DNA of 64,000 nucleotides from Ruegeria sp. SCSIO 43209 (GTDB lineage Bacteria > Pseudomonadota > Alphaproteobacteria > Rhodobacterales > Rhodobacteraceae): positions 186,001-250,000 of the forward strand of contig NZ_CP065362.1 in assembly GCF_019904295.1 (NCBI RefSeq), in the 5' to 3' direction. Each line of letters opens with the position of its first letter. The first letter of the stretch is position 1. Under the pieces are notes generated by a model, which had not been told where the DNA came from, searched no databases, and saw only the letters and a list, made by a program, of their open reading frames with translations. Shown one piece after another: positions 1 through 64,000 of this stretch. Made by a program: the position numbers and the translations under genes.

Positions 1-103
1 TCAAGCTGATCCTTACGTTGTGTCCGGGCCATGGCTAACGCTCTGCAGCGTCGGCGTAAAGTGCAGCCACCTCTGGAAAGCTCATTTTTCGAAAAGGTGA
101 AGA

Positions 104-1033
104 TCAGAATCCGCTGACCCATCCTATCGCCAGCGGGACGGTCAGAATGCTGGCGATGGTAGATAACAGGATGGCAGCAGATGCCCGTTGCGGGGCCACA
201 CCGTAGTGCGCGGCCAGCATGTAAACATTGCCCGCTACTGGTAAAGACGCCGCCGCGATTGCGACCATCGCCGGAAAGGCGGCAACCGGGATCAGCCAAA
301 TCACCATTAGTGCGACGAAAAGCGGATGCAGCACCAGCTTGCAAAAGCTTAACCAACCCGCGATCTGGATGCGCTCGGCCGATTTGTCCGCCAGTGATGC
401 CCCGATGGCAAATAACGCACCTGGCGTAGCAGCGCCGCCCAGAATCGTCAGAAAATCATTCAGAGGCACCGGTACAGGCGCTTTTAATGCAGACCAGAGC
501 AATCCGGCGGAGATTGACAAGATCATGGGGTTTCTCAGCAGGCCAATCCCGATCAGGCGCATCGTCCCCAGGCTGAGCCGACCATCGCGGCCACCGTTGA
601 TCAGGATCACGATCAATGAGGAAAACACAACCAGATCAACCGTCAGCACCAACATCACTGGACCTATGGCGGCTTCGGAGAATAACAGCGCAAGCATGGG
701 CAGGCCCAGAAACCCAACATTGCCAATAGCAGCACATTGCGCCTCGACCGCGGCGGTGGGGATGTCCAGCCCTCGGAGATAAGCGATAGCCGTCGCCAGC
801 GCATAGACGCCAGCAGTGCCGATCAGATACCCGATCACCAGCCGACCGTTGAAAATTTCGGCAAAGGGCAGGGTGGCGGCAAACCGAAATAGCATAGCCG
901 ACAAAGCAAAGAAAAACACGAACTTGGTTAGATATGCTGTCGCCTCGGGAGGGAAAAACCGGCTGCGTCCGGCCCAGAACCCCAGGCCGATGATTGCGAA
1001 AAAGGGGAGAGTGCGCAGAAATATCTCGACCAT
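104..1033 (-). CDS. AEC-family (auxin efflux carrier type) transporter
   Basis: This is an inner-membrane secondary transporter of the AEC family, whose members move small organic anions such as malonate or indole acetate; the substrate here cannot be read from sequence. The 309 residues are nearly all hydrophobic, with about ten likely membrane segments in two halves separated by a more polar stretch around residues 125-165, and the first helix starts at about residue 8. Length is normal for the family (300-320), so the gene looks intact. It is divergent from a TetR-type regulator, and the 160 bp between the two starts hold a perfect palindrome that could control both genes, so the regulator may respond to the substrate or to a related compound. 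The family call is firm; the role is open. Confidence 0.85.
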   Translation of the reverse strand: MVEIFLRTLPFFAIIGLGFWAGRSRFFPPEATAYLTKFVFFFALSAMLFRFAATLPFAEIFNGRLVIGYLIGTAGVYALATAIAYLRGLDIPTAAVEAQCAAIGNVGFLGLPMLALLFSEAAIGPVMLVLTVDLVVFSSLIVILINGGRDGRLSLGTMRLIGIGLLRNPMILSISAGLLWSALKAPVPVPLNDFLTILGGAATPGALFAIGASLADKSAERIQIAGWLSFCKLVLHPLFVALMVIWLIPVAAFPAMVAIAAASLPVAGNVYMLAAHYGVAPQRASAAILLSTIASILTVPLAIGWVSGF

Positions 1034-1138
1034 GGCAACGTGTTAACATGGCTGGTCTGGCTCGCAAGGTTGACGCACGGTCGGCGGTACGATTGAAGCC
1101 GTAACGTTGTGCCAAAACCGCTATCGGAGTGAAAAGCG

Positions 1139-1165
1139 TTGAAACTGAACCGAACGGTTTATAGT
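1139..1165 (+). promoter_or_regulatory. Promoter with TetR-type operator palindrome
   Basis: A perfect inverted repeat AACCG-AA-CGGTT lies at 1148-1159, only 35 bp before the TetR start codon. It sits between a -35-like TTGAAA (1139-1144) and a -10-like TATAGT (1160-1165), spaced 15 bp. A short palindrome with a 2-bp centre overlapping the promoter is the usual layout for autoregulated TetR genes, so it is the likely binding site of the adjacent regulator. It may also repress the divergent transporter. Confidence 0.5.
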
Positions 1166-1194
1166 GTTGCAGGATATCGCAATCCGGAGACACC

Positions 1195-1812
1195 ATGACC
1201 CAAGCCGCCACCATCCTGCGTACAGGCCGTAAATTCGACCAGGTGTTACGTGGGGCCCGAGAGGTTTTCATGGCGGATGGGTTTGAAGGTGCAAGCGTCG
1301 ATGACATCGCGCGTGCGGCGGGTGTTTCGAAGGCAACGCTATACAGCTATTTCCCCGACAAGCGACTGTTGTTCACCGAGGTTGCCCAGACCGAATGTCG
1401 CCTGATGTCCGAGCGCATCCTGTCGATGATCGATGAGACCAAGCCAGCCCGCGAGGTGCTGACGATAGCAGCCACTCAGCTTACGGCTTTTCTCGTCTCG
1501 GACTTCGCGCAACAGGTCTTTCGCATATGTGTGGCCGAACGCGACCGATTCCCCGAGCTTGGTAAAGCGTTTTATGAAGCAGGACCGAGGAACGGCCAAC
1601 GCCAGATGGCCGAATATCTGACCAAGGCAGTTGGCAAAGGTGAGTTGGCGGTTGAAGACGTCAACATCGCGGCCGAGCAGTTTTCTGAACTGTGCAAAGT
1701 CCGACTATGGGGCCGCGCGGCTTTCGGTATCCAAAATCGATTTGACCAGAACGAGATAGACGAGGTTGCATTACAGGCCGTCGACATGTTTATGGCCCGC
1801 TACGGCGTTTGA
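1195..1812 (+). CDS. TetR/AcrR-family transcriptional regulator
   Basis: A 205-residue one-component repressor. The N-terminal TetR DNA-binding domain is clear: residues 16-62 give the three-helix fold, with the helix-turn-helix at about 34-53 (VDDIARAAGVSKATLYSYF). Residues 70-205 form the helical ligand-binding and dimer domain, which resembles the AcrR/AefR C-terminal type and does not reveal the ligand. The start is supported by a GGAGA at 1186-1190 just upstream. The gene is divergent from the AEC transporter, and a palindrome lies in the shared promoter region, so local control of both genes is the simplest reading. The family is certain; the target set is inferred. Confidence 0.9.
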   Translation: MTQAATILRTGRKFDQVLRGAREVFMADGFEGASVDDIARAAGVSKATLYSYFPDKRLLFTEVAQTECRLMSERILSMIDETKPAREVLTIAATQLTAFLVSDFAQQVFRICVAERDRFPELGKAFYEAGPRNGQRQMAEYLTKAVGKGELAVEDVNIAAEQFSELCKVRLWGRAAFGIQNRFDQNEIDEVALQAVDMFMARYGV

Positions 1813-1862
1813 ACTGCGTAAGTTCGCCAGCGATCAATCACATTGATGGTAAGAAGTCGTGT

Positions 1863-1947
1863 TGGTGCGGGTGGAGGGACTTGAACCCCCACGCCTTGCG
1901 GCGCCAGAACCTAAATCTGGTGCGTCTACCAATTTCGCCACACCCGC
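1863..1947 (-). tRNA. tRNA-Leu (anticodon UAG)
   Basis: The minus strand folds as a class II tRNA. The acceptor 5' strand GCGGGTG (1941-1947) pairs with CACCCGC near the 3' end, and CCA is encoded at 1863-1865. The anticodon stem CCAGA/TCTGG closes the loop TTTAGGT, giving anticodon UAG. A long variable arm (about GCGCCGCAAGGCGT) is typical of leucine tRNA. The T arm contains GTTCAAGTC. It reads CUN leucine codons, chiefly CUA/CUG. It lies convergent with the TetR gene, and no other tRNA is adjacent. Confidence 0.97.
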
Positions 1948-2714
1948 AACCCGATGCCGAAGCACCGCGACGACGCGCTGAATAGCAAAGCTTTTGAATG
2001 AGTGCGAGAGGTAAAATCAAGCGAGAGGGCAGTTTATTATCGTCTCGCTGGAAACAATCTTTTGCCCAAGTAAGTTTAACCAGAACTCGCATGTGCCAAA
2101 TGTTAAAGAACGTGCCTTGGACAGTGAAAATGCAGTTTGGCCAGTCTTTCCAGCACGAACAGTGCTCAGGTGCTGGTTTTGGTCGTAATTTCACCTGTGT
2201 GAAGGCCCGTTTTCTGGTCCTTCTTTTTGTTTCCATTTAGCGAACATTTATCGCAATTTTTCTCTTTATCTTAAACTCGCATACGTTGAGTCGCTCAAAG
2301 ACTTCTTTGTGTGGAGCACATTCCAAAAAGTGTAACTTGAGGTGAGTGGTTTCGTATCGAATTTCAATCAGAGGTTCCTTCGATCACAGAAATAGAAATT
2401 ATTTCTATATATTTCAAAAAAGTAAGAAGCAGCATGTAAATCCTTGACGCTACGGAACCTCGGACTTTTTAACAAGCAATCAAAGCCATAAAAACTTGGG
2501 CAACTCGTCAACGTCGTGGTTTACACTCTCATAGGTTGAGGTTTTTCTATGAGACGCCATCATAATTGTGCCACATTTCAAACGCCAAAATATCCTATTC
2601 GCGTCAAAATAACACCGCGGTAATCGTAATTGATTGGGCGCAGGAGTTAATGAGTCTTTTTGCCTTCTGGCACCGTGCGAGTTTCTGCTCAACTCCAGAA
2701 CAAGGGTCTCTGTC
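1948..2714. other. Long intergenic region upstream of the dynamin cluster
   Basis: About 770 bp with no convincing gene. The stretch from about 2230 to 2480 is clearly more AT-rich than its surroundings. It holds a perfect 17-bp inverted repeat ATAGAAAT-T-ATTTCTAT at 2392-2408, which could be an operator. The short open frames here have no ribosome-binding site and unnatural composition. The promoter of the downstream GTPase block probably lies in this region, but I cannot place it. Confidence 0.5.
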
Positions 2715-3128
2715 GTGACCAACCAGATCAAATCCGTTGCTTCCGAGCAAGACGCTGTCAGCCTTGCGCGTGAAAGCTTTATTGGCGAACTGAAAACCCT
2801 GAACCGTCAGCACCCTGGCACAGGATTCGGCGTCGCTCTTCGTACGCATTCGGGCAATCGCTACTTGCTGGCTAATGCCCGCATGCCGCTGCCTGCCAAC
2901 AAAACAGATGATTTTCCGACCGGACGCCGTGTGGCTTGTTTGGAAAATGGTGAAGGCTTCAGTTCAATCGAAGTTCTGGCTGATTCTTTCGCATATGAAT
3001 CGATTTCACCGCGAACCGAGGCCGCAATCCTCGGCAACGCGCTGGATCTGATCGCACGAATCGACACGCTTGCAAGCCTGCCTGACGGGGCAGGGAACCA
3101 CATCGCTGCAACTGGTACCGGAGGCTGA
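2715..3128 (+). CDS. Hypothetical protein, first gene of the dynamin block
   Basis: A 137-residue protein I do not recognise. I place the start at the GTG at 2715, where AGGG precedes it by about 8 bp. The in-frame ATG at 2634 would add 27 residues of unnatural sequence with no ribosome-binding site. The protein is soluble, with an N-terminal helix-like stretch, a middle strand-rich part (residues 34-75, including GFGVALRTHSGNRYLLA) and a C-terminal helix; no membrane segment or signal peptide is visible. Its stop lies 2 bp before the first dynamin-like GTPase, whose ribosome-binding site GGAGG (3120-3124) is inside this gene, so the two are probably translationally coupled. An accessory or regulatory role for the GTPases is only a guess from position. 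Confidence 0.7.
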   Translation: MTNQIKSVASEQDAVSLARESFIGELKTLNRQHPGTGFGVALRTHSGNRYLLANARMPLPANKTDDFPTGRRVACLENGEGFSSIEVLADSFAYESISPRTEAAILGNALDLIARIDTLASLPDGAGNHIAATGTGG

Positions 3129-3130
3129 CC

Positions 3131-5131
3131 ATGGCGCGTAACGACCACCTTCTGTCTGTCGGAAACGAGTCCCTGTCTGAGATGACAGAGGCAATGACCT
3201 CGTTGACGACACAGATCGACCAATTGACAGAGGTGGCGGATGCGCGGTCTTCCGCACGGCTGGCTGCGCTCAAGACCAAAATGGAGAATTTTACCGCCAG
3301 TGTCACGATGGTGGGGCAGGTGAAGGCCGGCAAATCCTCGATCGTGAACATATTGGCCGGGCGGCCAAATCTTTTGCCTTCGGATGTGAACCCGTGGACC
3401 TCGGTGGTTACAACGCTGAACATCAACACCCGCACAGAAGGCGACACCCGTTCCAAATTCACATTCTTCGAGCAGGAAGAATGGGACAATCTGATGGTTG
3501 GCGGCGGTCGTCTGGGCGAGTTGGCCAATCGAGCCGGTGCCGATGATGAGATGGACGATATTCGCCGTCAAATCGGCGAGATGAAGGCCAAATCAGAGGA
3601 GCGGCTTGGGAAGCACTTTGACCTGATTCTCGGTCAGAGCCACCAGTATGATTATTTCGACGATGAACTGATTCAGCGATATGTCTGCCTCGGGGATGAG
3701 GATGACCCGGATATCGACCCCAAGACGGGCCGTTTCGCCGATGTGACTAAATCGGCCGAGCTGTTCATGGATATCCCGCAATATCCGATCTCGCTCAAGC
3801 TCTGCGATACCCCAGGTGTGAACGATACCTTTATGGTACGCGAACAAATCACCCTACGCAGCCTGCGTGGATCAGAGGTGTGTGTTGTTGTTTTGGCTGC
3901 CAGCCAGGCGCTGACCACGATGGACATGGCGCTAATGCGGATCATCGCACAGTTCGAGAACCGCCAGATCATCCTGTTCGTGAACCGCATCGATGAATTG
4001 TCAGACCCGGTCAATCAAGTGCCTGAGATACGTGATCGTATTCAAGACACACTGAAACAGAACAACATAGACGCCAACACCAGCGTTGTTTTTGGCAGCG
4101 CTCTGTGGGCCGAGGCTGCGCTAACCGGAAACCCGGACATTCTAACTGAGGAATCGCGCGAGGCGTTGAACACCTTCTATCTGGCGGCTGGATTTGGCGA
4201 TCAGGCTGCATCGCTGGATAAGATCTGGGCGCTATCAGGATTGCCTGATCTGCTGCTCGCCATGAATGAGCGTATCGCTGAGGGTGCAGGAACGCGTCTT
4301 TTAGATCGCGTTCGCCATCGGGCGCGCAACATTGCCAGCCAGATCCGGGCGACTGCAGTGGCCAAGACGCTGTCTAACTCTGACGGTATCGTTCGGGATC
4401 TGGACGGTGCGTCGCCCGAAGAAGCGATCGCAAAGGTTTCGGCTGAGTACGAAAAGAAAGCCTCGGAACTGACAACCAAGCTTCGCGACAAGGTATTAGA
4501 GCGACTTGCGTCTGCGGAAGCAAATTTTGTCAAACGTGCGACGGATTCTCTGATCTCACATCTGGAACAGAATGGTGAGCAGGGTACATGGCAATATGAT
4601 CCAGCAGGTCTGCGCACCTTGCAGAAGGCGGCATATTTCAGCTTTGCCCGATCCATGCGTAAGGATGCCGGTGCTCTGTATTCGGCTGCTGCAGCGGACG
4701 TGGAGGCACTGTATCAGAAGCTGCTGGGCAACCACTTGGGTGAATTCAACATTGAAGCTCCGATCGTGCCGCGTGTACCCCCGCCATTAGGGATTGGCCG
4801 CACAATCGCACTGGACCTGCAGAGCACATGGTGGCGACGTTGGTGGCAACGCCGCAAAGGGTTCGAAGCCTATGCCGCAGATTATACGCGACTGATCGCG
4901 TCCGAGGCGAACTCGATCACTAAAGACATCGAGGAAAACCAGATCGCCGCAGTCCTAGAGAACGTGCGGGCCGCGCTGACCGACTTTATTGCCGAACAGA
5001 AAGACACGCTGCTCAGCATCTCGCAATCGCCTGAAAGGGCTGCGGCCCAGATGGCCGAGCAGAAGCCGCAGAAATCACGTGACGATATTCTGGGCGATAT
5101 CCTGAAAGACCTTAGTAACGAAGCAGCATAA
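3131..5131 (+). CDS. Dynamin-like GTPase, long form 1
   Basis: A 666-residue bacterial dynamin-like GTPase. The G1 loop is GQVKAGKSS (residues 62-70), the switch-I region is LPSDVNPWT (82-90) with its threonine, G3 is DTPG (226-229) and G4 is NRID (285-288). A helical domain follows from about residue 320. Residues about 562-575 form a striking tryptophan/arginine patch (STWWRRWWQRRKG), a plausible membrane-contact paddle. Dynamin-like proteins bind GTP, self-assemble on membranes and bend or fuse them. This gene is paralogous to the long GTPase at 8171, with near-identical G-loop contexts. It lies 8 bp upstream of a short partner GTPase, as in known bacterial dynamin pairs that work as hetero-oligomers. 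The family is certain; the cellular role is not known. Confidence 0.9.
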   Translation: MARNDHLLSVGNESLSEMTEAMTSLTTQIDQLTEVADARSSARLAALKTKMENFTASVTMVGQVKAGKSSIVNILAGRPNLLPSDVNPWTSVVTTLNINTRTEGDTRSKFTFFEQEEWDNLMVGGGRLGELANRAGADDEMDDIRRQIGEMKAKSEERLGKHFDLILGQSHQYDYFDDELIQRYVCLGDEDDPDIDPKTGRFADVTKSAELFMDIPQYPISLKLCDTPGVNDTFMVREQITLRSLRGSEVCVVVLAASQALTTMDMALMRIIAQFENRQIILFVNRIDELSDPVNQVPEIRDRIQDTLKQNNIDANTSVVFGSALWAEAALTGNPDILTEESREALNTFYLAAGFGDQAASLDKIWALSGLPDLLLAMNERIAEGAGTRLLDRVRHRARNIASQIRATAVAKTLSNSDGIVRDLDGASPEEAIAKVSAEYEKKASELTTKLRDKVLERLASAEANFVKRATDSLISHLEQNGEQGTWQYDPAGLRTLQKAAYFSFARSMRKDAGALYSAAAADVEALYQKLLGNHLGEFNIEAPIVPRVPPPLGIGRTIALDLQSTWWRRWWQRRKGFEAYAADYTRLIASEANSITKDIEENQIAAVLENVRAALTDFIAEQKDTLLSISQSPERAAAQMAEQKPQKSRDDILGDILKDLSNEAA

Positions 5132-5139
5132 GAAGAGTT

Positions 5140-6789
5140 ATGGTAAAAGAATCACAAACCCGCTTCGTCTCTCCCAAGGCTTGGAACCGCATCGAGCAGT
5201 GGTCCCGCCGCAAACCTGTGTTTGCGCTCATGGGGGAATTCAGTGCAGGCAAATCGACGTTGATGAATTTCCTGCTGCGCAAACAGGCACTGCCGACGCA
5301 GGTCACAGCGACGCAACTGCCGCCGATCTGGTTCAGCTGGGGCAATCGACCCGCCTATATCAAACGCCATGATGGTAGTACGCAGAATATCGAATTGGAT
5401 CAGCTTGAACAGGTTGGTGTCAACGACGCCCAGTTCATTCGCATCTTCCTTGAAGCCGACATTCTTGAGGCGGTCGACCTGATCGACACACCCGGCATTT
5501 CGGACCCGAAGATTTCGACGGATGTCTGGCAACGCGCAGTTGGCCAGGCCAATGGTGTGTTGTGGTGCACGCACTCGACCCAGGCTTGGCGCGAAACTGA
5601 ACGTGCCACATGGGTTTCGCTGCCGGAACGGCTGCAGCATAAATCGCTTTTGCTGGTGACGCGCGCAGATGCATTGAATCAGAAAGACCGGCAGAAGGTC
5701 TTGCGCCGCGTAAATCGCGAAGCGGGTCATTTGTTCAATCGCACGATCCTGTTCTCGGCCCGTGATGCTATCATGGCCCGTGACAAAACCGGTGACGCCG
5801 AGCTGTGGTCACGCAGCGGCGGCGGCAAGATGGTCGACAGTTTCCTTGAGATCACTGAGCAGATCATGGACAGCCGTGCGGATATGCTGTCGCGCTATCA
5901 AATTGACAAATCCCTGTCAGACGCACCCAAAGTTCAGCCATCGCGGCCCGAGAAAACCTCTGGTGATGCACCGCTGAAACTTGTCACGCCGATGGAAGAT
6001 GACTCTGCCGAGAATGATGTGGTTACAAGTTTCCCGGTACGCCCTGCCCGCGTGGAGCGTCGCACCGAGGAGTCGGGACAGGCGCGGATTGATGCAGAAG
6101 AAGCCGAGCGGATGCGCGCGGAAATGGCTACCGAAGCGGAGCCTGCTGATGAAGACTTACGTGCCTTGTTCTCTGACAAGACGGAAGATCCGCTGGATCT
6201 GAACCTCTTGGCAAACCCCATCACCGACGTGGATGAGTTTGATTTCATGGATGACGATGATGAGGAAGAGCAGGAAGATGCCGAACTGATCGTCTTGGGT
6301 GAAGAAGAGGACGAAGCGGAAGCAGTCGAAGCTGCGGACACCGAACAAGAGCCGTCGGAAGACGCCGAAGAATCATCAGATATCGAAGTATCGGTTTCGT
6401 CGATTACGGCCCTGTTGGCGGAACAGTCGGAAAACTCGGCAGACGAATATGAACCGGAGCCCGAATCGAATGCGCTGGCTCCAAACCGCGTCGTATCAAT
6501 GGTGGGTGAAGCTGCTGCCGAAGAGATTGAAGATGCAGCCGATGACAAGGCAGATGATTTGGGCGATCGCCTCATAGAAGCGCCACTCAGTGCTGCAGCA
6601 ATGTGGGGTGAAATCGTGGCGCGTGAGAACCTGCCTGACGATGCAAATGGCCTGAAAAGCGCCTTTGCAGCATTCTTGTCCGAGTTTGACCAGATTGCGT
6701 TGGAACATGACGCTAAGCGGAATCAAGACATACCGCGCGCCGTTTCTGAGGCTCGCAAGAACGGCGGAGCGGAATGGCATGCGATTTAG
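5140..6789 (+). CDS. Dynamin-like GTPase, short form 1, with acidic tail
   Basis: A 549-residue GTPase of the dynamin/GTPase-of-unknown-function type. G1 is GEFSAGKST (32-40), G3 is DTPG (116-119) and the G4 position reads TRAD (174-177), a T-x-x-D variant of NKxD. The motif WCTHSTQAWRETER (about 142-155) is shared almost exactly with the short GTPase at 10210, marking them as paralogs. The G domain ends near residue 245. The rest is unusual: a low-complexity, extremely acidic stretch at about 365-417 (runs of D and E), then a small C-terminal helical region. The acidic tail is absent from its paralog and could bind basic surfaces or hold phosphorylation sites. It follows the long GTPase by 8 bp, so the two are probably co-translated. 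Confidence 0.85.
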   Translation: MVKESQTRFVSPKAWNRIEQWSRRKPVFALMGEFSAGKSTLMNFLLRKQALPTQVTATQLPPIWFSWGNRPAYIKRHDGSTQNIELDQLEQVGVNDAQFIRIFLEADILEAVDLIDTPGISDPKISTDVWQRAVGQANGVLWCTHSTQAWRETERATWVSLPERLQHKSLLLVTRADALNQKDRQKVLRRVNREAGHLFNRTILFSARDAIMARDKTGDAELWSRSGGGKMVDSFLEITEQIMDSRADMLSRYQIDKSLSDAPKVQPSRPEKTSGDAPLKLVTPMEDDSAENDVVTSFPVRPARVERRTEESGQARIDAEEAERMRAEMATEAEPADEDLRALFSDKTEDPLDLNLLANPITDVDEFDFMDDDDEEEQEDAELIVLGEEEDEAEAVEAADTEQEPSEDAEESSDIEVSVSSITALLAEQSENSADEYEPEPESNALAPNRVVSMVGEAAAEEIEDAADDKADDLGDRLIEAPLSAAAMWGEIVARENLPDDANGLKSAFAAFLSEFDQIALEHDAKRNQDIPRAVSEARKNGGAEWHAI

Positions 6790-6814
6790 ATTAAACCCGA
6801 AGGTGGGCATCTGA

Positions 6815-7216
6815 ATGTCGATTGACTCTGCTCTGGCTTCGGCCATCGAAACCATACCCGACTGCATCGCAGCTGGGTATGTCGACATGGAGACCGGCAT
6901 GTTATTGGGCGTCGACGCGTCGGACCAAGACAGCGCTGATGCGCTCGAAAATCTCGCACTTGCAGTAGCTAATCTGTTTCAGGGACGCGGAATGAAGGGA
7001 TTCGAAGAACTCCTGCGTGCGGCAAAAATCGACGATACTGAACACCCCGGATTTGGGGAAATCGCGGTGTTCTCAAACGACCGGCTGCACATCTTTCTCA
7101 GGACAACAGAATATCCTGATCACGTGGTATGCTATATCTGCCGCGACAGCGCGAATGTCGGGCTGGCGCTTACGAAATCACATCTCAGCCTCGGGCCGGT
7201 GGCGGCCGCGGTGTAG
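6815..7216 (+). CDS. Roadblock/LC7-like small protein
   Basis: A 133-residue soluble protein. The pattern fits the Roadblock/LC7 (MglB-like) fold: an N-terminal helix (residues 3-14), the strand and turn AAGYVDMETGMLLGVD (about 17-32), a long amphipathic helix (about 38-68), and two closing strands around IAVFSNDRLHIFLR and the hydrophobic HVVCYICR segment, then ANVGLALTKSHL. Roadblock proteins dimerise and act as regulators of small Ras-like GTPases, for example MglB on MglA. Here the neighbours are dynamin-like GTPases, so a GTPase-regulating or scaffold role is attractive but unproven. A AAGGTGG (about 6800) supports the start. The fold call is by pattern only and needs a profile search. 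Confidence 0.6.
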   Translation: MSIDSALASAIETIPDCIAAGYVDMETGMLLGVDASDQDSADALENLALAVANLFQGRGMKGFEELLRAAKIDDTEHPGFGEIAVFSNDRLHIFLRTTEYPDHVVCYICRDSANVGLALTKSHLSLGPVAAAV

Positions 7217-7238
7217 ACGGGACCAGAGGGGGTCACGC

Positions 7239-8102
7239 ATGATGGATAGTGAAATACTGGATATGCTCGAAGGGATCGGGCGGACTTCGATCGCGCGCTT
7301 ATCGCCTGCAATCTACCTATCGGGTAGCAGCGCACTGTTACGCCGGAATGAGGTGCTGGGGGCCATCCGGGGCACGATCTTGCCTCGGCGTTTGGAATTT
7401 ACGGCGGCTGACGGGGCAACTTTGGCTATCGAAGTCAACAGCTCTCGGGTCACCGACGTATTCCGCTGTGCTTCGGGCCCTGTCCCGGATTTTGAAACCG
7501 AAGCACGCGAAAAACTGATCGAACGACTGGCGCAAGTGGTGTCGGAAATTGCAACGGCACCCGGCCCGCTTGAGTTGGTTTCTCTGCGCCCGGATACGGC
7601 GCTTGAGGCTGATGACGTAGGGGTTACCTTTTCGGAGGTCGAAGCGGCCTGCGCGCGGATTGAACTAATCGAAGAGCCGCGCATGGCCATCGTTTCCGAC
7701 CAGACCTTAGAACCAGAAGCCCAGCCAGAAACTGCGTCACAAGGCGCCACCAGTATTGCCGGAAAATTCTTTGAGGGCGCGGATCGGTTCGCATTAGGTC
7801 GAATACTGATTGGGTCGACTGAAGACGAGATGCAATTTGACGGGTTGTGTGCGCAAGGCCAAGACGCACATCCGGACACGGATATATTGGCCCGATTCAC
7901 CCGGGATCTGGCCGGATGGCAGGCCGATGGTTCCGATGCTTTAACTGATCCACAGCTGATCGTCATTCGCCCGACAGGTGGACAAGGCGCGGGTCTCGCC
8001 ATCTTGTGCGACGGTCAGGAAACCGCCGCCGCCGTTCATGACGCCCGCAAGCTGGGCGCTGTCGTCAACCTATGGAAAACATTGAATAGCGCCGTTGAAT
8101 AA
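7239..8102 (+). CDS. Hypothetical protein between the two dynamin pairs
   Basis: A 287-residue protein I do not recognise. The start is the ATG at 7239 (a second ATG follows directly), preceded by AGAGGGGG; a longer in-frame extension back to 7017 is a shadow of the upstream gene and is rejected. No membrane segment or signal is visible. Residues 1-130 look like a mixed alpha/beta domain, 130-180 are acidic and linker-like (EPEAQPETASQ), and 180-287 form a second mixed domain ending in a helix. It is encoded between the roadblock-like gene and the second GTPase pair, so it is most likely part of the same system. The function is unknown. Confidence 0.75.
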   Translation: MMDSEILDMLEGIGRTSIARLSPAIYLSGSSALLRRNEVLGAIRGTILPRRLEFTAADGATLAIEVNSSRVTDVFRCASGPVPDFETEAREKLIERLAQVVSEIATAPGPLELVSLRPDTALEADDVGVTFSEVEAACARIELIEEPRMAIVSDQTLEPEAQPETASQGATSIAGKFFEGADRFALGRILIGSTEDEMQFDGLCAQGQDAHPDTDILARFTRDLAGWQADGSDALTDPQLIVIRPTGGQGAGLAILCDGQETAAAVHDARKLGAVVNLWKTLNSAVE

Positions 8103-8170
8103 CCGCGTTCCTGCCAAATAGTGTCCACTTTGCAAAGTTAAACAAAATACGAGTTACCAGGGTAAATCTT

Positions 8171-10213
8171 ATGAGTGAGTTAAACCGCCGCGAGCTTATT
8201 CGCATCGCAGAAGACATGAACGGGACGAGCAATGACGAAACGCGTCACTTCATCTCGCGCATCGTTGACGACTTGTCGAACCTCAAGCCTTCGATAGCAT
8301 TCGTAGGTCAAATCAAGGCCGGAAAATCGCGCTTGATCAACGGTTTCACCGGGCATGCAGAATATCTACCCTCGGACGTGAACCCATGGACGACAGTGAT
8401 CACCGACATGCATTTCGGTCATCCGTCCGGTCGGACGTCGGGCGCCGAGTTTCATTTCTTCGACAATCGCCAATGGCAGGCCCTGATCGCCGAAGGTGAA
8501 GAGTTGCGCAACATGTTCCCTGATGAAGAGGACAGCTACAAGCGCGAGATGATCGAAGAGCAGGTCGAGGCAATGAAAACCCGCGCCAAGCTGCGCTTGG
8601 GGGAAAGCTACAAGCACCTTCTTGGCGAGCATCACGATCTGGATGAGCTGACCTCGGATGACCTGGCGCGCTATGTCTGTGCCGGGGATGACCCGACAGA
8701 TGAAGACCAGTATGACCCCGGTTCAGATCGGGGCCTTTACAGCGACATCACCCGTAAGGCCGAGGTCTATTTTGACATTGGCCATTTTCCGTATCCGGTG
8801 ACAGTCACAGACACACCCGGTGTCAATGACCCGCTGCTGATCCGTGAAGAGATTTCGCGCCAGTATCTCAAGGAATCCGACTTTTTCGTCGTCGTGCTGT
8901 CTGCGCATCAGGCGTTGTCGAGGGCTGATCTGAAGCTATTCCGCCTGATGCAAGCGCTAGAGCTTGGTCAGATCGTGGTCTTCATCAACCGCGTGGACGA
9001 ATTGGGCGGTGGCGCCGAAGATGCCGGCAAGGTGCGCACTGACGTATTGGATGGGCTCGAACAGGCGCTTGGCAACTCGGAGATTGACGTTCTGATGGGC
9101 AGCGCCCAATGGGCCCATTATGCGCTGACCGGGGATGAAACCGGAATCGACCATGATCAGATTTTGGCGTGGCTGAGGGCGCATCCCGAACAGATGAAGC
9201 AATATCTTGACGGCGTCGAAGAGATCAAACAAGGCCCCGGCCCCATTAGCCGCGAAGGTGTATTGCGATTTGCCGCGATGATCGCGTCGGGTCTGCCCGA
9301 TCTGCGCCGTCATGTGACCAAAGCCCTGACCGAAGGGCCACGCCAAGAACAGCTTAATATTGCGTGGCAGCACTTAAACAGTTTTGCCCAAGGTGAGCTT
9401 GAGCGCAGCACGGCGCGGCTTCGTGCGATTGAGGAAAAGGATGGTCCTGACACAGCGGATGTCGAAGAAAACAACAAATCGCTTTCTGAGTTGCGTGCGC
9501 TAGTTGAAGATAAATCCAAGGCCATCACCAATGATATGGACGATGTATTGGCCAATTTGCGGGGCGTTATGGATGACACCGTCGCCGAGGCTGTCTCGAT
9601 CGTTGTGCGCGGCCCTGATGGGCAATCGCCTTTGCTGGCCAAAGACGGAGATACTGAGCTGAACTTTACGCCTCTGCGTGAGCGGATGCGCGAGCTTGTC
9701 CAGGGCGCGACACAGGTGGTACGGCAGCGCATGCTTAGTGAGCTTTACGCTATCGATATGCAGACCAATGCTGCTTTGCGCGCCCTGCCCGGATGGCAGG
9801 AACCCGTGGACAATCGCATGAATACCAGTGCGGTGCGTTGGTTCCGTCCGAACACAAGCGCGCTGACGCGTGGCATTACGGTTGAGTTGCGTGTGACATG
9901 GCTGTCGCGACTGATATCGCGTCGCAGTGTGTTGAACCGCGCCGAACGGATGATCGTGCAAGAGTTTGAGATGATCGGAGACGATCTTGTAGATACCGCC
10001 AGAAGCGACCTGATCGAACGGATGAAAACCGTTCTTGACCACTATATGGCGCTGCTGGCCGGGCATCTGGAACATCGCGCAGGCCCCGATGGGTCGAACG
10101 CGCGCGCCGAAGCGCAACGTGCGGTTGACCAAGCGCGGCGCATCAGCGATGAACTAGGGGCGGTGCACGGAACTGCACCCGTGGACACTCGACAGGCAGA
10201 GGCCGCAGAATGA
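8171..10213 (+). CDS. Dynamin-like GTPase, long form 2
   Basis: A 680-residue dynamin-like GTPase, paralog of the protein encoded at 3131. G1 is GQIKAGKSR (46-54), where the usual S/T after the lysine-serine is arginine-followed, as KSR; the Mg-binding serine itself is present. Switch I is LPSDVNPWT (66-74), G3 is DTPG (214-217) and G4 is NRVD (273-276). A long helical region follows, with a basic/hydrophobic patch at about 572-590 (TWLSRLISRRSVLNRAERM) in the same place as the tryptophan-rich patch of the paralog. Unlike the paralog it has an insertion after G4 rich in D/E/G. The stop overlaps the start of the next GTPase by 4 bp (ATGA), so the second pair is tightly coupled. Confidence 0.9.
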   Translation: MSELNRRELIRIAEDMNGTSNDETRHFISRIVDDLSNLKPSIAFVGQIKAGKSRLINGFTGHAEYLPSDVNPWTTVITDMHFGHPSGRTSGAEFHFFDNRQWQALIAEGEELRNMFPDEEDSYKREMIEEQVEAMKTRAKLRLGESYKHLLGEHHDLDELTSDDLARYVCAGDDPTDEDQYDPGSDRGLYSDITRKAEVYFDIGHFPYPVTVTDTPGVNDPLLIREEISRQYLKESDFFVVVLSAHQALSRADLKLFRLMQALELGQIVVFINRVDELGGGAEDAGKVRTDVLDGLEQALGNSEIDVLMGSAQWAHYALTGDETGIDHDQILAWLRAHPEQMKQYLDGVEEIKQGPGPISREGVLRFAAMIASGLPDLRRHVTKALTEGPRQEQLNIAWQHLNSFAQGELERSTARLRAIEEKDGPDTADVEENNKSLSELRALVEDKSKAITNDMDDVLANLRGVMDDTVAEAVSIVVRGPDGQSPLLAKDGDTELNFTPLRERMRELVQGATQVVRQRMLSELYAIDMQTNAALRALPGWQEPVDNRMNTSAVRWFRPNTSALTRGITVELRVTWLSRLISRRSVLNRAERMIVQEFEMIGDDLVDTARSDLIERMKTVLDHYMALLAGHLEHRAGPDGSNARAEAQRAVDQARRISDELGAVHGTAPVDTRQAEAAE

Positions 10214-11499
10214 TTGAATTCCCCGGAACCGAGAAGGAAGTGCGCCAGCTAGAGCGTTTCCTGACCGCCACCGAAAATGCACCCTCATCGGCAGAGCTGG
10301 ATGATATGCGCGCCCGCGCGCTGGCCCATGCCGAGCGGCTTTCGAACGCGGTTTCCATTGGTTTTGCCGGGGAGTTTGGAGCCGGAAAGTCCAGCCTTGC
10401 CAACATGCTGGCGGGGGCAGACATTCTGCCCACCGGGCCGCAGCATCTGAAATTGCCCCTGGTGATCGTGGCCTATGCTGATACGCCTGAGACAACCGTT
10501 GGTTGGTGGGACAAGGAACCCAAAGTCTATTCGGGTATAGCGCTGGAAAAGGCAGCGGCTGACGAACCCGATTTCATCTCGGTCGGGTTGAACACCCCGG
10601 CCCTGCAGGAGATTTCGCTGTTTGATCTGCCCGGTGCCGGTGCACTGGATGATACCTACAAGCAGACTCTAAATTTGCTCGACTATGTGGATTGTGCGAT
10701 CTGGTGCACCAACGGCACCAACGCCTGGCGTGAAACCGAACGCCATTTGTGGTCGCAGGTCCCCCAAAAGCTGCGCAATAACAGCTTGTTGGCTGTAACA
10801 CATGCCGATTTGCCTCCGGTGCGGGATGCTCTGGATCGGGTAGTCGCACGCCTGAACAAGGAGAAGGGCGATTTGTTTCGCGCGGTTGTGACCATCGGCA
10901 CCCCGGTTGCGGTACGGGCCATGGAACAAGAGCCTGAACCCGACTTTGCTTTGTGGGAAACCTGTGGCGGGCAGAACTTGGCAGAACAGGTTTTGCACAT
11001 AGCCTCTGATCACCGTCGCCATGATCTTGAGGCCGCCCAAAAAGATCTGGCTGAAGAGTTTATGCCTTATCTGGAGAACCTTACTGGTGCGGCTTCGACA
11101 GATGGCGTTGAGGCCGACGGCAATACTGTGCAGGCAAGCCTAGAGGCCGCCCTGCCCCCCCTGGACAATCCGATCCTTGAAGACTGGCTTGCGGCCATCG
11201 CCAGCATTTACAACGATCTGCGTGAAAGCTCGGATATTGAACCGGCGGCCTTCCTGCAAAGCTGTCAGGAAATCGTCGAGGATTTTGCCGAAAGGTTAGA
11301 ATCTGGTACCGAAATCGATCCCAAAGCAGACTGGGTTCCGGCCGAGTTTGAAAAGGCCACTGACCTGTTGCTGTTGCTGCAGTTTGAAACCGGGGACGCA
11401 CCGCTGAAGGATGCAATAAGCATTCTCGCACAACTCAGCGACAATCTGGCTTGGGCGGGCAGCTCTGTTGCGTCGGCGCCCCCAAAAACCGGCACATAA
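10210..11499 (+). CDS. Dynamin-like GTPase, short form 2
   Basis: A 429-residue GTPase, paralog of the one encoded at 5140 but without its acidic tail. G1 is GEFGAGKSS (54-62), the G3 motif is DLPG (139-142) in place of DTPG, and the G4 position reads THAD (197-200), again a T-x-x-D form. The shared WCTNGTNAWRETER motif lies just after G3 at about 165-178. A roughly 50-residue helical N-terminus precedes the G domain, and the last 130 residues are helical. The start codon overlaps the stop of the long GTPase (ATGA). The DLPG change may slow or alter hydrolysis. Likely the obligate partner of the long form, inferred from overlap and the repeated long/short layout. Confidence 0.85.
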   Translation: MIEFPGTEKEVRQLERFLTATENAPSSAELDDMRARALAHAERLSNAVSIGFAGEFGAGKSSLANMLAGADILPTGPQHLKLPLVIVAYADTPETTVGWWDKEPKVYSGIALEKAAADEPDFISVGLNTPALQEISLFDLPGAGALDDTYKQTLNLLDYVDCAIWCTNGTNAWRETERHLWSQVPQKLRNNSLLAVTHADLPPVRDALDRVVARLNKEKGDLFRAVVTIGTPVAVRAMEQEPEPDFALWETCGGQNLAEQVLHIASDHRRHDLEAAQKDLAEEFMPYLENLTGAASTDGVEADGNTVQASLEAALPPLDNPILEDWLAAIASIYNDLRESSDIEPAAFLQSCQEIVEDFAERLESGTEIDPKADWVPAEFEKATDLLLLLQFETGDAPLKDAISILAQLSDNLAWAGSSVASAPPKTGT

Positions 11500-11839
11500 G
11501 TTTTTCCCGCTTGAATTGAGCCGCATCGCAGCGATTCGAAGCGTTCGGAATCAGCGCGATATTGTTTCGAATTCGTGGACCAAGCGTCTATTTCGGCGGT
11601 ATAGAATCCATTTCTTCCATCAGGCAAACACGACATATAGTGTAATGAAGGTTTGGACTGACTATATAGGCGATTTCGTTTTTTGTGATCCATAGTGAAG
11701 CCATCAGGCGGCCCCAATAAAGTCAAATTTGAAACGTCTAACCGTCTTAAGTGTCCTGCGGTTGTGTTTGGTTGTGAGTTCGCGGGCTGAAGCCCTGGTT
11801 ATCTATGCCGCAATAAACGAGTAGAATGGGCGGGAAGAA
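11500..11839. other. Intergenic gap between the GTPases and the kinase
   Basis: A 340-bp stretch without a convincing gene. It is more AT-rich in the middle (about 11600-11700), which would suit a separate promoter for the kinase gene. No clear terminator hairpin with a T tract follows the last GTPase, so read-through is possible. The kinase ribosome-binding site (GGAAG, about 11833) closes the region. Confidence 0.4.
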
Positions 11840-14023
11840 ATGAGCCACAACCAGGCGGTCGGCGCAACGCACGACGAACCTCAAATCGAAGGATTGCAGC
11901 CAGGCGCAAAGCTGCTGCGCGGACAGTATGAAATCCTCCGGTTCCTAAGCAACGGCGGGTTTGGGATCACCTATCTCGCGCGCGATAGTCTGGATCGCGA
12001 TGTGGTCATCAAGGAATGCTATCCGGGGGCGCTCTGTCAGCGGAATGGTGATCTGGTCGAACCTGCCAACCCTGACCACAAAGAAGACCTGCGCTCCATT
12101 ATCGACCTGTTCATTCAGGAAGCACGCAACCATGCGCGGCTGGTTCATCCCAACATCGTCGACGTGCATCAGGTGTTTGAGGACAACGACACCGCTTATA
12201 TCGCGATGGACCTGATCCGCGGATGCGATCTTCTGGATTATGTCGAAAAACCCGAAAACAAGAGCGGACCGGACTTTATCGTTCAGGTCACCGAAAAAAT
12301 GCTGTCTGCGGTGTCGTTCATTCACCAAAGCGGCATGCTACATCGCGATATTTCACCCGACAATATCCTGATCGATGAGAATGGCGAACCCATCCTGATC
12401 GACTTTGGCGCAGCACGCGAGCAGGCGGCACACAAGTCAGCGGCGCTATTGACGCTGCGCGTGATTAAGGACGGGTACTCGCCGCACGAATTTTATGTGC
12501 GTGGCGCGGATCAGGGCCCCAGCAGTGACCTCTATGTACTGGCTGCAACGCTGTATCATGCGATCAGCGGCGAGCGACCGATTGATGGCCAGACACGTTT
12601 GAATGCGTTCAACAACGGCCAAGACGATCCTTATGAACCGCTGACAGGGCGATTCAAAGGTTATCCTGACGGGTTCCTTGAGGCGATCGACAAAGCAATG
12701 GAAGTGCACGCCACTGACCGTGTGCAAACCGCATTGGACTGGCTGCGTATGTTCCGTGGTCCCGGTGTGATGTTCGACAGTTTCGCGTATCGCCCTGTTT
12801 CGGTCATTGTTGGCATGGATCGCAAAGACGAAGAGGCCGAAAAAGAACGGATCAAAGCCGAAAGCGAGAATGCGGAGGCCGTCGTGACCGCGCTGCTGGC
12901 CGGGAACTCTGATCTGGCCCTCGGGAACGAGGAAAAAACGGAAGACACTCTTGCTAAATTTGCACCTCAGGACGAGGCCGTTGCTGCAGTCGACACCGTT
13001 GTAAAAAGCGGCTCGGGCGGCAGTGGCAAGATGATCGCGGGTATCGCGATTGTATTGGCGGCACTGGCCGGAGGTGGATACTTCGTAATGACGGGCGATC
13101 AGAAATCGCCCGAGGCAACTCCGGTGACTGCAGAGGCTCCGACTACTCCGGTGCCCGCAGAAGCAGCTCCGGAACCCGTCGAGCAGACCGCCGAAGCCAC
13201 AACAGAGCCGCAACAGGCCGAAGTCGCTTTGGCATCAGAACCAGAAGCGGCGCAGGAACAACCTGTCGAGCAGGCTAATGAGGTGCCGGAAGCCGCCATT
13301 GTGTCAGAGCAGCAACCCGAAGAAATCGCTTTGGTGGAACCTGAAGTAGTGGAACCTGAAGTGACGGAACCTACGGTTGAAGACATCACACCCATCGCAC
13401 CTGCGACGCCGGTAAATCTAGCCGAAAACCAGGTTGCATTTGGGCACTGGGATATTGAGATTCCATTCACGATGTCCAAGCGTCGCAGCTCGACCGGGAG
13501 TGTCATTGCCATCAATGGATTGAACACCGGTCAAGATAGGTCGGTGATCGGGGATTGGGTCGAACGGGGCGCTACGATTTTTACTCTGAATGGTGAACCT
13601 ATTCGTCCGGACACAACGCTTGCATCGTATGTTCTAGATAATTTCTCGGTCGATCCAGACGGGTATATCCGTGTAGCAGCGCGCTATCGCAGTCTGGGCG
13701 AAACGCGCGCGCAGAATGGATTGCTGGCCCTGCCCGCCTTCCGCAGTTTTGGCCTTCTGAACGGTTATTCGTTTGATGTGGCTCATGCGGGCGAGGCAGG
13801 TTGGCAAACCGTCGTCGCATCTGTTCCGGAAGAAGTTGCTGGCAGTTTGCAGCGGGGGGATGTGCTGCTGCGCGAAACACAGACTGGTGTCTCGATCAAT
13901 GAGCCCGAGAGTCTGGACGGCATCCTTGCTCAACTTGTTTCCGACAACCAACCCGAGGCGCGCCTAAGCATTTTGCGCAACGGAGCTGAAAGTACTGCGG
14001 TCATGCAACTAACGCAGGAGTGA
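11840..14023 (+). CDS. Membrane Ser/Thr protein kinase with large periplasmic domain
   Basis: A 727-residue Hanks-type kinase. The kinase domain spans about 30-305: glycine loop SNGGFGITY (37-45), ATP lysine K59 in VVIKE, helix-C E94, catalytic HRD (168-170) with N175, and DFG (188-190). All catalytic residues are present. A charged juxtamembrane segment leads to one transmembrane helix (about 398-417). Outside, residues 420-540 are a proline/glutamate-rich linker, followed by a periplasmic C-terminal domain of about 185 residues with two similar halves that look PDZ-like by pattern (GATIFTLNGEPI; GDVLLRETQTGVS). It heads the kinase, FHA and PP2C genes, so it likely phosphorylates the FHA protein and perhaps the GTPases upstream. 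The periplasmic part probably senses the envelope. Confidence 0.88.
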   Translation: MSHNQAVGATHDEPQIEGLQPGAKLLRGQYEILRFLSNGGFGITYLARDSLDRDVVIKECYPGALCQRNGDLVEPANPDHKEDLRSIIDLFIQEARNHARLVHPNIVDVHQVFEDNDTAYIAMDLIRGCDLLDYVEKPENKSGPDFIVQVTEKMLSAVSFIHQSGMLHRDISPDNILIDENGEPILIDFGAAREQAAHKSAALLTLRVIKDGYSPHEFYVRGADQGPSSDLYVLAATLYHAISGERPIDGQTRLNAFNNGQDDPYEPLTGRFKGYPDGFLEAIDKAMEVHATDRVQTALDWLRMFRGPGVMFDSFAYRPVSVIVGMDRKDEEAEKERIKAESENAEAVVTALLAGNSDLALGNEEKTEDTLAKFAPQDEAVAAVDTVVKSGSGGSGKMIAGIAIVLAALAGGGYFVMTGDQKSPEATPVTAEAPTTPVPAEAAPEPVEQTAEATTEPQQAEVALASEPEAAQEQPVEQANEVPEAAIVSEQQPEEIALVEPEVVEPEVTEPTVEDITPIAPATPVNLAENQVAFGHWDIEIPFTMSKRRSSTGSVIAINGLNTGQDRSVIGDWVERGATIFTLNGEPIRPDTTLASYVLDNFSVDPDGYIRVAARYRSLGETRAQNGLLALPAFRSFGLLNGYSFDVAHAGEAGWQTVVASVPEEVAGSLQRGDVLLRETQTGVSINEPESLDGILAQLVSDNQPEARLSILRNGAESTAVMQLTQE

Positions 14024-14222
14024 TCGCCCAGTTGATGTGACTATCGCCAGGTCAGTGTGCTGGGGGTGCCGCCCATCGCGTCACCCCGTCGGGGACCAAC
14101 CCGTCGCGACGTAAATGTTTCTCTGTTTCCTCTTCATCAGTGCCCTGCGCCTACGGCGAAGCGGTTTGTAGCAGTCCCGCGGGTAAAACCCCGCATCAGA
14201 AATCAAAGAAGGTGACGACACC

Positions 14223-15200
14223 ATGTTCAAATACAAAAGCCCTCTGAGCCGGCTTCTAGAAGGTGCCGGAAAACCGAAAGAAGAAGATGCGGTGGAAACC
14301 GAAACCGAAACCGTTGCGGAAGCGGTCGAAACAGAAAGCGCCGCTCCGATTGCGGATTTCAACGCCCTGCGCGCGGCCCTTGCGGGTGGAAACGTTAGCT
14401 CGGACAGCTACGAGGAAGCAGACGAACTGATCCCCGAAGAACCGATGCCCGAGTTTTCGGAAGACCAGATCGAAGATCAGGCGACCGAAGAAGAAGTGGC
14501 CGAGGTTCAAGAGGTCGAAGAAGATGAACAGATTGTCACGCTTCATCTGACTGCGGAAGACGAGGTTCAGGACGATGAACCCGAAGTCACCGTAGAAGAA
14601 CCAGAGGCCATCGAACCTGAAGTCGTATCTGAAGTTGCGGGCGAGGTGGAAATCGTCGGAGAACCCACACCGGAACCGGAGCCTGTTGATGTAACCCCGG
14701 AACCCGCCATGGTCGCACCTGCACCTGCACCGGCTGAAGATCGGCGTTCTCGTGTGAAGACGACGTTTTTGGGTTTCGAGCGTGCAGACACGCATGTTCA
14801 GGAGCTGATGGAAACAGCTGAGCCCGTTGAAAAGACAGAAGCGGCCGAACAGACATTCCCGGTTGGCTGGCTGGTCGTGACCGCCGGACCGGGTCGGGGT
14901 GCCGCGATTACCTTGACCGAGGGATTGATGCAGATCGGTCGGAATGACGATCAGGCTATTCAGCTGGATTTCGGCGACACCGGGATCTCTCGCAGCAATC
15001 ACGCCGTCATCGCATATGACCCAGAGGACCGGAAATGCTATCTGGGCCATGGCGGCAAGGCCAACTTGGTGCGCCTGAATGGCAAGCCTGTGCTCAGCAC
15101 CATAGCCTTGTCCAGCGGCGATCTGATCCGGATCAGCGAAACCTCGATCCGCTTCACCGCTTTCTGTGATGACGGCTTTGACTGGCGGGATGCCGATTAA
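14223..15200 (+). CDS. FHA-domain protein with acidic N-terminus
   Basis: A 325-residue cytoplasmic protein. Residues 1-200 are low-complexity and strongly acidic, rich in E, V and P, with no predicted fold. Residues about 214-320 form a forkhead-associated domain, with IGRN at 238-241, SRSNH at 256-260 and the later NGKPV turn; these hold the phosphothreonine-binding arginine, serine and asparagine. FHA domains bind phosphorylated threonine, so this is the natural reader of the upstream kinase. Its start is 200 bp after the kinase stop, and its stop overlaps the PP2C start by 1 bp. The acidic tail recalls the acidic stretch of the short GTPase at 5140. Scaffold is the best guess; the binding partner is unknown. 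Confidence 0.88.
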   Translation: MFKYKSPLSRLLEGAGKPKEEDAVETETETVAEAVETESAAPIADFNALRAALAGGNVSSDSYEEADELIPEEPMPEFSEDQIEDQATEEEVAEVQEVEEDEQIVTLHLTAEDEVQDDEPEVTVEEPEAIEPEVVSEVAGEVEIVGEPTPEPEPVDVTPEPAMVAPAPAPAEDRRSRVKTTFLGFERADTHVQELMETAEPVEKTEAAEQTFPVGWLVVTAGPGRGAAITLTEGLMQIGRNDDQAIQLDFGDTGISRSNHAVIAYDPEDRKCYLGHGGKANLVRLNGKPVLSTIALSSGDLIRISETSIRFTAFCDDGFDWRDAD

Positions 15201-15979
15201 TGCTGGCGACCCCTGCATATGATATTGCCCTGATCCTGGACCAGGGTCAGCGCGACTCGCAGGAAGACGCGATTGCTGCGCGGGTCTCTGACGCGGCAGA
15301 CGCGGGTTATGTCGTGATTGCCGACGGTATGGGTGGTCATGAAGCGGGTGAAGTCGCTTCGCAGTTGGTCATTTCAGCCTGGCGCGATGCGATGGATGCC
15401 CAGTTGGATGGGCCCGACCTTGCTGAGAGCGCACTGCTCGACGCTCTGCCGTTGGCCGCAATGCAGGCCAACGCCGCTATGGCGAGCCATAGTGAGGAAA
15501 ACGAGGTCAATCTGGGCTCCACCCTTCTGGGCATGTTGATGCTGGATCAACGAGTATTCTGGATCTCGATCGGTGACAGTCCACTTTACCTGTTCCGCAA
15601 TGATGCCCTGTCACAGGTCAACGAAGATCACTCGATGGCCCCGGTGATCGACGAACAGCTCGCACAAGGATTACTGAGCGCGGAAGAGGCACAAGGCCAT
15701 CCGGATCGTAACCAACTGACTTCGGTGATCATGGGGGCTGCGATTCCAAAAGTGGATTGTCCGGAACAACCATTAGCGCTGATTGCGGCAGATGTACTGA
15801 TCCTTGGCAGTGATGGTCTGCAATATCTCGGCAATTCCGAGATCGAAACGCTGGTGCGCACGCATATTCATTCCCCGGCTCGCGATATTGCTGATGCGCT
15901 GCTTCAAGCACTGCATGCAAAGGCAGACCCGGATCAGGACAACATTTCAATCGCCGTGGTCAAACCGGCACAGACTTAG
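15200..15979 (+). CDS. PP2C-family protein phosphatase
   Basis: A 259-residue metal-dependent Ser/Thr phosphatase of the PppA/Stp type. The metal-binding motifs are all present: RDSQEDA (18-24), DGMGGH (42-47), GST (about 106-108), GDSPLY, NEDHS, SDGL and the final DQDN. There is no membrane segment. It would reverse phosphorylation by the kinase encoded at 11840. Its start codon overlaps the FHA stop by 1 bp, so the two are translationally coupled, and a secreted LysM protein follows 22 bp after its stop. Kinase, FHA and PP2C side by side occur in type VI secretion control modules, but no secretion genes are present here. Confidence 0.92.
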   Translation: MLATPAYDIALILDQGQRDSQEDAIAARVSDAADAGYVVIADGMGGHEAGEVASQLVISAWRDAMDAQLDGPDLAESALLDALPLAAMQANAAMASHSEENEVNLGSTLLGMLMLDQRVFWISIGDSPLYLFRNDALSQVNEDHSMAPVIDEQLAQGLLSAEEAQGHPDRNQLTSVIMGAAIPKVDCPEQPLALIAADVLILGSDGLQYLGNSEIETLVRTHIHSPARDIADALLQALHAKADPDQDNISIAVVKPAQT

Positions 15980-16001
15980 ACAGGCAGTGAAACAGGACAA
16001 A

Positions 16002-17264
16002 ATGCGAAACCATCTTATCATATCCACCCTCGCTCTTGCTGCTGCAACAGGTGCAGCATCGGCGCAAGAGGCGTGTTCGACTTATGAAATCCAGCCCGGT
16101 GACAGCTTGCGGGAACTGGCAATTGCCGTCTACGCGACGGAAGATTACCGGATCATCTATGATGCGAACCGGGATACGATCGGGTCGAACCCCAATATCA
16201 TTCGCGTCGGTGATGTCCTGACTTTCCCTTGTCTTGAAGATATCGGGCGCGCGGCGCAACTGCCGGATACCGAAGCTGGCCGCATGGCTGCCGAAATGGC
16301 CTCGGAACTGGTCAAAGCTGCCGAGGAACGGGCTGAAAAAGCCATTGCCGAGGCCGAAGCCCGCGTGGCCGCTGCAGAGGCCGAAGCTAAAAAGACCAGC
16401 GAAGAAGCCGTAATCGCGGCCAAGGCTGCGGCCAAGAAAGAGATCGAAGCAGCCCGTGCGGAAGGTGCCGCATTGATCCGCAACGCGGATGGTGGCGAAA
16501 GCCCTGAAATTCGTGACCGTCAGATTTTGTTGATCACGGGTGGTAACTACGCCCCGTTTACGGATGAAGCGCTGCCAAATCGTGGGCTTTATACCAACCT
16601 GGTTGAAACCGCGATGCTGAGGGCCGCGCCCGAGCAGTCCTACAAGATTCAGTTCGTTAATGACTGGTCGTCGCATCTGGACCTATTGATGCCGACACTC
16701 GCCTTTGACGCCACATTCCCTTGGTCGCGGCCGAACTGTGAACAAGCCGCTACGTTGTCGGAAAATGATCGTTCACGGTGCGAAACCTATAATTTCTCAA
16801 ACCCATTCTACGAGGTCGTTGATACGTTCTTCGCAAAAAGCGGTTCGGGTTACGAAGAGACTCTGACTTATGCAGATTTCGCGGGCACAACGATTTGTAG
16901 GCCGGAAGGTTGGTCATTGTCGCATATGGATGCAGTTGGTCTTTACGAGCCTGCAATCACTTTGATGCGCCCCGTTTCACCCGATGATTGTTTTCGCGCA
17001 GTCATGGATGGCACAGCCGATATTGTCGCGATCGAAGCGCATCTGGCGGTCGAAGCAATCGGGCGTCTGGGCTACGAACATCAGATCATCGAAAACCCCA
17101 ACCTAGCGGCAATCAAGTCGCTTAACGTCATGACCCACAAAGATAATCCGGATGGGGAAGCGATCCTTGAGACGCTCAACCAGGGTCTGGCGATCATGCA
17201 GCAATCAGGCGAGTGGCGCGACATCGTATCTACCGCACTGCGCTATCAAATGGAAAATGGCTAA
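16002..17264 (+). CDS. Secreted LysM / coiled coil / solute-binding-domain protein
   Basis: A 420-residue exported protein. Residues 1-21 are a signal peptide cut after ASA. A LysM peptidoglycan-binding domain covers about 28-77 (YEIQPGDSLRELA) and is flanked by cysteines C25 and C77. Residues 95-158 are an Ala/Glu/Lys-rich coiled coil. Residues about 172-415 form a type-2 periplasmic solute-binding domain (SBP_bac_3-like), starting ILLITGGNYAPFT and containing DWSSHLD. The start is the ATG at 16002, since earlier in-frame codons overlap the phosphatase. The layout suggests a wall-anchored receptor that lifts a ligand-binding domain away from the peptidoglycan. No ABC permease is nearby, so sensing rather than import is likely, perhaps for the kinase. 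Confidence 0.85.
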   Translation: MRNHLIISTLALAAATGAASAQEACSTYEIQPGDSLRELAIAVYATEDYRIIYDANRDTIGSNPNIIRVGDVLTFPCLEDIGRAAQLPDTEAGRMAAEMASELVKAAEERAEKAIAEAEARVAAAEAEAKKTSEEAVIAAKAAAKKEIEAARAEGAALIRNADGGESPEIRDRQILLITGGNYAPFTDEALPNRGLYTNLVETAMLRAAPEQSYKIQFVNDWSSHLDLLMPTLAFDATFPWSRPNCEQAATLSENDRSRCETYNFSNPFYEVVDTFFAKSGSGYEETLTYADFAGTTICRPEGWSLSHMDAVGLYEPAITLMRPVSPDDCFRAVMDGTADIVAIEAHLAVEAIGRLGYEHQIIENPNLAAIKSLNVMTHKDNPDGEAILETLNQGLAIMQQSGEWRDIVSTALRYQMENG

Positions 17265-17307
17265 GGCCTTGATTGGCCCAACGAAACAAAGTCTGGAGGA
17301 AGTGGAC

Positions 17308-18414
17308 ATGTTTAACAAGAAATTGAAGAAAGCAGTACTGTCGGCATCAGCCTTCACCGCCCTGAGCGCAGGTGCAGCCGCCGCTCAAGAGGCCTGCTCC
17401 AACTATACGGTTCAGGATGGCGACACATTGGCGACCATCGCCATTGCCGCCTACGGCACCTCAAACTATCAGCCGATCTTTAACGCTAACCGCAATGCAA
17501 TCACCAATCCCGGTTCGCTAACCCCCGGTCTGGTACTGGCGCTGCCCTGTGAGGATGGCAGCCTGCCCAACGGTCAGAGCGCGCAAGAACTGATCGCGGC
17601 AGAAGAACAACGTGCTGCAAGCGTCAAGCGCTCGAATGTCTACGCGCCTCCGATCAAGATGGTCGCTGGCAACGGTTGGGAACCGTTCACTACTGAAGAT
17701 CTGAGCGGCGGTGGCATCATGACCCGTCTGGCGACGACAAGCCTTCAGCGTGCTGGTAACAGCCGTGATTTCTCGGTCAGCTTTGTAGATGACTGGAGTT
17801 CGCATCTGGACACACTGTTGCCACTGGGTGCGTTTGATATTTCGATCGCGTGGACTGTTCCGGATTGTACCAACCGCTCCTATGAGTGGTCTGCAGAGAC
17901 CGAAGCCCGGTGTACCCAATTTGTCGCTTCTGTTCCGGTATATGACATTGTCGGAGGTTTCTTCACTTTGCCTGAAAGCGAATACGCAAAGGCGACAGAT
18001 TTCTCCGACCTTGAGGGCTCGACCGTTTGCCGCATGGCAGGCTGGAGCATGGTGGTGCTGGAAGAACAAGGGCTGAACCGCGAGAACACAACCGTGGTCC
18101 AACCCAATTCGGCTCGCGAATGTCTCGATGCCGTATTGACCGGTACGGCAGACGTGGCTGCATTCGAAGTTGATCTGTTTGCCTCGACAATGAAAGACAT
18201 GGGTTTGACCTCGGCGGATATTGTTGAGAACCCGTATGTCTCGACACTGTCTTCGATGAGCTTCCTTGCACACCGCACCAATCCATTCGCGCGCGAGTAC
18301 ATCGCGATGATGAACAAGGGTTTGATCGAGATGCGCGAATCCGGCGAATGGTACGCGATTATTTCCGACACGCTGCGCGAACAAAATGAAAAGCTGAACG
18401 CAGCATCAAACTAA
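17308..18414 (+). CDS. Secreted LysM / solute-binding-domain protein
   Basis: A 368-residue exported paralog of the preceding protein. It has a signal peptide (1-26, cut after AAA), a LysM domain at about 33-80 (YTVQDGDTLATIA) bracketed by C30 and C81, and a solute-binding domain at about 114-365. It lacks the coiled coil, so the ligand domain would sit closer to the wall. FVDDWSSHLD matches the paralog. The start is fixed by GGAGGA at 17294-17299, 8 bp before the ATG at 17308. Its stop is followed within 30 bp by a strong terminator, so this closes the operon. Two wall-anchored receptors of different reach suggest a heteromeric or graded sensor; the ligand is unknown. Confidence 0.85.
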   Translation: MFNKKLKKAVLSASAFTALSAGAAAAQEACSNYTVQDGDTLATIAIAAYGTSNYQPIFNANRNAITNPGSLTPGLVLALPCEDGSLPNGQSAQELIAAEEQRAASVKRSNVYAPPIKMVAGNGWEPFTTEDLSGGGIMTRLATTSLQRAGNSRDFSVSFVDDWSSHLDTLLPLGAFDISIAWTVPDCTNRSYEWSAETEARCTQFVASVPVYDIVGGFFTLPESEYAKATDFSDLEGSTVCRMAGWSMVVLEEQGLNRENTTVVQPNSARECLDAVLTGTADVAAFEVDLFASTMKDMGLTSADIVENPYVSTLSSMSFLAHRTNPFAREYIAMMNKGLIEMRESGEWYAIISDTLREQNEKLNAASN

Positions 18415-18441
18415 TCCCTCGGTCGTTATGACCTTTCTTAG

Positions 18442-18470
18442 GGGCCGGTCTTCGGACTGGCCCTTTTTTT
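18442..18470 (+). terminator. Rho-independent terminator after the LysM gene
   Basis: GGGCCGGTC (18442-18450), loop TTCG, GACTGGCCC (18455-18463) pair over 9 bp with one G-T wobble, followed by seven T residues. The UUCG-type tetraloop and T tract make it a strong terminator, and it marks the end of the dynamin/kinase/LysM block. Confidence 0.9.
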
Positions 18471-18589
18471 GTCGGTGGGTCAGAATCTTCAATGATAACG
18501 GCAAAGCCAACTGACTAGGCCTCAGACGTGGCGCAGTCAGCATTTGGTCTTATTTGCACATACATAATGACTATTTTTATCCTTAATCG

Positions 18590-18734
18590 CTCATAAAAGG
18601 CGGCCGTCTACGGGAATCCCCGAATATTCAGCGTGAACGATAAGCGTAGGATGAACTCAACTGCACCGGTGAGGCGTAAGCCCCGCCACTCACTCAGAAA
18701 GAGGCTGGCTATGGGGGCTGGCCTTTTTCTTTTT
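18590..18734 (+). ncRNA. Candidate orphan small RNA
   Basis: A second terminator on the plus strand (18702-18734) has no gene upstream of it after the first terminator at 18470. Just before it, GTGAG-GCG (18669-18676) pairs with CGC and CTCAC (18684-18693) as a further stable hairpin. Two hairpins, the last followed by a T tract, in an otherwise empty gap fit a small RNA. The 5' end is a guess, and an AT-rich stretch with a TTGCAC (18554) lies upstream. A remnant of a deleted gene is an alternative. Confidence 0.25.
18702..18734 (+). terminator. Second plus-strand terminator without an upstream gene
   Basis: AGGCTGGC (18702-18709), loop TATGGGG, GCTGGCCT (18717-18724) pair over 8 bp with two wobble pairs, followed by TTTTTCTTTTT. 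It is weaker than the 18442 terminator. It could end a small RNA or act as a back-up. Confidence 0.55.
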
Positions 18735-18743
18735 CAGGGCATG

Positions 18744-18771
18744 AAAAAACCGGCCCTCTTCGGAACGGTTT
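18744..18771 (-). terminator. Terminator of icd
   Basis: On the minus strand AAACCG (complement of 18766-18771) pairs with CGGTTT (complement of 18747-18752), extended inward by a mostly paired CC/GG stem around a GAAGA loop, and is followed by a T run (complement of A 18744-18749). It lies about 30 bp after the icd stop codon. Confidence 0.7.
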
Positions 18772-18799
18772 CTTTTTAAGCGTTTATGCAACCCTTGGC

Positions 18800-21013
<2,214 letters not shown>

Positions 21014-21223
21014 ATTCCCTTACCTTTTTTAAGCCTTTCAGGGGCGTGCGATCCAAGAGCATGTGCCGCCGTGACATAGGCACCAATCCCAAAGGGGACA
21101 TGACGGCCCCACGGGTGACTCTGATTTGACAGGGCCTCCCTTAAATGAGGATTGGCTTGGGATCAATCGTATTGAGCGGCGCAAATTGACACGGGTCGAA
21201 TTAGTTTGGGCTATTGAGTGATA

Positions 21224-22189
21224 TCACACACCCGGAAACACCAACTCAAATCGCGCACCGGTCTTGGAAGGCACCAGCAAAATCCGCCCGCCATGTGCCC
21301 CCAACAGGTTTGTAACGATGGTCAGGCCCATCCCGGTCCCTCCCTTCTCGCGCGCGGTTGTAAAGAATGGGTTGAAGATGCGGTCCCGATTACCGTCGGA
21401 TATGCCGGAACCATCGTCTTGGACAACCAATCGACCGAGTTCTGCGTGCAGGACCACCTGCCTTGCCCCGTGACGGCGTGCATTGTCCAGAAGATGTTGC
21501 AGGGCAATTTTCAGGCCAGAGGCTGCAAGGTTCAATGCCTGATCGCCGCCTTCTATGCTGATGTCCAATTCGGGAAACGAAGCGCGTAACTGATCGGCAA
21601 GATCGTTCAGGCTTGCCTCCCCATGATGTTCCGGCACTCGTGCCTGTGCAACCGTGTTAAGAGCGCTGAGCTGCGTTTGCATCTGATCGCTTGCGCCCAA
21701 TATCTGTTGCAGCAATGCGTGATCCTGGTCCGAGAGCGTTTCGGCCTCGGCCAACAACTCTCCTGCCGCACGGATCGCGGTGACGGGTGTTTTCAACTCA
21801 TGCGTGACATGATCTGCGAAGACGCGGATCGAAGCTTCGCGCCGTTGCAGTGTATCCGCCATGCTCAGAACCGAACCGGCGAGGCGCGACAGTTCTTGTG
21901 TGCCGTAGTGATCGGGCGGCTCGGCGCGTTGCCCTTGTTCAATGGCCCCTGAATAGGTCGCCAGCGACGTTATGGGGCGGAGCAGAAGCCGAACCATAAG
22001 GTATCCGACCACTCCGGTCGCACATCCGATCACGATCGCCAGCAAGCCCGCAGCGTTTCGAAACCCGATCTCAGGTCCAAGATACCGCAGCGCGATCAGA
22101 CCCAGCAGAGACAGGGCGAGCGTACCCGCGAGACCTCCGCCAAGAACAAAACCCAGCGAAGGGCGCCATTTGCGTCTCAGCCCGGCCAT
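21224..22189 (-). CDS. Sensor histidine kinase with no periplasmic sensor domain
   Basis: A 321-residue HAMP-type histidine kinase. Two membrane helices (about 13-35 and 45-67) enclose only about ten residues, so there is no real extracellular sensing domain. A HAMP-like linker follows, then the dimerisation helix with phospho-acceptor H130 (FADHVTHELKTP), and the ATPase domain with N box (about LLDNARRHG), G1 (DDGSGIS), F box (FNPFFTT) and G2 (GGTGMGL). It autophosphorylates and passes phosphate to the response regulator whose gene it overlaps by 13 bp. The missing sensor suggests that a partner membrane protein provides the signal, possibly the DUF4173-type protein encoded first in the same operon. 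Confidence 0.92.
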   Translation of the reverse strand: MAGLRRKWRPSLGFVLGGGLAGTLALSLLGLIALRYLGPEIGFRNAAGLLAIVIGCATGVVGYLMVRLLLRPITSLATYSGAIEQGQRAEPPDHYGTQELSRLAGSVLSMADTLQRREASIRVFADHVTHELKTPVTAIRAAGELLAEAETLSDQDHALLQQILGASDQMQTQLSALNTVAQARVPEHHGEASLNDLADQLRASFPELDISIEGGDQALNLAASGLKIALQHLLDNARRHGARQVVLHAELGRLVVQDDGSGISDGNRDRIFNPFFTTAREKGGTGMGLTIVTNLLGAHGGRILLVPSKTGARFELVFPGV

Positions 22190-22854
22190 GCACCCATCCG
22201 CAATCCGATTCCATGCACGGTTTCGATGGCACCGGCCCAGCCCTGATCCCCCAACTTGCGTCGTAAGTTCCGCAAATGACTATCCAGTGTCCTATCCGAG
22301 ACCGGACTGCCTGCGCCATAAATCGCATCAACCAATTGTGGTCGCGAGACGATGGCGGCGGGCGTTTGCATCAGGCGACGCAAAATCGACAGCTCGGTTG
22401 CGGTTAAGGCAAGCGCATTGCCGTCGACCCGAACCGAATGCGCCGACACATCCATTTCAACCGGGCCATGCCGCAGGAGAAGCTCTGCAGCACCCGGTTT
22501 GCTGCGTTTCAGGATAGCTTTGATCCGTGCAACCAACTCACGGGGGCTGAAAGGTTTGGTGACGTAATCATCCGCTCCCAACTCGAGGCCCAAAATGCGA
22601 TCAATCTCGTCATCACGCGCGGTCAGGAACAAGATTGGTACCTCCGAGCGTGCCCGCAAGCGGCGGCAAACCTCAAGCCCATCGATCTCAGGCAGGCCGA
22701 CATCCAGCACGACAAGATCAGGCGCTTCCCGCATCGCGTGGGTTAGCGCCATTTGGCCATCGCGGGCGGTAACCGTCTGGTAGCCCGCGCGCTCAAGCGT
22801 GATCGAGACCAGCTCTCGCAGGCGTGGATCATCATCCACGACGAGGATTTTCAT
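22177..22854 (-). CDS. OmpR-family response regulator
   Basis: A 225-residue two-component regulator. The receiver domain (1-118) has the acidic pocket D7-D9, phospho-acceptor D51 (VVLDVGLP), the T79-region LTARDD and the conserved K101 in VTKPF. A winged-helix DNA-binding domain (about 128-222) has LTATELSILRRLM and the recognition region VSDRTLDSHLRNLRRKLG. It overlaps the kinase gene by 13 bp and the upstream DUF4173-type gene by 23 bp, so all three are one tightly coupled minus-strand operon. Target genes are not evident. Confidence 0.95.
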   Translation of the reverse strand: MKILVVDDDPRLRELVSITLERAGYQTVTARDGQMALTHAMREAPDLVVLDVGLPEIDGLEVCRRLRARSEVPILFLTARDDEIDRILGLELGADDYVTKPFSPRELVARIKAILKRSKPGAAELLLRHGPVEMDVSAHSVRVDGNALALTATELSILRRLMQTPAAIVSRPQLVDAIYGAGSPVSDRTLDSHLRNLRRKLGDQGWAGAIETVHGIGLRMGAWPG

Positions 22855-24298
22855 ATACCTTCTCCGGCATGGGTTCGACGGCCAGATTACGGATCACCCG
22901 ATCTGCGCGAAAGCCCCAATTCCTCCAATTGTCGACGACCGGAGGGGTTGCGCAAGCGCGTACCCGTTTGTCATTCAGCAACTCTGCCGCCGCCATCTCA
23001 TTGAGCTGACATGCGTAGTAGGCATCAAACCGTATCGGATTTTCCAGATTCCAACGGGCGATTAAGGCTGAAAAATTCACGAAGCAGCATGCATAGAGCA
23101 CGCCAATCCCCAAGATCGCAGATCGCAGCAATAACCATCGGTTCGATTTACCCTGCAAAATTTGCCAACCGGTCAGACACAAACCCACAGCGACCAGCAC
23201 CATCCATATTGCCGCATGAACACGCAAATAGGTCAGCCCGTAAAAATCAACGTAAAGCGAGAGGCGCATCAGCGATGAGATCACCAGCAATACATTCTGC
23301 GCCAGCCACAGCATCATCCATCTTGTCAGCCCTTGCCGCTCGTTCAGATAGGGTCGGGCGGCCAAGGCAAATGCGCCCGCCAGCAAAGCTGTGACCAAGA
23401 GTGGGTATGCCCCGCGATGAGCATATTCAGCATAGGTCATCCCTTCGGGCAACTTGGTGCTGCCCCAGAGATAAACCATGTCCATCCCCGTTTGCACCAC
23501 CAGCAGCAAGTTGAACACCATTAGCGCATTGGCAACGGATTGGGCATTCAAGCCAAAGGCAGGCAATGGGCGCTTGCGTCCGGGGCCAAATCGGGGGGCA
23601 AGCAAGTCAGGCCGCAAGGTGACCGCAAGAAAGGGCCAGATCGTGATTGCTGCCCCGGTCCAGAATAGCAGTCGGTCGAACCGCAGATCAAATCGCCAAA
23701 TCCGATCGATCCAATCAGACAAGACCGGATTGGCCGCAACCATCAGCGAAGCAAGGATCAGTGCGCCTCCGATCGGGAAACTCCAGTTGCGCAGTGCACG
23801 AAGGGCAACCCCGTCAATGCGGGAAACCGAATGACCTTTCTGAACCGCCTCTATCCCGTGTCTGAGCGCCAATATTGGAAACAGAGACAGAAACCGGCGA
23901 ACCGAAGCGACCTCATGATTGCCCAGCACGGCCCAACACAGCGCAATGGTCGATCCACCCAGCAAGAAAGCTACGGACAGGGCCTGAACATATTCCACAA
24001 CCGGAAGAATGCTAAGCAGCAAAAGAAGGGTTGGCCCGACAAGTCCACCACGGCGGCGCAGCAAGGCAAACACTACAGCGGAAACCGCCAACGTAAAGAG
24101 TGCGATTGAAAGGCCAGGAGAATGGTCGAAAAACAGAAAATCGGCGAGCGCAACCAGAAACACCAAACCCAAAAAAGCGTGGCGATTGCCGGGTTCCGCT
24201 AAGCCATCGGCTCGGTTTGTGCCTCGATCAGGGGTGTCCAGCCACCAACTATCTTGTAAAACTGATGTCGGTACACCGCGCACGATGAACTGTCCCAT
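22832..24298 (-). CDS. DUF4173-type polytopic membrane protein
   Basis: A 488-residue inner-membrane protein with about eleven to twelve likely membrane helices between residues 40 and 400, then a C-terminal soluble tail of about 70 residues (LIARWNLENPIRFDAYYACQL). The pattern, including the tail with NLENP and an early TPDRG segment, matches the DUF4153/DUF4173 group, which has no established biochemical function. Its 3' end overlaps the response-regulator start by 23 bp, and the regulator in turn overlaps the histidine kinase. Because the kinase lacks its own sensor domain, this protein may be the signal input. It is divergent from tex. The domain call is by pattern. Confidence 0.7.
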   Translation of the reverse strand: MGQFIVRGVPTSVLQDSWWLDTPDRGTNRADGLAEPGNRHAFLGLVFLVALADFLFFDHSPGLSIALFTLAVSAVVFALLRRRGGLVGPTLLLLLSILPVVEYVQALSVAFLLGGSTIALCWAVLGNHEVASVRRFLSLFPILALRHGIEAVQKGHSVSRIDGVALRALRNWSFPIGGALILASLMVAANPVLSDWIDRIWRFDLRFDRLLFWTGAAITIWPFLAVTLRPDLLAPRFGPGRKRPLPAFGLNAQSVANALMVFNLLLVVQTGMDMVYLWGSTKLPEGMTYAEYAHRGAYPLLVTALLAGAFALAARPYLNERQGLTRWMMLWLAQNVLLVISSLMRLSLYVDFYGLTYLRVHAAIWMVLVAVGLCLTGWQILQGKSNRWLLLRSAILGIGVLYACCFVNFSALIARWNLENPIRFDAYYACQLNEMAAAELLNDKRVRACATPPVVDNWRNWGFRADRVIRNLAVEPMPEKVYENPRRG

Positions 24299-24464
24299 TT
24301 AACTGCTCCTTGTTTGTGTTGGTTCTGTCTGGCCTAGGCAGGTGCAGATCACCGCGTAAGGGTCGTGCATTTTTTGTGCAGAGGTGCTTTTCGCAGCGCA
24401 GCCTCTTCCCCTTGTGCGTGCCGGTGGCTAAGACGATCTTCCAACCGCAAGTCAGGAGGCCCCT

Positions 24465-26771
24465 TTGGACCGTATCGCCCGCACCATCGCCACCGAGATT
24501 AACGCCCGCGCGGAACAGGTTGGGGCCGCGGTCAGGTTGTTGGATGAAGGTGCGACCGTGCCCTTTGTCGCCCGTTATCGTAAGGAAGTGACCGGCGGGC
24601 TGGATGATACCCAATTGCGCACCCTTTCCGACCGACTGAATTATCTGCGTGAGCTTGAGGCCCGGCGCGAGGCGATTCTGTCCTCGATCAAGGATCAGGG
24701 GAAACTGACGGACGATCTGGTGAAATCGATCGCCCAAGCCGAAACCAAGGCGCAGTTGGAAGACATTTATCTGCCGTACAAGCCCAAACGCCGGACCAAG
24801 GCGATGATTGCCCGCGAGAATGGTCTGGAGCCGCTGGCCGATGCGATTCTGTCGGACCGGTTGGCTGAACCAGAAGGGCTGGCTGAAGGGTATCTGATTG
24901 AGGCTGTCCCCACGACCAAAGACGCGCTGAATGGTGCACGGGACATCATCACAGAGCGGCTTACCGAAAACGCTGCTTTGCTGGGAGAGCTCCGAAACTT
25001 CATGCAACGTGAGGCGTTGCTGAGCGCAAAGATCGTCGAGGGCAAGGAACAGGAAGGTGCCAAGTTCAGCGATTACTTTGATCATTCCGAGCTTTGGTCG
25101 AAAACCCCGTCGCATCGAGCGCTGGCAATGCTGCGCGCCTCGAAGGAAGGGATCGTAACGCTAGACATTGCTCCCGAACCCGAAGCGGGCGCCGCGCGGG
25201 CCGAGGCCATGGTTGCGGCTCATCTGAACACGCGCGGTGATACTCCTGGTGACAAGTGGCTACGCAAGGTCGCGGGCTGGACATGGCGGGTCAAGCTGTC
25301 GCTGTCGATGATGGTCGAACTGATGGCCGACCTGCGCAGCCGCGCACAAGACGAGGCAATTCAAGTGTTTTCGCGCAACCTAAAGGATCTGCTATTCGCT
25401 GCTCCGGCGGGGGCACGTCCGACGCTTGGGTTGGATCCCGGCATTCGCACCGGGGTCAAAGCCGCCGTGGTCGATGCAACCGGTAAGGTGGTTGCAACGG
25501 ATACGCTATATCCGTTTCAGCCCAAGAATGATCTGCGTGGTGCACAAGCGGCAATACTGAACCTTATCGCTACACATAAAATCGAGCTTATTGCCATCGG
25601 CAACGGCACAGCCAGCCGCGAGACTGAGCGTTTGGTGGCCGATACGCTGTCGCTTCTGCCCAAGACCGTCAAAGCGCCCACCAAGGTCGTCGTTTCCGAG
25701 GCTGGAGCCTCGGTCTACTCGGCATCCGAGCTTGCCGCGCGCGAATTTCCCGACCTCGACGTCTCGCTACGTGGAGCGGTCTCGATTGCCCGCCGGCTGC
25801 AGGATCCCTTGGCTGAACTGGTCAAGATAGAACCCAAGAGCATCGGCGTCGGCCAGTATCAGCACGATGTGGATCAGCACCGCTTGTCACAGTCACTGGA
25901 GTCGGTGATCGAAGATGTAGTGAACGCTGTGGGCGTGGATCTGAATACAGCTTCAGCCCCTTTGCTTTCGCACGTCTCGGGTCTGGGACCGGGATTGGCC
26001 GAGGCGATTGTCACGCACCGCGATATTCATGGTGCCTTTGCGTCTCGGAACGAACTGTTGAAGGTGGCCCGCCTTGGTCCACGCGCCTTCGAGCAGTGTG
26101 CAGGTTTCCTGCGAGTTCGTGACGGTTCAGAGCCTCTGGATGCCTCCTCGGTTCACCCCGAGGCTTACGATGTTGCCCGTCGAGTAGTGGCAGCATGTGG
26201 GCGCGACATTCGCCAAATCATGGGGCATGAAGGCGTACTGAAAGACCTGCGCGCCGAGCAGTTTGTGAGTGAAACCTTCGGCTTGCCAACGGTTCGGGAC
26301 ATTTTCACCGAATTGGAGAAGCCCGGCCGAGACCCGCGACCCAGTTTCAAAACGGCGTCGTTTACGGACGGGGTTGAGGAAATCACGGACCTGAAGCACG
26401 GCATGGTGCTGGAGGGTACCGTCACCAACGTCGCCGCCTTCGGCGCGTTTGTCGACATTGGCGTGCATCAGGACGGGTTGGTTCATGTCAGCCAACTGGC
26501 CGATCGGTTCGTGAAGGACCCGCATGAGGTGGTCAAAACCGGGCAAGTTGTCAAAGTGACGGTGGTCGAAGTCGACGTTTCACGTAAGCGCATTGGGCTG
26601 TCCATGCGCAAGGACGGTGGCGCTTCGGCACGCGAGGGCAATGCACTCCGTGGCAAGGGCAAACCGGCACGAACACCCCAGCCAGGGGAACAGCGGCGCA
26701 GCCATGGGGGGCAGAGCACCCAGAACGGGGCCTTTGGTGACGCTCTTAGAGACGCCTTCAATAAACGTTAG
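24465..26771 (+). CDS. tex: Tex-family S1 RNA-binding transcription accessory protein
   Basis: A 768-residue Tex protein, a cytoplasmic RNA-binding factor linked to transcription and toxin-gene expression in other bacteria. The order is clear: N-terminal Tex core ([37 protein letters not shown]), a YqgF/RuvX-like nuclease-fold domain ([17 protein letters not shown] at about 325-341), helix-hairpin-helix motifs ([20 protein letters not shown]), and a C-terminal S1 domain at about 645-715 ([18 protein letters not shown]). The start is a TTG at 24465, chosen because AGGAGG (24454-24459) sits 5 bp before it. Length is typical. It is a single-gene unit, divergent from the DUF4173 operon. Confidence 0.97.
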
Positions 26772-26980
26772 GTGGCAACCCTGTCATAGGGCTAAATACG
26801 AGGCGTGTTTCTGCATGACCTACATTCACCTAAGCCCCGGCAGACAGAAAGAAAAGCAGGGCGCTAACATTCGGGTGTTGCAACTCGGACCATGATCTGG
26901 ATGATGCTGGCCCATGATGGCCGAAAAATTCGGCCAACCGTATGAAAATGCGGCCACAACAAAAAATGGGGAGACGACTT

Positions 26981-28561
26981 ATGTCATTCAAAACTCTGAT
27001 GCTTGCCGCCAGTGCAACGGCGATGATCGCGGCGGGCGCTTCGGCGGAGACGCTGCGATGGGCCCGTGCAGGTGATGCGCTGACGCTGGACCCGCATGCG
27101 CAAAACGAAGGCCCGACCTCGGCCATGGCGCACCAGATCATGGAAACGCTGGTGATGCGTGATCACTCAGGTGCACTGGTTCCATCGCTGGCGACCGAAT
27201 GGGCACCATCGGAAGAAAATCCGAATGTCTGGGTGTTCAAACTGCGCGAGGGCGTTACCTTCCACGACGGTGCCGAGTTCGACAGCGAGGATGTCGTGTT
27301 TTCGCTGAACCGCGCGATGACGCCGGATTCGGATTACAAAGAACTGCTGGCGTCTGTGAAAGAGGTGCGTGCGCCCGACAAGTTCACGATCGAGATCGAA
27401 ACTGACGGACCGAACCCGATCATGCCCAACAACCTGACCAACATGTTCATGATGGACAAAGGTTGGGCCGAGGCAAACAACGCTGTCAAGGTTCAGGACT
27501 ATGAGGGCGGCGAAGACACGTTTGCGGCCAAGAACGCCAATGGCACAGGTCCCTACAAGCTGGTCAGCCGCGAGCCCGACGTGAAAACCGTCCTGGCCGC
27601 CTATGACGGCTATTGGGGCAAGGATGAGTTCCCGCTGCAGGTAACCGAGATCATCTATACCCCGATCCAGAACGCCGCGACCCGTGTTGCCGCGCTGCTG
27701 TCGGGTGAGGTTGATTTCATTCAGGACGTGCCCGTACAGGACCTCGAGCGTGTAGCCGGAACCGATGGTCTGGACGTACGCACCGCGCCGCAGAACCGGG
27801 TGATTTTCTTTGGCATGAACATGGGCGATGCTGATCTGACCTCGGACAATGTGGATGGTAAGAACCCGCTGGCTGATGTCCGCGTTCGACAGGCGATGTC
27901 AAAGGCGATCAATCGTGATGCGATCAAACAGGTCGTGATGCGTGGTCAGTCTGCTCCTGCTGGTATGATCTCACCTCCGTTTGTGAATGGTTGGGATGCA
28001 GATATGGATGCGTCCTCGTCAACCGATATCGAAGGGGCCAAGGCGTTGATGGCCGAAGCAGGCTATCCTGATGGATTCTCGCTGACCCTGAACTGCCCGA
28101 ATGACCGCTACATCAATGATGAGGCGATCTGTCAGGCAGCGGTTGGAATGCTGGCCCAGATCGGCGTCACAGTTAACTTGGACGCCAAACCGAAAGCCCA
28201 GCACTTCCCGTTGATCAACAACCTAGAAACAGATTTCTACATGCTGGGCTGGGGTGTTCCGACTTATGACTCGGAGTACATCTTCAACTTCCTCGTCCAT
28301 TCGAAGGGCGAAAAGTACGGCTCGTGGAATGGCACACGCTACTCCAACCCGGATCTGGATGCCAAAATCGTGGCCCTTGCCTCTGAAACTGATCTGCCCG
28401 CACGTGATCAGCAGATCGGTGATATCTGGCAGGTTGTTCAGGACGAACAGCTTTATATCCCGATCCACCATCAGGTGCTGAACTGGGGCATGAAATCGGG
28501 CGTGGGCACCATCGTCGAGCCGGAAGATTCACCGAAGATCAAATACTTTGAGATGAACTAA
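26981..28561 (+). CDS. Peptide/opine-type ABC transporter substrate-binding protein 1
   Basis: A periplasmic family-5 solute-binding protein (SBP_bac_5) of 526 residues, for uptake of peptides or related solutes. The start is the ATG at 26981, with GGGGAG 7 bp upstream and a normal signal peptide (MSFKTLMLAASATAMIAAGASA). A longer in-frame start at 26942 lacks this. The mature part begins ETLRWARAGDALTLDPHAQNE, the usual family signature, and has VFKLREGVTFHDGAEF. A hairpin terminator/attenuator follows, then a second related binding protein and the transport machinery. The substrate cannot be read from sequence. Confidence 0.93.
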   Translation: MSFKTLMLAASATAMIAAGASAETLRWARAGDALTLDPHAQNEGPTSAMAHQIMETLVMRDHSGALVPSLATEWAPSEENPNVWVFKLREGVTFHDGAEFDSEDVVFSLNRAMTPDSDYKELLASVKEVRAPDKFTIEIETDGPNPIMPNNLTNMFMMDKGWAEANNAVKVQDYEGGEDTFAAKNANGTGPYKLVSREPDVKTVLAAYDGYWGKDEFPLQVTEIIYTPIQNAATRVAALLSGEVDFIQDVPVQDLERVAGTDGLDVRTAPQNRVIFFGMNMGDADLTSDNVDGKNPLADVRVRQAMSKAINRDAIKQVVMRGQSAPAGMISPPFVNGWDADMDASSSTDIEGAKALMAEAGYPDGFSLTLNCPNDRYINDEAICQAAVGMLAQIGVTVNLDAKPKAQHFPLINNLETDFYMLGWGVPTYDSEYIFNFLVHSKGEKYGSWNGTRYSNPDLDAKIVALASETDLPARDQQIGDIWQVVQDEQLYIPIHHQVLNWGMKSGVGTIVEPEDSPKIKYFEMN

Positions 28562-28582
28562 ACTATCCTCTGTGATGGTATG

Positions 28583-28613
28583 CAGGGCGCGGAAACGCGC
28601 CCTGTTCTTGTTT
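28583..28613 (+). terminator. Attenuator or partial terminator between two SBP genes
   Basis: CAGGGCGCG (28583-28591), loop GAAA, CGCGCCCTG (28596-28604) form a perfect 9-bp stem with a stable GNRA-type loop, followed by TTCTTGTTT. It lies just after the first binding-protein stop. Such hairpins let the binding protein be made in excess over downstream genes, or end its transcript. Confidence 0.75.
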
Positions 28614-28710
28614 GCGCCGTCGGTAACGGACATGTGATCTCGGCGCAGGAACGGCTTTACGTGGCAGCGAAAAAGCTGGATTGTTTCAGCGCTAACAGGG
28701 AGATTTCGCC

Positions 28711-30276
28711 ATGATCCTCAGAAACAGTGCAATCGGCCTGACCATGTTGCTTGCAAGCGCCGCGCAGGCGGCCGAATTCAAGTGGGCCTCGACCACCGAT
28801 CCGCAGACGATGGACCCTCACGCGGTCAACTCGGCCCCAGTTCTCGGGTTCCTGAACAACGTCTACGAAGGGCTGGTCCGCCGCGGTAAGGATATGAGCG
28901 TTGAGCCCGCGTTGGCTGTCAGTTGGGAGCCGATCGGCGACGGCGAAGGATGGCGCTTCAATCTGCGTCAGGGCGTGACCTTTCACGACGGAAGCAGCTT
29001 TGACGCGCAAGATGTGCTGTTCAGCTACCAACGCGCCTCGGGTGAGGCTGCGGACACGCGTAGCTGGTTCGCTCCTGTCAGTGACGTCATCTTAGTTGAC
29101 GACTACACAGTTGATATCATGACCACAGCACCTAACCCGCTGTTTCCGTCATCGATTGCCAACTGGATGATCATGGATCAAGACTGGACCGAGGCCAACG
29201 ACGCCGTGGTCCCCGACAAAGAAACCGGAAACTACGCCACCATCAACGCCAACGGCACCGGCGCGTTCAAGGTGACCGAGCGCGAGCCGGGTCTTAAGAC
29301 CGTGTTGGAACCTTATGAAGGCTGGTGGGGGGATGTTGAACACAACATCACCCGTGCAGAATTTAATCCGATCCAAAATCCTGCCACGGCCGTAGCGGCG
29401 CTGCTATCGGGCGATGTGGACATGATCAACCCGGTCCCCATTCAGGACGTCGCACGGCTGCAGCAGAACGCAGAGGTCGATGTCATCCAGGGCATTGAGG
29501 CGCGCGTGATCATGCTGGGCTTCGACCACGAGGCTGACACGCTGAAATACACAGACGATGCGGGCAAACCCAACCCGTTCCGTGACGCGCGCGTGCGGCA
29601 GGCAGTTGCGCAAGCGGTGAATGTCGACGCCATTCTGGCCACGATCATGCGCGGAAATGCCGAGCCCGCATCGCAGCTCGTCAGCCCAGCCATGAGCGGG
29701 TTTTCCGAAGCGAACGCCGGGCGCCCCGCGTTTGATGTGGAATCGGCAAAGGCGCTGCTGGCCGAGGCCGGATATGCAGATGGTTTCTCATTTGGCCTGA
29801 AATGCCCCAATGACCGCTACCTTAATGACGAGGCCGTCTGTCAGGCCGTCGTCGGTATGCTGGCTCAGATCGGGATCACCGCCGAGCTGGACGCCATGCC
29901 AGTGCGGAACTATTGGCCCGAATTACGCGAAGATAATTACGACATGTACCTGCTGGGCTGGAGCCCCGGTACATTCGACGCCGAGCATCCGGTCCGGTTC
30001 CTTGTCGCAACCCCGAACGAAGAGAAAAAGTTGGGTAGCTGGAACTTCGGCGGGTTCTCAAATGCACGTGTCGATGAGCTGTTGCCGATGATCCAGTCAG
30101 AACTGGATGAGGCCAAGCGTCAGGCGATGCTGGACGAGGTTACTCAAATCTATCAGGACGAACACGTTTATGTGCCGATGTATGTCCAGCCGCTGGTTTG
30201 GGGCACGCGCAGCAATGTCGAGGTCACGCAGCGTCCGGACAACTTCTTTCTGCTGCGTTGGGTGAATGTGAATTGA
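28711..30276 (+). CDS. Peptide/opine-type ABC transporter substrate-binding protein 2
   Basis: A 521-residue SBP_bac_5 protein with a signal peptide (about 1-20, ending AQA). Its mature start EFKWASTTDPQTMDPHAVNS and RFNLRQGVTFHDGSSF match the family and clearly resemble the binding protein encoded at 26981 (for example CPNDRYLNDEAVCQAVVGML in both), so they are paralogs. Both probably feed the one set of permeases downstream, giving a transporter with two substrate ranges. The leader between the two genes is 150 bp and holds an attenuator hairpin. Substrate unknown. Confidence 0.93.
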   Translation: MILRNSAIGLTMLLASAAQAAEFKWASTTDPQTMDPHAVNSAPVLGFLNNVYEGLVRRGKDMSVEPALAVSWEPIGDGEGWRFNLRQGVTFHDGSSFDAQDVLFSYQRASGEAADTRSWFAPVSDVILVDDYTVDIMTTAPNPLFPSSIANWMIMDQDWTEANDAVVPDKETGNYATINANGTGAFKVTEREPGLKTVLEPYEGWWGDVEHNITRAEFNPIQNPATAVAALLSGDVDMINPVPIQDVARLQQNAEVDVIQGIEARVIMLGFDHEADTLKYTDDAGKPNPFRDARVRQAVAQAVNVDAILATIMRGNAEPASQLVSPAMSGFSEANAGRPAFDVESAKALLAEAGYADGFSFGLKCPNDRYLNDEAVCQAVVGMLAQIGITAELDAMPVRNYWPELREDNYDMYLLGWSPGTFDAEHPVRFLVATPNEEKKLGSWNFGGFSNARVDELLPMIQSELDEAKRQAMLDEVTQIYQDEHVYVPMYVQPLVWGTRSNVEVTQRPDNFFLLRWVNVN

Positions 30277-30364
30277 TCGGCGGCAACGTCGCGTTGAGTT
30301 GACAGCACTCTCTTGACCATCTGGTCAAGGTCGGCCTAGAGAGACCGATCTACGAGGGAAACAT

Positions 30365-31342
30365 ATGTTCGCATATATCGTCAGACGGATGTTCCAGTCC
30401 GTCATAGTGCTGTTGGTCGTGGGGTTGGTCGCCTTTTCGATGTTCCGATTTGTTGGCGACCCGATCGACAACATGCTGGGCCAAGAGCGCACGCAGGCCG
30501 ACATTGACCGCCTACGGACCGAGCTTGGGTTGGACCAACCCTTTGTTGTGCAATACGCCAAGTTCCTGCAAGGCGCTGTTCAGGGCAATTTCGGTGTGTC
30601 TTATCGCCAGGGGCGACCGGTCTCGACCATCCTGGTGGAACGCGCTCCGGCGACGTTGGAATTGGCCTTTGTGTCCGGCTTTCTTGCGATCACGATGGGC
30701 ATTGCCCTCGGTGTCTTTACTGCAATCCGACGACAAGGGATCGCTGCCAATGTGATCATGACCGTTTCCTTGATCGGGGTTTCGCTGCCGACGTTCCTCA
30801 TCGGTATCCTGCTGATCTATGTTTTCTCGGTTGAACTTGACCTACTGCCCAGTTTCGGGAGGGGCGAGACTGTTATGATTGGCAGTTGGTCCACCGGGTT
30901 TCTGACGACCTCGGGGCTCAAAGCGTTGATATTGCCTGCAATCACGCTGGGCCTCTATCAAATGACACTGATCATGCGGCTCGTCCGGTCCGAGATGCTG
31001 GAGGTTCTGCGCGCTGACTATGTCCGCTTTGCACGCGCCCGAGGGCTGTCGGACCGGGTGATCAATTTCCGCCACGCGCTGAAGAACACTCTTGTGCCGG
31101 TGATCACCATCACGGGCCTTCAGCTGGGGTCGATCATCGCTTTTGCCATCATCACCGAAACGGTGTTTCAATGGCCGGGCGTCGGCTTGCTGTTCATCAA
31201 CGCGATCCAGTTCGTGGATATCCCCGTTATGGCTGCCTATCTGATGCTGATCTCGGTGATGTTCGTGACAATCAACCTGATTGTCGACCTTCTGTACTAT
31301 GCCATTGACCCGCGCCTGCGTGTCGACGCGAGGGCCACATGA
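30365..31342 (+). CDS. ABC transporter permease, DppB/OppB type
   Basis: A 325-residue inner-membrane permease with about six membrane helices, starting MFAYIVRRMFQSVIVLLVVGLVAF as usual for DppB. The coupling EAA loop is present near residues 222-240 (DYVRFARARGLSDRVINFRHAL). An early conserved GLDQPFVVQYAKFL segment also fits the family. Its stop overlaps the second permease start by 4 bp, so the two permeases are co-translated. Together they form the channel of the peptide-type importer. Confidence 0.95.
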   Translation: MFAYIVRRMFQSVIVLLVVGLVAFSMFRFVGDPIDNMLGQERTQADIDRLRTELGLDQPFVVQYAKFLQGAVQGNFGVSYRQGRPVSTILVERAPATLELAFVSGFLAITMGIALGVFTAIRRQGIAANVIMTVSLIGVSLPTFLIGILLIYVFSVELDLLPSFGRGETVMIGSWSTGFLTTSGLKALILPAITLGLYQMTLIMRLVRSEMLEVLRADYVRFARARGLSDRVINFRHALKNTLVPVITITGLQLGSIIAFAIITETVFQWPGVGLLFINAIQFVDIPVMAAYLMLISVMFVTINLIVDLLYYAIDPRLRVDARAT

Positions 31343-32289
31343 CCGAAACGATGGAAACCCCGAAAGTCGCGCCTAAATCGCGTATGGCTAAATTCTGGGA
31401 CAGCGATTTCGCCTGGTCTTTCCGGCACTCTCCGGTAGCCATGATCGCATCTTTGGTCGTGGTCATTCTGGTGCTGGCGGCGATCTTTGCCCCGCTGATC
31501 GCGCCATATAACCCGTTCGATCCAGCAACACTGAACCTGATGAACGGGTTCACACCACCAGGTACGCCCAATGCGTTTACGCAAGAGACCTTTTTGCTAG
31601 GCACAGATGACCAAGGGCGCGATGTGTTCTCGACCATCCTCTACGGGTTGCGCATTTCATTGTTCGTAGGTGCCTCTGCTGTGCTTCTTGCCTTGATCAT
31701 CGGCGTGATCCTCGGTCTGATCGCTGCGTATTTCGGAGGTTGGATCGAGACGCTGATCATGCGTATCGCAGACGTGCAACTGACGTTCCCGGCCATTTTG
31801 GTCGCAATGCTGATCTTTGGGATTGCCAAAGGAATCACTCCGCCGGAATACCGCGATGAGATGGCAATCTATGTTCTGATCATCGCGATTGCGTTGTCGG
31901 ACTGGGTGCAGTTCGCACGCGTCGTCCGTGGTGCTGCTCTGGTCGAGAAAAACAAAGAATATGTACAAGCCGCGCGCCTGATCGGGCGTGGATCGTTCCC
32001 GATCATGTTCCGTCACATCCTACCCAATGTCCTCAGCCCTGTTCTTGTTATTGCGACCATCTCGCTGGCGCTTGCGATCATTGCTGAGGCCACATTGAGT
32101 TTTCTGGGTGTGGGCGCTCCCCCGACCCAGCCGTCGCTGGGGACACTAATCCGGATCGGGCAGGGTTTCCTGTTCTCGGGCGAATGGTGGATTTTGTTCT
32201 TCCCGGCCTGCACGCTTCTGGCCCTTGCCCTGTCGGTCAACCTGTTGGGCGACTGGTTGCGCGACGCGCTGAACCCAAAACTGCGGTGA
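31339..32289 (+). CDS. ABC transporter permease, DppC/OppC type
   Basis: A 316-residue inner-membrane permease, second half of the importer channel. It has a cytoplasmic N-terminus, a first helix at about residues 34-55, the typical LLGTDDQGRDVFSTILYGLRIS segment before the core helices (shortened here: LGTDDQGRDVFS), and the EAA coupling loop near residues 205-225. It starts inside the stop of the previous permease (4-bp overlap) and ends 4 bp before the ATPase gene, so the whole set is one operon. Confidence 0.95.
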   Translation: MTETMETPKVAPKSRMAKFWDSDFAWSFRHSPVAMIASLVVVILVLAAIFAPLIAPYNPFDPATLNLMNGFTPPGTPNAFTQETFLLGTDDQGRDVFSTILYGLRISLFVGASAVLLALIIGVILGLIAAYFGGWIETLIMRIADVQLTFPAILVAMLIFGIAKGITPPEYRDEMAIYVLIIAIALSDWVQFARVVRGAALVEKNKEYVQAARLIGRGSFPIMFRHILPNVLSPVLVIATISLALAIIAEATLSFLGVGAPPTQPSLGTLIRIGQGFLFSGEWWILFFPACTLLALALSVNLLGDWLRDALNPKLR

Positions 32290-32293
32290 TTTC

Positions 32294-34006
32294 ATGAGCC
32301 TTCTGACCATCCAAGACCTCACCGTCGAATTCCCGACCCGCCGCCAGCTGTTTACCGCAGTGGACCACGCCAGCCTTTCTGTAGAACCCGGCGAAATCCA
32401 CGGACTTGTGGGCGAATCCGGGGCAGGTAAATCCACCATCGGCGCTGCCGTGATGGGCCTTCTGGAACGCCCAGGTCGCATTGCCAGCGGCCAGATTAAG
32501 CTGGGCGGCGATAAGATCAGCGGCATCGATGCCGAGGCGATGCGCGGGCTACGCGGCAAGAAGATCTCGATGATCTTTCAAGACCCGCTTACGTCGCTGA
32601 ACCCGCTATTTACAGTGCGCGAACAACTGGTCGAGACGATCCAGGCCCATCTGGGTGGATCCGAGGCCGAAGCAAGCAAGCGCGCCCGTGATTTGATTGA
32701 TCGCGTTGGCATCCCAGACCCGGATACTCGGCTGGATCAGTACCCGCACCAGTTCTCGGGCGGCATGCGGCAACGCGTGGTGATTGCTCTGGCACTTTGC
32801 ACCGAACCGGATGTGATCATCGCCGATGAACCCACGACGGCTTTGGATGTTTCCGTTCAGGCCCAGATTCTGGACCTGATCAAGGAACTGGCACAAGAGC
32901 GTCAGGTGGGTGTCATCCTGATCACCCATGATATGGGCGTGATCGCCGATACAACTGACCGCGTGACCGTGATGTATGCGGGCAAGGTGGTTGAAAGCGG
33001 CACCACGGCACAGGTGATGGGCCAGCCGCAACACGAATACACCAAGTCCCTGATCGCCGCGGTACCACGCCCGACGCTGAAACTGCATCGTTTCCCTCAG
33101 ATCAGCTATGGCGGGCGTGAAACGCGTTTCGCGATCGAGGATATGGCACGCCACTGGCCCAAGGTGGATAACGACGCCAGCAAACCGATCTTTGAAATCC
33201 GCAACCTGACGAAGAAATTCCTGCAAAAGCGTGGATTATTGCCTTGGGATCGTACCTACTTCACCGCTGTCGACAACGTCAGCTTTGACATTCGTTCAGG
33301 TGAGGTCTTTGGGGTTGTCGGTGAGTCCGGATCGGGCAAGTCCACCGTCGCGCGGATGATTGCAGGGCTCTATCCTGTGGATGGTGGTACCATCACCTTT
33401 GACGGACAACTGGTAAGCGATCTGAGTAATCGTACGGTGCAGGAAGAGTACCGCAAGAACATCCAGATGATCTTTCAGGACCCCTACTCGTCTCTCAATC
33501 CGCGTATGCGGGTGGATGAAATTGTGGCGGAGCCGATCCGCCATCACCGCCTGATGGAAGGTGCCGACGTCAAGCGCCGCGTGGACGAATTGCTGGATCA
33601 AGTGGGGCTGGGGTCAGAGGCCGGGCTGAAATATCCACATGAGTTCTCGGGCGGTCAGCGCCAGCGTATTTCGATTGCCCGCGCATTGGCGACACAACCC
33701 CGGTTCCTGATCTGCGATGAGCCCACAAGCGCGCTCGACGTTTCGATCCAGGCGCAGATTTTGAACATCCTGAAAGACCTGCAAGAGCATCTGGGCCTGA
33801 CCATGCTGTTCATCAGCCACGACCTACCTGTGGTGCGCCAGATGTGTGACCGAGTTGCGGTCATGAAACAGGGACAAATCGTCGAGGTTCAGGACACCAG
33901 CGATCTGTTTGCCAGTCCGAAAACCGAATACGCGCAAGAACTGTTACGGTTGATGCCGAAACTCGATGACCTGTCGACTGACGGGCTTGGGGTCGAAGCA
34001 GGATAG
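32294..34006 (+). CDS. Fused double ABC ATPase (DppD-DppF type)
   Basis: A 570-residue protein with two complete ABC ATPase units, equal to DppD and DppF fused. The first unit has Walker [10 protein letters not shown] (40-48), signature SGGMRQR, and Walker B ending [11 protein letters not shown]. The second has Walker [10 protein letters not shown] (about 341-349), signature SGGQRQR and [11 protein letters not shown]. Each ends in the C-terminal peptide-transporter extension region ([17 protein letters not shown] in the first). It powers the importer whose permeases precede it. Fusion of the two ATPases is common in alphaproteobacteria and is not a defect. Confidence 0.96.
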
Positions 34007-34037
34007 GGCCGCGACACCCGTTGCAGGCGCTCCGTGA

Positions 34038-34775
34038 CTAGAGGCCTTGTTCGAATGCCCGGAACTCGGCAGCGATAGCCGCAGCTGCTATCGCCAGCAG
34101 ACGCTCGCCATCCTGAGGATTGGCCAAAGCTGAATGCGATCCAACGCGGCCATCCGGGAAGTCCGCGCGATGCTCGTCAGGTGGACCATGGCGATCCCCT
34201 GCGTGATCCCGGATGTATTCGGCGCTGAGTTTCTGGGGCGGCTCAGCGGCCTGATTGGCAGGCAATGGTCCAAGCAAAGACTGGGTTATGGCAATCTCCG
34301 AGGGGGTGGCGTGCATCCCTTCCCAATCTCCATAGAGCTGCTGTCGCAGAACATTCACTGCGTTCGGCTCCCACCAGCTACGGATCAGCAATTGACCACC
34401 GGCAATTTCGCTTTCGATCTGCCGAAGAGGCGCCAGATTGGCCCCGTGTCCGTTCACTATGAACACTCCAACGAAACCTTGCTTCAAAAGCCCCCGGATC
34501 ACCTCATCTGCGATGGTGCGAAAGGTTTCGGCTGAAATAGACACCGTTCCGGGAAATCCCGTGTTAAAAGGCGCTGGCGTGTAGGCCAGCGCCGGAGCGA
34601 CGATACCCTCGCATTGCCTGGCAGCAGCGAGCGCGACAGCCTCGGCGCAAATCGTGTCGGTGCCAATGCGACCCATCGGGCCGTGCTGCTCGGTCGATCC
34701 AACCGGCAGCAACACGGCCGCACCGGCATTGATACGAGTGTTAACCTCGTACCATGTCATGTGCTCAAGTTTCAT
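34038..34775 (-). CDS. Creatininase-family amidohydrolase
   Basis: A 245-residue metal-dependent hydrolase of the creatininase (creatinine amidohydrolase) family. Metal and active-site motifs are present: VGSTEQHGP (about 25-33), GTD (about 38-40), NGHGAN (about 108-113) and WEGMHATPSEIA (about 151-162). The family includes creatininase, the mycofactocin enzyme MftE and several amidases, so the true substrate is uncertain. It lies 45 bp downstream of, and on the same strand as, an amino-acid ABC binding protein, so it could hydrolyse the imported compound. It is convergent with the peptide-transporter operon. Confidence 0.85.
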   Translation of the reverse strand: MKLEHMTWYEVNTRINAGAAVLLPVGSTEQHGPMGRIGTDTICAEAVALAAARQCEGIVAPALAYTPAPFNTGFPGTVSISAETFRTIADEVIRGLLKQGFVGVFIVNGHGANLAPLRQIESEIAGGQLLIRSWWEPNAVNVLRQQLYGDWEGMHATPSEIAITQSLLGPLPANQAAEPPQKLSAEYIRDHAGDRHGPPDEHRADFPDGRVGSHSALANPQDGERLLAIAAAAIAAEFRAFEQGL

Positions 34776-34820
34776 GACTTTGAAAACTCTCGCAGGCGCT
34801 CCAGTTACTAGGGCCTCTGA

Positions 34821-35591
34821 TCAGAGACCCCAGCGTTCCCGGTTTTCGTCAAAGAAGCCTTGGGCTTTTTTCACTTCAATCCAGTTGTTCACATAGTTGA
34901 TCCAGACCTGATCACTTTGCGGCAACAGCATCGCGATGGGAGAAGGAGAACGTGGACCGGCATTCTTGACGCGGACGACCGGGAACTTTGCTTCAAGGGT
35001 CGATCCCTCGATATTCGAGGTTATGAACACATCTGCACGACCGGCCAAGACCTCCTGAAAACCACGTGCAGGAGCTTCGACCACTTTGATATCCGCATCG
35101 GGGAACCATTCGCGCACGCGCTTTTCAAAGGTGGTGCCCAGGGTAGTAGCAACCTTCACGTCCGGCTTGTTGATCGAGTCGTAGCCATCAAATTTGTCGG
35201 CCTTTTCCTTGGTTGTGTAGGGAAACAACTCAACCGCGATGTAACTGTCGGAAAACCCTGCAACTTTCATGCGCGGAGGTGAGATAGAAGCCGAACCGGT
35301 GATGTGGTACTTCCCCGCTACCACACCATTGACCAATGTTTTCCAGTCGGTGGGCACATATTCGACCTCAACACCCAGATCAGCGGCCAGCGCGTTCATG
35401 ATGTCGATATCATAGCCTTTATAGCTGTTAGTCGCCGGGTCGCGCAGTGACATCGGATTCCAGTCACCGGTTGTCCCCACTTTCAGCACGCCGTCATCCA
35501 AAATTTCATTCAGAGCCGACTGTGCTTGCGCAGCGCCGCTGATCACAAGACCGAGCGCAGCCGCAGCCGCGACTTTAACAAAACGTTTCAT
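34821..35591 (-). CDS. Polar amino-acid ABC transporter substrate-binding protein
   Basis: A 256-residue periplasmic type-2 solute-binding protein (SBP_bac_3). The signal peptide is MKRFVKVAAAAALGLVISGAAQA-like (cut after about residue 23). The mature part begins with an ILDDGVLKVGTTGDWNPMS element and contains the ligand-region pattern PTDWKTLVNGVVAGKYHI. It resembles the cyclohexadienyl-dehydratase-like branch of the family, but the ABC genes next door support a transport role. It is divergent from the ATPase and permease genes that start at 35712, and all three probably form one importer. The ligand is not known. Confidence 0.9.
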   Translation of the reverse strand: MKRFVKVAAAAALGLVISGAAQAQSALNEILDDGVLKVGTTGDWNPMSLRDPATNSYKGYDIDIMNALAADLGVEVEYVPTDWKTLVNGVVAGKYHITGSASISPPRMKVAGFSDSYIAVELFPYTTKEKADKFDGYDSINKPDVKVATTLGTTFEKRVREWFPDADIKVVEAPARGFQEVLAGRADVFITSNIEGSTLEAKFPVVRVKNAGPRSPSPIAMLLPQSDQVWINYVNNWIEVKKAQGFFDENRERWGL

Positions 35592-35711
35592 GTGGTTCTC
35601 CCGTTGGTGGCGTTAGTCTTTTATCACGACATTGCTTCTTGATTTAAGCGTAAAGAAAAAGATAACCTCAAGCAACTAATTAACTCATAGTAATCACAAG
35701 TGGGCCAGCAG

Positions 35712-36452
35712 ATGCCAAACGCAGCGATCGAGCTTGTCGACGTAGACAAGTGGTTTGGCACATTTCACGTGCTCAAGAACATCAACCTGACAGTCAACAG
35801 TGGTGAAAAGGTTGTGATCTGCGGCCCATCCGGATCGGGTAAATCAACGGTCGTAAGATGCATCAATCAGCTTGAGAAACATCAAAAGGGCACCATCCGC
35901 ATCGATGGGGTCGAACTGAACGATGATGCCAAATCTGCAGCCACCATCCGGTCAGAAGTTGGCATGGTGTTCCAGCAATTCAATCTGTTCCCGCATCTAA
36001 CAGTGCTGGAAAACCTGACCCTTGGCCCCATCAAGGCCCGCGGGTTGAGCCGAAAAGAAGCCGAAGACAAAGCGCGCCATTACCTCGAACGTGTTCATAT
36101 ACCCGATCAGGCCGACAAGCGCCCGATACAGCTTTCGGGTGGACAGCAGCAGCGAGTGGCAATTGCCCGTTCGCTTTGCATGGAGCCCAGGGTCCTTTTG
36201 TTCGACGAACCCACCTCAGCGCTCGACCCTGAGATGATCTCCGAGGTGCTCGACGTGATGGTTGAACTTGCCGAGGAAGGCATGACCATGGTTGTGGTGA
36301 CCCATGAGATGGGATTTGCCCGAAAAGTGGCCGACAACATGGTGTTCATGGATGCAGGCGAGATTGTCGAACAAGGTAAGCCCGAGCATTTCTTCACCAA
36401 TCCAAAGTCTGAGCGGTGTCAGAAATTCCTGAGCCAAATTCTGCAGCATTGA
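35712..36452 (+). CDS. Polar amino-acid ABC transporter ATPase (GlnQ type)
   Basis: A 246-residue ATPase of the polar amino-acid importer family. Walker A is GPSGSGKST, the signature is LSGGQQQR, Walker B ends [11 protein letters not shown], and the H-loop is VVTHEMGF. I place the start at the ATG at 35712; a GTG at 35700 would add four residues, and neither has a strong ribosome-binding site. It is highly similar to the ATPase encoded at 62399, so the window holds two paralogous importers. Its binding protein is the divergent gene at 34821, and the permease follows directly. Confidence 0.93.
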
Positions 36453-36462
36453 GTTGGGTCCG

Positions 36463-37224
36463 ATGAAAAAAACACTTCTCTTCCTTCCCCTTTTCATGCT
36501 GATCACGGGCTGTTCGTCCTCACAGACCTGGGGTTGGTACGTCATTGACCCAACCACGGCTTCAGGCTGGACCAATGTAAAATTCCTGATTTCGGGCATG
36601 GGTGCGACCATTCAGATTTCGCTGATTGCGGCGATCTTATCGATTGTCATCGGGCTGCTGGTTGCCCTGCCCGGTTTATCGGAAAAGCGCGGCTGGCGGC
36701 TGGTAAACCGGGTATATGTCGAGTTCGTTCGCTCGATCCCTCTGTTACCTATGCTGTTTTGGGTGTTCTACGGGTTGCCGATTGTTTTTCAGTCGATGGG
36801 TATGAACATCCCAATCGATCCCTTCTGGGGCGCAATTATCACCCTTGCGATATCGGACAGCGCCTTTACCGCCGAGATCTACCGTGCCGGTATACAATCT
36901 ATCGCAAAAGGGCAAAGCGAGGCGGCGCAAACGATTGGCCTGAACTATTTTCAGACCATGCGCTACGTGATCCTGCCGCAAGCGATCCGGCGCATTCTGC
37001 CGCCGCTGGCCAACCAGTTCATCTACATCGTGAAGATGAGCGCATTCGCCAGCGTCATCGGCATGCAAGAACTGACACGCCGTGCGAATGAGCTGGTAGT
37101 GACGGAATACCGCCCGCTTGAGATCTATACCTTGTTGATCTTCGAGTATCTGGTGCTGGTACTGATCATCAGCGCCGGTGTGCGTTGGCTCGAGCGCCGG
37201 ATGGGCGCAGATGAGCGCGGATAA
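36463..37224 (+). CDS. Polar amino-acid ABC permease with lipobox-like N-terminus
   Basis: A 253-residue permease of the HisM/GlnP family, with about five membrane helices and the EAA-type loop near residues 150-170 (GQSEAAQTIGLNYFQTM). The N-terminus is odd for a permease: MKKTLLFLPLFMLITGCSSS has a basic start, a short hydrophobic core and a LITGC lipobox with serines after the cysteine, as in a lipoprotein signal. A TTG at 36454 is an alternative start but keeps the motif. If processed, the first segment would be clipped and lipidated. The gene follows the ATPase by 10 bp. Confidence 0.9.
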   Translation: MKKTLLFLPLFMLITGCSSSQTWGWYVIDPTTASGWTNVKFLISGMGATIQISLIAAILSIVIGLLVALPGLSEKRGWRLVNRVYVEFVRSIPLLPMLFWVFYGLPIVFQSMGMNIPIDPFWGAIITLAISDSAFTAEIYRAGIQSIAKGQSEAAQTIGLNYFQTMRYVILPQAIRRILPPLANQFIYIVKMSAFASVIGMQELTRRANELVVTEYRPLEIYTLLIFEYLVLVLIISAGVRWLERRMGADERG

Positions 37225-37234
37225 GGAGCATAAG

Positions 37235-37570
37235 ATGGACTGGAAAGACTTCATGGCCGAGACCGAGGCCAATATTGGTGCATTCTCGAAAGAAGTGCCC
37301 GAAACCATCCGTGGTTTTGGCATCATGGGTAAGGCCGCCAAAACAGATGGTGCGCTGAGTGAAAAGACAAAGGAATTCATGGCGTTGGGGATTGCCATCG
37401 CGACGCGCTGCGACAGCTGCATCGGCTTCCATGTCAGCTCATTGGTGCGGCTGGGTGCGACCCGCGAAGAGCTGTGCGAAGCGCTGGCTATGGCCACCTA
37501 TATGGGCGGCGGCCCGTCTTACGCCTACAGCGCCAAGGCGTTGAAGGCGTTTGATGTGTTTTCAGAGTAA
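37235..37570 (+). CDS. AhpD-like carboxymuconolactone decarboxylase-family protein
   Basis: A 111-residue soluble protein of the CMD/AhpD family. The AhpD-type redox motif is CDSC (about 52-55) followed by IGFHV, giving the CxxC...H signature of alkylhydroperoxidase reductases. Its start is the ATG at 37235, with AAGGAG at 37223-37228 and the 10-bp gap after the permease. The small size fits single-domain CMD proteins that form hexamers. It sits between the ABC permease and an aldehyde dehydrogenase in one apparent operon, so it may protect against or process a product of the imported compound. The physiological substrate is unknown. Confidence 0.88.
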
Positions 37571-37611
37571 TAGACCGGTACGCGGTCCGATTTCATTGGA
37601 TGGTTCTTGCC

Positions 37612-39060
37612 ATGGCAGTCACCGAAATCCGTAATGAAGGGATGCGAATTGGTGGCAAGATCATCATTACCGCTGAGACCATCCCGGTTCACTACCCCTA
37701 TACCAATGAGGTCGTGGGCCATGTGCCCGCAGGGCAGGCTGAACACGCGCGCCGCGCCCTCGAAATTGCGGCCCACTACAAGCCCGAACTGACCCGCTAT
37801 GAACGCAGCCAAATCCTGCAACGGGCTGGAGAGCTGATTGGTGAACGTCGCGATTACCTCACCAAATGGCTGGTGCTTGAGCTTGGCATCTGCCATCAAC
37901 ACGCGATCTACGAGACCAAGCGCGCGCAGGATGTCTTTCAATTTGCAGCGGCCGAGGCACTGAAGGATGATGGCGAAATCTTTGCGTGCGATCTGACCCA
38001 AAACGGTAAAGCCCGCAAGATTTTCACGATGCGCGAGCCTGTGACCGCTATCAGCGCGATCACTCCATTCAACCATCCACTCAACATGGTCAGCCACAAG
38101 GTTGCTCCGTCGATCGCCACCAATAACTGCATGGTCTGCAAACCGACCGAGTTGACGCCTCTGACCTGCCTGACGCTGGCCGATATCCTTTATGAGGCAG
38201 GCCTGCCGCCTGAGATGTTTCAGGTGGTCACTGGCTGGCCACAGGACATTGGGAATGAGATGATCACCAATGAAAACATCGACATCATAACCTTCACCGG
38301 TAGTGTTCCCGTGGGCAAGATGATCGCAGAGAAAGCGGTTTACAAACGTCAGGCGCTGGAGTTGGGCGGTAACGATCCACTGATTGTTCTGAATGACCTC
38401 AACGATGCCGATCTAGACAGGGCCGCAACGATCGCCGTAGCCGGGGCCACCGGCAATTCGGGACAACGCTGCACTGCGATCAAGCGAATACTGGTGCAAG
38501 AGAGTGTCGCGGACACCTTTGTGCCTTTGGTGCTGGAGAGGGCCAAAAAGATCAGGTTCGGCGATCCGCAGGATCCTGAGACCGAGCTGGGTTGCGTGAT
38601 CCACGAGGATGCGGCCAAGCTTTTCGAAGATTGTGTTCACTTGGCCCAGAAAGAGGGAGCAGAAGTCCTTTACCACCCCGGACGTCAGGGCGCGCTGCTG
38701 CCGCCGATCGTGGTCGACGACGTTCCCCACGACTCTGCGTTAGTGATGGAGGAAACTTTCGGCCCCATTATTCCCATCATTCGCGTGCCCGACGACGATG
38801 ACGAGGTCATGCGCATCTCGAACTCTACTGTGTACGGCCTGTCGTCGGGGGTATGTACCAATGACCTGAACCGCGCAATTGCCTATATCAATGGGCTGAA
38901 CGTGGGCACCTGCAATATCTGGGAACAACCCGGATACCGTATCGAAATGTCCCCCTTTGGCGGCATCAAGGATTCGGGCAATGGTGTCAAAGAAGGGGTC
39001 ATCGAGGCAATGAGGTTCTTTACGAATGTCAAAACCTACTCGCTTCCTTGGCCCGGTTGA
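37612..39060 (+). CDS. Aldehyde dehydrogenase, phosphonoacetaldehyde dehydrogenase-like
   Basis: A 482-residue NAD(P)-dependent aldehyde dehydrogenase. The catalytic cysteine is C287 in GQRCTA, with the general-base region ELGGNDP and nucleotide site FTGSVPVG. The C-terminal block [17 protein letters not shown] and the ending [12 protein letters not shown] resemble PhnY, which oxidises phosphonoacetaldehyde to phosphonoacetate, so it may act in phosphonate use; other phosphonate genes are not in the window, so a different aldehyde cannot be excluded. The start at 37612 follows GGATGG by 8 bp; an ATG at 37600 is an alternative. It is the last gene of the ABC/CMD set. Confidence 0.8.
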
Positions 39061-39200
39061 AGACTTGTTGAAGATTGCAATGCACACCACTAGAGATTCA
39101 TGCTCACTCAGCCATGAAATGACCGCTTGAGCCCTTCGGCTCTTGGCGTCATATGTGCCTTCGAACGCACGCGCGATGCCCCGAAACAAGGAAATACCTC

Positions 39201-40214
39201 ATGCAAAAGGTTCTGATCACAGGTACTGCCGGATTTATCGGGTTCCATCTTGCCAAACTTTTGCTTGAGAACGGTTGCCGGGTTCATGGCTTTGACGGGA
39301 TGACTGATTATTACGATGTCCGCCTCAAACAGAGCCGACATGCGCTGTTGCTGGAGAACCCAAATTTTTCGTGCGATGAAGGGATGCTGGAAGATACCGC
39401 CAAGTTCGACCAGATCGCTGATGCTTTTGAACCGGACGTGATCATCCACCTCGCGGCGCAAGCTGGCGTCCGATATAGCCTGGAGAACCCGCGCGCCTAT
39501 GTCGAAAGCAATGTTGTCGGGACGTTCAACGTTATGGAAGCTGCGCGGCGGCACAAAGTGCGGCATCTGCTGATGGCTTCGACTTCGTCGATCTACGGGG
39601 CAAATCCTGACATGCCCTTCGATGAGTGCGAAAAAGCAGATCATCAACTCACTATGTACGCAGCCACCAAAAAGGCAAATGAAGCGATGGGACACTCCTA
39701 TGCCCATCTTTGGGATATTCCGACGACAATGTTCCGCTTCTTCACAGTCTACGGTCCTTGGGGGCGCCCGGACCTTGCGTTCTTCAAATTCACGGACGCG
39801 ATCCTCAACGACCGCCCGATAGACATCTACAACCACGGCGACATGTATCGTGATTTCACATATGTGGATGACCTGGTGCGCGCAATCTCTCTGCTGATCG
39901 ACGTTGTGCCTGTTCGCCCCAAAGCCCCCGAAGACATCGCCGAAGGTGACAGCCTGAGCCCGGTCGCTCCCTATCGCATAGTGAACATTGGAAATTCAGA
40001 CAAAGTGCGTTTGTTGGATTTCATCGACGCCATCGAAGAAAGCCTCGGCAAACCCGCGATCCGAAACTATATGGAGATGCAGTTGGGCGATGTGCCTGCA
40101 ACTTGGGCCAATGCCGATCTGCTGCACCGCCTGACCGGTTATCGCCCAAAAACCGAAATCAGGGACGGCATTCAGGCCTTCGTGGACTGGTATCGCGCAT
40201 ATTACGGTAAATAG
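39201..40214 (+). CDS. UDP-glucuronate 4-epimerase-like NAD-dependent epimerase
   Basis: A 337-residue short-chain dehydrogenase/reductase of the UDP-sugar epimerase group. It has the NAD motif GTAGFIG (7-13), the catalytic serines around STSSIYG and the YxxxK pair in YAATKKA. Together with the AAQAGVRYSLENP segment these match UDP-glucuronate 4-epimerases (LpsL/Cap type) of surface polysaccharide synthesis, giving UDP-galacturonate. The start is the ATG at 39201 with AAGGAA upstream; an in-frame ATG at 39153 lacks support. It begins a group of sugar genes but is separated from them by strand. The family is firm; the exact sugar is inferred. Confidence 0.9.
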   Translation: MQKVLITGTAGFIGFHLAKLLLENGCRVHGFDGMTDYYDVRLKQSRHALLLENPNFSCDEGMLEDTAKFDQIADAFEPDVIIHLAAQAGVRYSLENPRAYVESNVVGTFNVMEAARRHKVRHLLMASTSSIYGANPDMPFDECEKADHQLTMYAATKKANEAMGHSYAHLWDIPTTMFRFFTVYGPWGRPDLAFFKFTDAILNDRPIDIYNHGDMYRDFTYVDDLVRAISLLIDVVPVRPKAPEDIAEGDSLSPVAPYRIVNIGNSDKVRLLDFIDAIEESLGKPAIRNYMEMQLGDVPATWANADLLHRLTGYRPKTEIRDGIQAFVDWYRAYYGK

Positions 40215-40277
40215 AACCTGCAAACCTGCCTAAACCTGAATTCGCCGGCCACAGCACCGATTAAACCGTCAGCGCGA

Positions 40278-41360
40278 TCAGATCGCTTTTCTCAGTGCCT
40301 CGATTATCTGCTCTTGCGAATTCTCCTGCAGATACGGGTGCATCGGCAGGCTAATCACTGTTGCGGCGGCCTGATCGCCAATAGGCAAGTCGGCATTTGG
40401 GTCAGAAACAGCTGGTTGCTTGTTCAACGGCAGTGGATAATGCACGGCGGTCGGAACCCCGGCGTCTTTGAGCTTAGCTTGCACATCCTCACGATTGTCC
40501 ACGCGTATCGTATACTGCGCCCAGGCGCTGGTCGCCCCCTCCATCAGCGTTGGAGCGGCGATATTGGTTTCCTTCAGTAGCACTTTGTAACGGTCCGCGA
40601 CGGTGTCTCGCAGGACCAGTTCATCCTCGAAAATATCCAGCTTGCACAGCAGGATCGCAGCCTGCAACGTGTCCAGACGGCTGTTAACGCCAACCCTGAT
40701 ATGGTGATAACGCCGATCCTGCCCGTGCCGGGCAATCTGGCGAAGAATGACGCTCAGATCATCGTCCGAGGTGAAGATCGCACCACCATCGCCGTAGCAG
40801 CCAAGGGGTTTCGATGGGAAAAAGCTGGTGCAGGAAATCGTTGACAGGTTTCCTGACCGTTTGCCACGCAACGATCCGCCAAAGCTCTGAGCAGCATCCT
40901 CGATGACAGGTAAGCCGTTTGCCACAGCTACCTCGTTAATTCGTTCGAAATCAGCAGGTTGGCCATACAGCGACACCGGTATAATTGCCTTTGTCCGGGG
41001 TGTGATCGCAGCGTCAAGCTTGTTGGGATCAATGTTATAACTAGTCTGGTCAATATCGACATAAACCGGCTTTGCGCCCAGCAATCTGACGGCTTCAGCC
41101 GTGGCGATATATGAAAATCCGGGCGTGATGACCTCATCCCCCGACCCGACCTCAAGCGCCATCAAGGCAATTTGCAATGCATCCGTTCCATTGGCGCAAG
41201 TGATGCAATGTTTGGCACCCGTAAAGGCAGTCAGCCGTGCCTCTAGTTCAGCCACTTCTGGGCCAAGAATGTACTTTCCATGCGCCAACACTTTGGCAAT
41301 GCCGGCATCAAGCTGATCCTTGATACGTTTCTGTTGTTCCGCCAGGTCAATAAATTGCAT
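40278..41360 (-). CDS. Sugar aminotransferase, DegT/DnrJ/EryC1/StrS family (WlbC/WbpE-like)
   Basis: A 360-residue PLP-dependent sugar aminotransferase. The PLP lysine is in SFFPSKPLG (about K185), with the DAAQSFG site (about 157-163) and GTDALQIAL for phosphate binding. The family transfers an amino group from glutamate to a keto-sugar nucleotide. The neighbours point to C3 amination: a WlbA-like 3-dehydrogenase and an N-formyltransferase lie directly upstream on the same strand (5-bp gap, then 4-bp overlap). In the Wlb pathway this enzyme makes UDP-GlcNAc3NA. The exact sugar here is inferred. Confidence 0.9.
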   Translation of the reverse strand: MQFIDLAEQQKRIKDQLDAGIAKVLAHGKYILGPEVAELEARLTAFTGAKHCITCANGTDALQIALMALEVGSGDEVITPGFSYIATAEAVRLLGAKPVYVDIDQTSYNIDPNKLDAAITPRTKAIIPVSLYGQPADFERINEVAVANGLPVIEDAAQSFGGSLRGKRSGNLSTISCTSFFPSKPLGCYGDGGAIFTSDDDLSVILRQIARHGQDRRYHHIRVGVNSRLDTLQAAILLCKLDIFEDELVLRDTVADRYKVLLKETNIAAPTLMEGATSAWAQYTIRVDNREDVQAKLKDAGVPTAVHYPLPLNKQPAVSDPNADLPIGDQAAATVISLPMHPYLQENSQEQIIEALRKAI

Positions 41361-41364
41361 TGAT

Positions 41365-43439
<2,075 letters not shown>

Positions 43440-43584
43440 TCAAATTGTGCTACAGCGCTTCCAAGAATTTCTTTGGGAAGTCAATAGAGGCAGGCATTTC
43501 AAGCATCACCAATCGCGCTGGAAACCCCGATCAACCTCTGTTAGAGCAGTTCGGAATTGTCAGAGCTAGATTGATCTTCGACCG

Positions 43585-45087
43585 ATGTCAGACACCCGTG
43601 CCAAATCTCAAAAAACCGTATTCTGTCTTACCTACCACGAAATTACGGCGGATGCGCGCGTTCTCAAAGAAGCGCGCGCGCTTCAAGCAGCGGGCCACAA
43701 TGTCCACATTTTCTGCGACTGGCCTGGAGGCTCGCCGCAAGAAGAGGTCATTGATGGCATTCAGATCACTCGATTCAACTGGCAGTCTTGTGAGAACATC
43801 ACTGAAAAATTGCTTGAACGTTTCTCGTTTATGGAGCGAACGTCCGCTCAAGTCGAGCAACGTGTCTTACCGTATGTCGAATCCGCTATTCAGCTAAATT
43901 CTTTAAAAACCTGGTTGAAGACTTTCCTCACGGACGAAGCCGTCCAAAAGCTTGACCCGATGTACTACAAAAACTTCGGTGGTGATGAAAGGCGGGCTAG
44001 AAAACTCGTACACAAGCGGCTGCTTTGGAAAACACGGCTTGGACTTGGATTCGGAAAGGGCCCGAAAAACCTCAAGTCATTTATGTTGATGGCCCGAAAA
44101 GTCAGAGAGAATTTCTTTAAACTCTATCAGTTGGAATCATTGATTTACGCAGAAAACCTTTGCCACCTTAAATTTGATGATACCCCGGACGTCATTCACG
44201 CTCATGACATCTATTGTCTCCCGGCGGGCGTTGTGCTTGCAAAACAGTTTGGGGCGAAGCTTGTATATGACGCACATGAATATGAACCAGCACGGGCGAC
44301 GAAGAATCCAACTGATGGATCGAACTTTGCAGAAAACCTAGAAGACGATTGCCTCCCCTTCGTCGATTATATGATCACCGTATCGTCGTCCATCGCAGAT
44401 TTGTATGCCAAACGCTTCAAAGATAGTCCGACACTAATCCTCAACGCTCCAGAGATAGATGTCGATTACATAGACGGTCGTAATAAACAGGAATTGGATC
44501 AGCTTTCAATTCGTGCTCAGGCAAAAGTTGCAGACGGGGCGCCCTTGATTATTTTTACTGGCGGCATTCAAACATCGCATCGTGGGTTAGATAAAGTACT
44601 TGAGGCTTTGGTTCATCTTCCCGAAGTCAAGTTAGCTTCGATGGGCCCACGGCACCTCCGAAACGACAAGTGGTTCATGAGTGTCGCTCATGACCTAGGT
44701 GTGGATGATCGCGTTACCTTGCTTCCACCAGTGGCTGCTCCAGATGTACCCATAGCGATTAGTACCGCAGATGTTGCAGTCATTCCGATTCAAGATGCGT
44801 CATTAAGCTATCGGTTTGCAATGCCCAATAAGCTATTCGAAGCCGCGTTTGCAGGATTGCCGATCTGTGTCTCCGATCTTCCCGACATGCGCCGTTTTAC
44901 AGAATCGCTCGGTTTGGGGCGAGCAATGGACGAAACAGATCCTCAGAGCATTGCTGAAGCTATTCGGGATGTCTTGGACCATCCCGAACGCTTTACGTTA
45001 AGCGTCGACAACAGAAGGAAGCTTTGGGAGACCTACAGCTGGCCTGCGCAAGCCAAGAAGTTGGCGGCGCTCTATGAAGGTATTTAA
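43585..45087 (+). CDS. Glycosyltransferase family 4
   Basis: A 500-residue GT-B glycosyltransferase, probably cytoplasmic or peripheral. The N-terminal half begins with the acceptor-side pattern ADARVLKEARALQAAGHNV and contains DVIHAHDIYCLP (about 205-216). The C-terminal half has the donor-sugar signature around FTGGIQTSHRGLDKVLEAL and the E-x7-E region FEAAFAGLPICVSD. Residues about 95-190 form an extra helical, basic insertion not usual in the family. It is divergent from the WlbA-like gene with a 163-bp gap, and its codons are more AT-rich than the flanking regions. It likely builds a surface glycan with the sugar made next door. Confidence 0.85.
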   Translation: MSDTRAKSQKTVFCLTYHEITADARVLKEARALQAAGHNVHIFCDWPGGSPQEEVIDGIQITRFNWQSCENITEKLLERFSFMERTSAQVEQRVLPYVESAIQLNSLKTWLKTFLTDEAVQKLDPMYYKNFGGDERRARKLVHKRLLWKTRLGLGFGKGPKNLKSFMLMARKVRENFFKLYQLESLIYAENLCHLKFDDTPDVIHAHDIYCLPAGVVLAKQFGAKLVYDAHEYEPARATKNPTDGSNFAENLEDDCLPFVDYMITVSSSIADLYAKRFKDSPTLILNAPEIDVDYIDGRNKQELDQLSIRAQAKVADGAPLIIFTGGIQTSHRGLDKVLEALVHLPEVKLASMGPRHLRNDKWFMSVAHDLGVDDRVTLLPPVAAPDVPIAISTADVAVIPIQDASLSYRFAMPNKLFEAAFAGLPICVSDLPDMRRFTESLGLGRAMDETDPQSIAEAIRDVLDHPERFTLSVDNRRKLWETYSWPAQAKKLAALYEGI

Positions 45088-45590
45088 ACTCGCGCGGCTA
45101 GTATCTGTGCGATTTGTTGCGAAGCGGTTCCATCACCATAGATTTCTATCTGATTTCCGCTAGTCCCTATCGCACTTAGGATACCATCCTCGATATCCCT
45201 TTCTATGGGCGAAACGATACGATTCCAGCCGCTTTCATCAAGCTCAATCGACCCTGTTTCCGTTCTAATAGTGACGCAGGGTACGCCGTAGAGATACGCT
45301 TCTTTCTGCATTCCGCTAGAGCCCGTAGAAACCAGCACCGCATTGCTTTCTAGAGCGACCATATCCAAGTACCCGACTGGGTTTATCGTTTAGACATGTC
45401 CGAATTTACGACCGATTCCATTTATCCTTGCGGCAGTACGTTGATGAAATGGCAAGACAACCGGATTTTGTTTCGCAACCGCCTCCAGACCATCCACAAT
45501 GCTCGTCAACGTTTCTAGCGAACCCGTATTTTTAGCTCTAAGGATCGTCGCGAGTATGAATCCCTTTGCGTCAACCCCAATGTCAGTCGA
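45084..45590 (-). pseudogene. wecB: Decayed UDP-GlcNAc 2-epimerase (wecB) remnant
   Basis: Two adjacent open pieces on the minus strand are in the same frame and together match the C-terminal half of WecB. Before an in-frame TAA at 45390-45392 lie LRAKNTGSLETL and VVLPFHQRTAARI, the epimerase HRAEN and VHPRT regions. After it come INPVGYLDMVALESNA and GSSGMQKEAYLYGVP. The usual DSGG motif is changed to TGSS. The N-terminal half is missing: similarity ends near 45590, close to a transposase remnant. The gene cannot make a working epimerase. It ends in a 4-bp overlap with the glycosyltransferase stop. Confidence 0.8.
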
Positions 45591-45610
45591 GATCGTTGAT
45601 TTCTGCTTGG

Positions 45611-45879
45611 ACTCACCTCGCAGATCGCGGCTCTGATGCAAACCAGTTCAGGGAGTCTTCACAAGACAAGGGGATACGCGCTGGCATTCCAGGCCGAAAG
45701 CAACAAAGTACAACTTCAAATACGACAAACGCAGATGCAAGCGGCAAAACCGCGTTGAAATCATGTTCGGCCGGCTCAAGGGCTGTAGACGCGGCGCAAC
45801 GCGCTATGAAGGCTGCCCAAAGGTCTTTCTCGCAGACATCGCTCTCGCGGAAACCGTCTCTATTGGTTGGGGATCATGA
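45611..45879 (+). pseudogene. IS5-family transposase C-terminal remnant
   Basis: The plus strand first reads LADRGSDANQF and GIRAGIPGRKQ, then continues after a frameshift near 45704 as KYDKRRCKRQNRVEIMFGRL and RYEGCPKVFLADIAL, ending at TGA 45877-45879. These are the DDE-domain C-terminal motifs of IS5-type transposases (GR.DAD.., IPGRK, KYDKRRYKRRNRIE, MFGRLKDWRR). The N-terminal two thirds is missing and the frame is broken, so it is an inactive relic. It directly abuts the wecB remnant and probably marks an old insertion and deletion. Confidence 0.8.
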
Positions 45880-45962
45880 CCCTACTGAAATGGCTAAATC
45901 TCATTCCGCAATACAAGCATTGCTAGACTTATCGATTCAGAATGGATTCTATTAGACAGCAT

Positions 45963-45996
45963 AAGGCCGGTGCGCCTGAGCGGCGACCGGCCTTTT
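45963..45996. terminator. Bidirectional hairpin downstream of acnB
   Basis: AAGGCCGGT (45963-45971) pairs perfectly with ACCGGCCTT (45986-45994), with a further CGCC/GGCG inner stem. It starts five bases beyond the acnB stop codon. The plus side has a short T run (CCTTTT), the minus side does not, so for acnB it may act as a stabilising hairpin or weak terminator. Confidence 0.65.
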
Positions 45997-46000
45997 CCAA

Positions 46001-48793
46001 TCAGAAATGTGCCGAATTGGAATTTGCGGGCTTGGCGACCGGAGGTGCAAAGCGGGTCAGGTCGATCCCTTCGACAGCGGCCTTGTATTCCTCGATTTTC
46101 GGAGTTCGCCCGAGGATGGCAGACAGTACAACTACCGGTGTGGAAGCCAGAAGGGATTCACCTTTCTTATCTTCCGAGTCCTCGACAACACGCCCTTGGA
46201 ACAAGCGGGTAGATGTCGCCAGAACAGTATCACCTTTCTCAGCCTTTTCCTGATTACCCATGCAAAGGTTGCAGCCCGGACGCTCAAGATACAGCGTATT
46301 TTCGTATTCGGTTCGCGCTGATGTCTTGGGGAAAAGATCGTCGAATTCGAAACCGGAATATTCCTGAAGAATGCTCCACTCACCTTCTTCCTTCAACTCA
46401 TCAACTATGTTGTAGGTTGGCGCCGCGACGACCAGAGGGGCCTTGAATTCAATCTTGCCCTCCTTCTTCTCAAGGTTCTTAAGCATCTGCGATACGATGA
46501 TCAGATCACCCTTGTGGACCATGCAAGATCCGACAAATCCCAGATCCACTTTCTTTTCCCCTTTGTAGTAGGAAACAGGCCGGATCGTATCGTGCGTATA
46601 ACGCTTGGAGACATCCGCGTTGTTCACATCAGGGTCGGCGATCATGGGCTCGTTGATCTCGTCCAGATCAACGACCAGCTCGGCAAAATACTCGGCATTT
46701 TCATCCGGCCTCAGGGCTGGAACTGCGCCGGATCTGATCTCGGCTATACGTGCGTCGGCTTTGTCGATCAGGCCTTGCAGGGTCCGCGCCTCATTCTCCA
46801 TGCCCTTGTCGATCATGATCTGAATCCGACCTTTGGCGATTTCCAGTGACTCGATCAGGGTCTCGTCTTCGGAAATACAGATCGAAGCCTTCGCCTTCAT
46901 CTCGGCCGTCCAGTCGGTGAAGGTGAAAGCCTGATCCGCCAGAAGGGTACCGATATGAACTTCGATAATACGCCCCTGGAACACGTTATCGCCGAACGCC
47001 TTCAGCATCTGCGCCTGTGTCGCGTGGACCACGTCGCGGAAATCCATGTGGTCGGCCATTTTGCCTTTGAACGTCACCTTCACGGATTCCGGAATGGGCA
47101 TGGTTGCTTCGCCCGTGGCCAGTGCCAAGGCAACGGTGCCCGAATCCGCCCCGAAAGCCACACCTTTGGACATGCGCGTGTGCGAGTCGCCCCCAATGAT
47201 GATGGCGCGATCATCCACGGTGATATCGTTCAGAACCTTGTGGATCACGTCAGTCATCGAGTGATATTCACCCTTGGGATCGCGCCCTGTGATCAGGCCG
47301 AAATTGTTCATAAACGCCATCAGTTTGGGGATGTTGGCTTGCGCCTTCTTGTCCCAGACCGAGGCGGTGTGGCAACCGGACTGATACGCACCATCGACGG
47401 TTGGAGAAATCACGGTCGCCGCCATCGCCTCAAGCTCTTGCGAGGTCATCAGGCCAGTGGTATCCTGCGATCCTACGATGTTGACCTTGACCCGTACGTC
47501 CGACCCGGCGTGCAAGACCGTGCCTTCCGCTACTCCCAAAGCGTTGCGGTTAAAGATCTTTTCGACCGCGGTCAGGCCCTGTCCATCTCGGCTGATCTCT
47601 TTCGACGGCGCAAATGCCGACTTCAGCTCGACTCCCAGTGTCTGTGCTGCAAATGTTTGCAACTTCTTGCCGAACACGATGGCGTAGGATCCGCCGGCCT
47701 TCATGAACTCCTGCTTTTGCGGAGTGAAGGACGAGGCAATATCAACAAGCTCTTTGGCGCCATCGGCGTCATAAAGCTTTTTGTCTTTCGTATTGATCGT
47801 GAGCACTGTCCCGGTTTCGACCGAGTACTTTTGCTCCAGGATAGGGCTGTCGTCATTGTTGAGGATCGGATTCCCCTCGGAATCGACTTTCTTGACCCAG
47901 TTTTTCAGGTCGATACCAATCCCGCCCGTCACACCAACGGTGGTCAGAAAGATCGGAGAGATACCGTTCGTACCGGCCACGATCGGGGCAATGTTTACGA
48001 ATGGCACATATGGGCTGGCCTGCTTGCCGGTCCAAAGCGCAACGTTGTTGACACCCGACATCCGGGACGAGCCAACGCCCATTGTCCCTTTCTCAGCAAT
48101 CAGCATCACGCGTTTATCTGGGTGCTGGCGCTGTAATTCTTGAATCTCGTCTTGCGCTTGCTGCGAGATTAAGCACTTGCCATGCAGCTCCCGATCCGAG
48201 CGCGAGTGTGCCTGGTTGCCCGGCGACAGCAAGTCAGTCGATATATCGCCCTCGGCAGCGATATACGTGACAACTTTGATCTCTTCCTCGATATCGGGCA
48301 GCTTGGTGAAGAACTCGGCCCGCGCATAGCTTTCAAGAATGTCGCGTGCGACCGGATTTCCGGCAGAAAACGCCTCCTTCAAACGATCCGTATCAGCCTC
48401 ATATAGGAAGACCTGTGTTTTCAGCACTTCAGCCGCCTGCCCTGCGATCTCGGGTTCACCACCCAAAGCCAGATCAAGAAGAACCTCAACCGAAGGACCG
48501 CCTTTCATGTGCGACAGCAGTTCAAAGGCAAAGGGTACTGAAATTTCGTCAACCAGCGCTTCGCCCTGAATGATCTCTTTCAAAAAACGTGCCTTCTCGC
48601 CAGCGGCGCTGGTCGTGCCGGGCAGCGTATTATAGATGAAATAGTTTAGAGAATCCGCACGATGCGCATGATCGACGTCCTTGATCTGCCTAACAAGCTC
48701 TTTGACAAGCGCGCCATCATCAATCGGTTTCGGATGCAGACCCTGCGCTTTGCGGGCTTCAATTTCGTCGAGGTAGTTGGTGTAAAGGCTCAT
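46001..48793 (-). CDS. acnB: Aconitate hydratase B
   Basis: A 930-residue AcnB, which interconverts citrate and isocitrate and can act on 2-methylisocitrate. Length is in the range of alphaproteobacterial AcnB (longer than E. coli). The N-terminal HEAT-like domain covers about 1-160. Cluster-ligand cysteines are visible in VGSCMVHKGD and the paired PGCNLCMGNQ (4Fe-4S). Other landmarks are the SGCHTASVWDKKAQANIPKL region (shortened here: TASVWDKKAQANIP) and GGDSHTRMSKGVAFGADSG. It is a single gene and supplies the TCA cycle with icd. It lies between the sugar island and the sarcosine region. Confidence 0.97.
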   Translation of the reverse strand: MSLYTNYLDEIEARKAQGLHPKPIDDGALVKELVRQIKDVDHAHRADSLNYFIYNTLPGTTSAAGEKARFLKEIIQGEALVDEISVPFAFELLSHMKGGPSVEVLLDLALGGEPEIAGQAAEVLKTQVFLYEADTDRLKEAFSAGNPVARDILESYARAEFFTKLPDIEEEIKVVTYIAAEGDISTDLLSPGNQAHSRSDRELHGKCLISQQAQDEIQELQRQHPDKRVMLIAEKGTMGVGSSRMSGVNNVALWTGKQASPYVPFVNIAPIVAGTNGISPIFLTTVGVTGGIGIDLKNWVKKVDSEGNPILNNDDSPILEQKYSVETGTVLTINTKDKKLYDADGAKELVDIASSFTPQKQEFMKAGGSYAIVFGKKLQTFAAQTLGVELKSAFAPSKEISRDGQGLTAVEKIFNRNALGVAEGTVLHAGSDVRVKVNIVGSQDTTGLMTSQELEAMAATVISPTVDGAYQSGCHTASVWDKKAQANIPKLMAFMNNFGLITGRDPKGEYHSMTDVIHKVLNDITVDDRAIIIGGDSHTRMSKGVAFGADSGTVALALATGEATMPIPESVKVTFKGKMADHMDFRDVVHATQAQMLKAFGDNVFQGRIIEVHIGTLLADQAFTFTDWTAEMKAKASICISEDETLIESLEIAKGRIQIMIDKGMENEARTLQGLIDKADARIAEIRSGAVPALRPDENAEYFAELVVDLDEINEPMIADPDVNNADVSKRYTHDTIRPVSYYKGEKKVDLGFVGSCMVHKGDLIIVSQMLKNLEKKEGKIEFKAPLVVAAPTYNIVDELKEEGEWSILQEYSGFEFDDLFPKTSARTEYENTLYLERPGCNLCMGNQEKAEKGDTVLATSTRLFQGRVVEDSEDKKGESLLASTPVVVLSAILGRTPKIEEYKAAVEGIDLTRFAPPVAKPANSNSAHF

Positions 48794-49084
48794 GGCTCGT
48801 TCCGGTATATGTGGCTCGATTAGCAGGGGCTCAAAGACGTTATGAACGCCCGAGGATCCTAATTGTATGCGGCGGTATACTAAATGATCGGAACTTGCAA
48901 GCCTTGCACCTGTGGCGCGATGTCCCGTCTAAAAGCAACACTTCACAAAGGATCTTGTGCCAGCCAATGACTTTCGATAAGTCCGCTATGTCCTTATCTG
49001 AACCCCGTTCCTGGACGATATGCATATAGACCGGCGAGGTAATGAATAGCCATAAGGCGTAAACCGCCCCTGCTTCGAATTGCG
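48794..49084. other. Gap between acnB and soxG
   Basis: About 290 bp without a supportable gene. A 61-residue minus-strand frame at 48840-49025 lacks a ribosome-binding site and a protein-like composition. The acnB promoter must lie here, but no clear motif is seen, and no terminator is visible after soxG. Confidence 0.4.
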
Positions 49085-49573
49085 TCAGGCAGTTGCTCGG
49101 GTCAGATAATCCTGAACCATGTCGCCAAAACTCTGTTCAACCGCAAACTCAAAACCAGCCTCGCAGCGCATCACAAGTGCTTTTAGGCCAAACAACTCGG
49201 AATAGGTTACTGCGTCTTCATCAAAAGCAGTGACATGCAGATCAAGCGGGCAGGCAATAGCCATCACTTCAGCGGCTTGGGGTCCGGCGACACTAAAGAA
49301 GGTAAGGGTGTCCGATATCCGCACTATACTGATGTCCGCAGGGCAATCCGTTGGTTTGAGCTGTGCTTCCAGTGCCTCTTCCAGTTCCAGCGAAGCACGT
49401 ACAATCCAGTGATTGCGTCCAATGTGATATACCTCAACCGCTTCCTGCATCGCCCTTGTGTTGGGGCGGCTTGGCAGAGAAAACTCGGCCCAATTTTGAA
49501 CGACCTCGGGATCCCCTTTGAGGTCAAACAGCGCATTCAGGGTTTGGCGTTCGATCTTGACGTCGTAGCTCAT
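49085..49573 (-). CDS. soxG: Sarcosine oxidase gamma subunit
   Basis: The gamma subunit of heterotetrameric sarcosine oxidase, 162 residues, which matches the family in size. It is a GcvT-like C-terminal-domain fragment, and similarity is modest but position is decisive: it starts 1 bp after the soxA stop, completing the conserved order soxB, soxD, soxA, soxG. The complex demethylates sarcosine to glycine, passing the methyl group to tetrahydrofolate as methylene-THF and making H2O2 or passing electrons to oxygen. Recognisable stretches are SLPSRPNTRAMQEAVEVYHIG and ISDTLTFFSVAGPQA (shortened parts). Folate genes that often follow the operon are absent. Confidence 0.9.
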   Translation of the reverse strand: MSYDVKIERQTLNALFDLKGDPEVVQNWAEFSLPSRPNTRAMQEAVEVYHIGRNHWIVRASLELEEALEAQLKPTDCPADISIVRISDTLTFFSVAGPQAAEVMAIACPLDLHVTAFDEDAVTYSELFGLKALVMRCEAGFEFAVEQSFGDMVQDYLTRATA

Positions 49574-49574
49574 C

Positions 49575-52445
49575 TCAGGACCTCAGGCGCTGACCCTCGG
49601 GGTCATGGAATACAGGCTTTGTGATGGTCACCGGGATCACCTCGTCTTTCAGCCGAACATGCGCGGTTTGCCCGTGTCGCTCCTGCCCGTTCTTCAGCAA
49701 CGCCAGGCCAACCCAGCGATTGTTGACGACGCTCCAGACGCAGGCGGTAACCAATCCTTCGGTCGCTTCTTTGCGACCTTTAGGGGTCAGTGGCGCGCCT
49801 TCGGGCACTTGCTTGTCAGGGTCTTCGGGCAAGATGCCGACCAATTCCCGGCGTTTCCCTTCCGCTTCACGGCGCAAGTGGACCGAGCGCTTGCCTAGGT
49901 AGTCGGGCTTTTTCTTCGACATTGCCCAGCCCATGCCCAGGTCATAGGCGTCCACGGTACCATCGACCTCGTGACCCAGCGAAAGAAAGCCTTTTTCCAC
50001 ACGCAAGACATGGCTGGATTCCGATCCTACAGGCAGGATATCAAAGGGTGCACCAGCCTCCATCACCTTGTCCCACAAGGCGGCCATGTGGCGTGGGGCA
50101 ACGTTGACCTCATAGGATAGCTCACCGGTGAAACTGACGCGCACAACCCGCGCAGGGAACCCCGCTACCGTACCGTCCCGGAACGACATGAAGGGGAATG
50201 CCTCGGGCGACAGATCGATATCCGTACACAGCGCGTGCATGACATCGCGCGCGCGGGGTCCACAAATGGTGGCGTTGTTCCACTGGCTTGTCACAGTTGT
50301 GATCATGACTTGCCAGTCAGGAAACTCGGTCTGAAGCAGCTTTTCCATGTGCTGGTTGACGGCGTCTGCATGGCCCGTTGAGGTCGAGATCATCCAGCGG
50401 CGCTGATCCAGCCGAAAGGCCACCCCGTCATCTATGATCAGACCGTCATCCGACAACATAAGACCATAGCGACCATCGCCGGGCTTCAGGCTGGACATGA
50501 TGTTCGAATACAGAAAATCCAGAAAGCGCGGAGCATCGCGCCCTTTAAGCTCGAACGTGCCGAGCGGCGAACCGTCGTATACGCCAACGCCTTCACGCAC
50601 CGCGCGGCATTCCCGGTTCACCGCCTCTTGCAGGCCCTCACCGGGTTTGGGAAAAAACCCCGGACGGCGCCATCGGGCACCAGCCTCATACATCACTGCG
50701 CCATAATCCTTGTTCCATTGGGTCACCGGCGTGTGCCGGTAGGGGAACAACACCGAGTCCTCACGCAGCCCCCCAATCGCACCGAATGAGACCGGCGTGT
50801 AGGGAGAGCGGAATGTCGTCGTGCCAACATCTTGCAATAGAACGCCCTTTTGCAGAGCAACGGTGCCAATAATGTTGATATTGCCCGTCTTGCCCTGATC
50901 TATGCCCATCCCGCCAGTGGTGTAGCGTTTGACATGTTCCACGTTGTCATATCCTTCACGCAGCGCCAGATGCACATCGCTGACCGCAACATCGTTCTGA
51001 ATATCCAGGAATGCCTTTCCACGTTGCCCTGGCACATTTACGCGCCATAGCGGTTCAATCGAACAAGGCAGCTCTGAACCGTCATCGATGATCCGATCCA
51101 GTGTGAGATCCCCCGCCGCCGCGCCGACGGCCCGACAGGATTGAATCGGTTGATCGGGCAAAAACGCAGCGAGTTCTTCATCAAACCGAAGTGTGCTGCG
51201 GGACTGAGACCACAGGTGCACCGTCGGATTCCAACCGCCGGAATGAGCCAGCAAGTCGCAGTCGATCCAGGTGCCTGCGCCCCCGGACTTGGGAACGGCC
51301 TTGACAGCACGGATGCTTTTGTACCCTCGGATATCGGCGGCTACTGTTCCGGCATGGACGGTTATCCCCGACACCAGATCAAGAGCTTCCCTTGGAACCG
51401 TGTCGCGGCTATCGAGGATCGCGTTAACCGTTACCTCAGCTGCGACCAGATCGGCGGCCACTGCGTAAGCGCTGTTGTTGTTGGTGAACAGAACCACACT
51501 CTGACCGGGTGTCACGCCCCAACGATTAACATAGGCCTGCACGGATGAGGCCAACATGACGCCCGGCCTGTCATTATTGGCAAACACCATCGACCGTTCC
51601 GTGGCCCCGGTGGCAATCACCACCTCAGCAACACGGACCCGCCAGTTGCGTTCTAGAATGCTGGCCTGATCCGGCTCGCGTTCATTGACGATCACTAGGT
51701 TGTGTTCGCGATAGGCCCATACGGTCGCGTTCTGAAGATGGGTGACGTTTGCCATTTGGCTTAGTTCTTCAACCGCTTCGCCTACCCAATCCATCGCCGG
51801 ACGCCCGCCAATGGTCAGGGTGCGGTTCAGGAGGCTGCCGCCCGCTTCGGTTCCCTCGTCTGCGAGGAAGACTCGCTTGCCTGCCAGACCAGCCTCAAGT
51901 GCAGCTTGCAGGCCGGCGGGACCTGCACCTGCAATCAAGACATCTGCATGAGCGTAGCGCGCTTCGAAATGCCCCGATGAAGGCGGTTGCGCAGGCGCTG
52001 CTGCCAGCCCCGCCGCCTTGCGGATGTATGGTTCAAACAGATGCCAGTTAGGCCATTTGAAAGTTTTGTAGTAGAAGCCCGCAGGAATAAAACGGCCAAT
52101 CAATTGATTGATCCCGCCCAGATCAAACTCGGGCGATGGCCAGCAATTGACCGAGCGTGCATTCAGCCCTTCGCGCAATGGAACCGTGGTCGCTGGACGG
52201 TTGCCCGAGGCGTCCTCGCCTTCCAGCTCCACAAGGGTTCCCGGCTCTTCAGGCCCGTGTCCGACAATGCCGCGTGGGCGGTGGTACTTGAAACTACGGG
52301 CTGTTACTCGCACCCCGTTCGCCAGCAGGGCCGAGGCCAGAGTGTCCCCTTCGAACCCTTCGTAAGTTTTCCCATTGAACTGGAACGTCAGAAGGCGGCT
52401 TCGATCAACACGACCACCCACCGCGCGGCGATTAATCTGAGCCAT
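49575..52445 (-). CDS. soxA: Sarcosine oxidase alpha subunit
   Basis: A 956-residue alpha subunit. The start is the ATG at 52445 with GGAGG upstream; an in-frame ATG at 52466 would overlap more of soxD. The order is: an N-terminal ferredoxin-like/2Fe-2S-type fold without a cluster, a Rossmann NAD site in VLIAGAGPAGLQAALEAGLAG (residues about 175-195, abbreviated), a central dehydrogenase-like domain, and a C-terminal aminomethyltransferase (GcvT) domain (about 570-950, including YEVNVAPRHMAALWD) that binds folate. Together with SoxB it forms the catalytic core that oxidises sarcosine. Overlaps soxD by 14 bp. Confidence 0.96.
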   Translation of the reverse strand: MAQINRRAVGGRVDRSRLLTFQFNGKTYEGFEGDTLASALLANGVRVTARSFKYHRPRGIVGHGPEEPGTLVELEGEDASGNRPATTVPLREGLNARSVNCWPSPEFDLGGINQLIGRFIPAGFYYKTFKWPNWHLFEPYIRKAAGLAAAPAQPPSSGHFEARYAHADVLIAGAGPAGLQAALEAGLAGKRVFLADEGTEAGGSLLNRTLTIGGRPAMDWVGEAVEELSQMANVTHLQNATVWAYREHNLVIVNEREPDQASILERNWRVRVAEVVIATGATERSMVFANNDRPGVMLASSVQAYVNRWGVTPGQSVVLFTNNNSAYAVAADLVAAEVTVNAILDSRDTVPREALDLVSGITVHAGTVAADIRGYKSIRAVKAVPKSGGAGTWIDCDLLAHSGGWNPTVHLWSQSRSTLRFDEELAAFLPDQPIQSCRAVGAAAGDLTLDRIIDDGSELPCSIEPLWRVNVPGQRGKAFLDIQNDVAVSDVHLALREGYDNVEHVKRYTTGGMGIDQGKTGNINIIGTVALQKGVLLQDVGTTTFRSPYTPVSFGAIGGLREDSVLFPYRHTPVTQWNKDYGAVMYEAGARWRRPGFFPKPGEGLQEAVNRECRAVREGVGVYDGSPLGTFELKGRDAPRFLDFLYSNIMSSLKPGDGRYGLMLSDDGLIIDDGVAFRLDQRRWMISTSTGHADAVNQHMEKLLQTEFPDWQVMITTVTSQWNNATICGPRARDVMHALCTDIDLSPEAFPFMSFRDGTVAGFPARVVRVSFTGELSYEVNVAPRHMAALWDKVMEAGAPFDILPVGSESSHVLRVEKGFLSLGHEVDGTVDAYDLGMGWAMSKKKPDYLGKRSVHLRREAEGKRRELVGILPEDPDKQVPEGAPLTPKGRKEATEGLVTACVWSVVNNRWVGLALLKNGQERHGQTAHVRLKDEVIPVTITKPVFHDPEGQRLRS

Positions 52446-52689
52446 CGGGCACCTCCACAATGTCATGTGTCACGGTATCCCGCCAGATTGTCAGCCACTC
52501 GCCGCAGCCCCGTGCGTGCCACCACCGCTCTTGCACAGGCCCCATCGGGTTGGGCGTTATGGTCAGGTATTCGACCCAATCAGCATCGCTGACGGCGTTG
52601 GTATCGGGTCGAGCAGCTCCGACCGGGCCGCCATAGACGAACTCGCTTTCATTGCGCTTGCCACAGAATGGGCAGGGGATGAGCATCAT
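52432..52689 (-). CDS. soxD: Sarcosine oxidase delta subunit
   Basis: A short 85-residue subunit, typical of SoxD. It starts at ATG 52689 (a second ATG follows directly) with the family zinc-site sequence LIPCPFCGKRNESEF, giving a CxxC pair, and later cysteine C in HARGCGEW that completes the metal site. An in-frame ATG further upstream would run into soxB and is rejected. It sits 14 bp after soxB and overlaps soxA by 14 bp, so translation is coupled. Its zinc helps hold the tetramer. Confidence 0.95.
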   Translation of the reverse strand: MMLIPCPFCGKRNESEFVYGGPVGAARPDTNAVSDADWVEYLTITPNPMGPVQERWWHARGCGEWLTIWRDTVTHDIVEVPDGSD

Positions 52690-52703
52690 GATCCTGTCCC
52701 TTC

Positions 52704-53954
52704 CTATCTCGCCGTTGTGGTGCCGGCTTCCATCACAAACTCTAGATGGCGGAAGCGGTCCAAAGTGAACGAGGCCATCAGCGGATGCGGCTCGCCTTTG
52801 GCGACCAGATGCGCAAGCGTCAGTCCGCCCGCAGGAATGGCTTTGTATCCGCCCCACCAGCCAGCGGTCACGAACAGCCCCGGTACGTCAGTCTGATCCA
52901 TGATGGGCGAGGCATCATGGGCAATATCAAGATGCCCACCCCATTGGCGCATTAGTTTGAGTTTCTTGAAGCTCGGGAAAAGCGATAGCATCGCGGTCAC
53001 AGTGTCTTCGAACACATGTTGCTTGATGTCGCGACGAAAGCTTTGCCCCATATCAGGAGCGCCGCCGATCACCATCTCACCCTTGTCAGACTGGCTGAAA
53101 TAGAACCCACTGTCCGGGCAATTTACGATGACATCCACCAAGGGCTTCACTGGTTCGGACACAAAGGCCGTCAGGTTCATCGTGCGCAATGGCAGCTTGA
53201 GCCCCGCTGTCTCGGTCAATGTCGTGGTATGGCCCGATACGGCCACCACAACCTTTTTTGCCCGCACGGTGCCGCGATTGGTCTCGACACCTTCGATGCG
53301 CCCATCAGCGCCACGGATCAATGCTTGCACGGCGGTCTGCTGGTGGATCTCGACCCCCATCGCATCCGCCGCACGGGCATAGCCCCAGGCCACCGCATCA
53401 TGCCGGTTTACACCTGCATCCGTGTGGACCATGCCGCAGATGATCGGCAGGCGCGCAACTGGCCCACCACCTGTCAGAGCAGGTATGCGTTTGCGCAATT
53501 CGTCTGTGGTGATCTGCTCATAGGTCGAGCCATATATGTCCATAATCAACTGCCGACGCCGCAACTCTCGCAGTTTGGGCCAGGTCTGCACCACATCCAC
53601 CATGGTGCGCTTGGAATGCATCATGTTGAAGTTCAACTCATGCGTCAGCCCTTCGTACATCTCGACGGATTTGACGTAGAACGGGATCGACTCGTCACGC
53701 ATGTAATTTGACCGGATCGTAACCGTATTGCGCGCTATGTTTCCGCCACCCAACCAGCCCCGTTCCAGCACGGCGACGTCGGTTATGCCAAACTCTTTGG
53801 CCAGATAATAAGCCGTGGCCAGCCCGTGACCCCCTGCCCCGATCACCACCACCTCGTACCGGTCTTTGAGCGGCGGGCTCCGCCAGGCTCGGGACCAGTT
53901 CTTATGACCAGAAATCGCGTTACGGGCGAGTGAAAATGCCGAATATTTTTGCAT
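52704..53954 (-). CDS. soxB: Sarcosine oxidase beta subunit
   Basis: A 416-residue flavoprotein, the FAD/FMN-bearing catalytic subunit of heterotetrameric sarcosine oxidase. The Rossmann dinucleotide site is VVVIGAGGHGLATAYYLAKE (about 32-51), and the typical H in the flavin-attachment region occurs later (MMHSKRTMVDVVQTW). The C-terminal part has GGAPDMGQSFRRD and GWWGGYKAIPAGG, the flavin-contact turn. The start is the ATG at 53954, which gives the standard length; an in-frame ATG at 54008 adds 18 hydrophobic residues and is rejected. First gene of soxBDAG, so the AT-rich region upstream should hold the operon promoter. Confidence 0.96.
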   Translation of the reverse strand: MQKYSAFSLARNAISGHKNWSRAWRSPPLKDRYEVVVIGAGGHGLATAYYLAKEFGITDVAVLERGWLGGGNIARNTVTIRSNYMRDESIPFYVKSVEMYEGLTHELNFNMMHSKRTMVDVVQTWPKLRELRRRQLIMDIYGSTYEQITTDELRKRIPALTGGGPVARLPIICGMVHTDAGVNRHDAVAWGYARAADAMGVEIHQQTAVQALIRGADGRIEGVETNRGTVRAKKVVVAVSGHTTTLTETAGLKLPLRTMNLTAFVSEPVKPLVDVIVNCPDSGFYFSQSDKGEMVIGGAPDMGQSFRRDIKQHVFEDTVTAMLSLFPSFKKLKLMRQWGGHLDIAHDASPIMDQTDVPGLFVTAGWWGGYKAIPAGGLTLAHLVAKGEPHPLMASFTLDRFRHLEFVMEAGTTTAR

Positions 53955-53963
53955 AGCAAGCAC

Positions 53964-54004
53964 AATATTTATCAGAAAAAATATATCGTCAATAAATATA
54001 TTTA
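53964..54004. promoter_or_regulatory. AT-rich regulatory region upstream of soxB
   Basis: Directly before soxB lies a strongly AT-rich segment with an inverted repeat AAATATAT (53980-53987) and ATATATTT (53997-54004), separated by 9 bp. The 11-mer TCGTCAATAAA at 53987-53997 recurs exactly at 63343-63353 upstream of the CMD-like gene. It could be a shared operator for this catabolic neighbourhood. The divergent gene at 54228 may use the same site. Confidence 0.4.
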
Positions 54005-54227
54005 CCATTACGCAAAAACTGCTTGGGCAATCAAAGGTGGTGGGCTACCATGGCGCATGACCTTCAAAATTGAACAGTTTCATCGGAATCTTGCTGGCAA
54101 ATGGTCGGCCCGATCCCGCTGGCCCTGCTTCATCATAAACTGCCGCAGTTCACCCTCTCTCTGACTCCATGCAGACCGTGGCGCTTTGCGCCTGAATTCA
54201 AACCCGACGGGAAATGAGGCGGATGCT

Positions 54228-55031
54228 ATGGATGGAAGAACTATGATAAACACACCGGATACAGATACTGTTCAGCAAGCGTATGCGCGCGACGGCGTCG
54301 TTTTATTGAGAAACATCCTCACAGACGATTGGTTAAACAAGTTGCGTGATGCCGTGGACGAAGAGGTCAAAAAGGGTGACCGGTATTTTGCCTATAAAAA
54401 TATGCGTGAAAAACCGGGTATCTTTCAGGACTATTGTCTGAACTCAGATATTGGAAAGCGCGTGGCCGAGGTGGCGGGCAGCCCCTGGACTTCGTTGATC
54501 TATGACCAAATTTTCGTGAAAGAACCTGGCACACGCACCCAGACCGGCTGGCATACAGATCAGCCCTATTGGCCTGTGGCCGGTCCCATCATGACAATGT
54601 GGATCGCACTTGATCCTGTCGACCCAGACAATGGAGCGCTGGAATTTGTCCGTGGCTCGCACGCTTGGGGCGCAAAATACCGGCCTTTCAAAACTGACCA
54701 GCTTGGCAAGTTTCTTCACTATCTGGAAGAGGATAACCCGGACTATATCGACATGCCCGATTTCGAGGCGGATCGCACTAAATATGACATATTCCACTAT
54801 GAACAGATGGAACCTGGCGATGCCCTGGCCTTCGATGGAATGACTGTGCATTCGGCGATGGGCAACCGAACCTCGACCCGTCGCAGGCGTGGATATGCGG
54901 TACGTTTTGCCGTTGAAGGTGCCACCTATGAACCGCGCGATAGCGTTACTGAATGGCTGCATGATGACGACCTGAAACCGGGTGCTCCCTTTGCCGGTGG
55001 GCGCTTCCCTGTCATCTATAGCAACACCTAA
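54228..55031 (+). CDS. Phytanoyl-CoA dioxygenase-family protein
   Basis: A 267-residue Fe(II)/2-oxoglutarate-dependent oxygenase of the PhyH group, which also includes ectoine hydroxylase and other small-molecule hydroxylases. The iron facial triad is clear: HTDQPYW (H and D, about residue 107) and the distal H in MTVHSAMGNRT; the 2-oxoglutarate arginine follows in RRRRGYAVRF. The start at 54228 follows GAGG by 8 bp; an ATG at 54243 is an alternative. It is divergent from soxBDAG and convergent with a Rieske oxygenase, so all likely serve the same catabolic route. The substrate is not shown by sequence. Confidence 0.85.
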   Translation: MDGRTMINTPDTDTVQQAYARDGVVLLRNILTDDWLNKLRDAVDEEVKKGDRYFAYKNMREKPGIFQDYCLNSDIGKRVAEVAGSPWTSLIYDQIFVKEPGTRTQTGWHTDQPYWPVAGPIMTMWIALDPVDPDNGALEFVRGSHAWGAKYRPFKTDQLGKFLHYLEEDNPDYIDMPDFEADRTKYDIFHYEQMEPGDALAFDGMTVHSAMGNRTSTRRRRGYAVRFAVEGATYEPRDSVTEWLHDDDLKPGAPFAGGRFPVIYSNT

Positions 55032-55037
55032 GATAAG

Positions 55038-55054
55038 GGGCCGGGAACTGGCCC
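55038..55054. terminator. Short hairpin between two convergent genes
   Basis: GGGCC (55038-55042) pairs with GGCCC (55050-55054) in the short gap between the phytanoyl-type gene and the Rieske oxygenase, which end toward each other. There is no T tract, so it is at most a weak bidirectional terminator. Confidence 0.35.
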
Positions 55055-55065
55055 ATGTTCAGGTT

Positions 55066-56115
55066 TCAGGCTTGCCGAATTGCACCCTCTGGCACAGCGG
55101 CCTCGGCCTCGATCGCTCGGTCGAGCACGCGTCGGTATGTTTTTGCCCCGGCATCCAAACCCAGATCAATATGCGGTGTCTGAGCGTTTTTCATGCCCTT
55201 GTGCACTTTTTCCAGCACATCTTTGTCTTCAAGAAACGCCATCCGCGCACCATCATTCATGAATTTCGAAACCTCGGCATTGTCCGGATCAGAGTTGCGA
55301 TGCTGGAACCAGAAATACCTGGTCTGATCCTCGTTGATTGGCGTCATGAAGTTGTAAGAGATGTTGATGAATGTCTCATCGACAGGATCTTTGTCATATC
55401 CACCCGTGCCAACCGGAGTATAGATGGACTTATTCAGCCCGATTGCGGGCATGCACATTTCGTAATGCTGCAAGCGGTCGCAATCGCCGTCGAACGAGAC
55501 CAGTTTGGCATAGTAAGGCGATGGAGGTTTGTTTTCGATCCAGCGCGAGACAATCACGCCGCGATCTGTCTTTTTGACGTCCAGAGGCTCTTCATCCGTT
55601 CCCGCGCCGGCGAATGACGAGACATGTACCCAGGCCACGTGGCTGGGATCAAGCAGGTTGTCGCAAACCCAAAGATAATGGCAATCGATATCCATCACCC
55701 CGCCATCGGTCAGGCCCCAGCTCGTGTCATCAAAGTTTTCGATTGGGAAAATCAGGTCCGGATCAGCCAGTTCAGGATCGCCCATCCAGATCCAGAGCAG
55801 GCGATAGCGGTCGACAACTGGATAAGACTTCACCACCGCGCGCCGAGGCGTCATCCCCCGCTGCGTTGGGCTGTCCGTACATTTGCCCGAACAATCGAAT
55901 GTCAGCCCGTGGTAGCCGCATTCGACCAGATCCCCTTTCAGATTGCCATCGGATAGCGGGAGCTTGCGATGCGGGCAGGCATTCTCAAGCGCAACGGGCG
56001 TCCCATCCTGCTGACGATAGAGCACAATGTTCTCACCCAGATATGTCTCAGCCTTCAGTTCACGCCCGATATCCTTGCTCCAGGCGGCAACATACCAGCA
56101 ATTTCTGAGGTACAT
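55066..56115 (-). CDS. Rieske non-heme iron oxygenase, VanA-like
   Basis: A 349-residue oxygenase large subunit. The Rieske 2Fe-2S site is CPH-x16-CGYHG (CPHRKLP at about 46-52, ECGYHGLTFD later), and the mononuclear iron site is in DNLLDPSHVAWVH (about 153-165). This architecture and length match vanillate O-demethylase VanA and the related group that removes N- or O-methyl groups. With soxBDAG beside it, oxidative N-demethylation of a quaternary or tertiary amine is a good guess, but other substrates are possible. It needs a reductase or ferredoxin partner; a Rieske ferredoxin is encoded at 59425. Confidence 0.92.
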   Translation of the reverse strand: MYLRNCWYVAAWSKDIGRELKAETYLGENIVLYRQQDGTPVALENACPHRKLPLSDGNLKGDLVECGYHGLTFDCSGKCTDSPTQRGMTPRRAVVKSYPVVDRYRLLWIWMGDPELADPDLIFPIENFDDTSWGLTDGGVMDIDCHYLWVCDNLLDPSHVAWVHVSSFAGAGTDEEPLDVKKTDRGVIVSRWIENKPPSPYYAKLVSFDGDCDRLQHYEMCMPAIGLNKSIYTPVGTGGYDKDPVDETFINISYNFMTPINEDQTRYFWFQHRNSDPDNAEVSKFMNDGARMAFLEDKDVLEKVHKGMKNAQTPHIDLGLDAGAKTYRRVLDRAIEAEAAVPEGAIRQA

Positions 56116-56211
56116 GGTTTGCTCTCCAATTTGATCAGTTGGCTTAGCGCCATTATGGCAGCGTCAGTGCAATACACCATTCTGGATTTGTAATGATACA
56201 TATAAGGCAAG

Positions 56212-57141
56212 CTAATTCGGCAGCATTACCGACGGGGGCAGATCGGGCTGCGAAGCAACTTCGGCCTTGATCCAGTTCAGGAACTCGCTGACTTTTTGGC
56301 TGTCTTTGCTATCAGGGCGCCGGACGAGCCAATAGGAAAGTGGCGATTGGGTCAGTTGCTGAAACGGTCGCACCAGACGGCCATCGCACAACGCATCAAT
56401 AACCAGCGGTTCGCGCCCAAGCGCCACCCCCAGCCCCTCAATCGCTGCCTGTATGACCATGTTTGATTGGCCCAATCGGCGCGTGCGCACTCCAGACGGC
56501 AATGTCAGATTGGTTTGCCGCGCCCAGAACTCCCATGTTGGGCTGGACGTACCATGGTGCAGATTTTCATCTACCAGCAGTGTGTGCTGTGACAAATCTT
56601 CAATGCGCTTCAGTTCAGGCAACAGCGCGGGCGCGCAAACGGGAAACAGCCTTTCCCGCATAAGCAAATCCACTTCAAACCCGGGATATTCACCAAGACC
56701 ATATCGAATGCCGATATCGGAATCTGCGCCGGAAAACGGATAGTATCCCGTATCCGTCGCGATCGAAATAGACAGGTCCGGGTGGGCCAAATCAAAGTGC
56801 AGAAGTCTTGGAAACAGCCAGTTGAATGCAAACCCCGGCAAACATGAAATCACGATGGTCCGGTCCGCACGCGTTCGATCGCGAAGTTGCGCACACACAT
56901 CTGAAATGCGCCCCAACCCATCCGAGATTGCCTGCGCCAATTGCTCACCTTCGCGGGTAGGTCGCGATTGCCGCGCACCGCGCACCAGCAAATCCCGCCC
57001 AAGCCATTCTTCGAGCGATCTGACGTGCTGGCTGACGGCACTTTGGCTGACCCCCAGTTCCTCGGCGGCGGGCGAAAAGCCGGAATGGCGTACAACTGCC
57101 TCAAAGGCTCGCAGCGCGGAGTATGGCAGATTCAAGATCAT
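56212..57141 (-). CDS. LysR-family transcriptional regulator (GcvA-like)
   Basis: A 309-residue LysR regulator. The start is the ATG at 57141 with AGGA 8 bp upstream; longer starts at 57150, 57165 and 57219 lack this. The N-terminal winged helix is YSALRAFEAVVRHSGFSPAAEELGVSQSAVSQHVRSLEEWL (about 6-46, cut into short parts here), with recognition helix QSAVSQHVRSLE. The C-terminal domain is the type-2 periplasmic-binding-like co-inducer domain (SISIATDTGYYPF; DSDIGIRYG). An inverted repeat just upstream of the start looks like its own operator. It probably activates the divergent aminopeptidase-like gene or the Rieske gene in response to the substrate. Confidence 0.93.
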   Translation of the reverse strand: MILNLPYSALRAFEAVVRHSGFSPAAEELGVSQSAVSQHVRSLEEWLGRDLLVRGARQSRPTREGEQLAQAISDGLGRISDVCAQLRDRTRADRTIVISCLPGFAFNWLFPRLLHFDLAHPDLSISIATDTGYYPFSGADSDIGIRYGLGEYPGFEVDLLMRERLFPVCAPALLPELKRIEDLSQHTLLVDENLHHGTSSPTWEFWARQTNLTLPSGVRTRRLGQSNMVIQAAIEGLGVALGREPLVIDALCDGRLVRPFQQLTQSPLSYWLVRRPDSKDSQKVSEFLNWIKAEVASQPDLPPSVMLPN

Positions 57142-57156
57142 ATTAGTCATCCTAAT
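57142..57156. promoter_or_regulatory. LysR-type inverted repeat at the LysR start
   Basis: ATTAG (57142-57146), five-base spacer, CTAAT (57152-57156): an inverted repeat with a T/A pattern as in LysR sites, sitting immediately before the LysR ATG and 80 bp from the divergent gene. It would allow autorepression and control of the divergent gene. Confidence 0.5.
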
Positions 57157-57236
57157 GTCAGCCATTATCACTTTCAAATGGATTGCCGGCGGCCCTAGGC
57201 CGTAAGTTGATAGTGTCAAGTAATCAGGAGATGTCG

Positions 57237-58322
57237 ATGTCCGACATGACGCCAGAGCGGGGCGCTTACAATCTGCTGGTCAATTGCGCCCGCGCGGCGG
57301 CGGGTGAAAGGCTGCTGATTGCCTATGAACCTGCAGAGTTTGGATATTTCGACGCCGACAGCGTGAATGTTGTCAGTCAGGCGGCCCGTCAACTTGGGCT
57401 GGGGGTCGACACGATTGATGTGGGCTTCAATCCGGACAATCCGCAATTATCGCCCGATCTGCTTGCCCGGTTCGAAGCGGCAGACATCATTCTATTTTTG
57501 GCCCGGCTTGGGGATCAGTTGCGGTTCTCGGACATGCCGCAGGATAAGAAAGTCATCGTTAGCTTCGCTTTAACCAAAGAAATGCTGGGATCTGGTTTTT
57601 CCAACGGCCACCACGATGCGTTCATGGAGCTTAAGGCCGATATCAACGCGGTCTTGGACGCGGCCAGCGAGGTGCGGATCACTTGCCCTTTGGGCACTGA
57701 TGTAAGCGGTCGGCCAGTGATGAACCTGCAACCCTCGGGCGACACCTCGATCCTGCGTTTTCCGATGTCAGTCTTTACCCCGGTTCCTGCCCACAGTTTC
57801 TCGGGCCGTGTGGCGATTAGTTTTCTGACGGGAACGGGGTCGAAGTATTACGATGACTACACCATCGAATTCGACCGCCCCGTCTTTGCGATGATGGAGA
57901 ATGGGCGGCTGCAGCGTTTTGACGGCGATCCCGCCAACGCCGCACGGGCCGAGGCGCATTATGATCGGGTAGCCAATCAGTTGGGAATTGATCGCAATTT
58001 CGTGCACTCTTGGCATGCAGGTATCCATCCGGGCTGCGGCTACCCCTGGGATATGCGCGAAAACTATGAACGCTGGGGCGGCTCCGCTTTCGGAAATCCA
58101 CGCATCCTGCATTTCCACACCTGCGGGGCGTACGCCCCCGGTGAAATCAGCTGGAACGTTATTGATCCTTCCATCGAAATCGATGGCGTAACTTATTGGA
58201 ACCACGGTACATTCCATGCCGAACGGTTGCCTTGCGGCCAATCAATCCTGGATCGGCACCCTTGCGCGGCCGCCCTGTTCGCCCATCCCGATCCGGATAT
58301 CGGTCTGCGTGCAGTTGGCTGA
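57237..58322 (+). CDS. Leucyl-aminopeptidase-like / NicX-type metalloenzyme
   Basis: A 361-residue soluble enzyme of the superfamily that includes M29-type aminopeptidases and 2,5-dihydroxypyridine 5,6-dioxygenase (NicX). Visible landmarks are the N-terminal GERLLIAYEPAEFGYFDADS and the C-terminal metal-site regions VHSWHAGIHPGC, FHTCGAYAPGE and WNHGTFHAE, which hold many histidines and acidic residues. The start is the ATG at 57237, since AGGAG ends at 57230 and the earlier ATG at 57231 is too close. It is divergent from the LysR regulator. A role in cleaving or processing a ring or peptide-like intermediate is open; the exact activity cannot be assigned. Confidence 0.75.
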   Translation: MSDMTPERGAYNLLVNCARAAAGERLLIAYEPAEFGYFDADSVNVVSQAARQLGLGVDTIDVGFNPDNPQLSPDLLARFEAADIILFLARLGDQLRFSDMPQDKKVIVSFALTKEMLGSGFSNGHHDAFMELKADINAVLDAASEVRITCPLGTDVSGRPVMNLQPSGDTSILRFPMSVFTPVPAHSFSGRVAISFLTGTGSKYYDDYTIEFDRPVFAMMENGRLQRFDGDPANAARAEAHYDRVANQLGIDRNFVHSWHAGIHPGCGYPWDMRENYERWGGSAFGNPRILHFHTCGAYAPGEISWNVIDPSIEIDGVTYWNHGTFHAERLPCGQSILDRHPCAAALFAHPDPDIGLRAVG

Positions 58323-58476
58323 TCAATAGCGGCTTGATCGAATCACGAGCTGTGGAAATACTCTTAGATAATAGGGTCTGTTCGAGTTGGCCCTATGGTG
58401 CGGAGCACTCCCGTCTCCGGTGCCGGAATATGCGCAGAGGGCAAGACCCCCGCTCCGGCAAAATCATGGAAATCAC

Positions 58477-59421
58477 ATGTCAAAAGCTATTGTTACGCCG
58501 CTGACTCAGGCTCTGGCCGAAGGAAAACTGACGCGCGAAGAACTCAAAGGATTCATGCAACGCTCGAACGCGCACGGGTTACGTCATCTTGCAATGTGGA
58601 TTTTAGTGCTGGCCTGCACGACAACATTGATCACCCTAGCCTGGAACAGTTGGCTGATTTGGCCCGCGATGTTTCTGCAAGGGGTCGTCTTGGTGCATCA
58701 TTTCTCACTTCAGCATGAGTGTGTGCACTATACCGTGTTTCGCACCCGGTGGTTGAATGATCTGGTTGGTCAGATTTGCGGGCTGATCATCATTCTGCCC
58801 CATCGGTTCTTCCGATACGAACATTGTGATCATCACACGTTTACGCAACTGAACGGAGAGGATCCCGAACTGATCCCGCTGCCCAAATCCCTTGGCGAGT
58901 ACTTTTTGTACCTGTCAGCCCTGCCTTATTGGCGCGGTAAGTTTACTGAGCTGTTCCGACATGCCTTTGGGAAGCTCAGCAAGGCCGAGTTGAGTTTCAT
59001 TCCCAAAGAGGAGCATCAGTCGGTCTATTGGGACGCGCGCCGCATGCTGGCCATTTACGCTTTGATCTTTCTGGCTATGGCCTCCACCGGATGGTGGGGA
59101 TTGATCTGGTATTGGATCATACCCCTGTTTCTGGGTGAGCCGGTGATGCGATTCATACGAATGACCGAGCATGTCGGACGTCCCACCGTGGCGCAGATGT
59201 CAGAAAACACGCGCACCAATCTGGTGTCAAAGCCGATGTCATTTTTATGCTGGAATATGAACTATCATGCCGAACATCACTATGTCGCCTCAGTTCCCTT
59301 TCACGCTCTGCCCCGTCTGCATGAGAAGTTAAAGGATCATATCTTCGTCGAGAAAGGTGGATATCTGGCTGCGCATCGCGACATTCTGCGGCAGATCATG
59401 CAACGCAAAGCCGAGGCCTGA
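58477..59421 (+). CDS. Membrane fatty-acid-desaturase-type diiron enzyme
   Basis: A 314-residue integral membrane protein with four or more helices and the three histidine boxes of desaturase/hydroxylase diiron enzymes: HECVH (HxxxH), HCDHH and HAEHH (HxxHH). The start is the ATG at 58477; an in-frame ATG at 58387 would add an unnatural stretch. Such enzymes desaturate acyl chains or hydroxylate small alkyl substrates. The next gene, 3 bp away, encodes a Rieske ferredoxin that could deliver electrons, a pairing that suggests a dedicated monooxygenase. Given the neighbours, hydroxylation of an N-alkyl compound is possible, but a lipid substrate cannot be excluded. Confidence 0.88.
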   Translation: MSKAIVTPLTQALAEGKLTREELKGFMQRSNAHGLRHLAMWILVLACTTTLITLAWNSWLIWPAMFLQGVVLVHHFSLQHECVHYTVFRTRWLNDLVGQICGLIIILPHRFFRYEHCDHHTFTQLNGEDPELIPLPKSLGEYFLYLSALPYWRGKFTELFRHAFGKLSKAELSFIPKEEHQSVYWDARRMLAIYALIFLAMASTGWWGLIWYWIIPLFLGEPVMRFIRMTEHVGRPTVAQMSENTRTNLVSKPMSFLCWNMNYHAEHHYVASVPFHALPRLHEKLKDHIFVEKGGYLAAHRDILRQIMQRKAEA

Positions 59422-59424
59422 GAG

Positions 59425-59742
59425 ATGGTGGCAGACAAATCTTGGCGCGATGTGATCGAGGCATCGAAGCTGGAAGAAAACTGGGTCACGCGGGTTCAGA
59501 TCGGGCCGAGATTGATTGCAGTTTATGATACACCCAGCGGTGTCTATGCCTCGCTGGCATTGTGCAACCATGGTGGGGCTGATCTGTGTGACGGCTATTT
59601 TGATGGGCATGTTATCGAATGCCCATTGCACCAGGGCGCGTTCGATGTGCGTGATGGCAAGCCCGTTTCAGCGCCTGCGACCCGAGCAATGCGGGTCTTT
59701 GAGACACGGATTCAGGATGGAATGGTTCAGGTCCGAATGTGA
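59425..59742 (+). CDS. Rieske-type ferredoxin
   Basis: A small 105-residue 2Fe-2S Rieske protein. The cluster motifs are CNHGG (CxH, about 47-51) and CPLHQG (CxxH, about 67-72). The size and lack of other domains match stand-alone oxygenase ferredoxins. Its start lies 3 bp after the diiron enzyme stop, so it is probably its electron donor; it could also serve the Rieske oxygenase encoded at 55066. No reductase is adjacent. It is convergent with the ABC permease gene with a 7-bp gap. Confidence 0.92.
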   Translation: MVADKSWRDVIEASKLEENWVTRVQIGPRLIAVYDTPSGVYASLALCNHGGADLCDGYFDGHVIECPLHQGAFDVRDGKPVSAPATRAMRVFETRIQDGMVQVRM

Positions 59743-59749
59743 CCTGAAC

Positions 59750-60631
59750 CTAGCGCTTGTCAGATCGTTTCTCTAGCCGCGCAAAGATGCGGCTGAGGCC
59801 GAAGCAGACGACAAAATAGAATGCAGCCGTTGTGATCCATGCCTCAAAAATCATCCGGGACGAAGCGACCAACTCGACGGTCTTGTAGGTCAGTTCCTGA
59901 ACCGAGATCAGCGACAGGATTGAGCTGTCCTTGATCAATGAGATGAACTGGTTCGCTAACGGTGGCACAACCTTTTTCATCGCCTGCGGGAGAACGACAT
60001 AGCGCAATTCCTGTATGCGGCTCATACCGATCGAGCGTGCAGCTTCGCGCTGACCTTTCGGGATCGACTGGATACCTGCTCGGACAATTTCGCCGACAAA
60101 TGCGCTTTCAAACAGCGCCAGAACGATGACACCTGAGACAAGCGACGGAAAGCGCCGCATCTCACCAAAGAAAAATGTCCAGATCTGGTTGTCTTCCTGC
60201 CGCGCAATTCCACGCGCCCAGCGTTCAAGGTTTAGTGCGTCGATCAGTTGCTGCGAAAGGAAGAAAAAGAAAATAAAGACAACAACAACCGGTGGCACAT
60301 TACGCAGAAATTCAAGATAAGTGCGTGCCAGCATGCGTATGGTCAGGTTCGCAGAACAGCGCGCGATCCCCAGAATCGTACCCAGAATGAGCGCCAAAAT
60401 GCCGGAATAAATGCTGATACGAACCGTCGCCACCAAGCCTTGCAGCAATAGATTGGCAAAATACTCTTCTCGCCCAGTATGCCAGCCGACGATGTAGCTG
60501 GGGATCAATTCCCACCGCCACTTATAGTTCAGCGTGCCTTCGATCGACAGCCAGATATATCCGAAGAAGGCGATCAATACCGCCACGATCAGATAATCCG
60601 GCCATCTGAGTTTTCTAAGAAATTCAGGCAC
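59750..60631 (-). CDS. Polar amino-acid ABC permease 2
   Basis: A 293-residue HisM/GlnP-type permease with about five membrane helices. The EAA coupling loop is GQREAARSIGMSRIQEL (about residue 198-214), and the C-terminus ends in a short basic tail. It is the last gene of a four-gene minus-strand operon: ATPase, permease, binding protein, permease. Two different permeases form the channel. The 53 bp between the binding-protein gene and this one contain a stem-loop. Confidence 0.94.
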   Translation of the reverse strand: MPEFLRKLRWPDYLIVAVLIAFFGYIWLSIEGTLNYKWRWELIPSYIVGWHTGREEYFANLLLQGLVATVRISIYSGILALILGTILGIARCSANLTIRMLARTYLEFLRNVPPVVVVFIFFFFLSQQLIDALNLERWARGIARQEDNQIWTFFFGEMRRFPSLVSGVIVLALFESAFVGEIVRAGIQSIPKGQREAARSIGMSRIQELRYVVLPQAMKKVVPPLANQFISLIKDSSILSLISVQELTYKTVELVASSRMIFEAWITTAAFYFVVCFGLSRIFARLEKRSDKR

Positions 60632-60655
60632 CTGGGCGCTCCGCTTCAGGCCCGA

Positions 60656-60672
60656 GGGCGGCTGATCCGCCC
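60656..60672 (-). terminator. Stem-loop between binding-protein and permease genes
   Basis: GGGCGG (60656-60661), spacer CTGAT, CCGCCC (60667-60672), extendable by further CCG/CGG pairs around it. There is no T tract in the minus direction, so it is likely an mRNA-stabilising or attenuating hairpin that favours the binding protein over the following permease. Confidence 0.5.
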
Positions 60673-60684
60673 CCGGCTAATTGG

Positions 60685-61518
60685 TTATTGGGCAACCTGG
60701 TCTGCCCACTCTTCAGTTGCGAACCAATAGTTGTGACGCTCTTCCAACCAACCCGACCGCCAGTTCTGAGCGATCCAATTGTTGAAAAAGTTCATGGCAT
60801 CCGGATCGCCCTTGCGTACTCCGAACGCTTCGCCACGCGGATCATACAGGTTATCGAACGGAACGGTCAGAGTTTCCGGATGGCGACCGGCCTCGCGGTT
60901 CGGCGTAGGTTGAGCCGCCATCGAAGCATGCGCGTTTCCGTTTAGCACTTCTTGCGTTGATGCACCGTCTTCATCAAACAACAGCAGCGTCGCGTTGGGG
61001 AAGTTTTCCGCGATCACCGTAGCTGGTGTCGCCCCGCGACGAGCGGCAAAGGTGACCTCAGGTTTATTGAAATCTTCCAAAGACATACCATCGGTCAACT
61101 GTTTGTTAGCCATAATAGCCAGGCCCGAATACGCGTAAGGATCGGTGAAGTTGATCGTCAAGTTTCGCTGCGCAGTCACCGACATGCCCGAGATGATCAC
61201 GTCGAAATTGCCGGATACGAGCGCCGGGATGATGCCATCCCAGGCGGTCGGTACAAACTCGACCTCTACACCCATATCCTCGGCCAGCTTGCGACCGACA
61301 TCCAGTTCGAACCCGATCAGATCACCATTCTTGTCGCGCATCGACCACGGCACGAACAGCGACAGACCAATCCGGATCACTCCATCCTGTTTGATCGTTT
61401 CAATCACACTTTCGCGGGACAGTTCCTGAGTCGCACTTTGCGCCCAGCCTGAGGTCGCCATGCCTGTTGCCACGACCGCGCCCAGGGCCGCCCCGAGCAT
61501 TCTGCGAGATAGCTTCAT
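60685..61518 (-). CDS. Polar amino-acid ABC substrate-binding protein 2
   Basis: A 277-residue SBP_bac_3 protein with a signal peptide (MKLSRRMLGAALGAVVATGM..., cut near SGWAQ). The mature part carries IRIGLSLFVPWSMRDKNGD and the paired acidic FELDVGRKLAEDMGV ligand segment. It resembles lysine/arginine/ornithine-type receptors, but the ligand is unknown. It is third in the ATPase, permease, SBP, permease operon. The twin-arginine-like start (SRRML) is a weak resemblance only. Confidence 0.92.
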   Translation of the reverse strand: MKLSRRMLGAALGAVVATGMATSGWAQSATQELSRESVIETIKQDGVIRIGLSLFVPWSMRDKNGDLIGFELDVGRKLAEDMGVEVEFVPTAWDGIIPALVSGNFDVIISGMSVTAQRNLTINFTDPYAYSGLAIMANKQLTDGMSLEDFNKPEVTFAARRGATPATVIAENFPNATLLLFDEDGASTQEVLNGNAHASMAAQPTPNREAGRHPETLTVPFDNLYDPRGEAFGVRKGDPDAMNFFNNWIAQNWRSGWLEERHNYWFATEEWADQVAQ

Positions 61519-61554
61519 CTTGGTTCTCCTTGTTGTCCGGTTAAGTTCTTGTGG

Positions 61555-62397
61555 TTATTGGTCGACGGCATATTTCTTCTCCAGATAGCTAACGCCAATC
61601 GACAGGATCAGGGTCACCACCAGATAGACCAGCGCGATAGTGAACCAGATTTCAAAACTCATATACGTGTCGGATATAATGTTGCGCCCGAAGGTGGTGA
61701 GTTCGGCCACGGCAATGACGCTGACAATAGCCGAGGATTTGATCAAGTGGACGACCTCGCCCGTCATGGGCGGTAGCATAAAGCGAACAGATTGCGGCAG
61801 AATTATATATCTGTAGGTCTGATAGGGGGTCATACCGATAGACTTGGCCGCCTCCCACTGACCAGATGGGATGGCGTTGATCCCCGCCCGTAGGATTTCT
61901 GAAATCAAGGCTGAATGAAACACCGCCAAAGTCAGGATGCTGGCGGTATATCGATCAAATCCAAAGATAGGACCCAGGACATAATAGAACAGGTAAAGCA
62001 GAACCAGCAGAGGGATATTGCGGATCAGTTCAAGGTAGGCAACCGCGACAGCAGTGCCAACTACCAAGCCGGACAAGCGCAGTAACGCCACTAGCAACCC
62101 GATAGCTGTGGCCAGCAGAAACGAGGTAACTGACAGCTTGATCGTGGCAACCAGTCCGATGGGGATTTCGCCCCACTCGAACCCAATCTCGGTGTTGCGG
62201 TACAGGAATTGGGGCACGCGATACCACTGCCAATTATAGCCCATACCCTGCGCGCCAACATATGACCCGTAGGCGATCAACCCGACAATAACCGCATAGA
62301 TCACGACGGACACTAACACCGAGCCAAAGAACCGCTTGTATAGTGGCGGCTTCGGCAGCGCTTGCCCGCGTCCCTGTGATATGCCCAGATCGGTCAC
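61555..62397 (-). CDS. Polar amino-acid ABC permease 1
   Basis: A 280-residue HisQ/GlnP-type permease with about five membrane helices and EAA loop near residues 180-196 (GQWEAAKSIGMTPYQTY). The N-terminus has a cytoplasmic stretch followed by the first helix at about 30-50. It starts 1 bp from the ATPase stop, so the two are co-translated. Its partner permease is encoded at 59750. Confidence 0.94.
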   Translation of the reverse strand: MTDLGISQGRGQALPKPPLYKRFFGSVLVSVVIYAVIVGLIAYGSYVGAQGMGYNWQWYRVPQFLYRNTEIGFEWGEIPIGLVATIKLSVTSFLLATAIGLLVALLRLSGLVVGTAVAVAYLELIRNIPLLVLLYLFYYVLGPIFGFDRYTASILTLAVFHSALISEILRAGINAIPSGQWEAAKSIGMTPYQTYRYIILPQSVRFMLPPMTGEVVHLIKSSAIVSVIAVAELTTFGRNIISDTYMSFEIWFTIALVYLVVTLILSIGVSYLEKKYAVDQ

Positions 62398-62398
62398 G

Positions 62399-63145
62399 TT
62401 AGTGTTCCAATATCTGGTTCAGGAATAGACGGCAGCGCTCGCTTGACGGGTTGGTGAAGAACTGATCGGGCGGCGAGATTTCAACGATCTGCCCCGCCTC
62501 CATAAAGACCATCGTGTCGGCGACCTTGCGCGCAAACCCCATCTCATGCGTGACAACCACCATGGTCATGCCCGTATCGGCCAGTTCAACCATCACATCC
62601 AGCACCTCATTGATCATTTCGGGATCAAGCGCGGATGTCGGTTCATCAAACAGCATGATCCGTGTTTCCATGCATAAGGACCGCGCGATCGCGACGCGCT
62701 GTTGCTGCCCCCCCGACAATTGCGCCGGGTACTTGTCGGCCTGCTCGGGGATGTGAACGCGATCAAGATAGTTGCGCGCGGTTTCCTCGGCCTGCGCCTT
62801 GGATAGCTTGCGCACCTTCATCGGTCCGATCATCAGGTTTTCAAGCACAGTCAGGTGCGGAAACAGGTTGAACTGCTGGAAGACCATGCCGACTTCCTGT
62901 CGCAGTTCACGGATTTCCTTGGCACCCTCATAGACTTCGATCCCATCGATCACGAGACGCCCGGAATTATGCCACTCTAACCCGTTGAAACAGCGGATCA
63001 GCGTGGATTTTCCCGATCCGGACGGGCCGCAGATTACCACCTTCTCGCCCTGATGAACGGTCAGATCGATGTTCTTGAGCGCATGGAAAGTCCCATAGAA
63101 CTTATCCAGATTGGTCACTTCGATCATGGGGGAGAGCTGTGTCAT
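62399..63145 (-). CDS. Polar amino-acid ABC ATPase 2 (GlnQ type)
   Basis: A 248-residue ATPase, first gene of the four-gene importer operon. Walker A is GPSGSGKST, the signature LSGGQQQR, Walker B ends [11 protein letters not shown], and the H-loop is VVTHEMGF. It is strikingly similar to the ATPase encoded at 35712, almost residue for residue in these motifs. The start at 63145 codes MTQLSPMIEV; an internal Met at residue 7 is an alternative. The operon promoter lies in the 270-bp divergent gap before the CMD-like gene. Confidence 0.95.
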   Translation of the reverse strand: MTQLSPMIEVTNLDKFYGTFHALKNIDLTVHQGEKVVICGPSGSGKSTLIRCFNGLEWHNSGRLVIDGIEVYEGAKEIRELRQEVGMVFQQFNLFPHLTVLENLMIGPMKVRKLSKAQAEETARNYLDRVHIPEQADKYPAQLSGGQQQRVAIARSLCMETRIMLFDEPTSALDPEMINEVLDVMVELADTGMTMVVVTHEMGFARKVADTMVFMEAGQIVEISPPDQFFTNPSSERCRLFLNQILEH

Positions 63146-63316
63146 GCCGAACCTGTCAAGATGCGGATCAGCTGGCGTCGCTGATCTATGACGCTGTGGT
63201 AGTGCGATCGCAACATGAGGTCATGCACGCATGCGCACGAAGTCATTCGCGGCGATTCAGGCAGAGTGGAGAGATCTGGCAAAGCTTCAGAATCCTCAAA
63301 TTCGTTGCGCGCTGTT

Positions 63317-63353
63317 CAATATGGTTGCTTAATGTGCAATATTCGTCAATAAA
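63317..63353. promoter_or_regulatory. CAAT repeats in the divergent ABC / CMD gap
   Basis: In the 270-bp gap, CAATAT occurs at 63317 and 63337, exactly 20 bp apart, and CAATAA follows at 63347, ten bases further, so the repeats would face one side of the helix. The last copy is part of the 11-mer TCGTCAATAAA (63343-63353), identical to one upstream of soxB. A shared regulator is a reasonable but weak inference. Confidence 0.35.
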
Positions 63354-63414
63354 AAACTCAGCCGAACGGCACACGCCGCGAAAATAGAAACAGAAAACAC
63401 GAGAGGAAACGTGA

Positions 63415-63993
63415 ATGTCCGCCTGGATTCGGATGATATCTGACGAAGATGCCGACGAGCACCTGAGAGCGACTCTGGATCTGGCGCGCACACCACACGG
63501 GACCGTGGACAACGTGATGCGCGTGCATTCACTGCGTCCCAACACCATGAAAGGTCACGTCATTCTGTATCGCGCGTGCCTGCATGATGAAGCCAATTCC
63601 ATACCCATGTGGTTTCAGGAAGTCATCAGCTCTTACGTATCGACGTTGAACACCTGCCCCTATTCTTATGCCAACCATTGGGCAAACGCCCGACATCTGA
63701 TCGGTGACGACGCACGCGCCGACGCAATCGAGGCCGCGTTAAAGGCCCATCGTCCGCAGGACGCATTTGAAGGTGCGCAGTTGGCCGCGCTGATCTATGC
63801 GCAAAAGCTGACCCTGTCGCCGGGTGCAATGGAGGAATCCGAAGTTCGCGCATTGAAAGATGCCGGCTGGGAAGACGGAGAGATTCTCGAGATCAACCAG
63901 ATCGTCGGATATTTCAATTATGCCAACCGATTGCTGAATGGTCTGGGTGTCACAACGGAAGGGGACGTGGTGGGCTACTACGCCGAGGATTGA
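63415..63993 (+). CDS. Peroxidase-related AhpD-like (CMD family) protein
   Basis: A 192-residue soluble protein of the carboxymuconolactone decarboxylase/AhpD superfamily, of the peroxidase-related type. The active-site stretch TCPYSYANHW (about 79-88) has one cysteine with a serine in place of the second (CPYS rather than CxxC), then NHW. This single-cysteine form occurs in a subgroup, so it may not be a standard alkylhydroperoxidase. It is divergent from the amino-acid ABC operon and lies at the end of the window, so its operon partners beyond 64 kb are not visible. Confidence 0.85.
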   Translation: MSAWIRMISDEDADEHLRATLDLARTPHGTVDNVMRVHSLRPNTMKGHVILYRACLHDEANSIPMWFQEVISSYVSTLNTCPYSYANHWANARHLIGDDARADAIEAALKAHRPQDAFEGAQLAALIYAQKLTLSPGAMEESEVRALKDAGWEDGEILEINQIVGYFNYANRLLNGLGVTTEGDVVGYYAED

Positions 63994-64000
63994 CGGATTG

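Follow-up and report, generated by a model that had tools for sequence, protein, structure and literature searches.

In Ruegeria sp. SCSIO 43209, a cluster of twelve genes combines a Ser/Thr kinase, an FHA protein and a PP2C phosphatase with two long/short pairs of dynamin-like GTPases; the cluster is conserved in most of its parts among related genomes, and the kinase/FHA/PP2C triad is linked to the GTPases in most genomes of the family that carry the FHA gene. The gene set seems to place dynamin-like, membrane-remodeling GTPases under a switch based on Ser/Thr phosphorylation, and the fact that most of the set is kept together in dozens of related genera suggests a working system. We regard it as moderately probable that the cluster is one conserved signaling-effector system, in which a kinase/PP2C/FHA switch controls a roadblock-tuned dynamin assembly and to which a periplasmic sensor has been added in the Ruegeria type. 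No published description of the gene set was found in the open-licence literature (titles and the beginnings of abstracts among the matches listed), an absence that is weak evidence.

Organization of the gene cluster

The genes lie on a single strand (2715-18414) of the window, i.e., the whole 64,000-nt stretch of DNA analyzed, and are followed by a terminator (Table 1). The original prediction had given both their order and their strand correctly, together with the terminator and the identities of the kinase, FHA and PP2C proteins, whose Pfam matches all exceeded the respective cut-offs.

Table 1. Features of the cluster (positions in the window).
Feature	Position	Strand	Description	Evidence
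Gene A	2715..3128	+	Unknown small protein, start uncertain, just 5' of B	
Gene B	3131..5131	+	Long dynamin-like GTPase 1, 666 aa	Dynamin_N 44 bits, cut-off 27
Gene C	5140..6789	+	Short dynamin-like GTPase 1, long acidic tail	Dynamin_N 40.6 bits
Gene D	6815..7216	+	Predicted Roadblock/LC7 (MglB-like) fold	AlphaFold2 + Foldseek
Gene E	7239..8102	+	Two-domain protein; C-terminal half roadblock-like in its model	Borderline match
Gene F	8171..10213	+	Long dynamin-like GTPase 2, B paralogue	Dynamin_N 54 bits
Gene G	10210..11499	+	Short dynamin-like GTPase 2	Dynamin_N 40.5 bits
Conserved noncoding block	11685..11780	+	5' of kinase gene	Alignment of 15 loci
Gene H	11840..14023	+	Ser/Thr kinase	Pkinase 100 bits
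Gene I	14223..15200	+	GarA/OdhI-like FHA protein	FHA 32.5 bits
Gene J	15200..15979	+	PP2C phosphatase	PP2C_2 52.7 bits
Gene K	16002..17264	+	Secreted LysM + linker + solute-binding domain	Family profile matches
Gene L	17308..18414	+	K paralogue	32% to K over 396 columns
Hairpin	18440..18465	+	Intrinsic-terminator-like	11-pair stem, then T run

As anticipated, the gaps are mostly short: the medians, from as many as 57 loci counting the window (gene starts set mechanically, D-E gap left out), range from -4 to 67 nt, except for G-H (338 nt) and H-I (179 nt), and in the window genes F and G overlap by 4 nt. Within the G-H gap, the 3' part is far better conserved than the 5' part in an alignment of 15 loci, eight of which were displayed, and the conserved noncoding block probably serves a second transcription unit as its promoter or leader. 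An Rfam search of positions 11480-14300, which span both long gaps, gave no match up to E 0.1.

Gene A, which has no Pfam match, was found in all 56 close loci, at a median distance of 2 nt from gene B. All twelve genes are present in 55 of these 56 fetched loci, and the remaining one, ended by its contig, holds genes A-H. The close loci come from the 80 best-scoring places among 435 confirmed ones and hence lean towards near relatives; the independent survey is the family set described below.

Linkage and gene order across the family

Among 199 Rhodobacteraceae genomes, representing 198 genera, the FHA gene I was detected in 41, and in 35 of these a long GTPase is encoded within 15 kb of it. 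The prevailing arrangement, H-I-J-G-B-C-D-E (kinase, FHA, PP2C, GTPase, long GTPase, short GTPase, roadblock protein and E), occurs on a single strand with H-I-J directly 5' of the GTPases. This core order was found in 25 of the 33 linked genomes outside Ruegeria; counted by loci, it is intact in 26 of 34, and also in 16 of 21 loci (L146-L166) outside the set from which the profiles were built. In genome G175, where none of the eight genes is missing, B-C-D-E-G and H-I-J-K-L diverge from each other, and the Ruegeria type arranges the same eight in a third way. In Ruegeria, Roseovarius and Aliiroseovarius, the rearranged form includes extra GTPases and the LysM/solute-binding pair K/L.

Independent occurrence of the GTPase block and the kinase/FHA/PP2C/LysM block with no conserved linkage, named in the original prediction as the outcome that would speak against a single set, was not borne out for the kinase, FHA and PP2C genes and was seen in part for the LysM/solute-binding genes. 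The triad and the GTPases are usually joined, as the above figures indicate, whereas the LysM/solute-binding genes mostly lie apart. Even the joined blocks are separate in some genomes: when only matches to B with E below 1e-50 are considered (48 of the 52 genomes with B matches), nine genomes have a strong GTPase without the FHA gene, two have the FHA gene without a strong GTPase, and four have both at non-adjacent sites, in one of which (G174) the FHA gene sits at a contig end. In seven regions fetched from six genomes beyond the family, gene I had none of these GTPases near it (weak class-level match G490 and family member G408 left out). DSP phosphatase and ABC-type ATPase genes adjoin some GTPases of this type that have no triad nearby, which shows that other wiring works too.

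Dynamin-like GTPases and predicted roadblock-fold proteins

The two predicted long/short GTPase pairs were borne out, since Dynamin_N exceeds the Pfam cut-off in B, C, F and G, with B-C and F-G encoded side by side. The long members B and F are paralogues (28%), as are the short members C and G (30%); by profile, G is the best-match counterpart of the third GTPase in the core order. The P-loop is intact in all four GTPases of the window and, across loci, in 56 of 58 B rows, 26 of 26 F rows, at least 60 of 62 C rows and 35 of 44 G rows, G being divergent, with a failing pattern in the other nine (these counts, like those for the kinase and PP2C motifs below, leave out L010-L050 and L059-L063). 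In protein B, a WWxxWW-RR segment starts at residue 567 (window 4829), and WWxx[WFL] recurs in 34 of the 35 B rows of core loci. This conserved, WW-rich basic segment is suggestive of a membrane tip, for which it is a candidate. The best PDB matches of the F family profile were 5owv (listed as a GTP-binding protein), which we take to be the Campylobacter DLP pair, and 2j68 (bacterial dynamin-like protein).

The roadblock-like nature predicted for D was upheld by modeling. Its confident AlphaFold2 model (pLDDT 89) matched Roadblock/LC7 3kye and MglB 6hjm with a Foldseek probability of 1.00 and thereby supports a roadblock fold, D having no Pfam match above cut-off. Protein E, previously put down as unknown, proved partly interpretable: residues 166-287 (window 7734-8099) are roadblock-like in the predicted model, with a borderline fold match, and the N-terminal half carries a conserved T-x-L-P-R stretch. 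Tandem-longin proteins (Mon1-Ccz1, Fuzzy-Inturned) also appeared in the Foldseek list of E, over longer ranges and with poor TM-scores, and were not relied on. A sequence-profile search of the PDB gave nothing credible for D or E, such that the predicted folds alone were informative. At another locus, L082, where the GTPase genes run B-C-B-C, a small adjacent protein looks roadblock-like by eye; it had no Pfam or PDB match.

Kinase, FHA protein and phosphatase

The kinase of the window has one hydrophobic segment by hydropathy (residues 399-417, window 13034-13090), followed by a tail of ∼310 residues (13091-14020) that is presumably periplasmic. The tail has no Pfam match and shows weak PDZ-like similarity (DegP PDZ region, E 0.015). 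The suggestion of a membrane kinase that senses outside signals may suit the kinase of the window but not most core kinases, 27 of 31 of which lack such a segment (only kinases over 380 aa were counted, and 3 of the 34 loci had no detected H). One of the four core kinases with a segment, that of G175, itself adjoins K/L, and two core kinases lie near the hydropathy cut of 1.6 (L123, 1.54; L164, 1.43). All 21 kinases near K/L (L010-L050 left out) possess the segment, 16 of them from Ruegeria, Roseovarius or Aliiroseovarius. In a kinase tree, a branch with support 97/92 parts the Ruegeria kinase, all 15 K/L rows and three others from all 14 core rows; L010-L050, L059-L063, L067 and L084 were left out, the last because no HRD motif was found. 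As the tree is unrooted and has two very long branches, no direction of change is claimed. The catalytic patterns were found in most of 41 rows (Lys in 33, HRD in 36, DFG in 39). Pfam matches of H included no PASTA, TPR or rubredoxin domain (up to E 1 for the latter two), and a PHROGs comparison of six proteins gave kinase matches only.

In protein I, the FHA domain occupies residues 237-304 (14931-15134), and Thr180 (window 14760-14762) lies 35 residues before the FHA match, within R-x-K-T-[RT]-[LF]-L-G-F. Thr180 was invariant in all 21 rows aligned (of 30 I rows), as were G239, R240, S256, R257, H260 and N281, the positions of the phosphothreonine-binding FHA residues. A [KR]T[RTK]-type pattern, allowed anywhere in the protein, was present in 80 of 81 I rows and in 34 of 35 core rows; a first, narrower pattern had matched 32 of 41 rows and was widened after the misses were read. 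The Thr180 motif is equally conserved in FHA copies that are not beside a long GTPase, and the switch therefore need not be dynamin-specific. Eight PDB sequences matched I up to E 0.001, all of them GarA/OdhI by name or Rv1827/Mb1858, and all aligned alike. Among the 35 rows of phosphatase J, all carry DG[MA]GG, 34 carry SDG and 17 carry DN[IL].

The LysM/solute-binding pair

Proteins K and L match LysM and SBP_bac_3 only below the Pfam cut-offs, both of which are passed by a relative (L089). Against the PDB, the family profile matched the LysM of Kbp, and the solute-binding part was nearest to glutamine/amino-acid binding proteins. Instead of "wall-anchored", the earlier term, these proteins with N-termini that are signal-like by eye are better called secreted and LysM-bearing.

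Their supposed place as a fixed part of the set did not stand. Among the 30 genomes compared (of 50; 31 stronger K rows, LysM-only and weak rows left out), K/L was near the FHA or GTPase genes in only 4, and 17 had neither the FHA gene nor a strong GTPase. In four genomes, H-K-L, with a similar membrane kinase, lies apart from the GTPases, and the core is elsewhere in each, in G170 without a detected H. Nine of the ten genomes with a K score of at least 225 bits have gene I (p 2.6e-6, with the cut chosen after the table was seen and kinship uncorrected); inclusion of the next two by K score (G004 and G086), both without I, gives 9 of 12 (p 4.2e-5, kinship likewise uncorrected). The K/L pair is a separate module and not part of the core.

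Comparison with known systems

The GlnH-GlnX-PknG-OdhI/GarA pathway of Actinobacteria, as portrayed in PMC9769921 and PMC8546545, offers an analogy for the sensor-kinase-FHA route, in that it joins a periplasmic amino-acid-type binding protein, a transmembrane step, a Ser/Thr kinase and an FHA regulator. Moreover, GarA/OdhI has an N-terminal Thr at a similar distance from the FHA match (34-35 residues in GarA from the 2kfu alignment and Thr21/22, if the chain numbering equals that of the protein). In contrast, the membrane part and the kinase are here one protein, a PP2C gene stands alongside, and H has no TPR or rubredoxin domain by Pfam, whereas PMC8546545 names TPR and Rdx domains for PknG. 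The Thr motif is RxKT(R/T)(L/F)LGF rather than the ETTS reported there, and GTPases, not 2-oxoglutarate dehydrogenase, would be the likely target.

The side-by-side placement of a long and a short dynamin gene is shared with the paired bacterial dynamins (Campylobacter DLP1/2; Nostoc BDLP), and such pairing in operons is treated as general in PMC6104087, the main text of which does not contain the word "kinase". The present clusters differ from these pairs in that they encode the triad, GTPases to the number of three or four, D with its predicted roadblock fold and E with its borderline roadblock match. Similarly, genes for such predicted roadblock proteins beside a GTPase gene recall MglA-MglB, but the GTPases are dynamin-like and not Ras-like, and regulation by D and E is putative.

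The DO-GTPase/GAP1-N2 conflict systems (PMC7159879) also link GTPases to a kinase and PP2C, some with PDZ or wall-binding domains, but their GTPases are of another family. DO-GTPase, GAP1 and vWA had no match among the cluster proteins (Pfam up to E 1). In the PknB-PstP-FhaB operon of Actinobacteria, a membrane kinase, a PP2C phosphatase and an FHA protein occur together, and the best NCBIfam matches of H and I were PknB/Stk1 and FhaB. These scores are far below the family cut-offs (131.9 versus 450 bits and 29.6 versus 125 bits), no PASTA domain is among the Pfam matches of H, and dynamins take the place of division and wall genes.

Proposed mechanism and alternative explanations

What the data show is the linkage of the genes and their conserved order, the domains and predicted folds, the invariant Thr and the subtypes of kinase; we infer every interaction, the direction of the switch, the ligand and the output. 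Kinase H and phosphatase J would set the phosphorylation state of I. Upon phosphorylation of Thr180, I would fold back onto its own FHA domain and release its target; less likely, I would newly bind the target at this step. The target may be the dynamin-like assembly, i.e., the long/short pair and the third GTPase, whose nucleotide cycle would be tuned by D and E in the way that MglB acts on MglA. As its output, the system would switch the heterotypic assembly of dynamins at the inner membrane, for tethering, repair or fission. In Ruegeria, Roseovarius and Aliiroseovarius, a membrane kinase stands in place of the usual soluble-looking one, and its outer tail, together with LysM-anchored K and L, may detect either a ligand of the amino-acid kind or the condition of the wall.

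Alternatively, the triad could be a GarA-type metabolic or nutrient switch, leading from periplasmic amino-acid sensing via the kinase and FHA protein to a 2-oxoglutarate or glutamate enzyme, with the dynamins as passengers or as a second, unrelated output of the operon. The PDB matches of I and K/L and the triads found beyond the family with no such GTPase close by are in line with this unlikely explanation, as is an isocitrate dehydrogenase gene (icd) adjoining 34 of 49 Ruegeria-type loci. The latter is on the opposite strand, however, and was not found at seven Roseovarius and Aliiroseovarius loci, and the triad-GTPase order is kept in genomes of 25 different genera out of 33.

It is quite unlikely that the cluster serves in anti-phage defence or abortive conflict, with membrane-attacking dynamins freed by kinase signaling that a phage sets off. 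In PADLOC, H matched PD-T4-6 models (best E 3.8e-43) and mad6 (E 1.7e-39), mostly in the kinase domain common to such models, and these matches are therefore read as generic; the GTPases matched LeoA/LeoBC weakly (best E 2.6e-9). Patchiness over genera (41 of 199 genomes) would suit such a system, but gene F occurs in all 53 Ruegeria genomes, unlike an accessory island, and a tRNA-Leu flanks 45 of 49 Ruegeria-type loci. Furthermore, D, E, I and J had no PADLOC match, and the cluster matched no whole described defence gene set (A, K and L were outside the scan).

That two independent operons are mere neighbors is quite improbable. The noncoding block and the 338-nt G-H gap do suggest two transcription units, and in G194 the blocks are on different contigs; against this, the same eight genes recur in three arrangements, one of them single-stranded with H-I-J directly before the GTPases. 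Finally, the same kinase, PP2C and FHA triad forms the PpkA-PppA-Fha threonine-phosphorylation pathway of type VI secretion, but derivation from that pathway by the acquisition of GTPases has a negligible likelihood, as I is nearest to GarA and the whole genome gave no match to VipB, the one sheath family searched, with a positive E. coli control.

Implications

To our knowledge, the regulation and role of most bacterial dynamins are still open. Returning to the single signaling-effector system that we favor, we suggest tentatively, at somewhat less than even confidence, that it represents an undescribed class of membrane-remodeling machine: heterotypic dynamins under the direct control of a kinase/PP2C/GarA-like FHA switch and roadblock regulators, whose genes stay linked, mostly in a single unit of eight, in roughly one sixth of Rhodobacteraceae genera, and which would be coupled in the Ruegeria type to LysM-anchored periplasmic amino-acid sensors. 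The conserved unit offers a concrete set of candidate dynamin regulators (kinase, phosphatase, FHA switch and roadblock) in culturable marine bacteria, with a single candidate residue, Thr180 of I, for the switch. If true, it would constitute a bacterial counterpart of eukaryotic receptor-to-phosphorylation-to-dynamin control, and the GarA/OdhI phospho-switch logic would be extended beyond metabolism in Actinobacteria to membrane GTPases in Alphaproteobacteria.

Gene content and conservation of the cluster

The twelve genes A-L all lie on one strand of the window and are followed by a terminator-like hairpin. Three pairs are paralogous (B/F, C/G and K/L), which indicates that the cluster has expanded through duplication.

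Features within and flanking the cluster, in window coordinates
Feature	Position	Strand	Description
tRNA-Leu	1863-1947	(-)	lies before the cluster
A			unknown protein
B			long dynamin-like GTPase
C			short dynamin-like GTPase
D			roadblock-fold protein; after C, before F
E			two-domain protein, C-terminal half borderline roadblock-like; after C, before F
F			long GTPase
G			short GTPase
H			Ser/Thr kinase
I			FHA protein
J			PP2C phosphatase
K			LysM/solute-binding protein
L			LysM/solute-binding protein
Noncoding block, ~95 nt	11685-11780		directly before the kinase gene
Isocitrate dehydrogenase	18800-21013	(-)	converges on the cluster; identity read from the protein

The cluster of the original prediction is real, and proved more general across genomes than the window alone could show. 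The genome collection was scanned with F as query, and the best 80 of 435 confirmed loci were kept. Complete A-L sets were observed in 55 of the 56 close loci among these 80 (Ruegeria and allied MAGs, Roseovarius and Aliiroseovarius), and the remaining locus, cut by a contig end, contains A-H. More distant loci, from Tritonibacter, Epibacterium and Aestuariivita, display instead the order H-I-J-G-B-C-D-E (the core); D scores low in these loci, as does E in two of them.

The occurrence of the genes was surveyed in 199 genomes from 198 genera of the Rhodobacteraceae. I was found in 41 genomes, B in 52 (48 of them with strong matches, E below 1e-50) and K in 50. A strong B match was present in 39 of the 41 I-bearing genomes, and in 35 of the 41 the two genes were no more than 15 kb apart. 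Gene order was read in 34 loci from 33 non-Ruegeria genomes of those 35 (one genome having two loci), and the eight-gene order was intact in 26, including 16 of the 21 loci that were fetched only once the profiles had been built. All eight core genes are present in genome G175, where the two blocks are divergent, and the core was incomplete in seven loci, four of them owing to a contig end.

Strong B without I occurred in nine genomes of the family and I without B in two, while in four others both I and strong B were present but apart, I being at a contig end in one. In G194 the blocks are split between contigs, and in G163 the H-I-J triad is present and B is absent. In the class survey, I was detected in 9 of 387 alphaproteobacterial genomes. 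Outside the family, seven regions fetched from six genomes carry I, in most cases accompanied by H and J; GTPases of the cluster set were found near I in none of them. The triad looks portable; within the family, its tie to the GTPases is usual, though not universal.

Genomic setting in Ruegeria

In Ruegeria, the cluster does not look like an accessory island. It could be read as a defence island rather than a resident function, given its patchy presence over the family and a kinase that matches PADLOC kinase models well; however, F is found in 53 of 53 Ruegeria genomes and the flanks are mostly kept, which favours a resident function. Among the 49 loci of Ruegeria type (the rearranged form with extra GTPases and K/L, here counted without Roseovarius and Aliiroseovarius), tRNA-Leu lies 5' of the cluster in 45 and the isocitrate dehydrogenase gene (icd) 3' of it in 34, several stretches stopping short of the flank; neither was seen in two. 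Neither flanking gene was seen in any of the seven Roseovarius and Aliiroseovarius loci.

Because GarA acts on the 2-oxoglutarate node, the location of icd beside a GarA-like protein is a curious pairing, but it was seen in Ruegeria-type loci only. The noncoding block upstream of the kinase gene stands out from the remainder of the gap by its high conservation among the aligned Ruegeria loci, and gave no match in an Rfam search.

The LysM/solute-binding pair and the two kinase types

The K/L pair, whose proteins match amino-acid-binding proteins, is a third, separate module. Of the 30 genomes that gave stronger K matches, just four have K in the neighbourhood of I or B, and 17 possess neither of these two genes; by including the LysM proteins in the system, the original prediction drew its boundary too widely. 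In four genomes the K-L pair adjoins an H-type kinase with no GTPases nearby, and these same genomes carry the core elsewhere (in G170, without a detected H). I was present in 9 of the 10 genomes where K scores at least 225 bits (p 2.6e-6, kinship ignored), and in 9 of 12 when the next two by K score were added (p 4.2e-5, kinship likewise ignored).

A hydrophobic segment was apparent in all 21 kinases near K/L, 16 of which are from the close group. When the same simple cut on hydropathy is applied to the 31 core kinases, 27 lack the segment, two of them falling close to the cut; of the four that possess it, one, from G175, itself adjoins K/L. Membrane sensing, which had been proposed as central, does not fit most core kinases and is mainly the mark of one subtype. 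The kinase tree places the Ruegeria kinase beside the K/L rows, away from the core rows. Overall, the Ruegeria-type cluster appears to consist of the core and a membrane-sensor module.

A second L copy follows the first in some Ruegeria loci (L020, L028, L048, L050, L052, L060 and L067). Loci L089, L090, L094 and L097 contain tandem LysM/solute-binding pairs, and no kinase or GTPase of the cluster set was found in the fetched stretches; these pairs mark a wider family of such proteins.

The FHA protein as a candidate switch

The PDB matches of the FHA family up to E 0.001 comprised GarA and OdhI chains, together with Rv1827 (which we take to be GarA) and Mb1858, both of which align to the family in the same way. 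All 21 aligned rows share Thr180 and the same FHA binding residues. A first, narrower Thr pattern matched 32 of 41 rows and was widened once the misses had been read; the wider pattern, sought anywhere in the protein, was found in 80 of 81 rows and in 34 of 35 core rows, the sole core miss being a row that ends at a contig end. Thr180 precedes the start of the FHA match by 35 residues, compared with 34-35 in GarA if chain numbering equals protein numbering. I is likely, by these sequence features, to be the switch protein.

The layout of the GlnH-GlnX-PknG-OdhI/GarA pathway, as given in excerpts of PMC9769921 and PMC8546545, closely parallels that of the cluster, although the cluster kinase is of a different type and the Thr motif differs. 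The motif is also retained in FHA copies distant from the long GTPase, and the switch may therefore serve more than one target.

GTPases and their other arrangements

The P-loop is kept in 56 of 58 B rows, all 26 F rows and at least 60 of 62 C rows; G is more divergent, the pattern failing in 9 of 44 rows. A WWxxWW-RR stretch in the trunk of B is nearly constant and, from where it lies by comparison with known dynamins, is a candidate membrane tip. Among PDB entries, the F profile matched best to 5owv, which we take to be the Campylobacter DLP pair.

In a variant arrangement, with no triad nearby, the genes for D, E and F stand alongside those for a short GTPase, an ABC-type ATPase and a DSP phosphatase. 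Loci L064, L066 and L068-L071 show D, E, the ATPase, F and the short GTPase near the DSP-family phosphatase, and L074 and L081 have the same set in a different order. The phosphatase contained PF22785/PF22784 in the single protein tested, and a ferredoxin-reductase-globin fusion is also present in six of these eight loci. Tandem long-short, long-short GTPase genes, with the triad absent, were observed in L078, L080, L082 and L120; in L078 and L082 they are preceded by a gene for a small roadblock-looking protein, and that of L082 had no match in Pfam and PDB searches. An extra short FHA gene adjoins one core locus on the opposite strand (L113:14890-15528).

Dynamin genes are commonly paired in operons, according to excerpts of PMC6104087. 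The cluster is a variant of the paired bacterial dynamin operons, the class to which the membership test assigned it. The combination of paired dynamins with a putative phospho-switch and putative roadblock regulators was not found described among the papers listed in searches of the open-licence literature.
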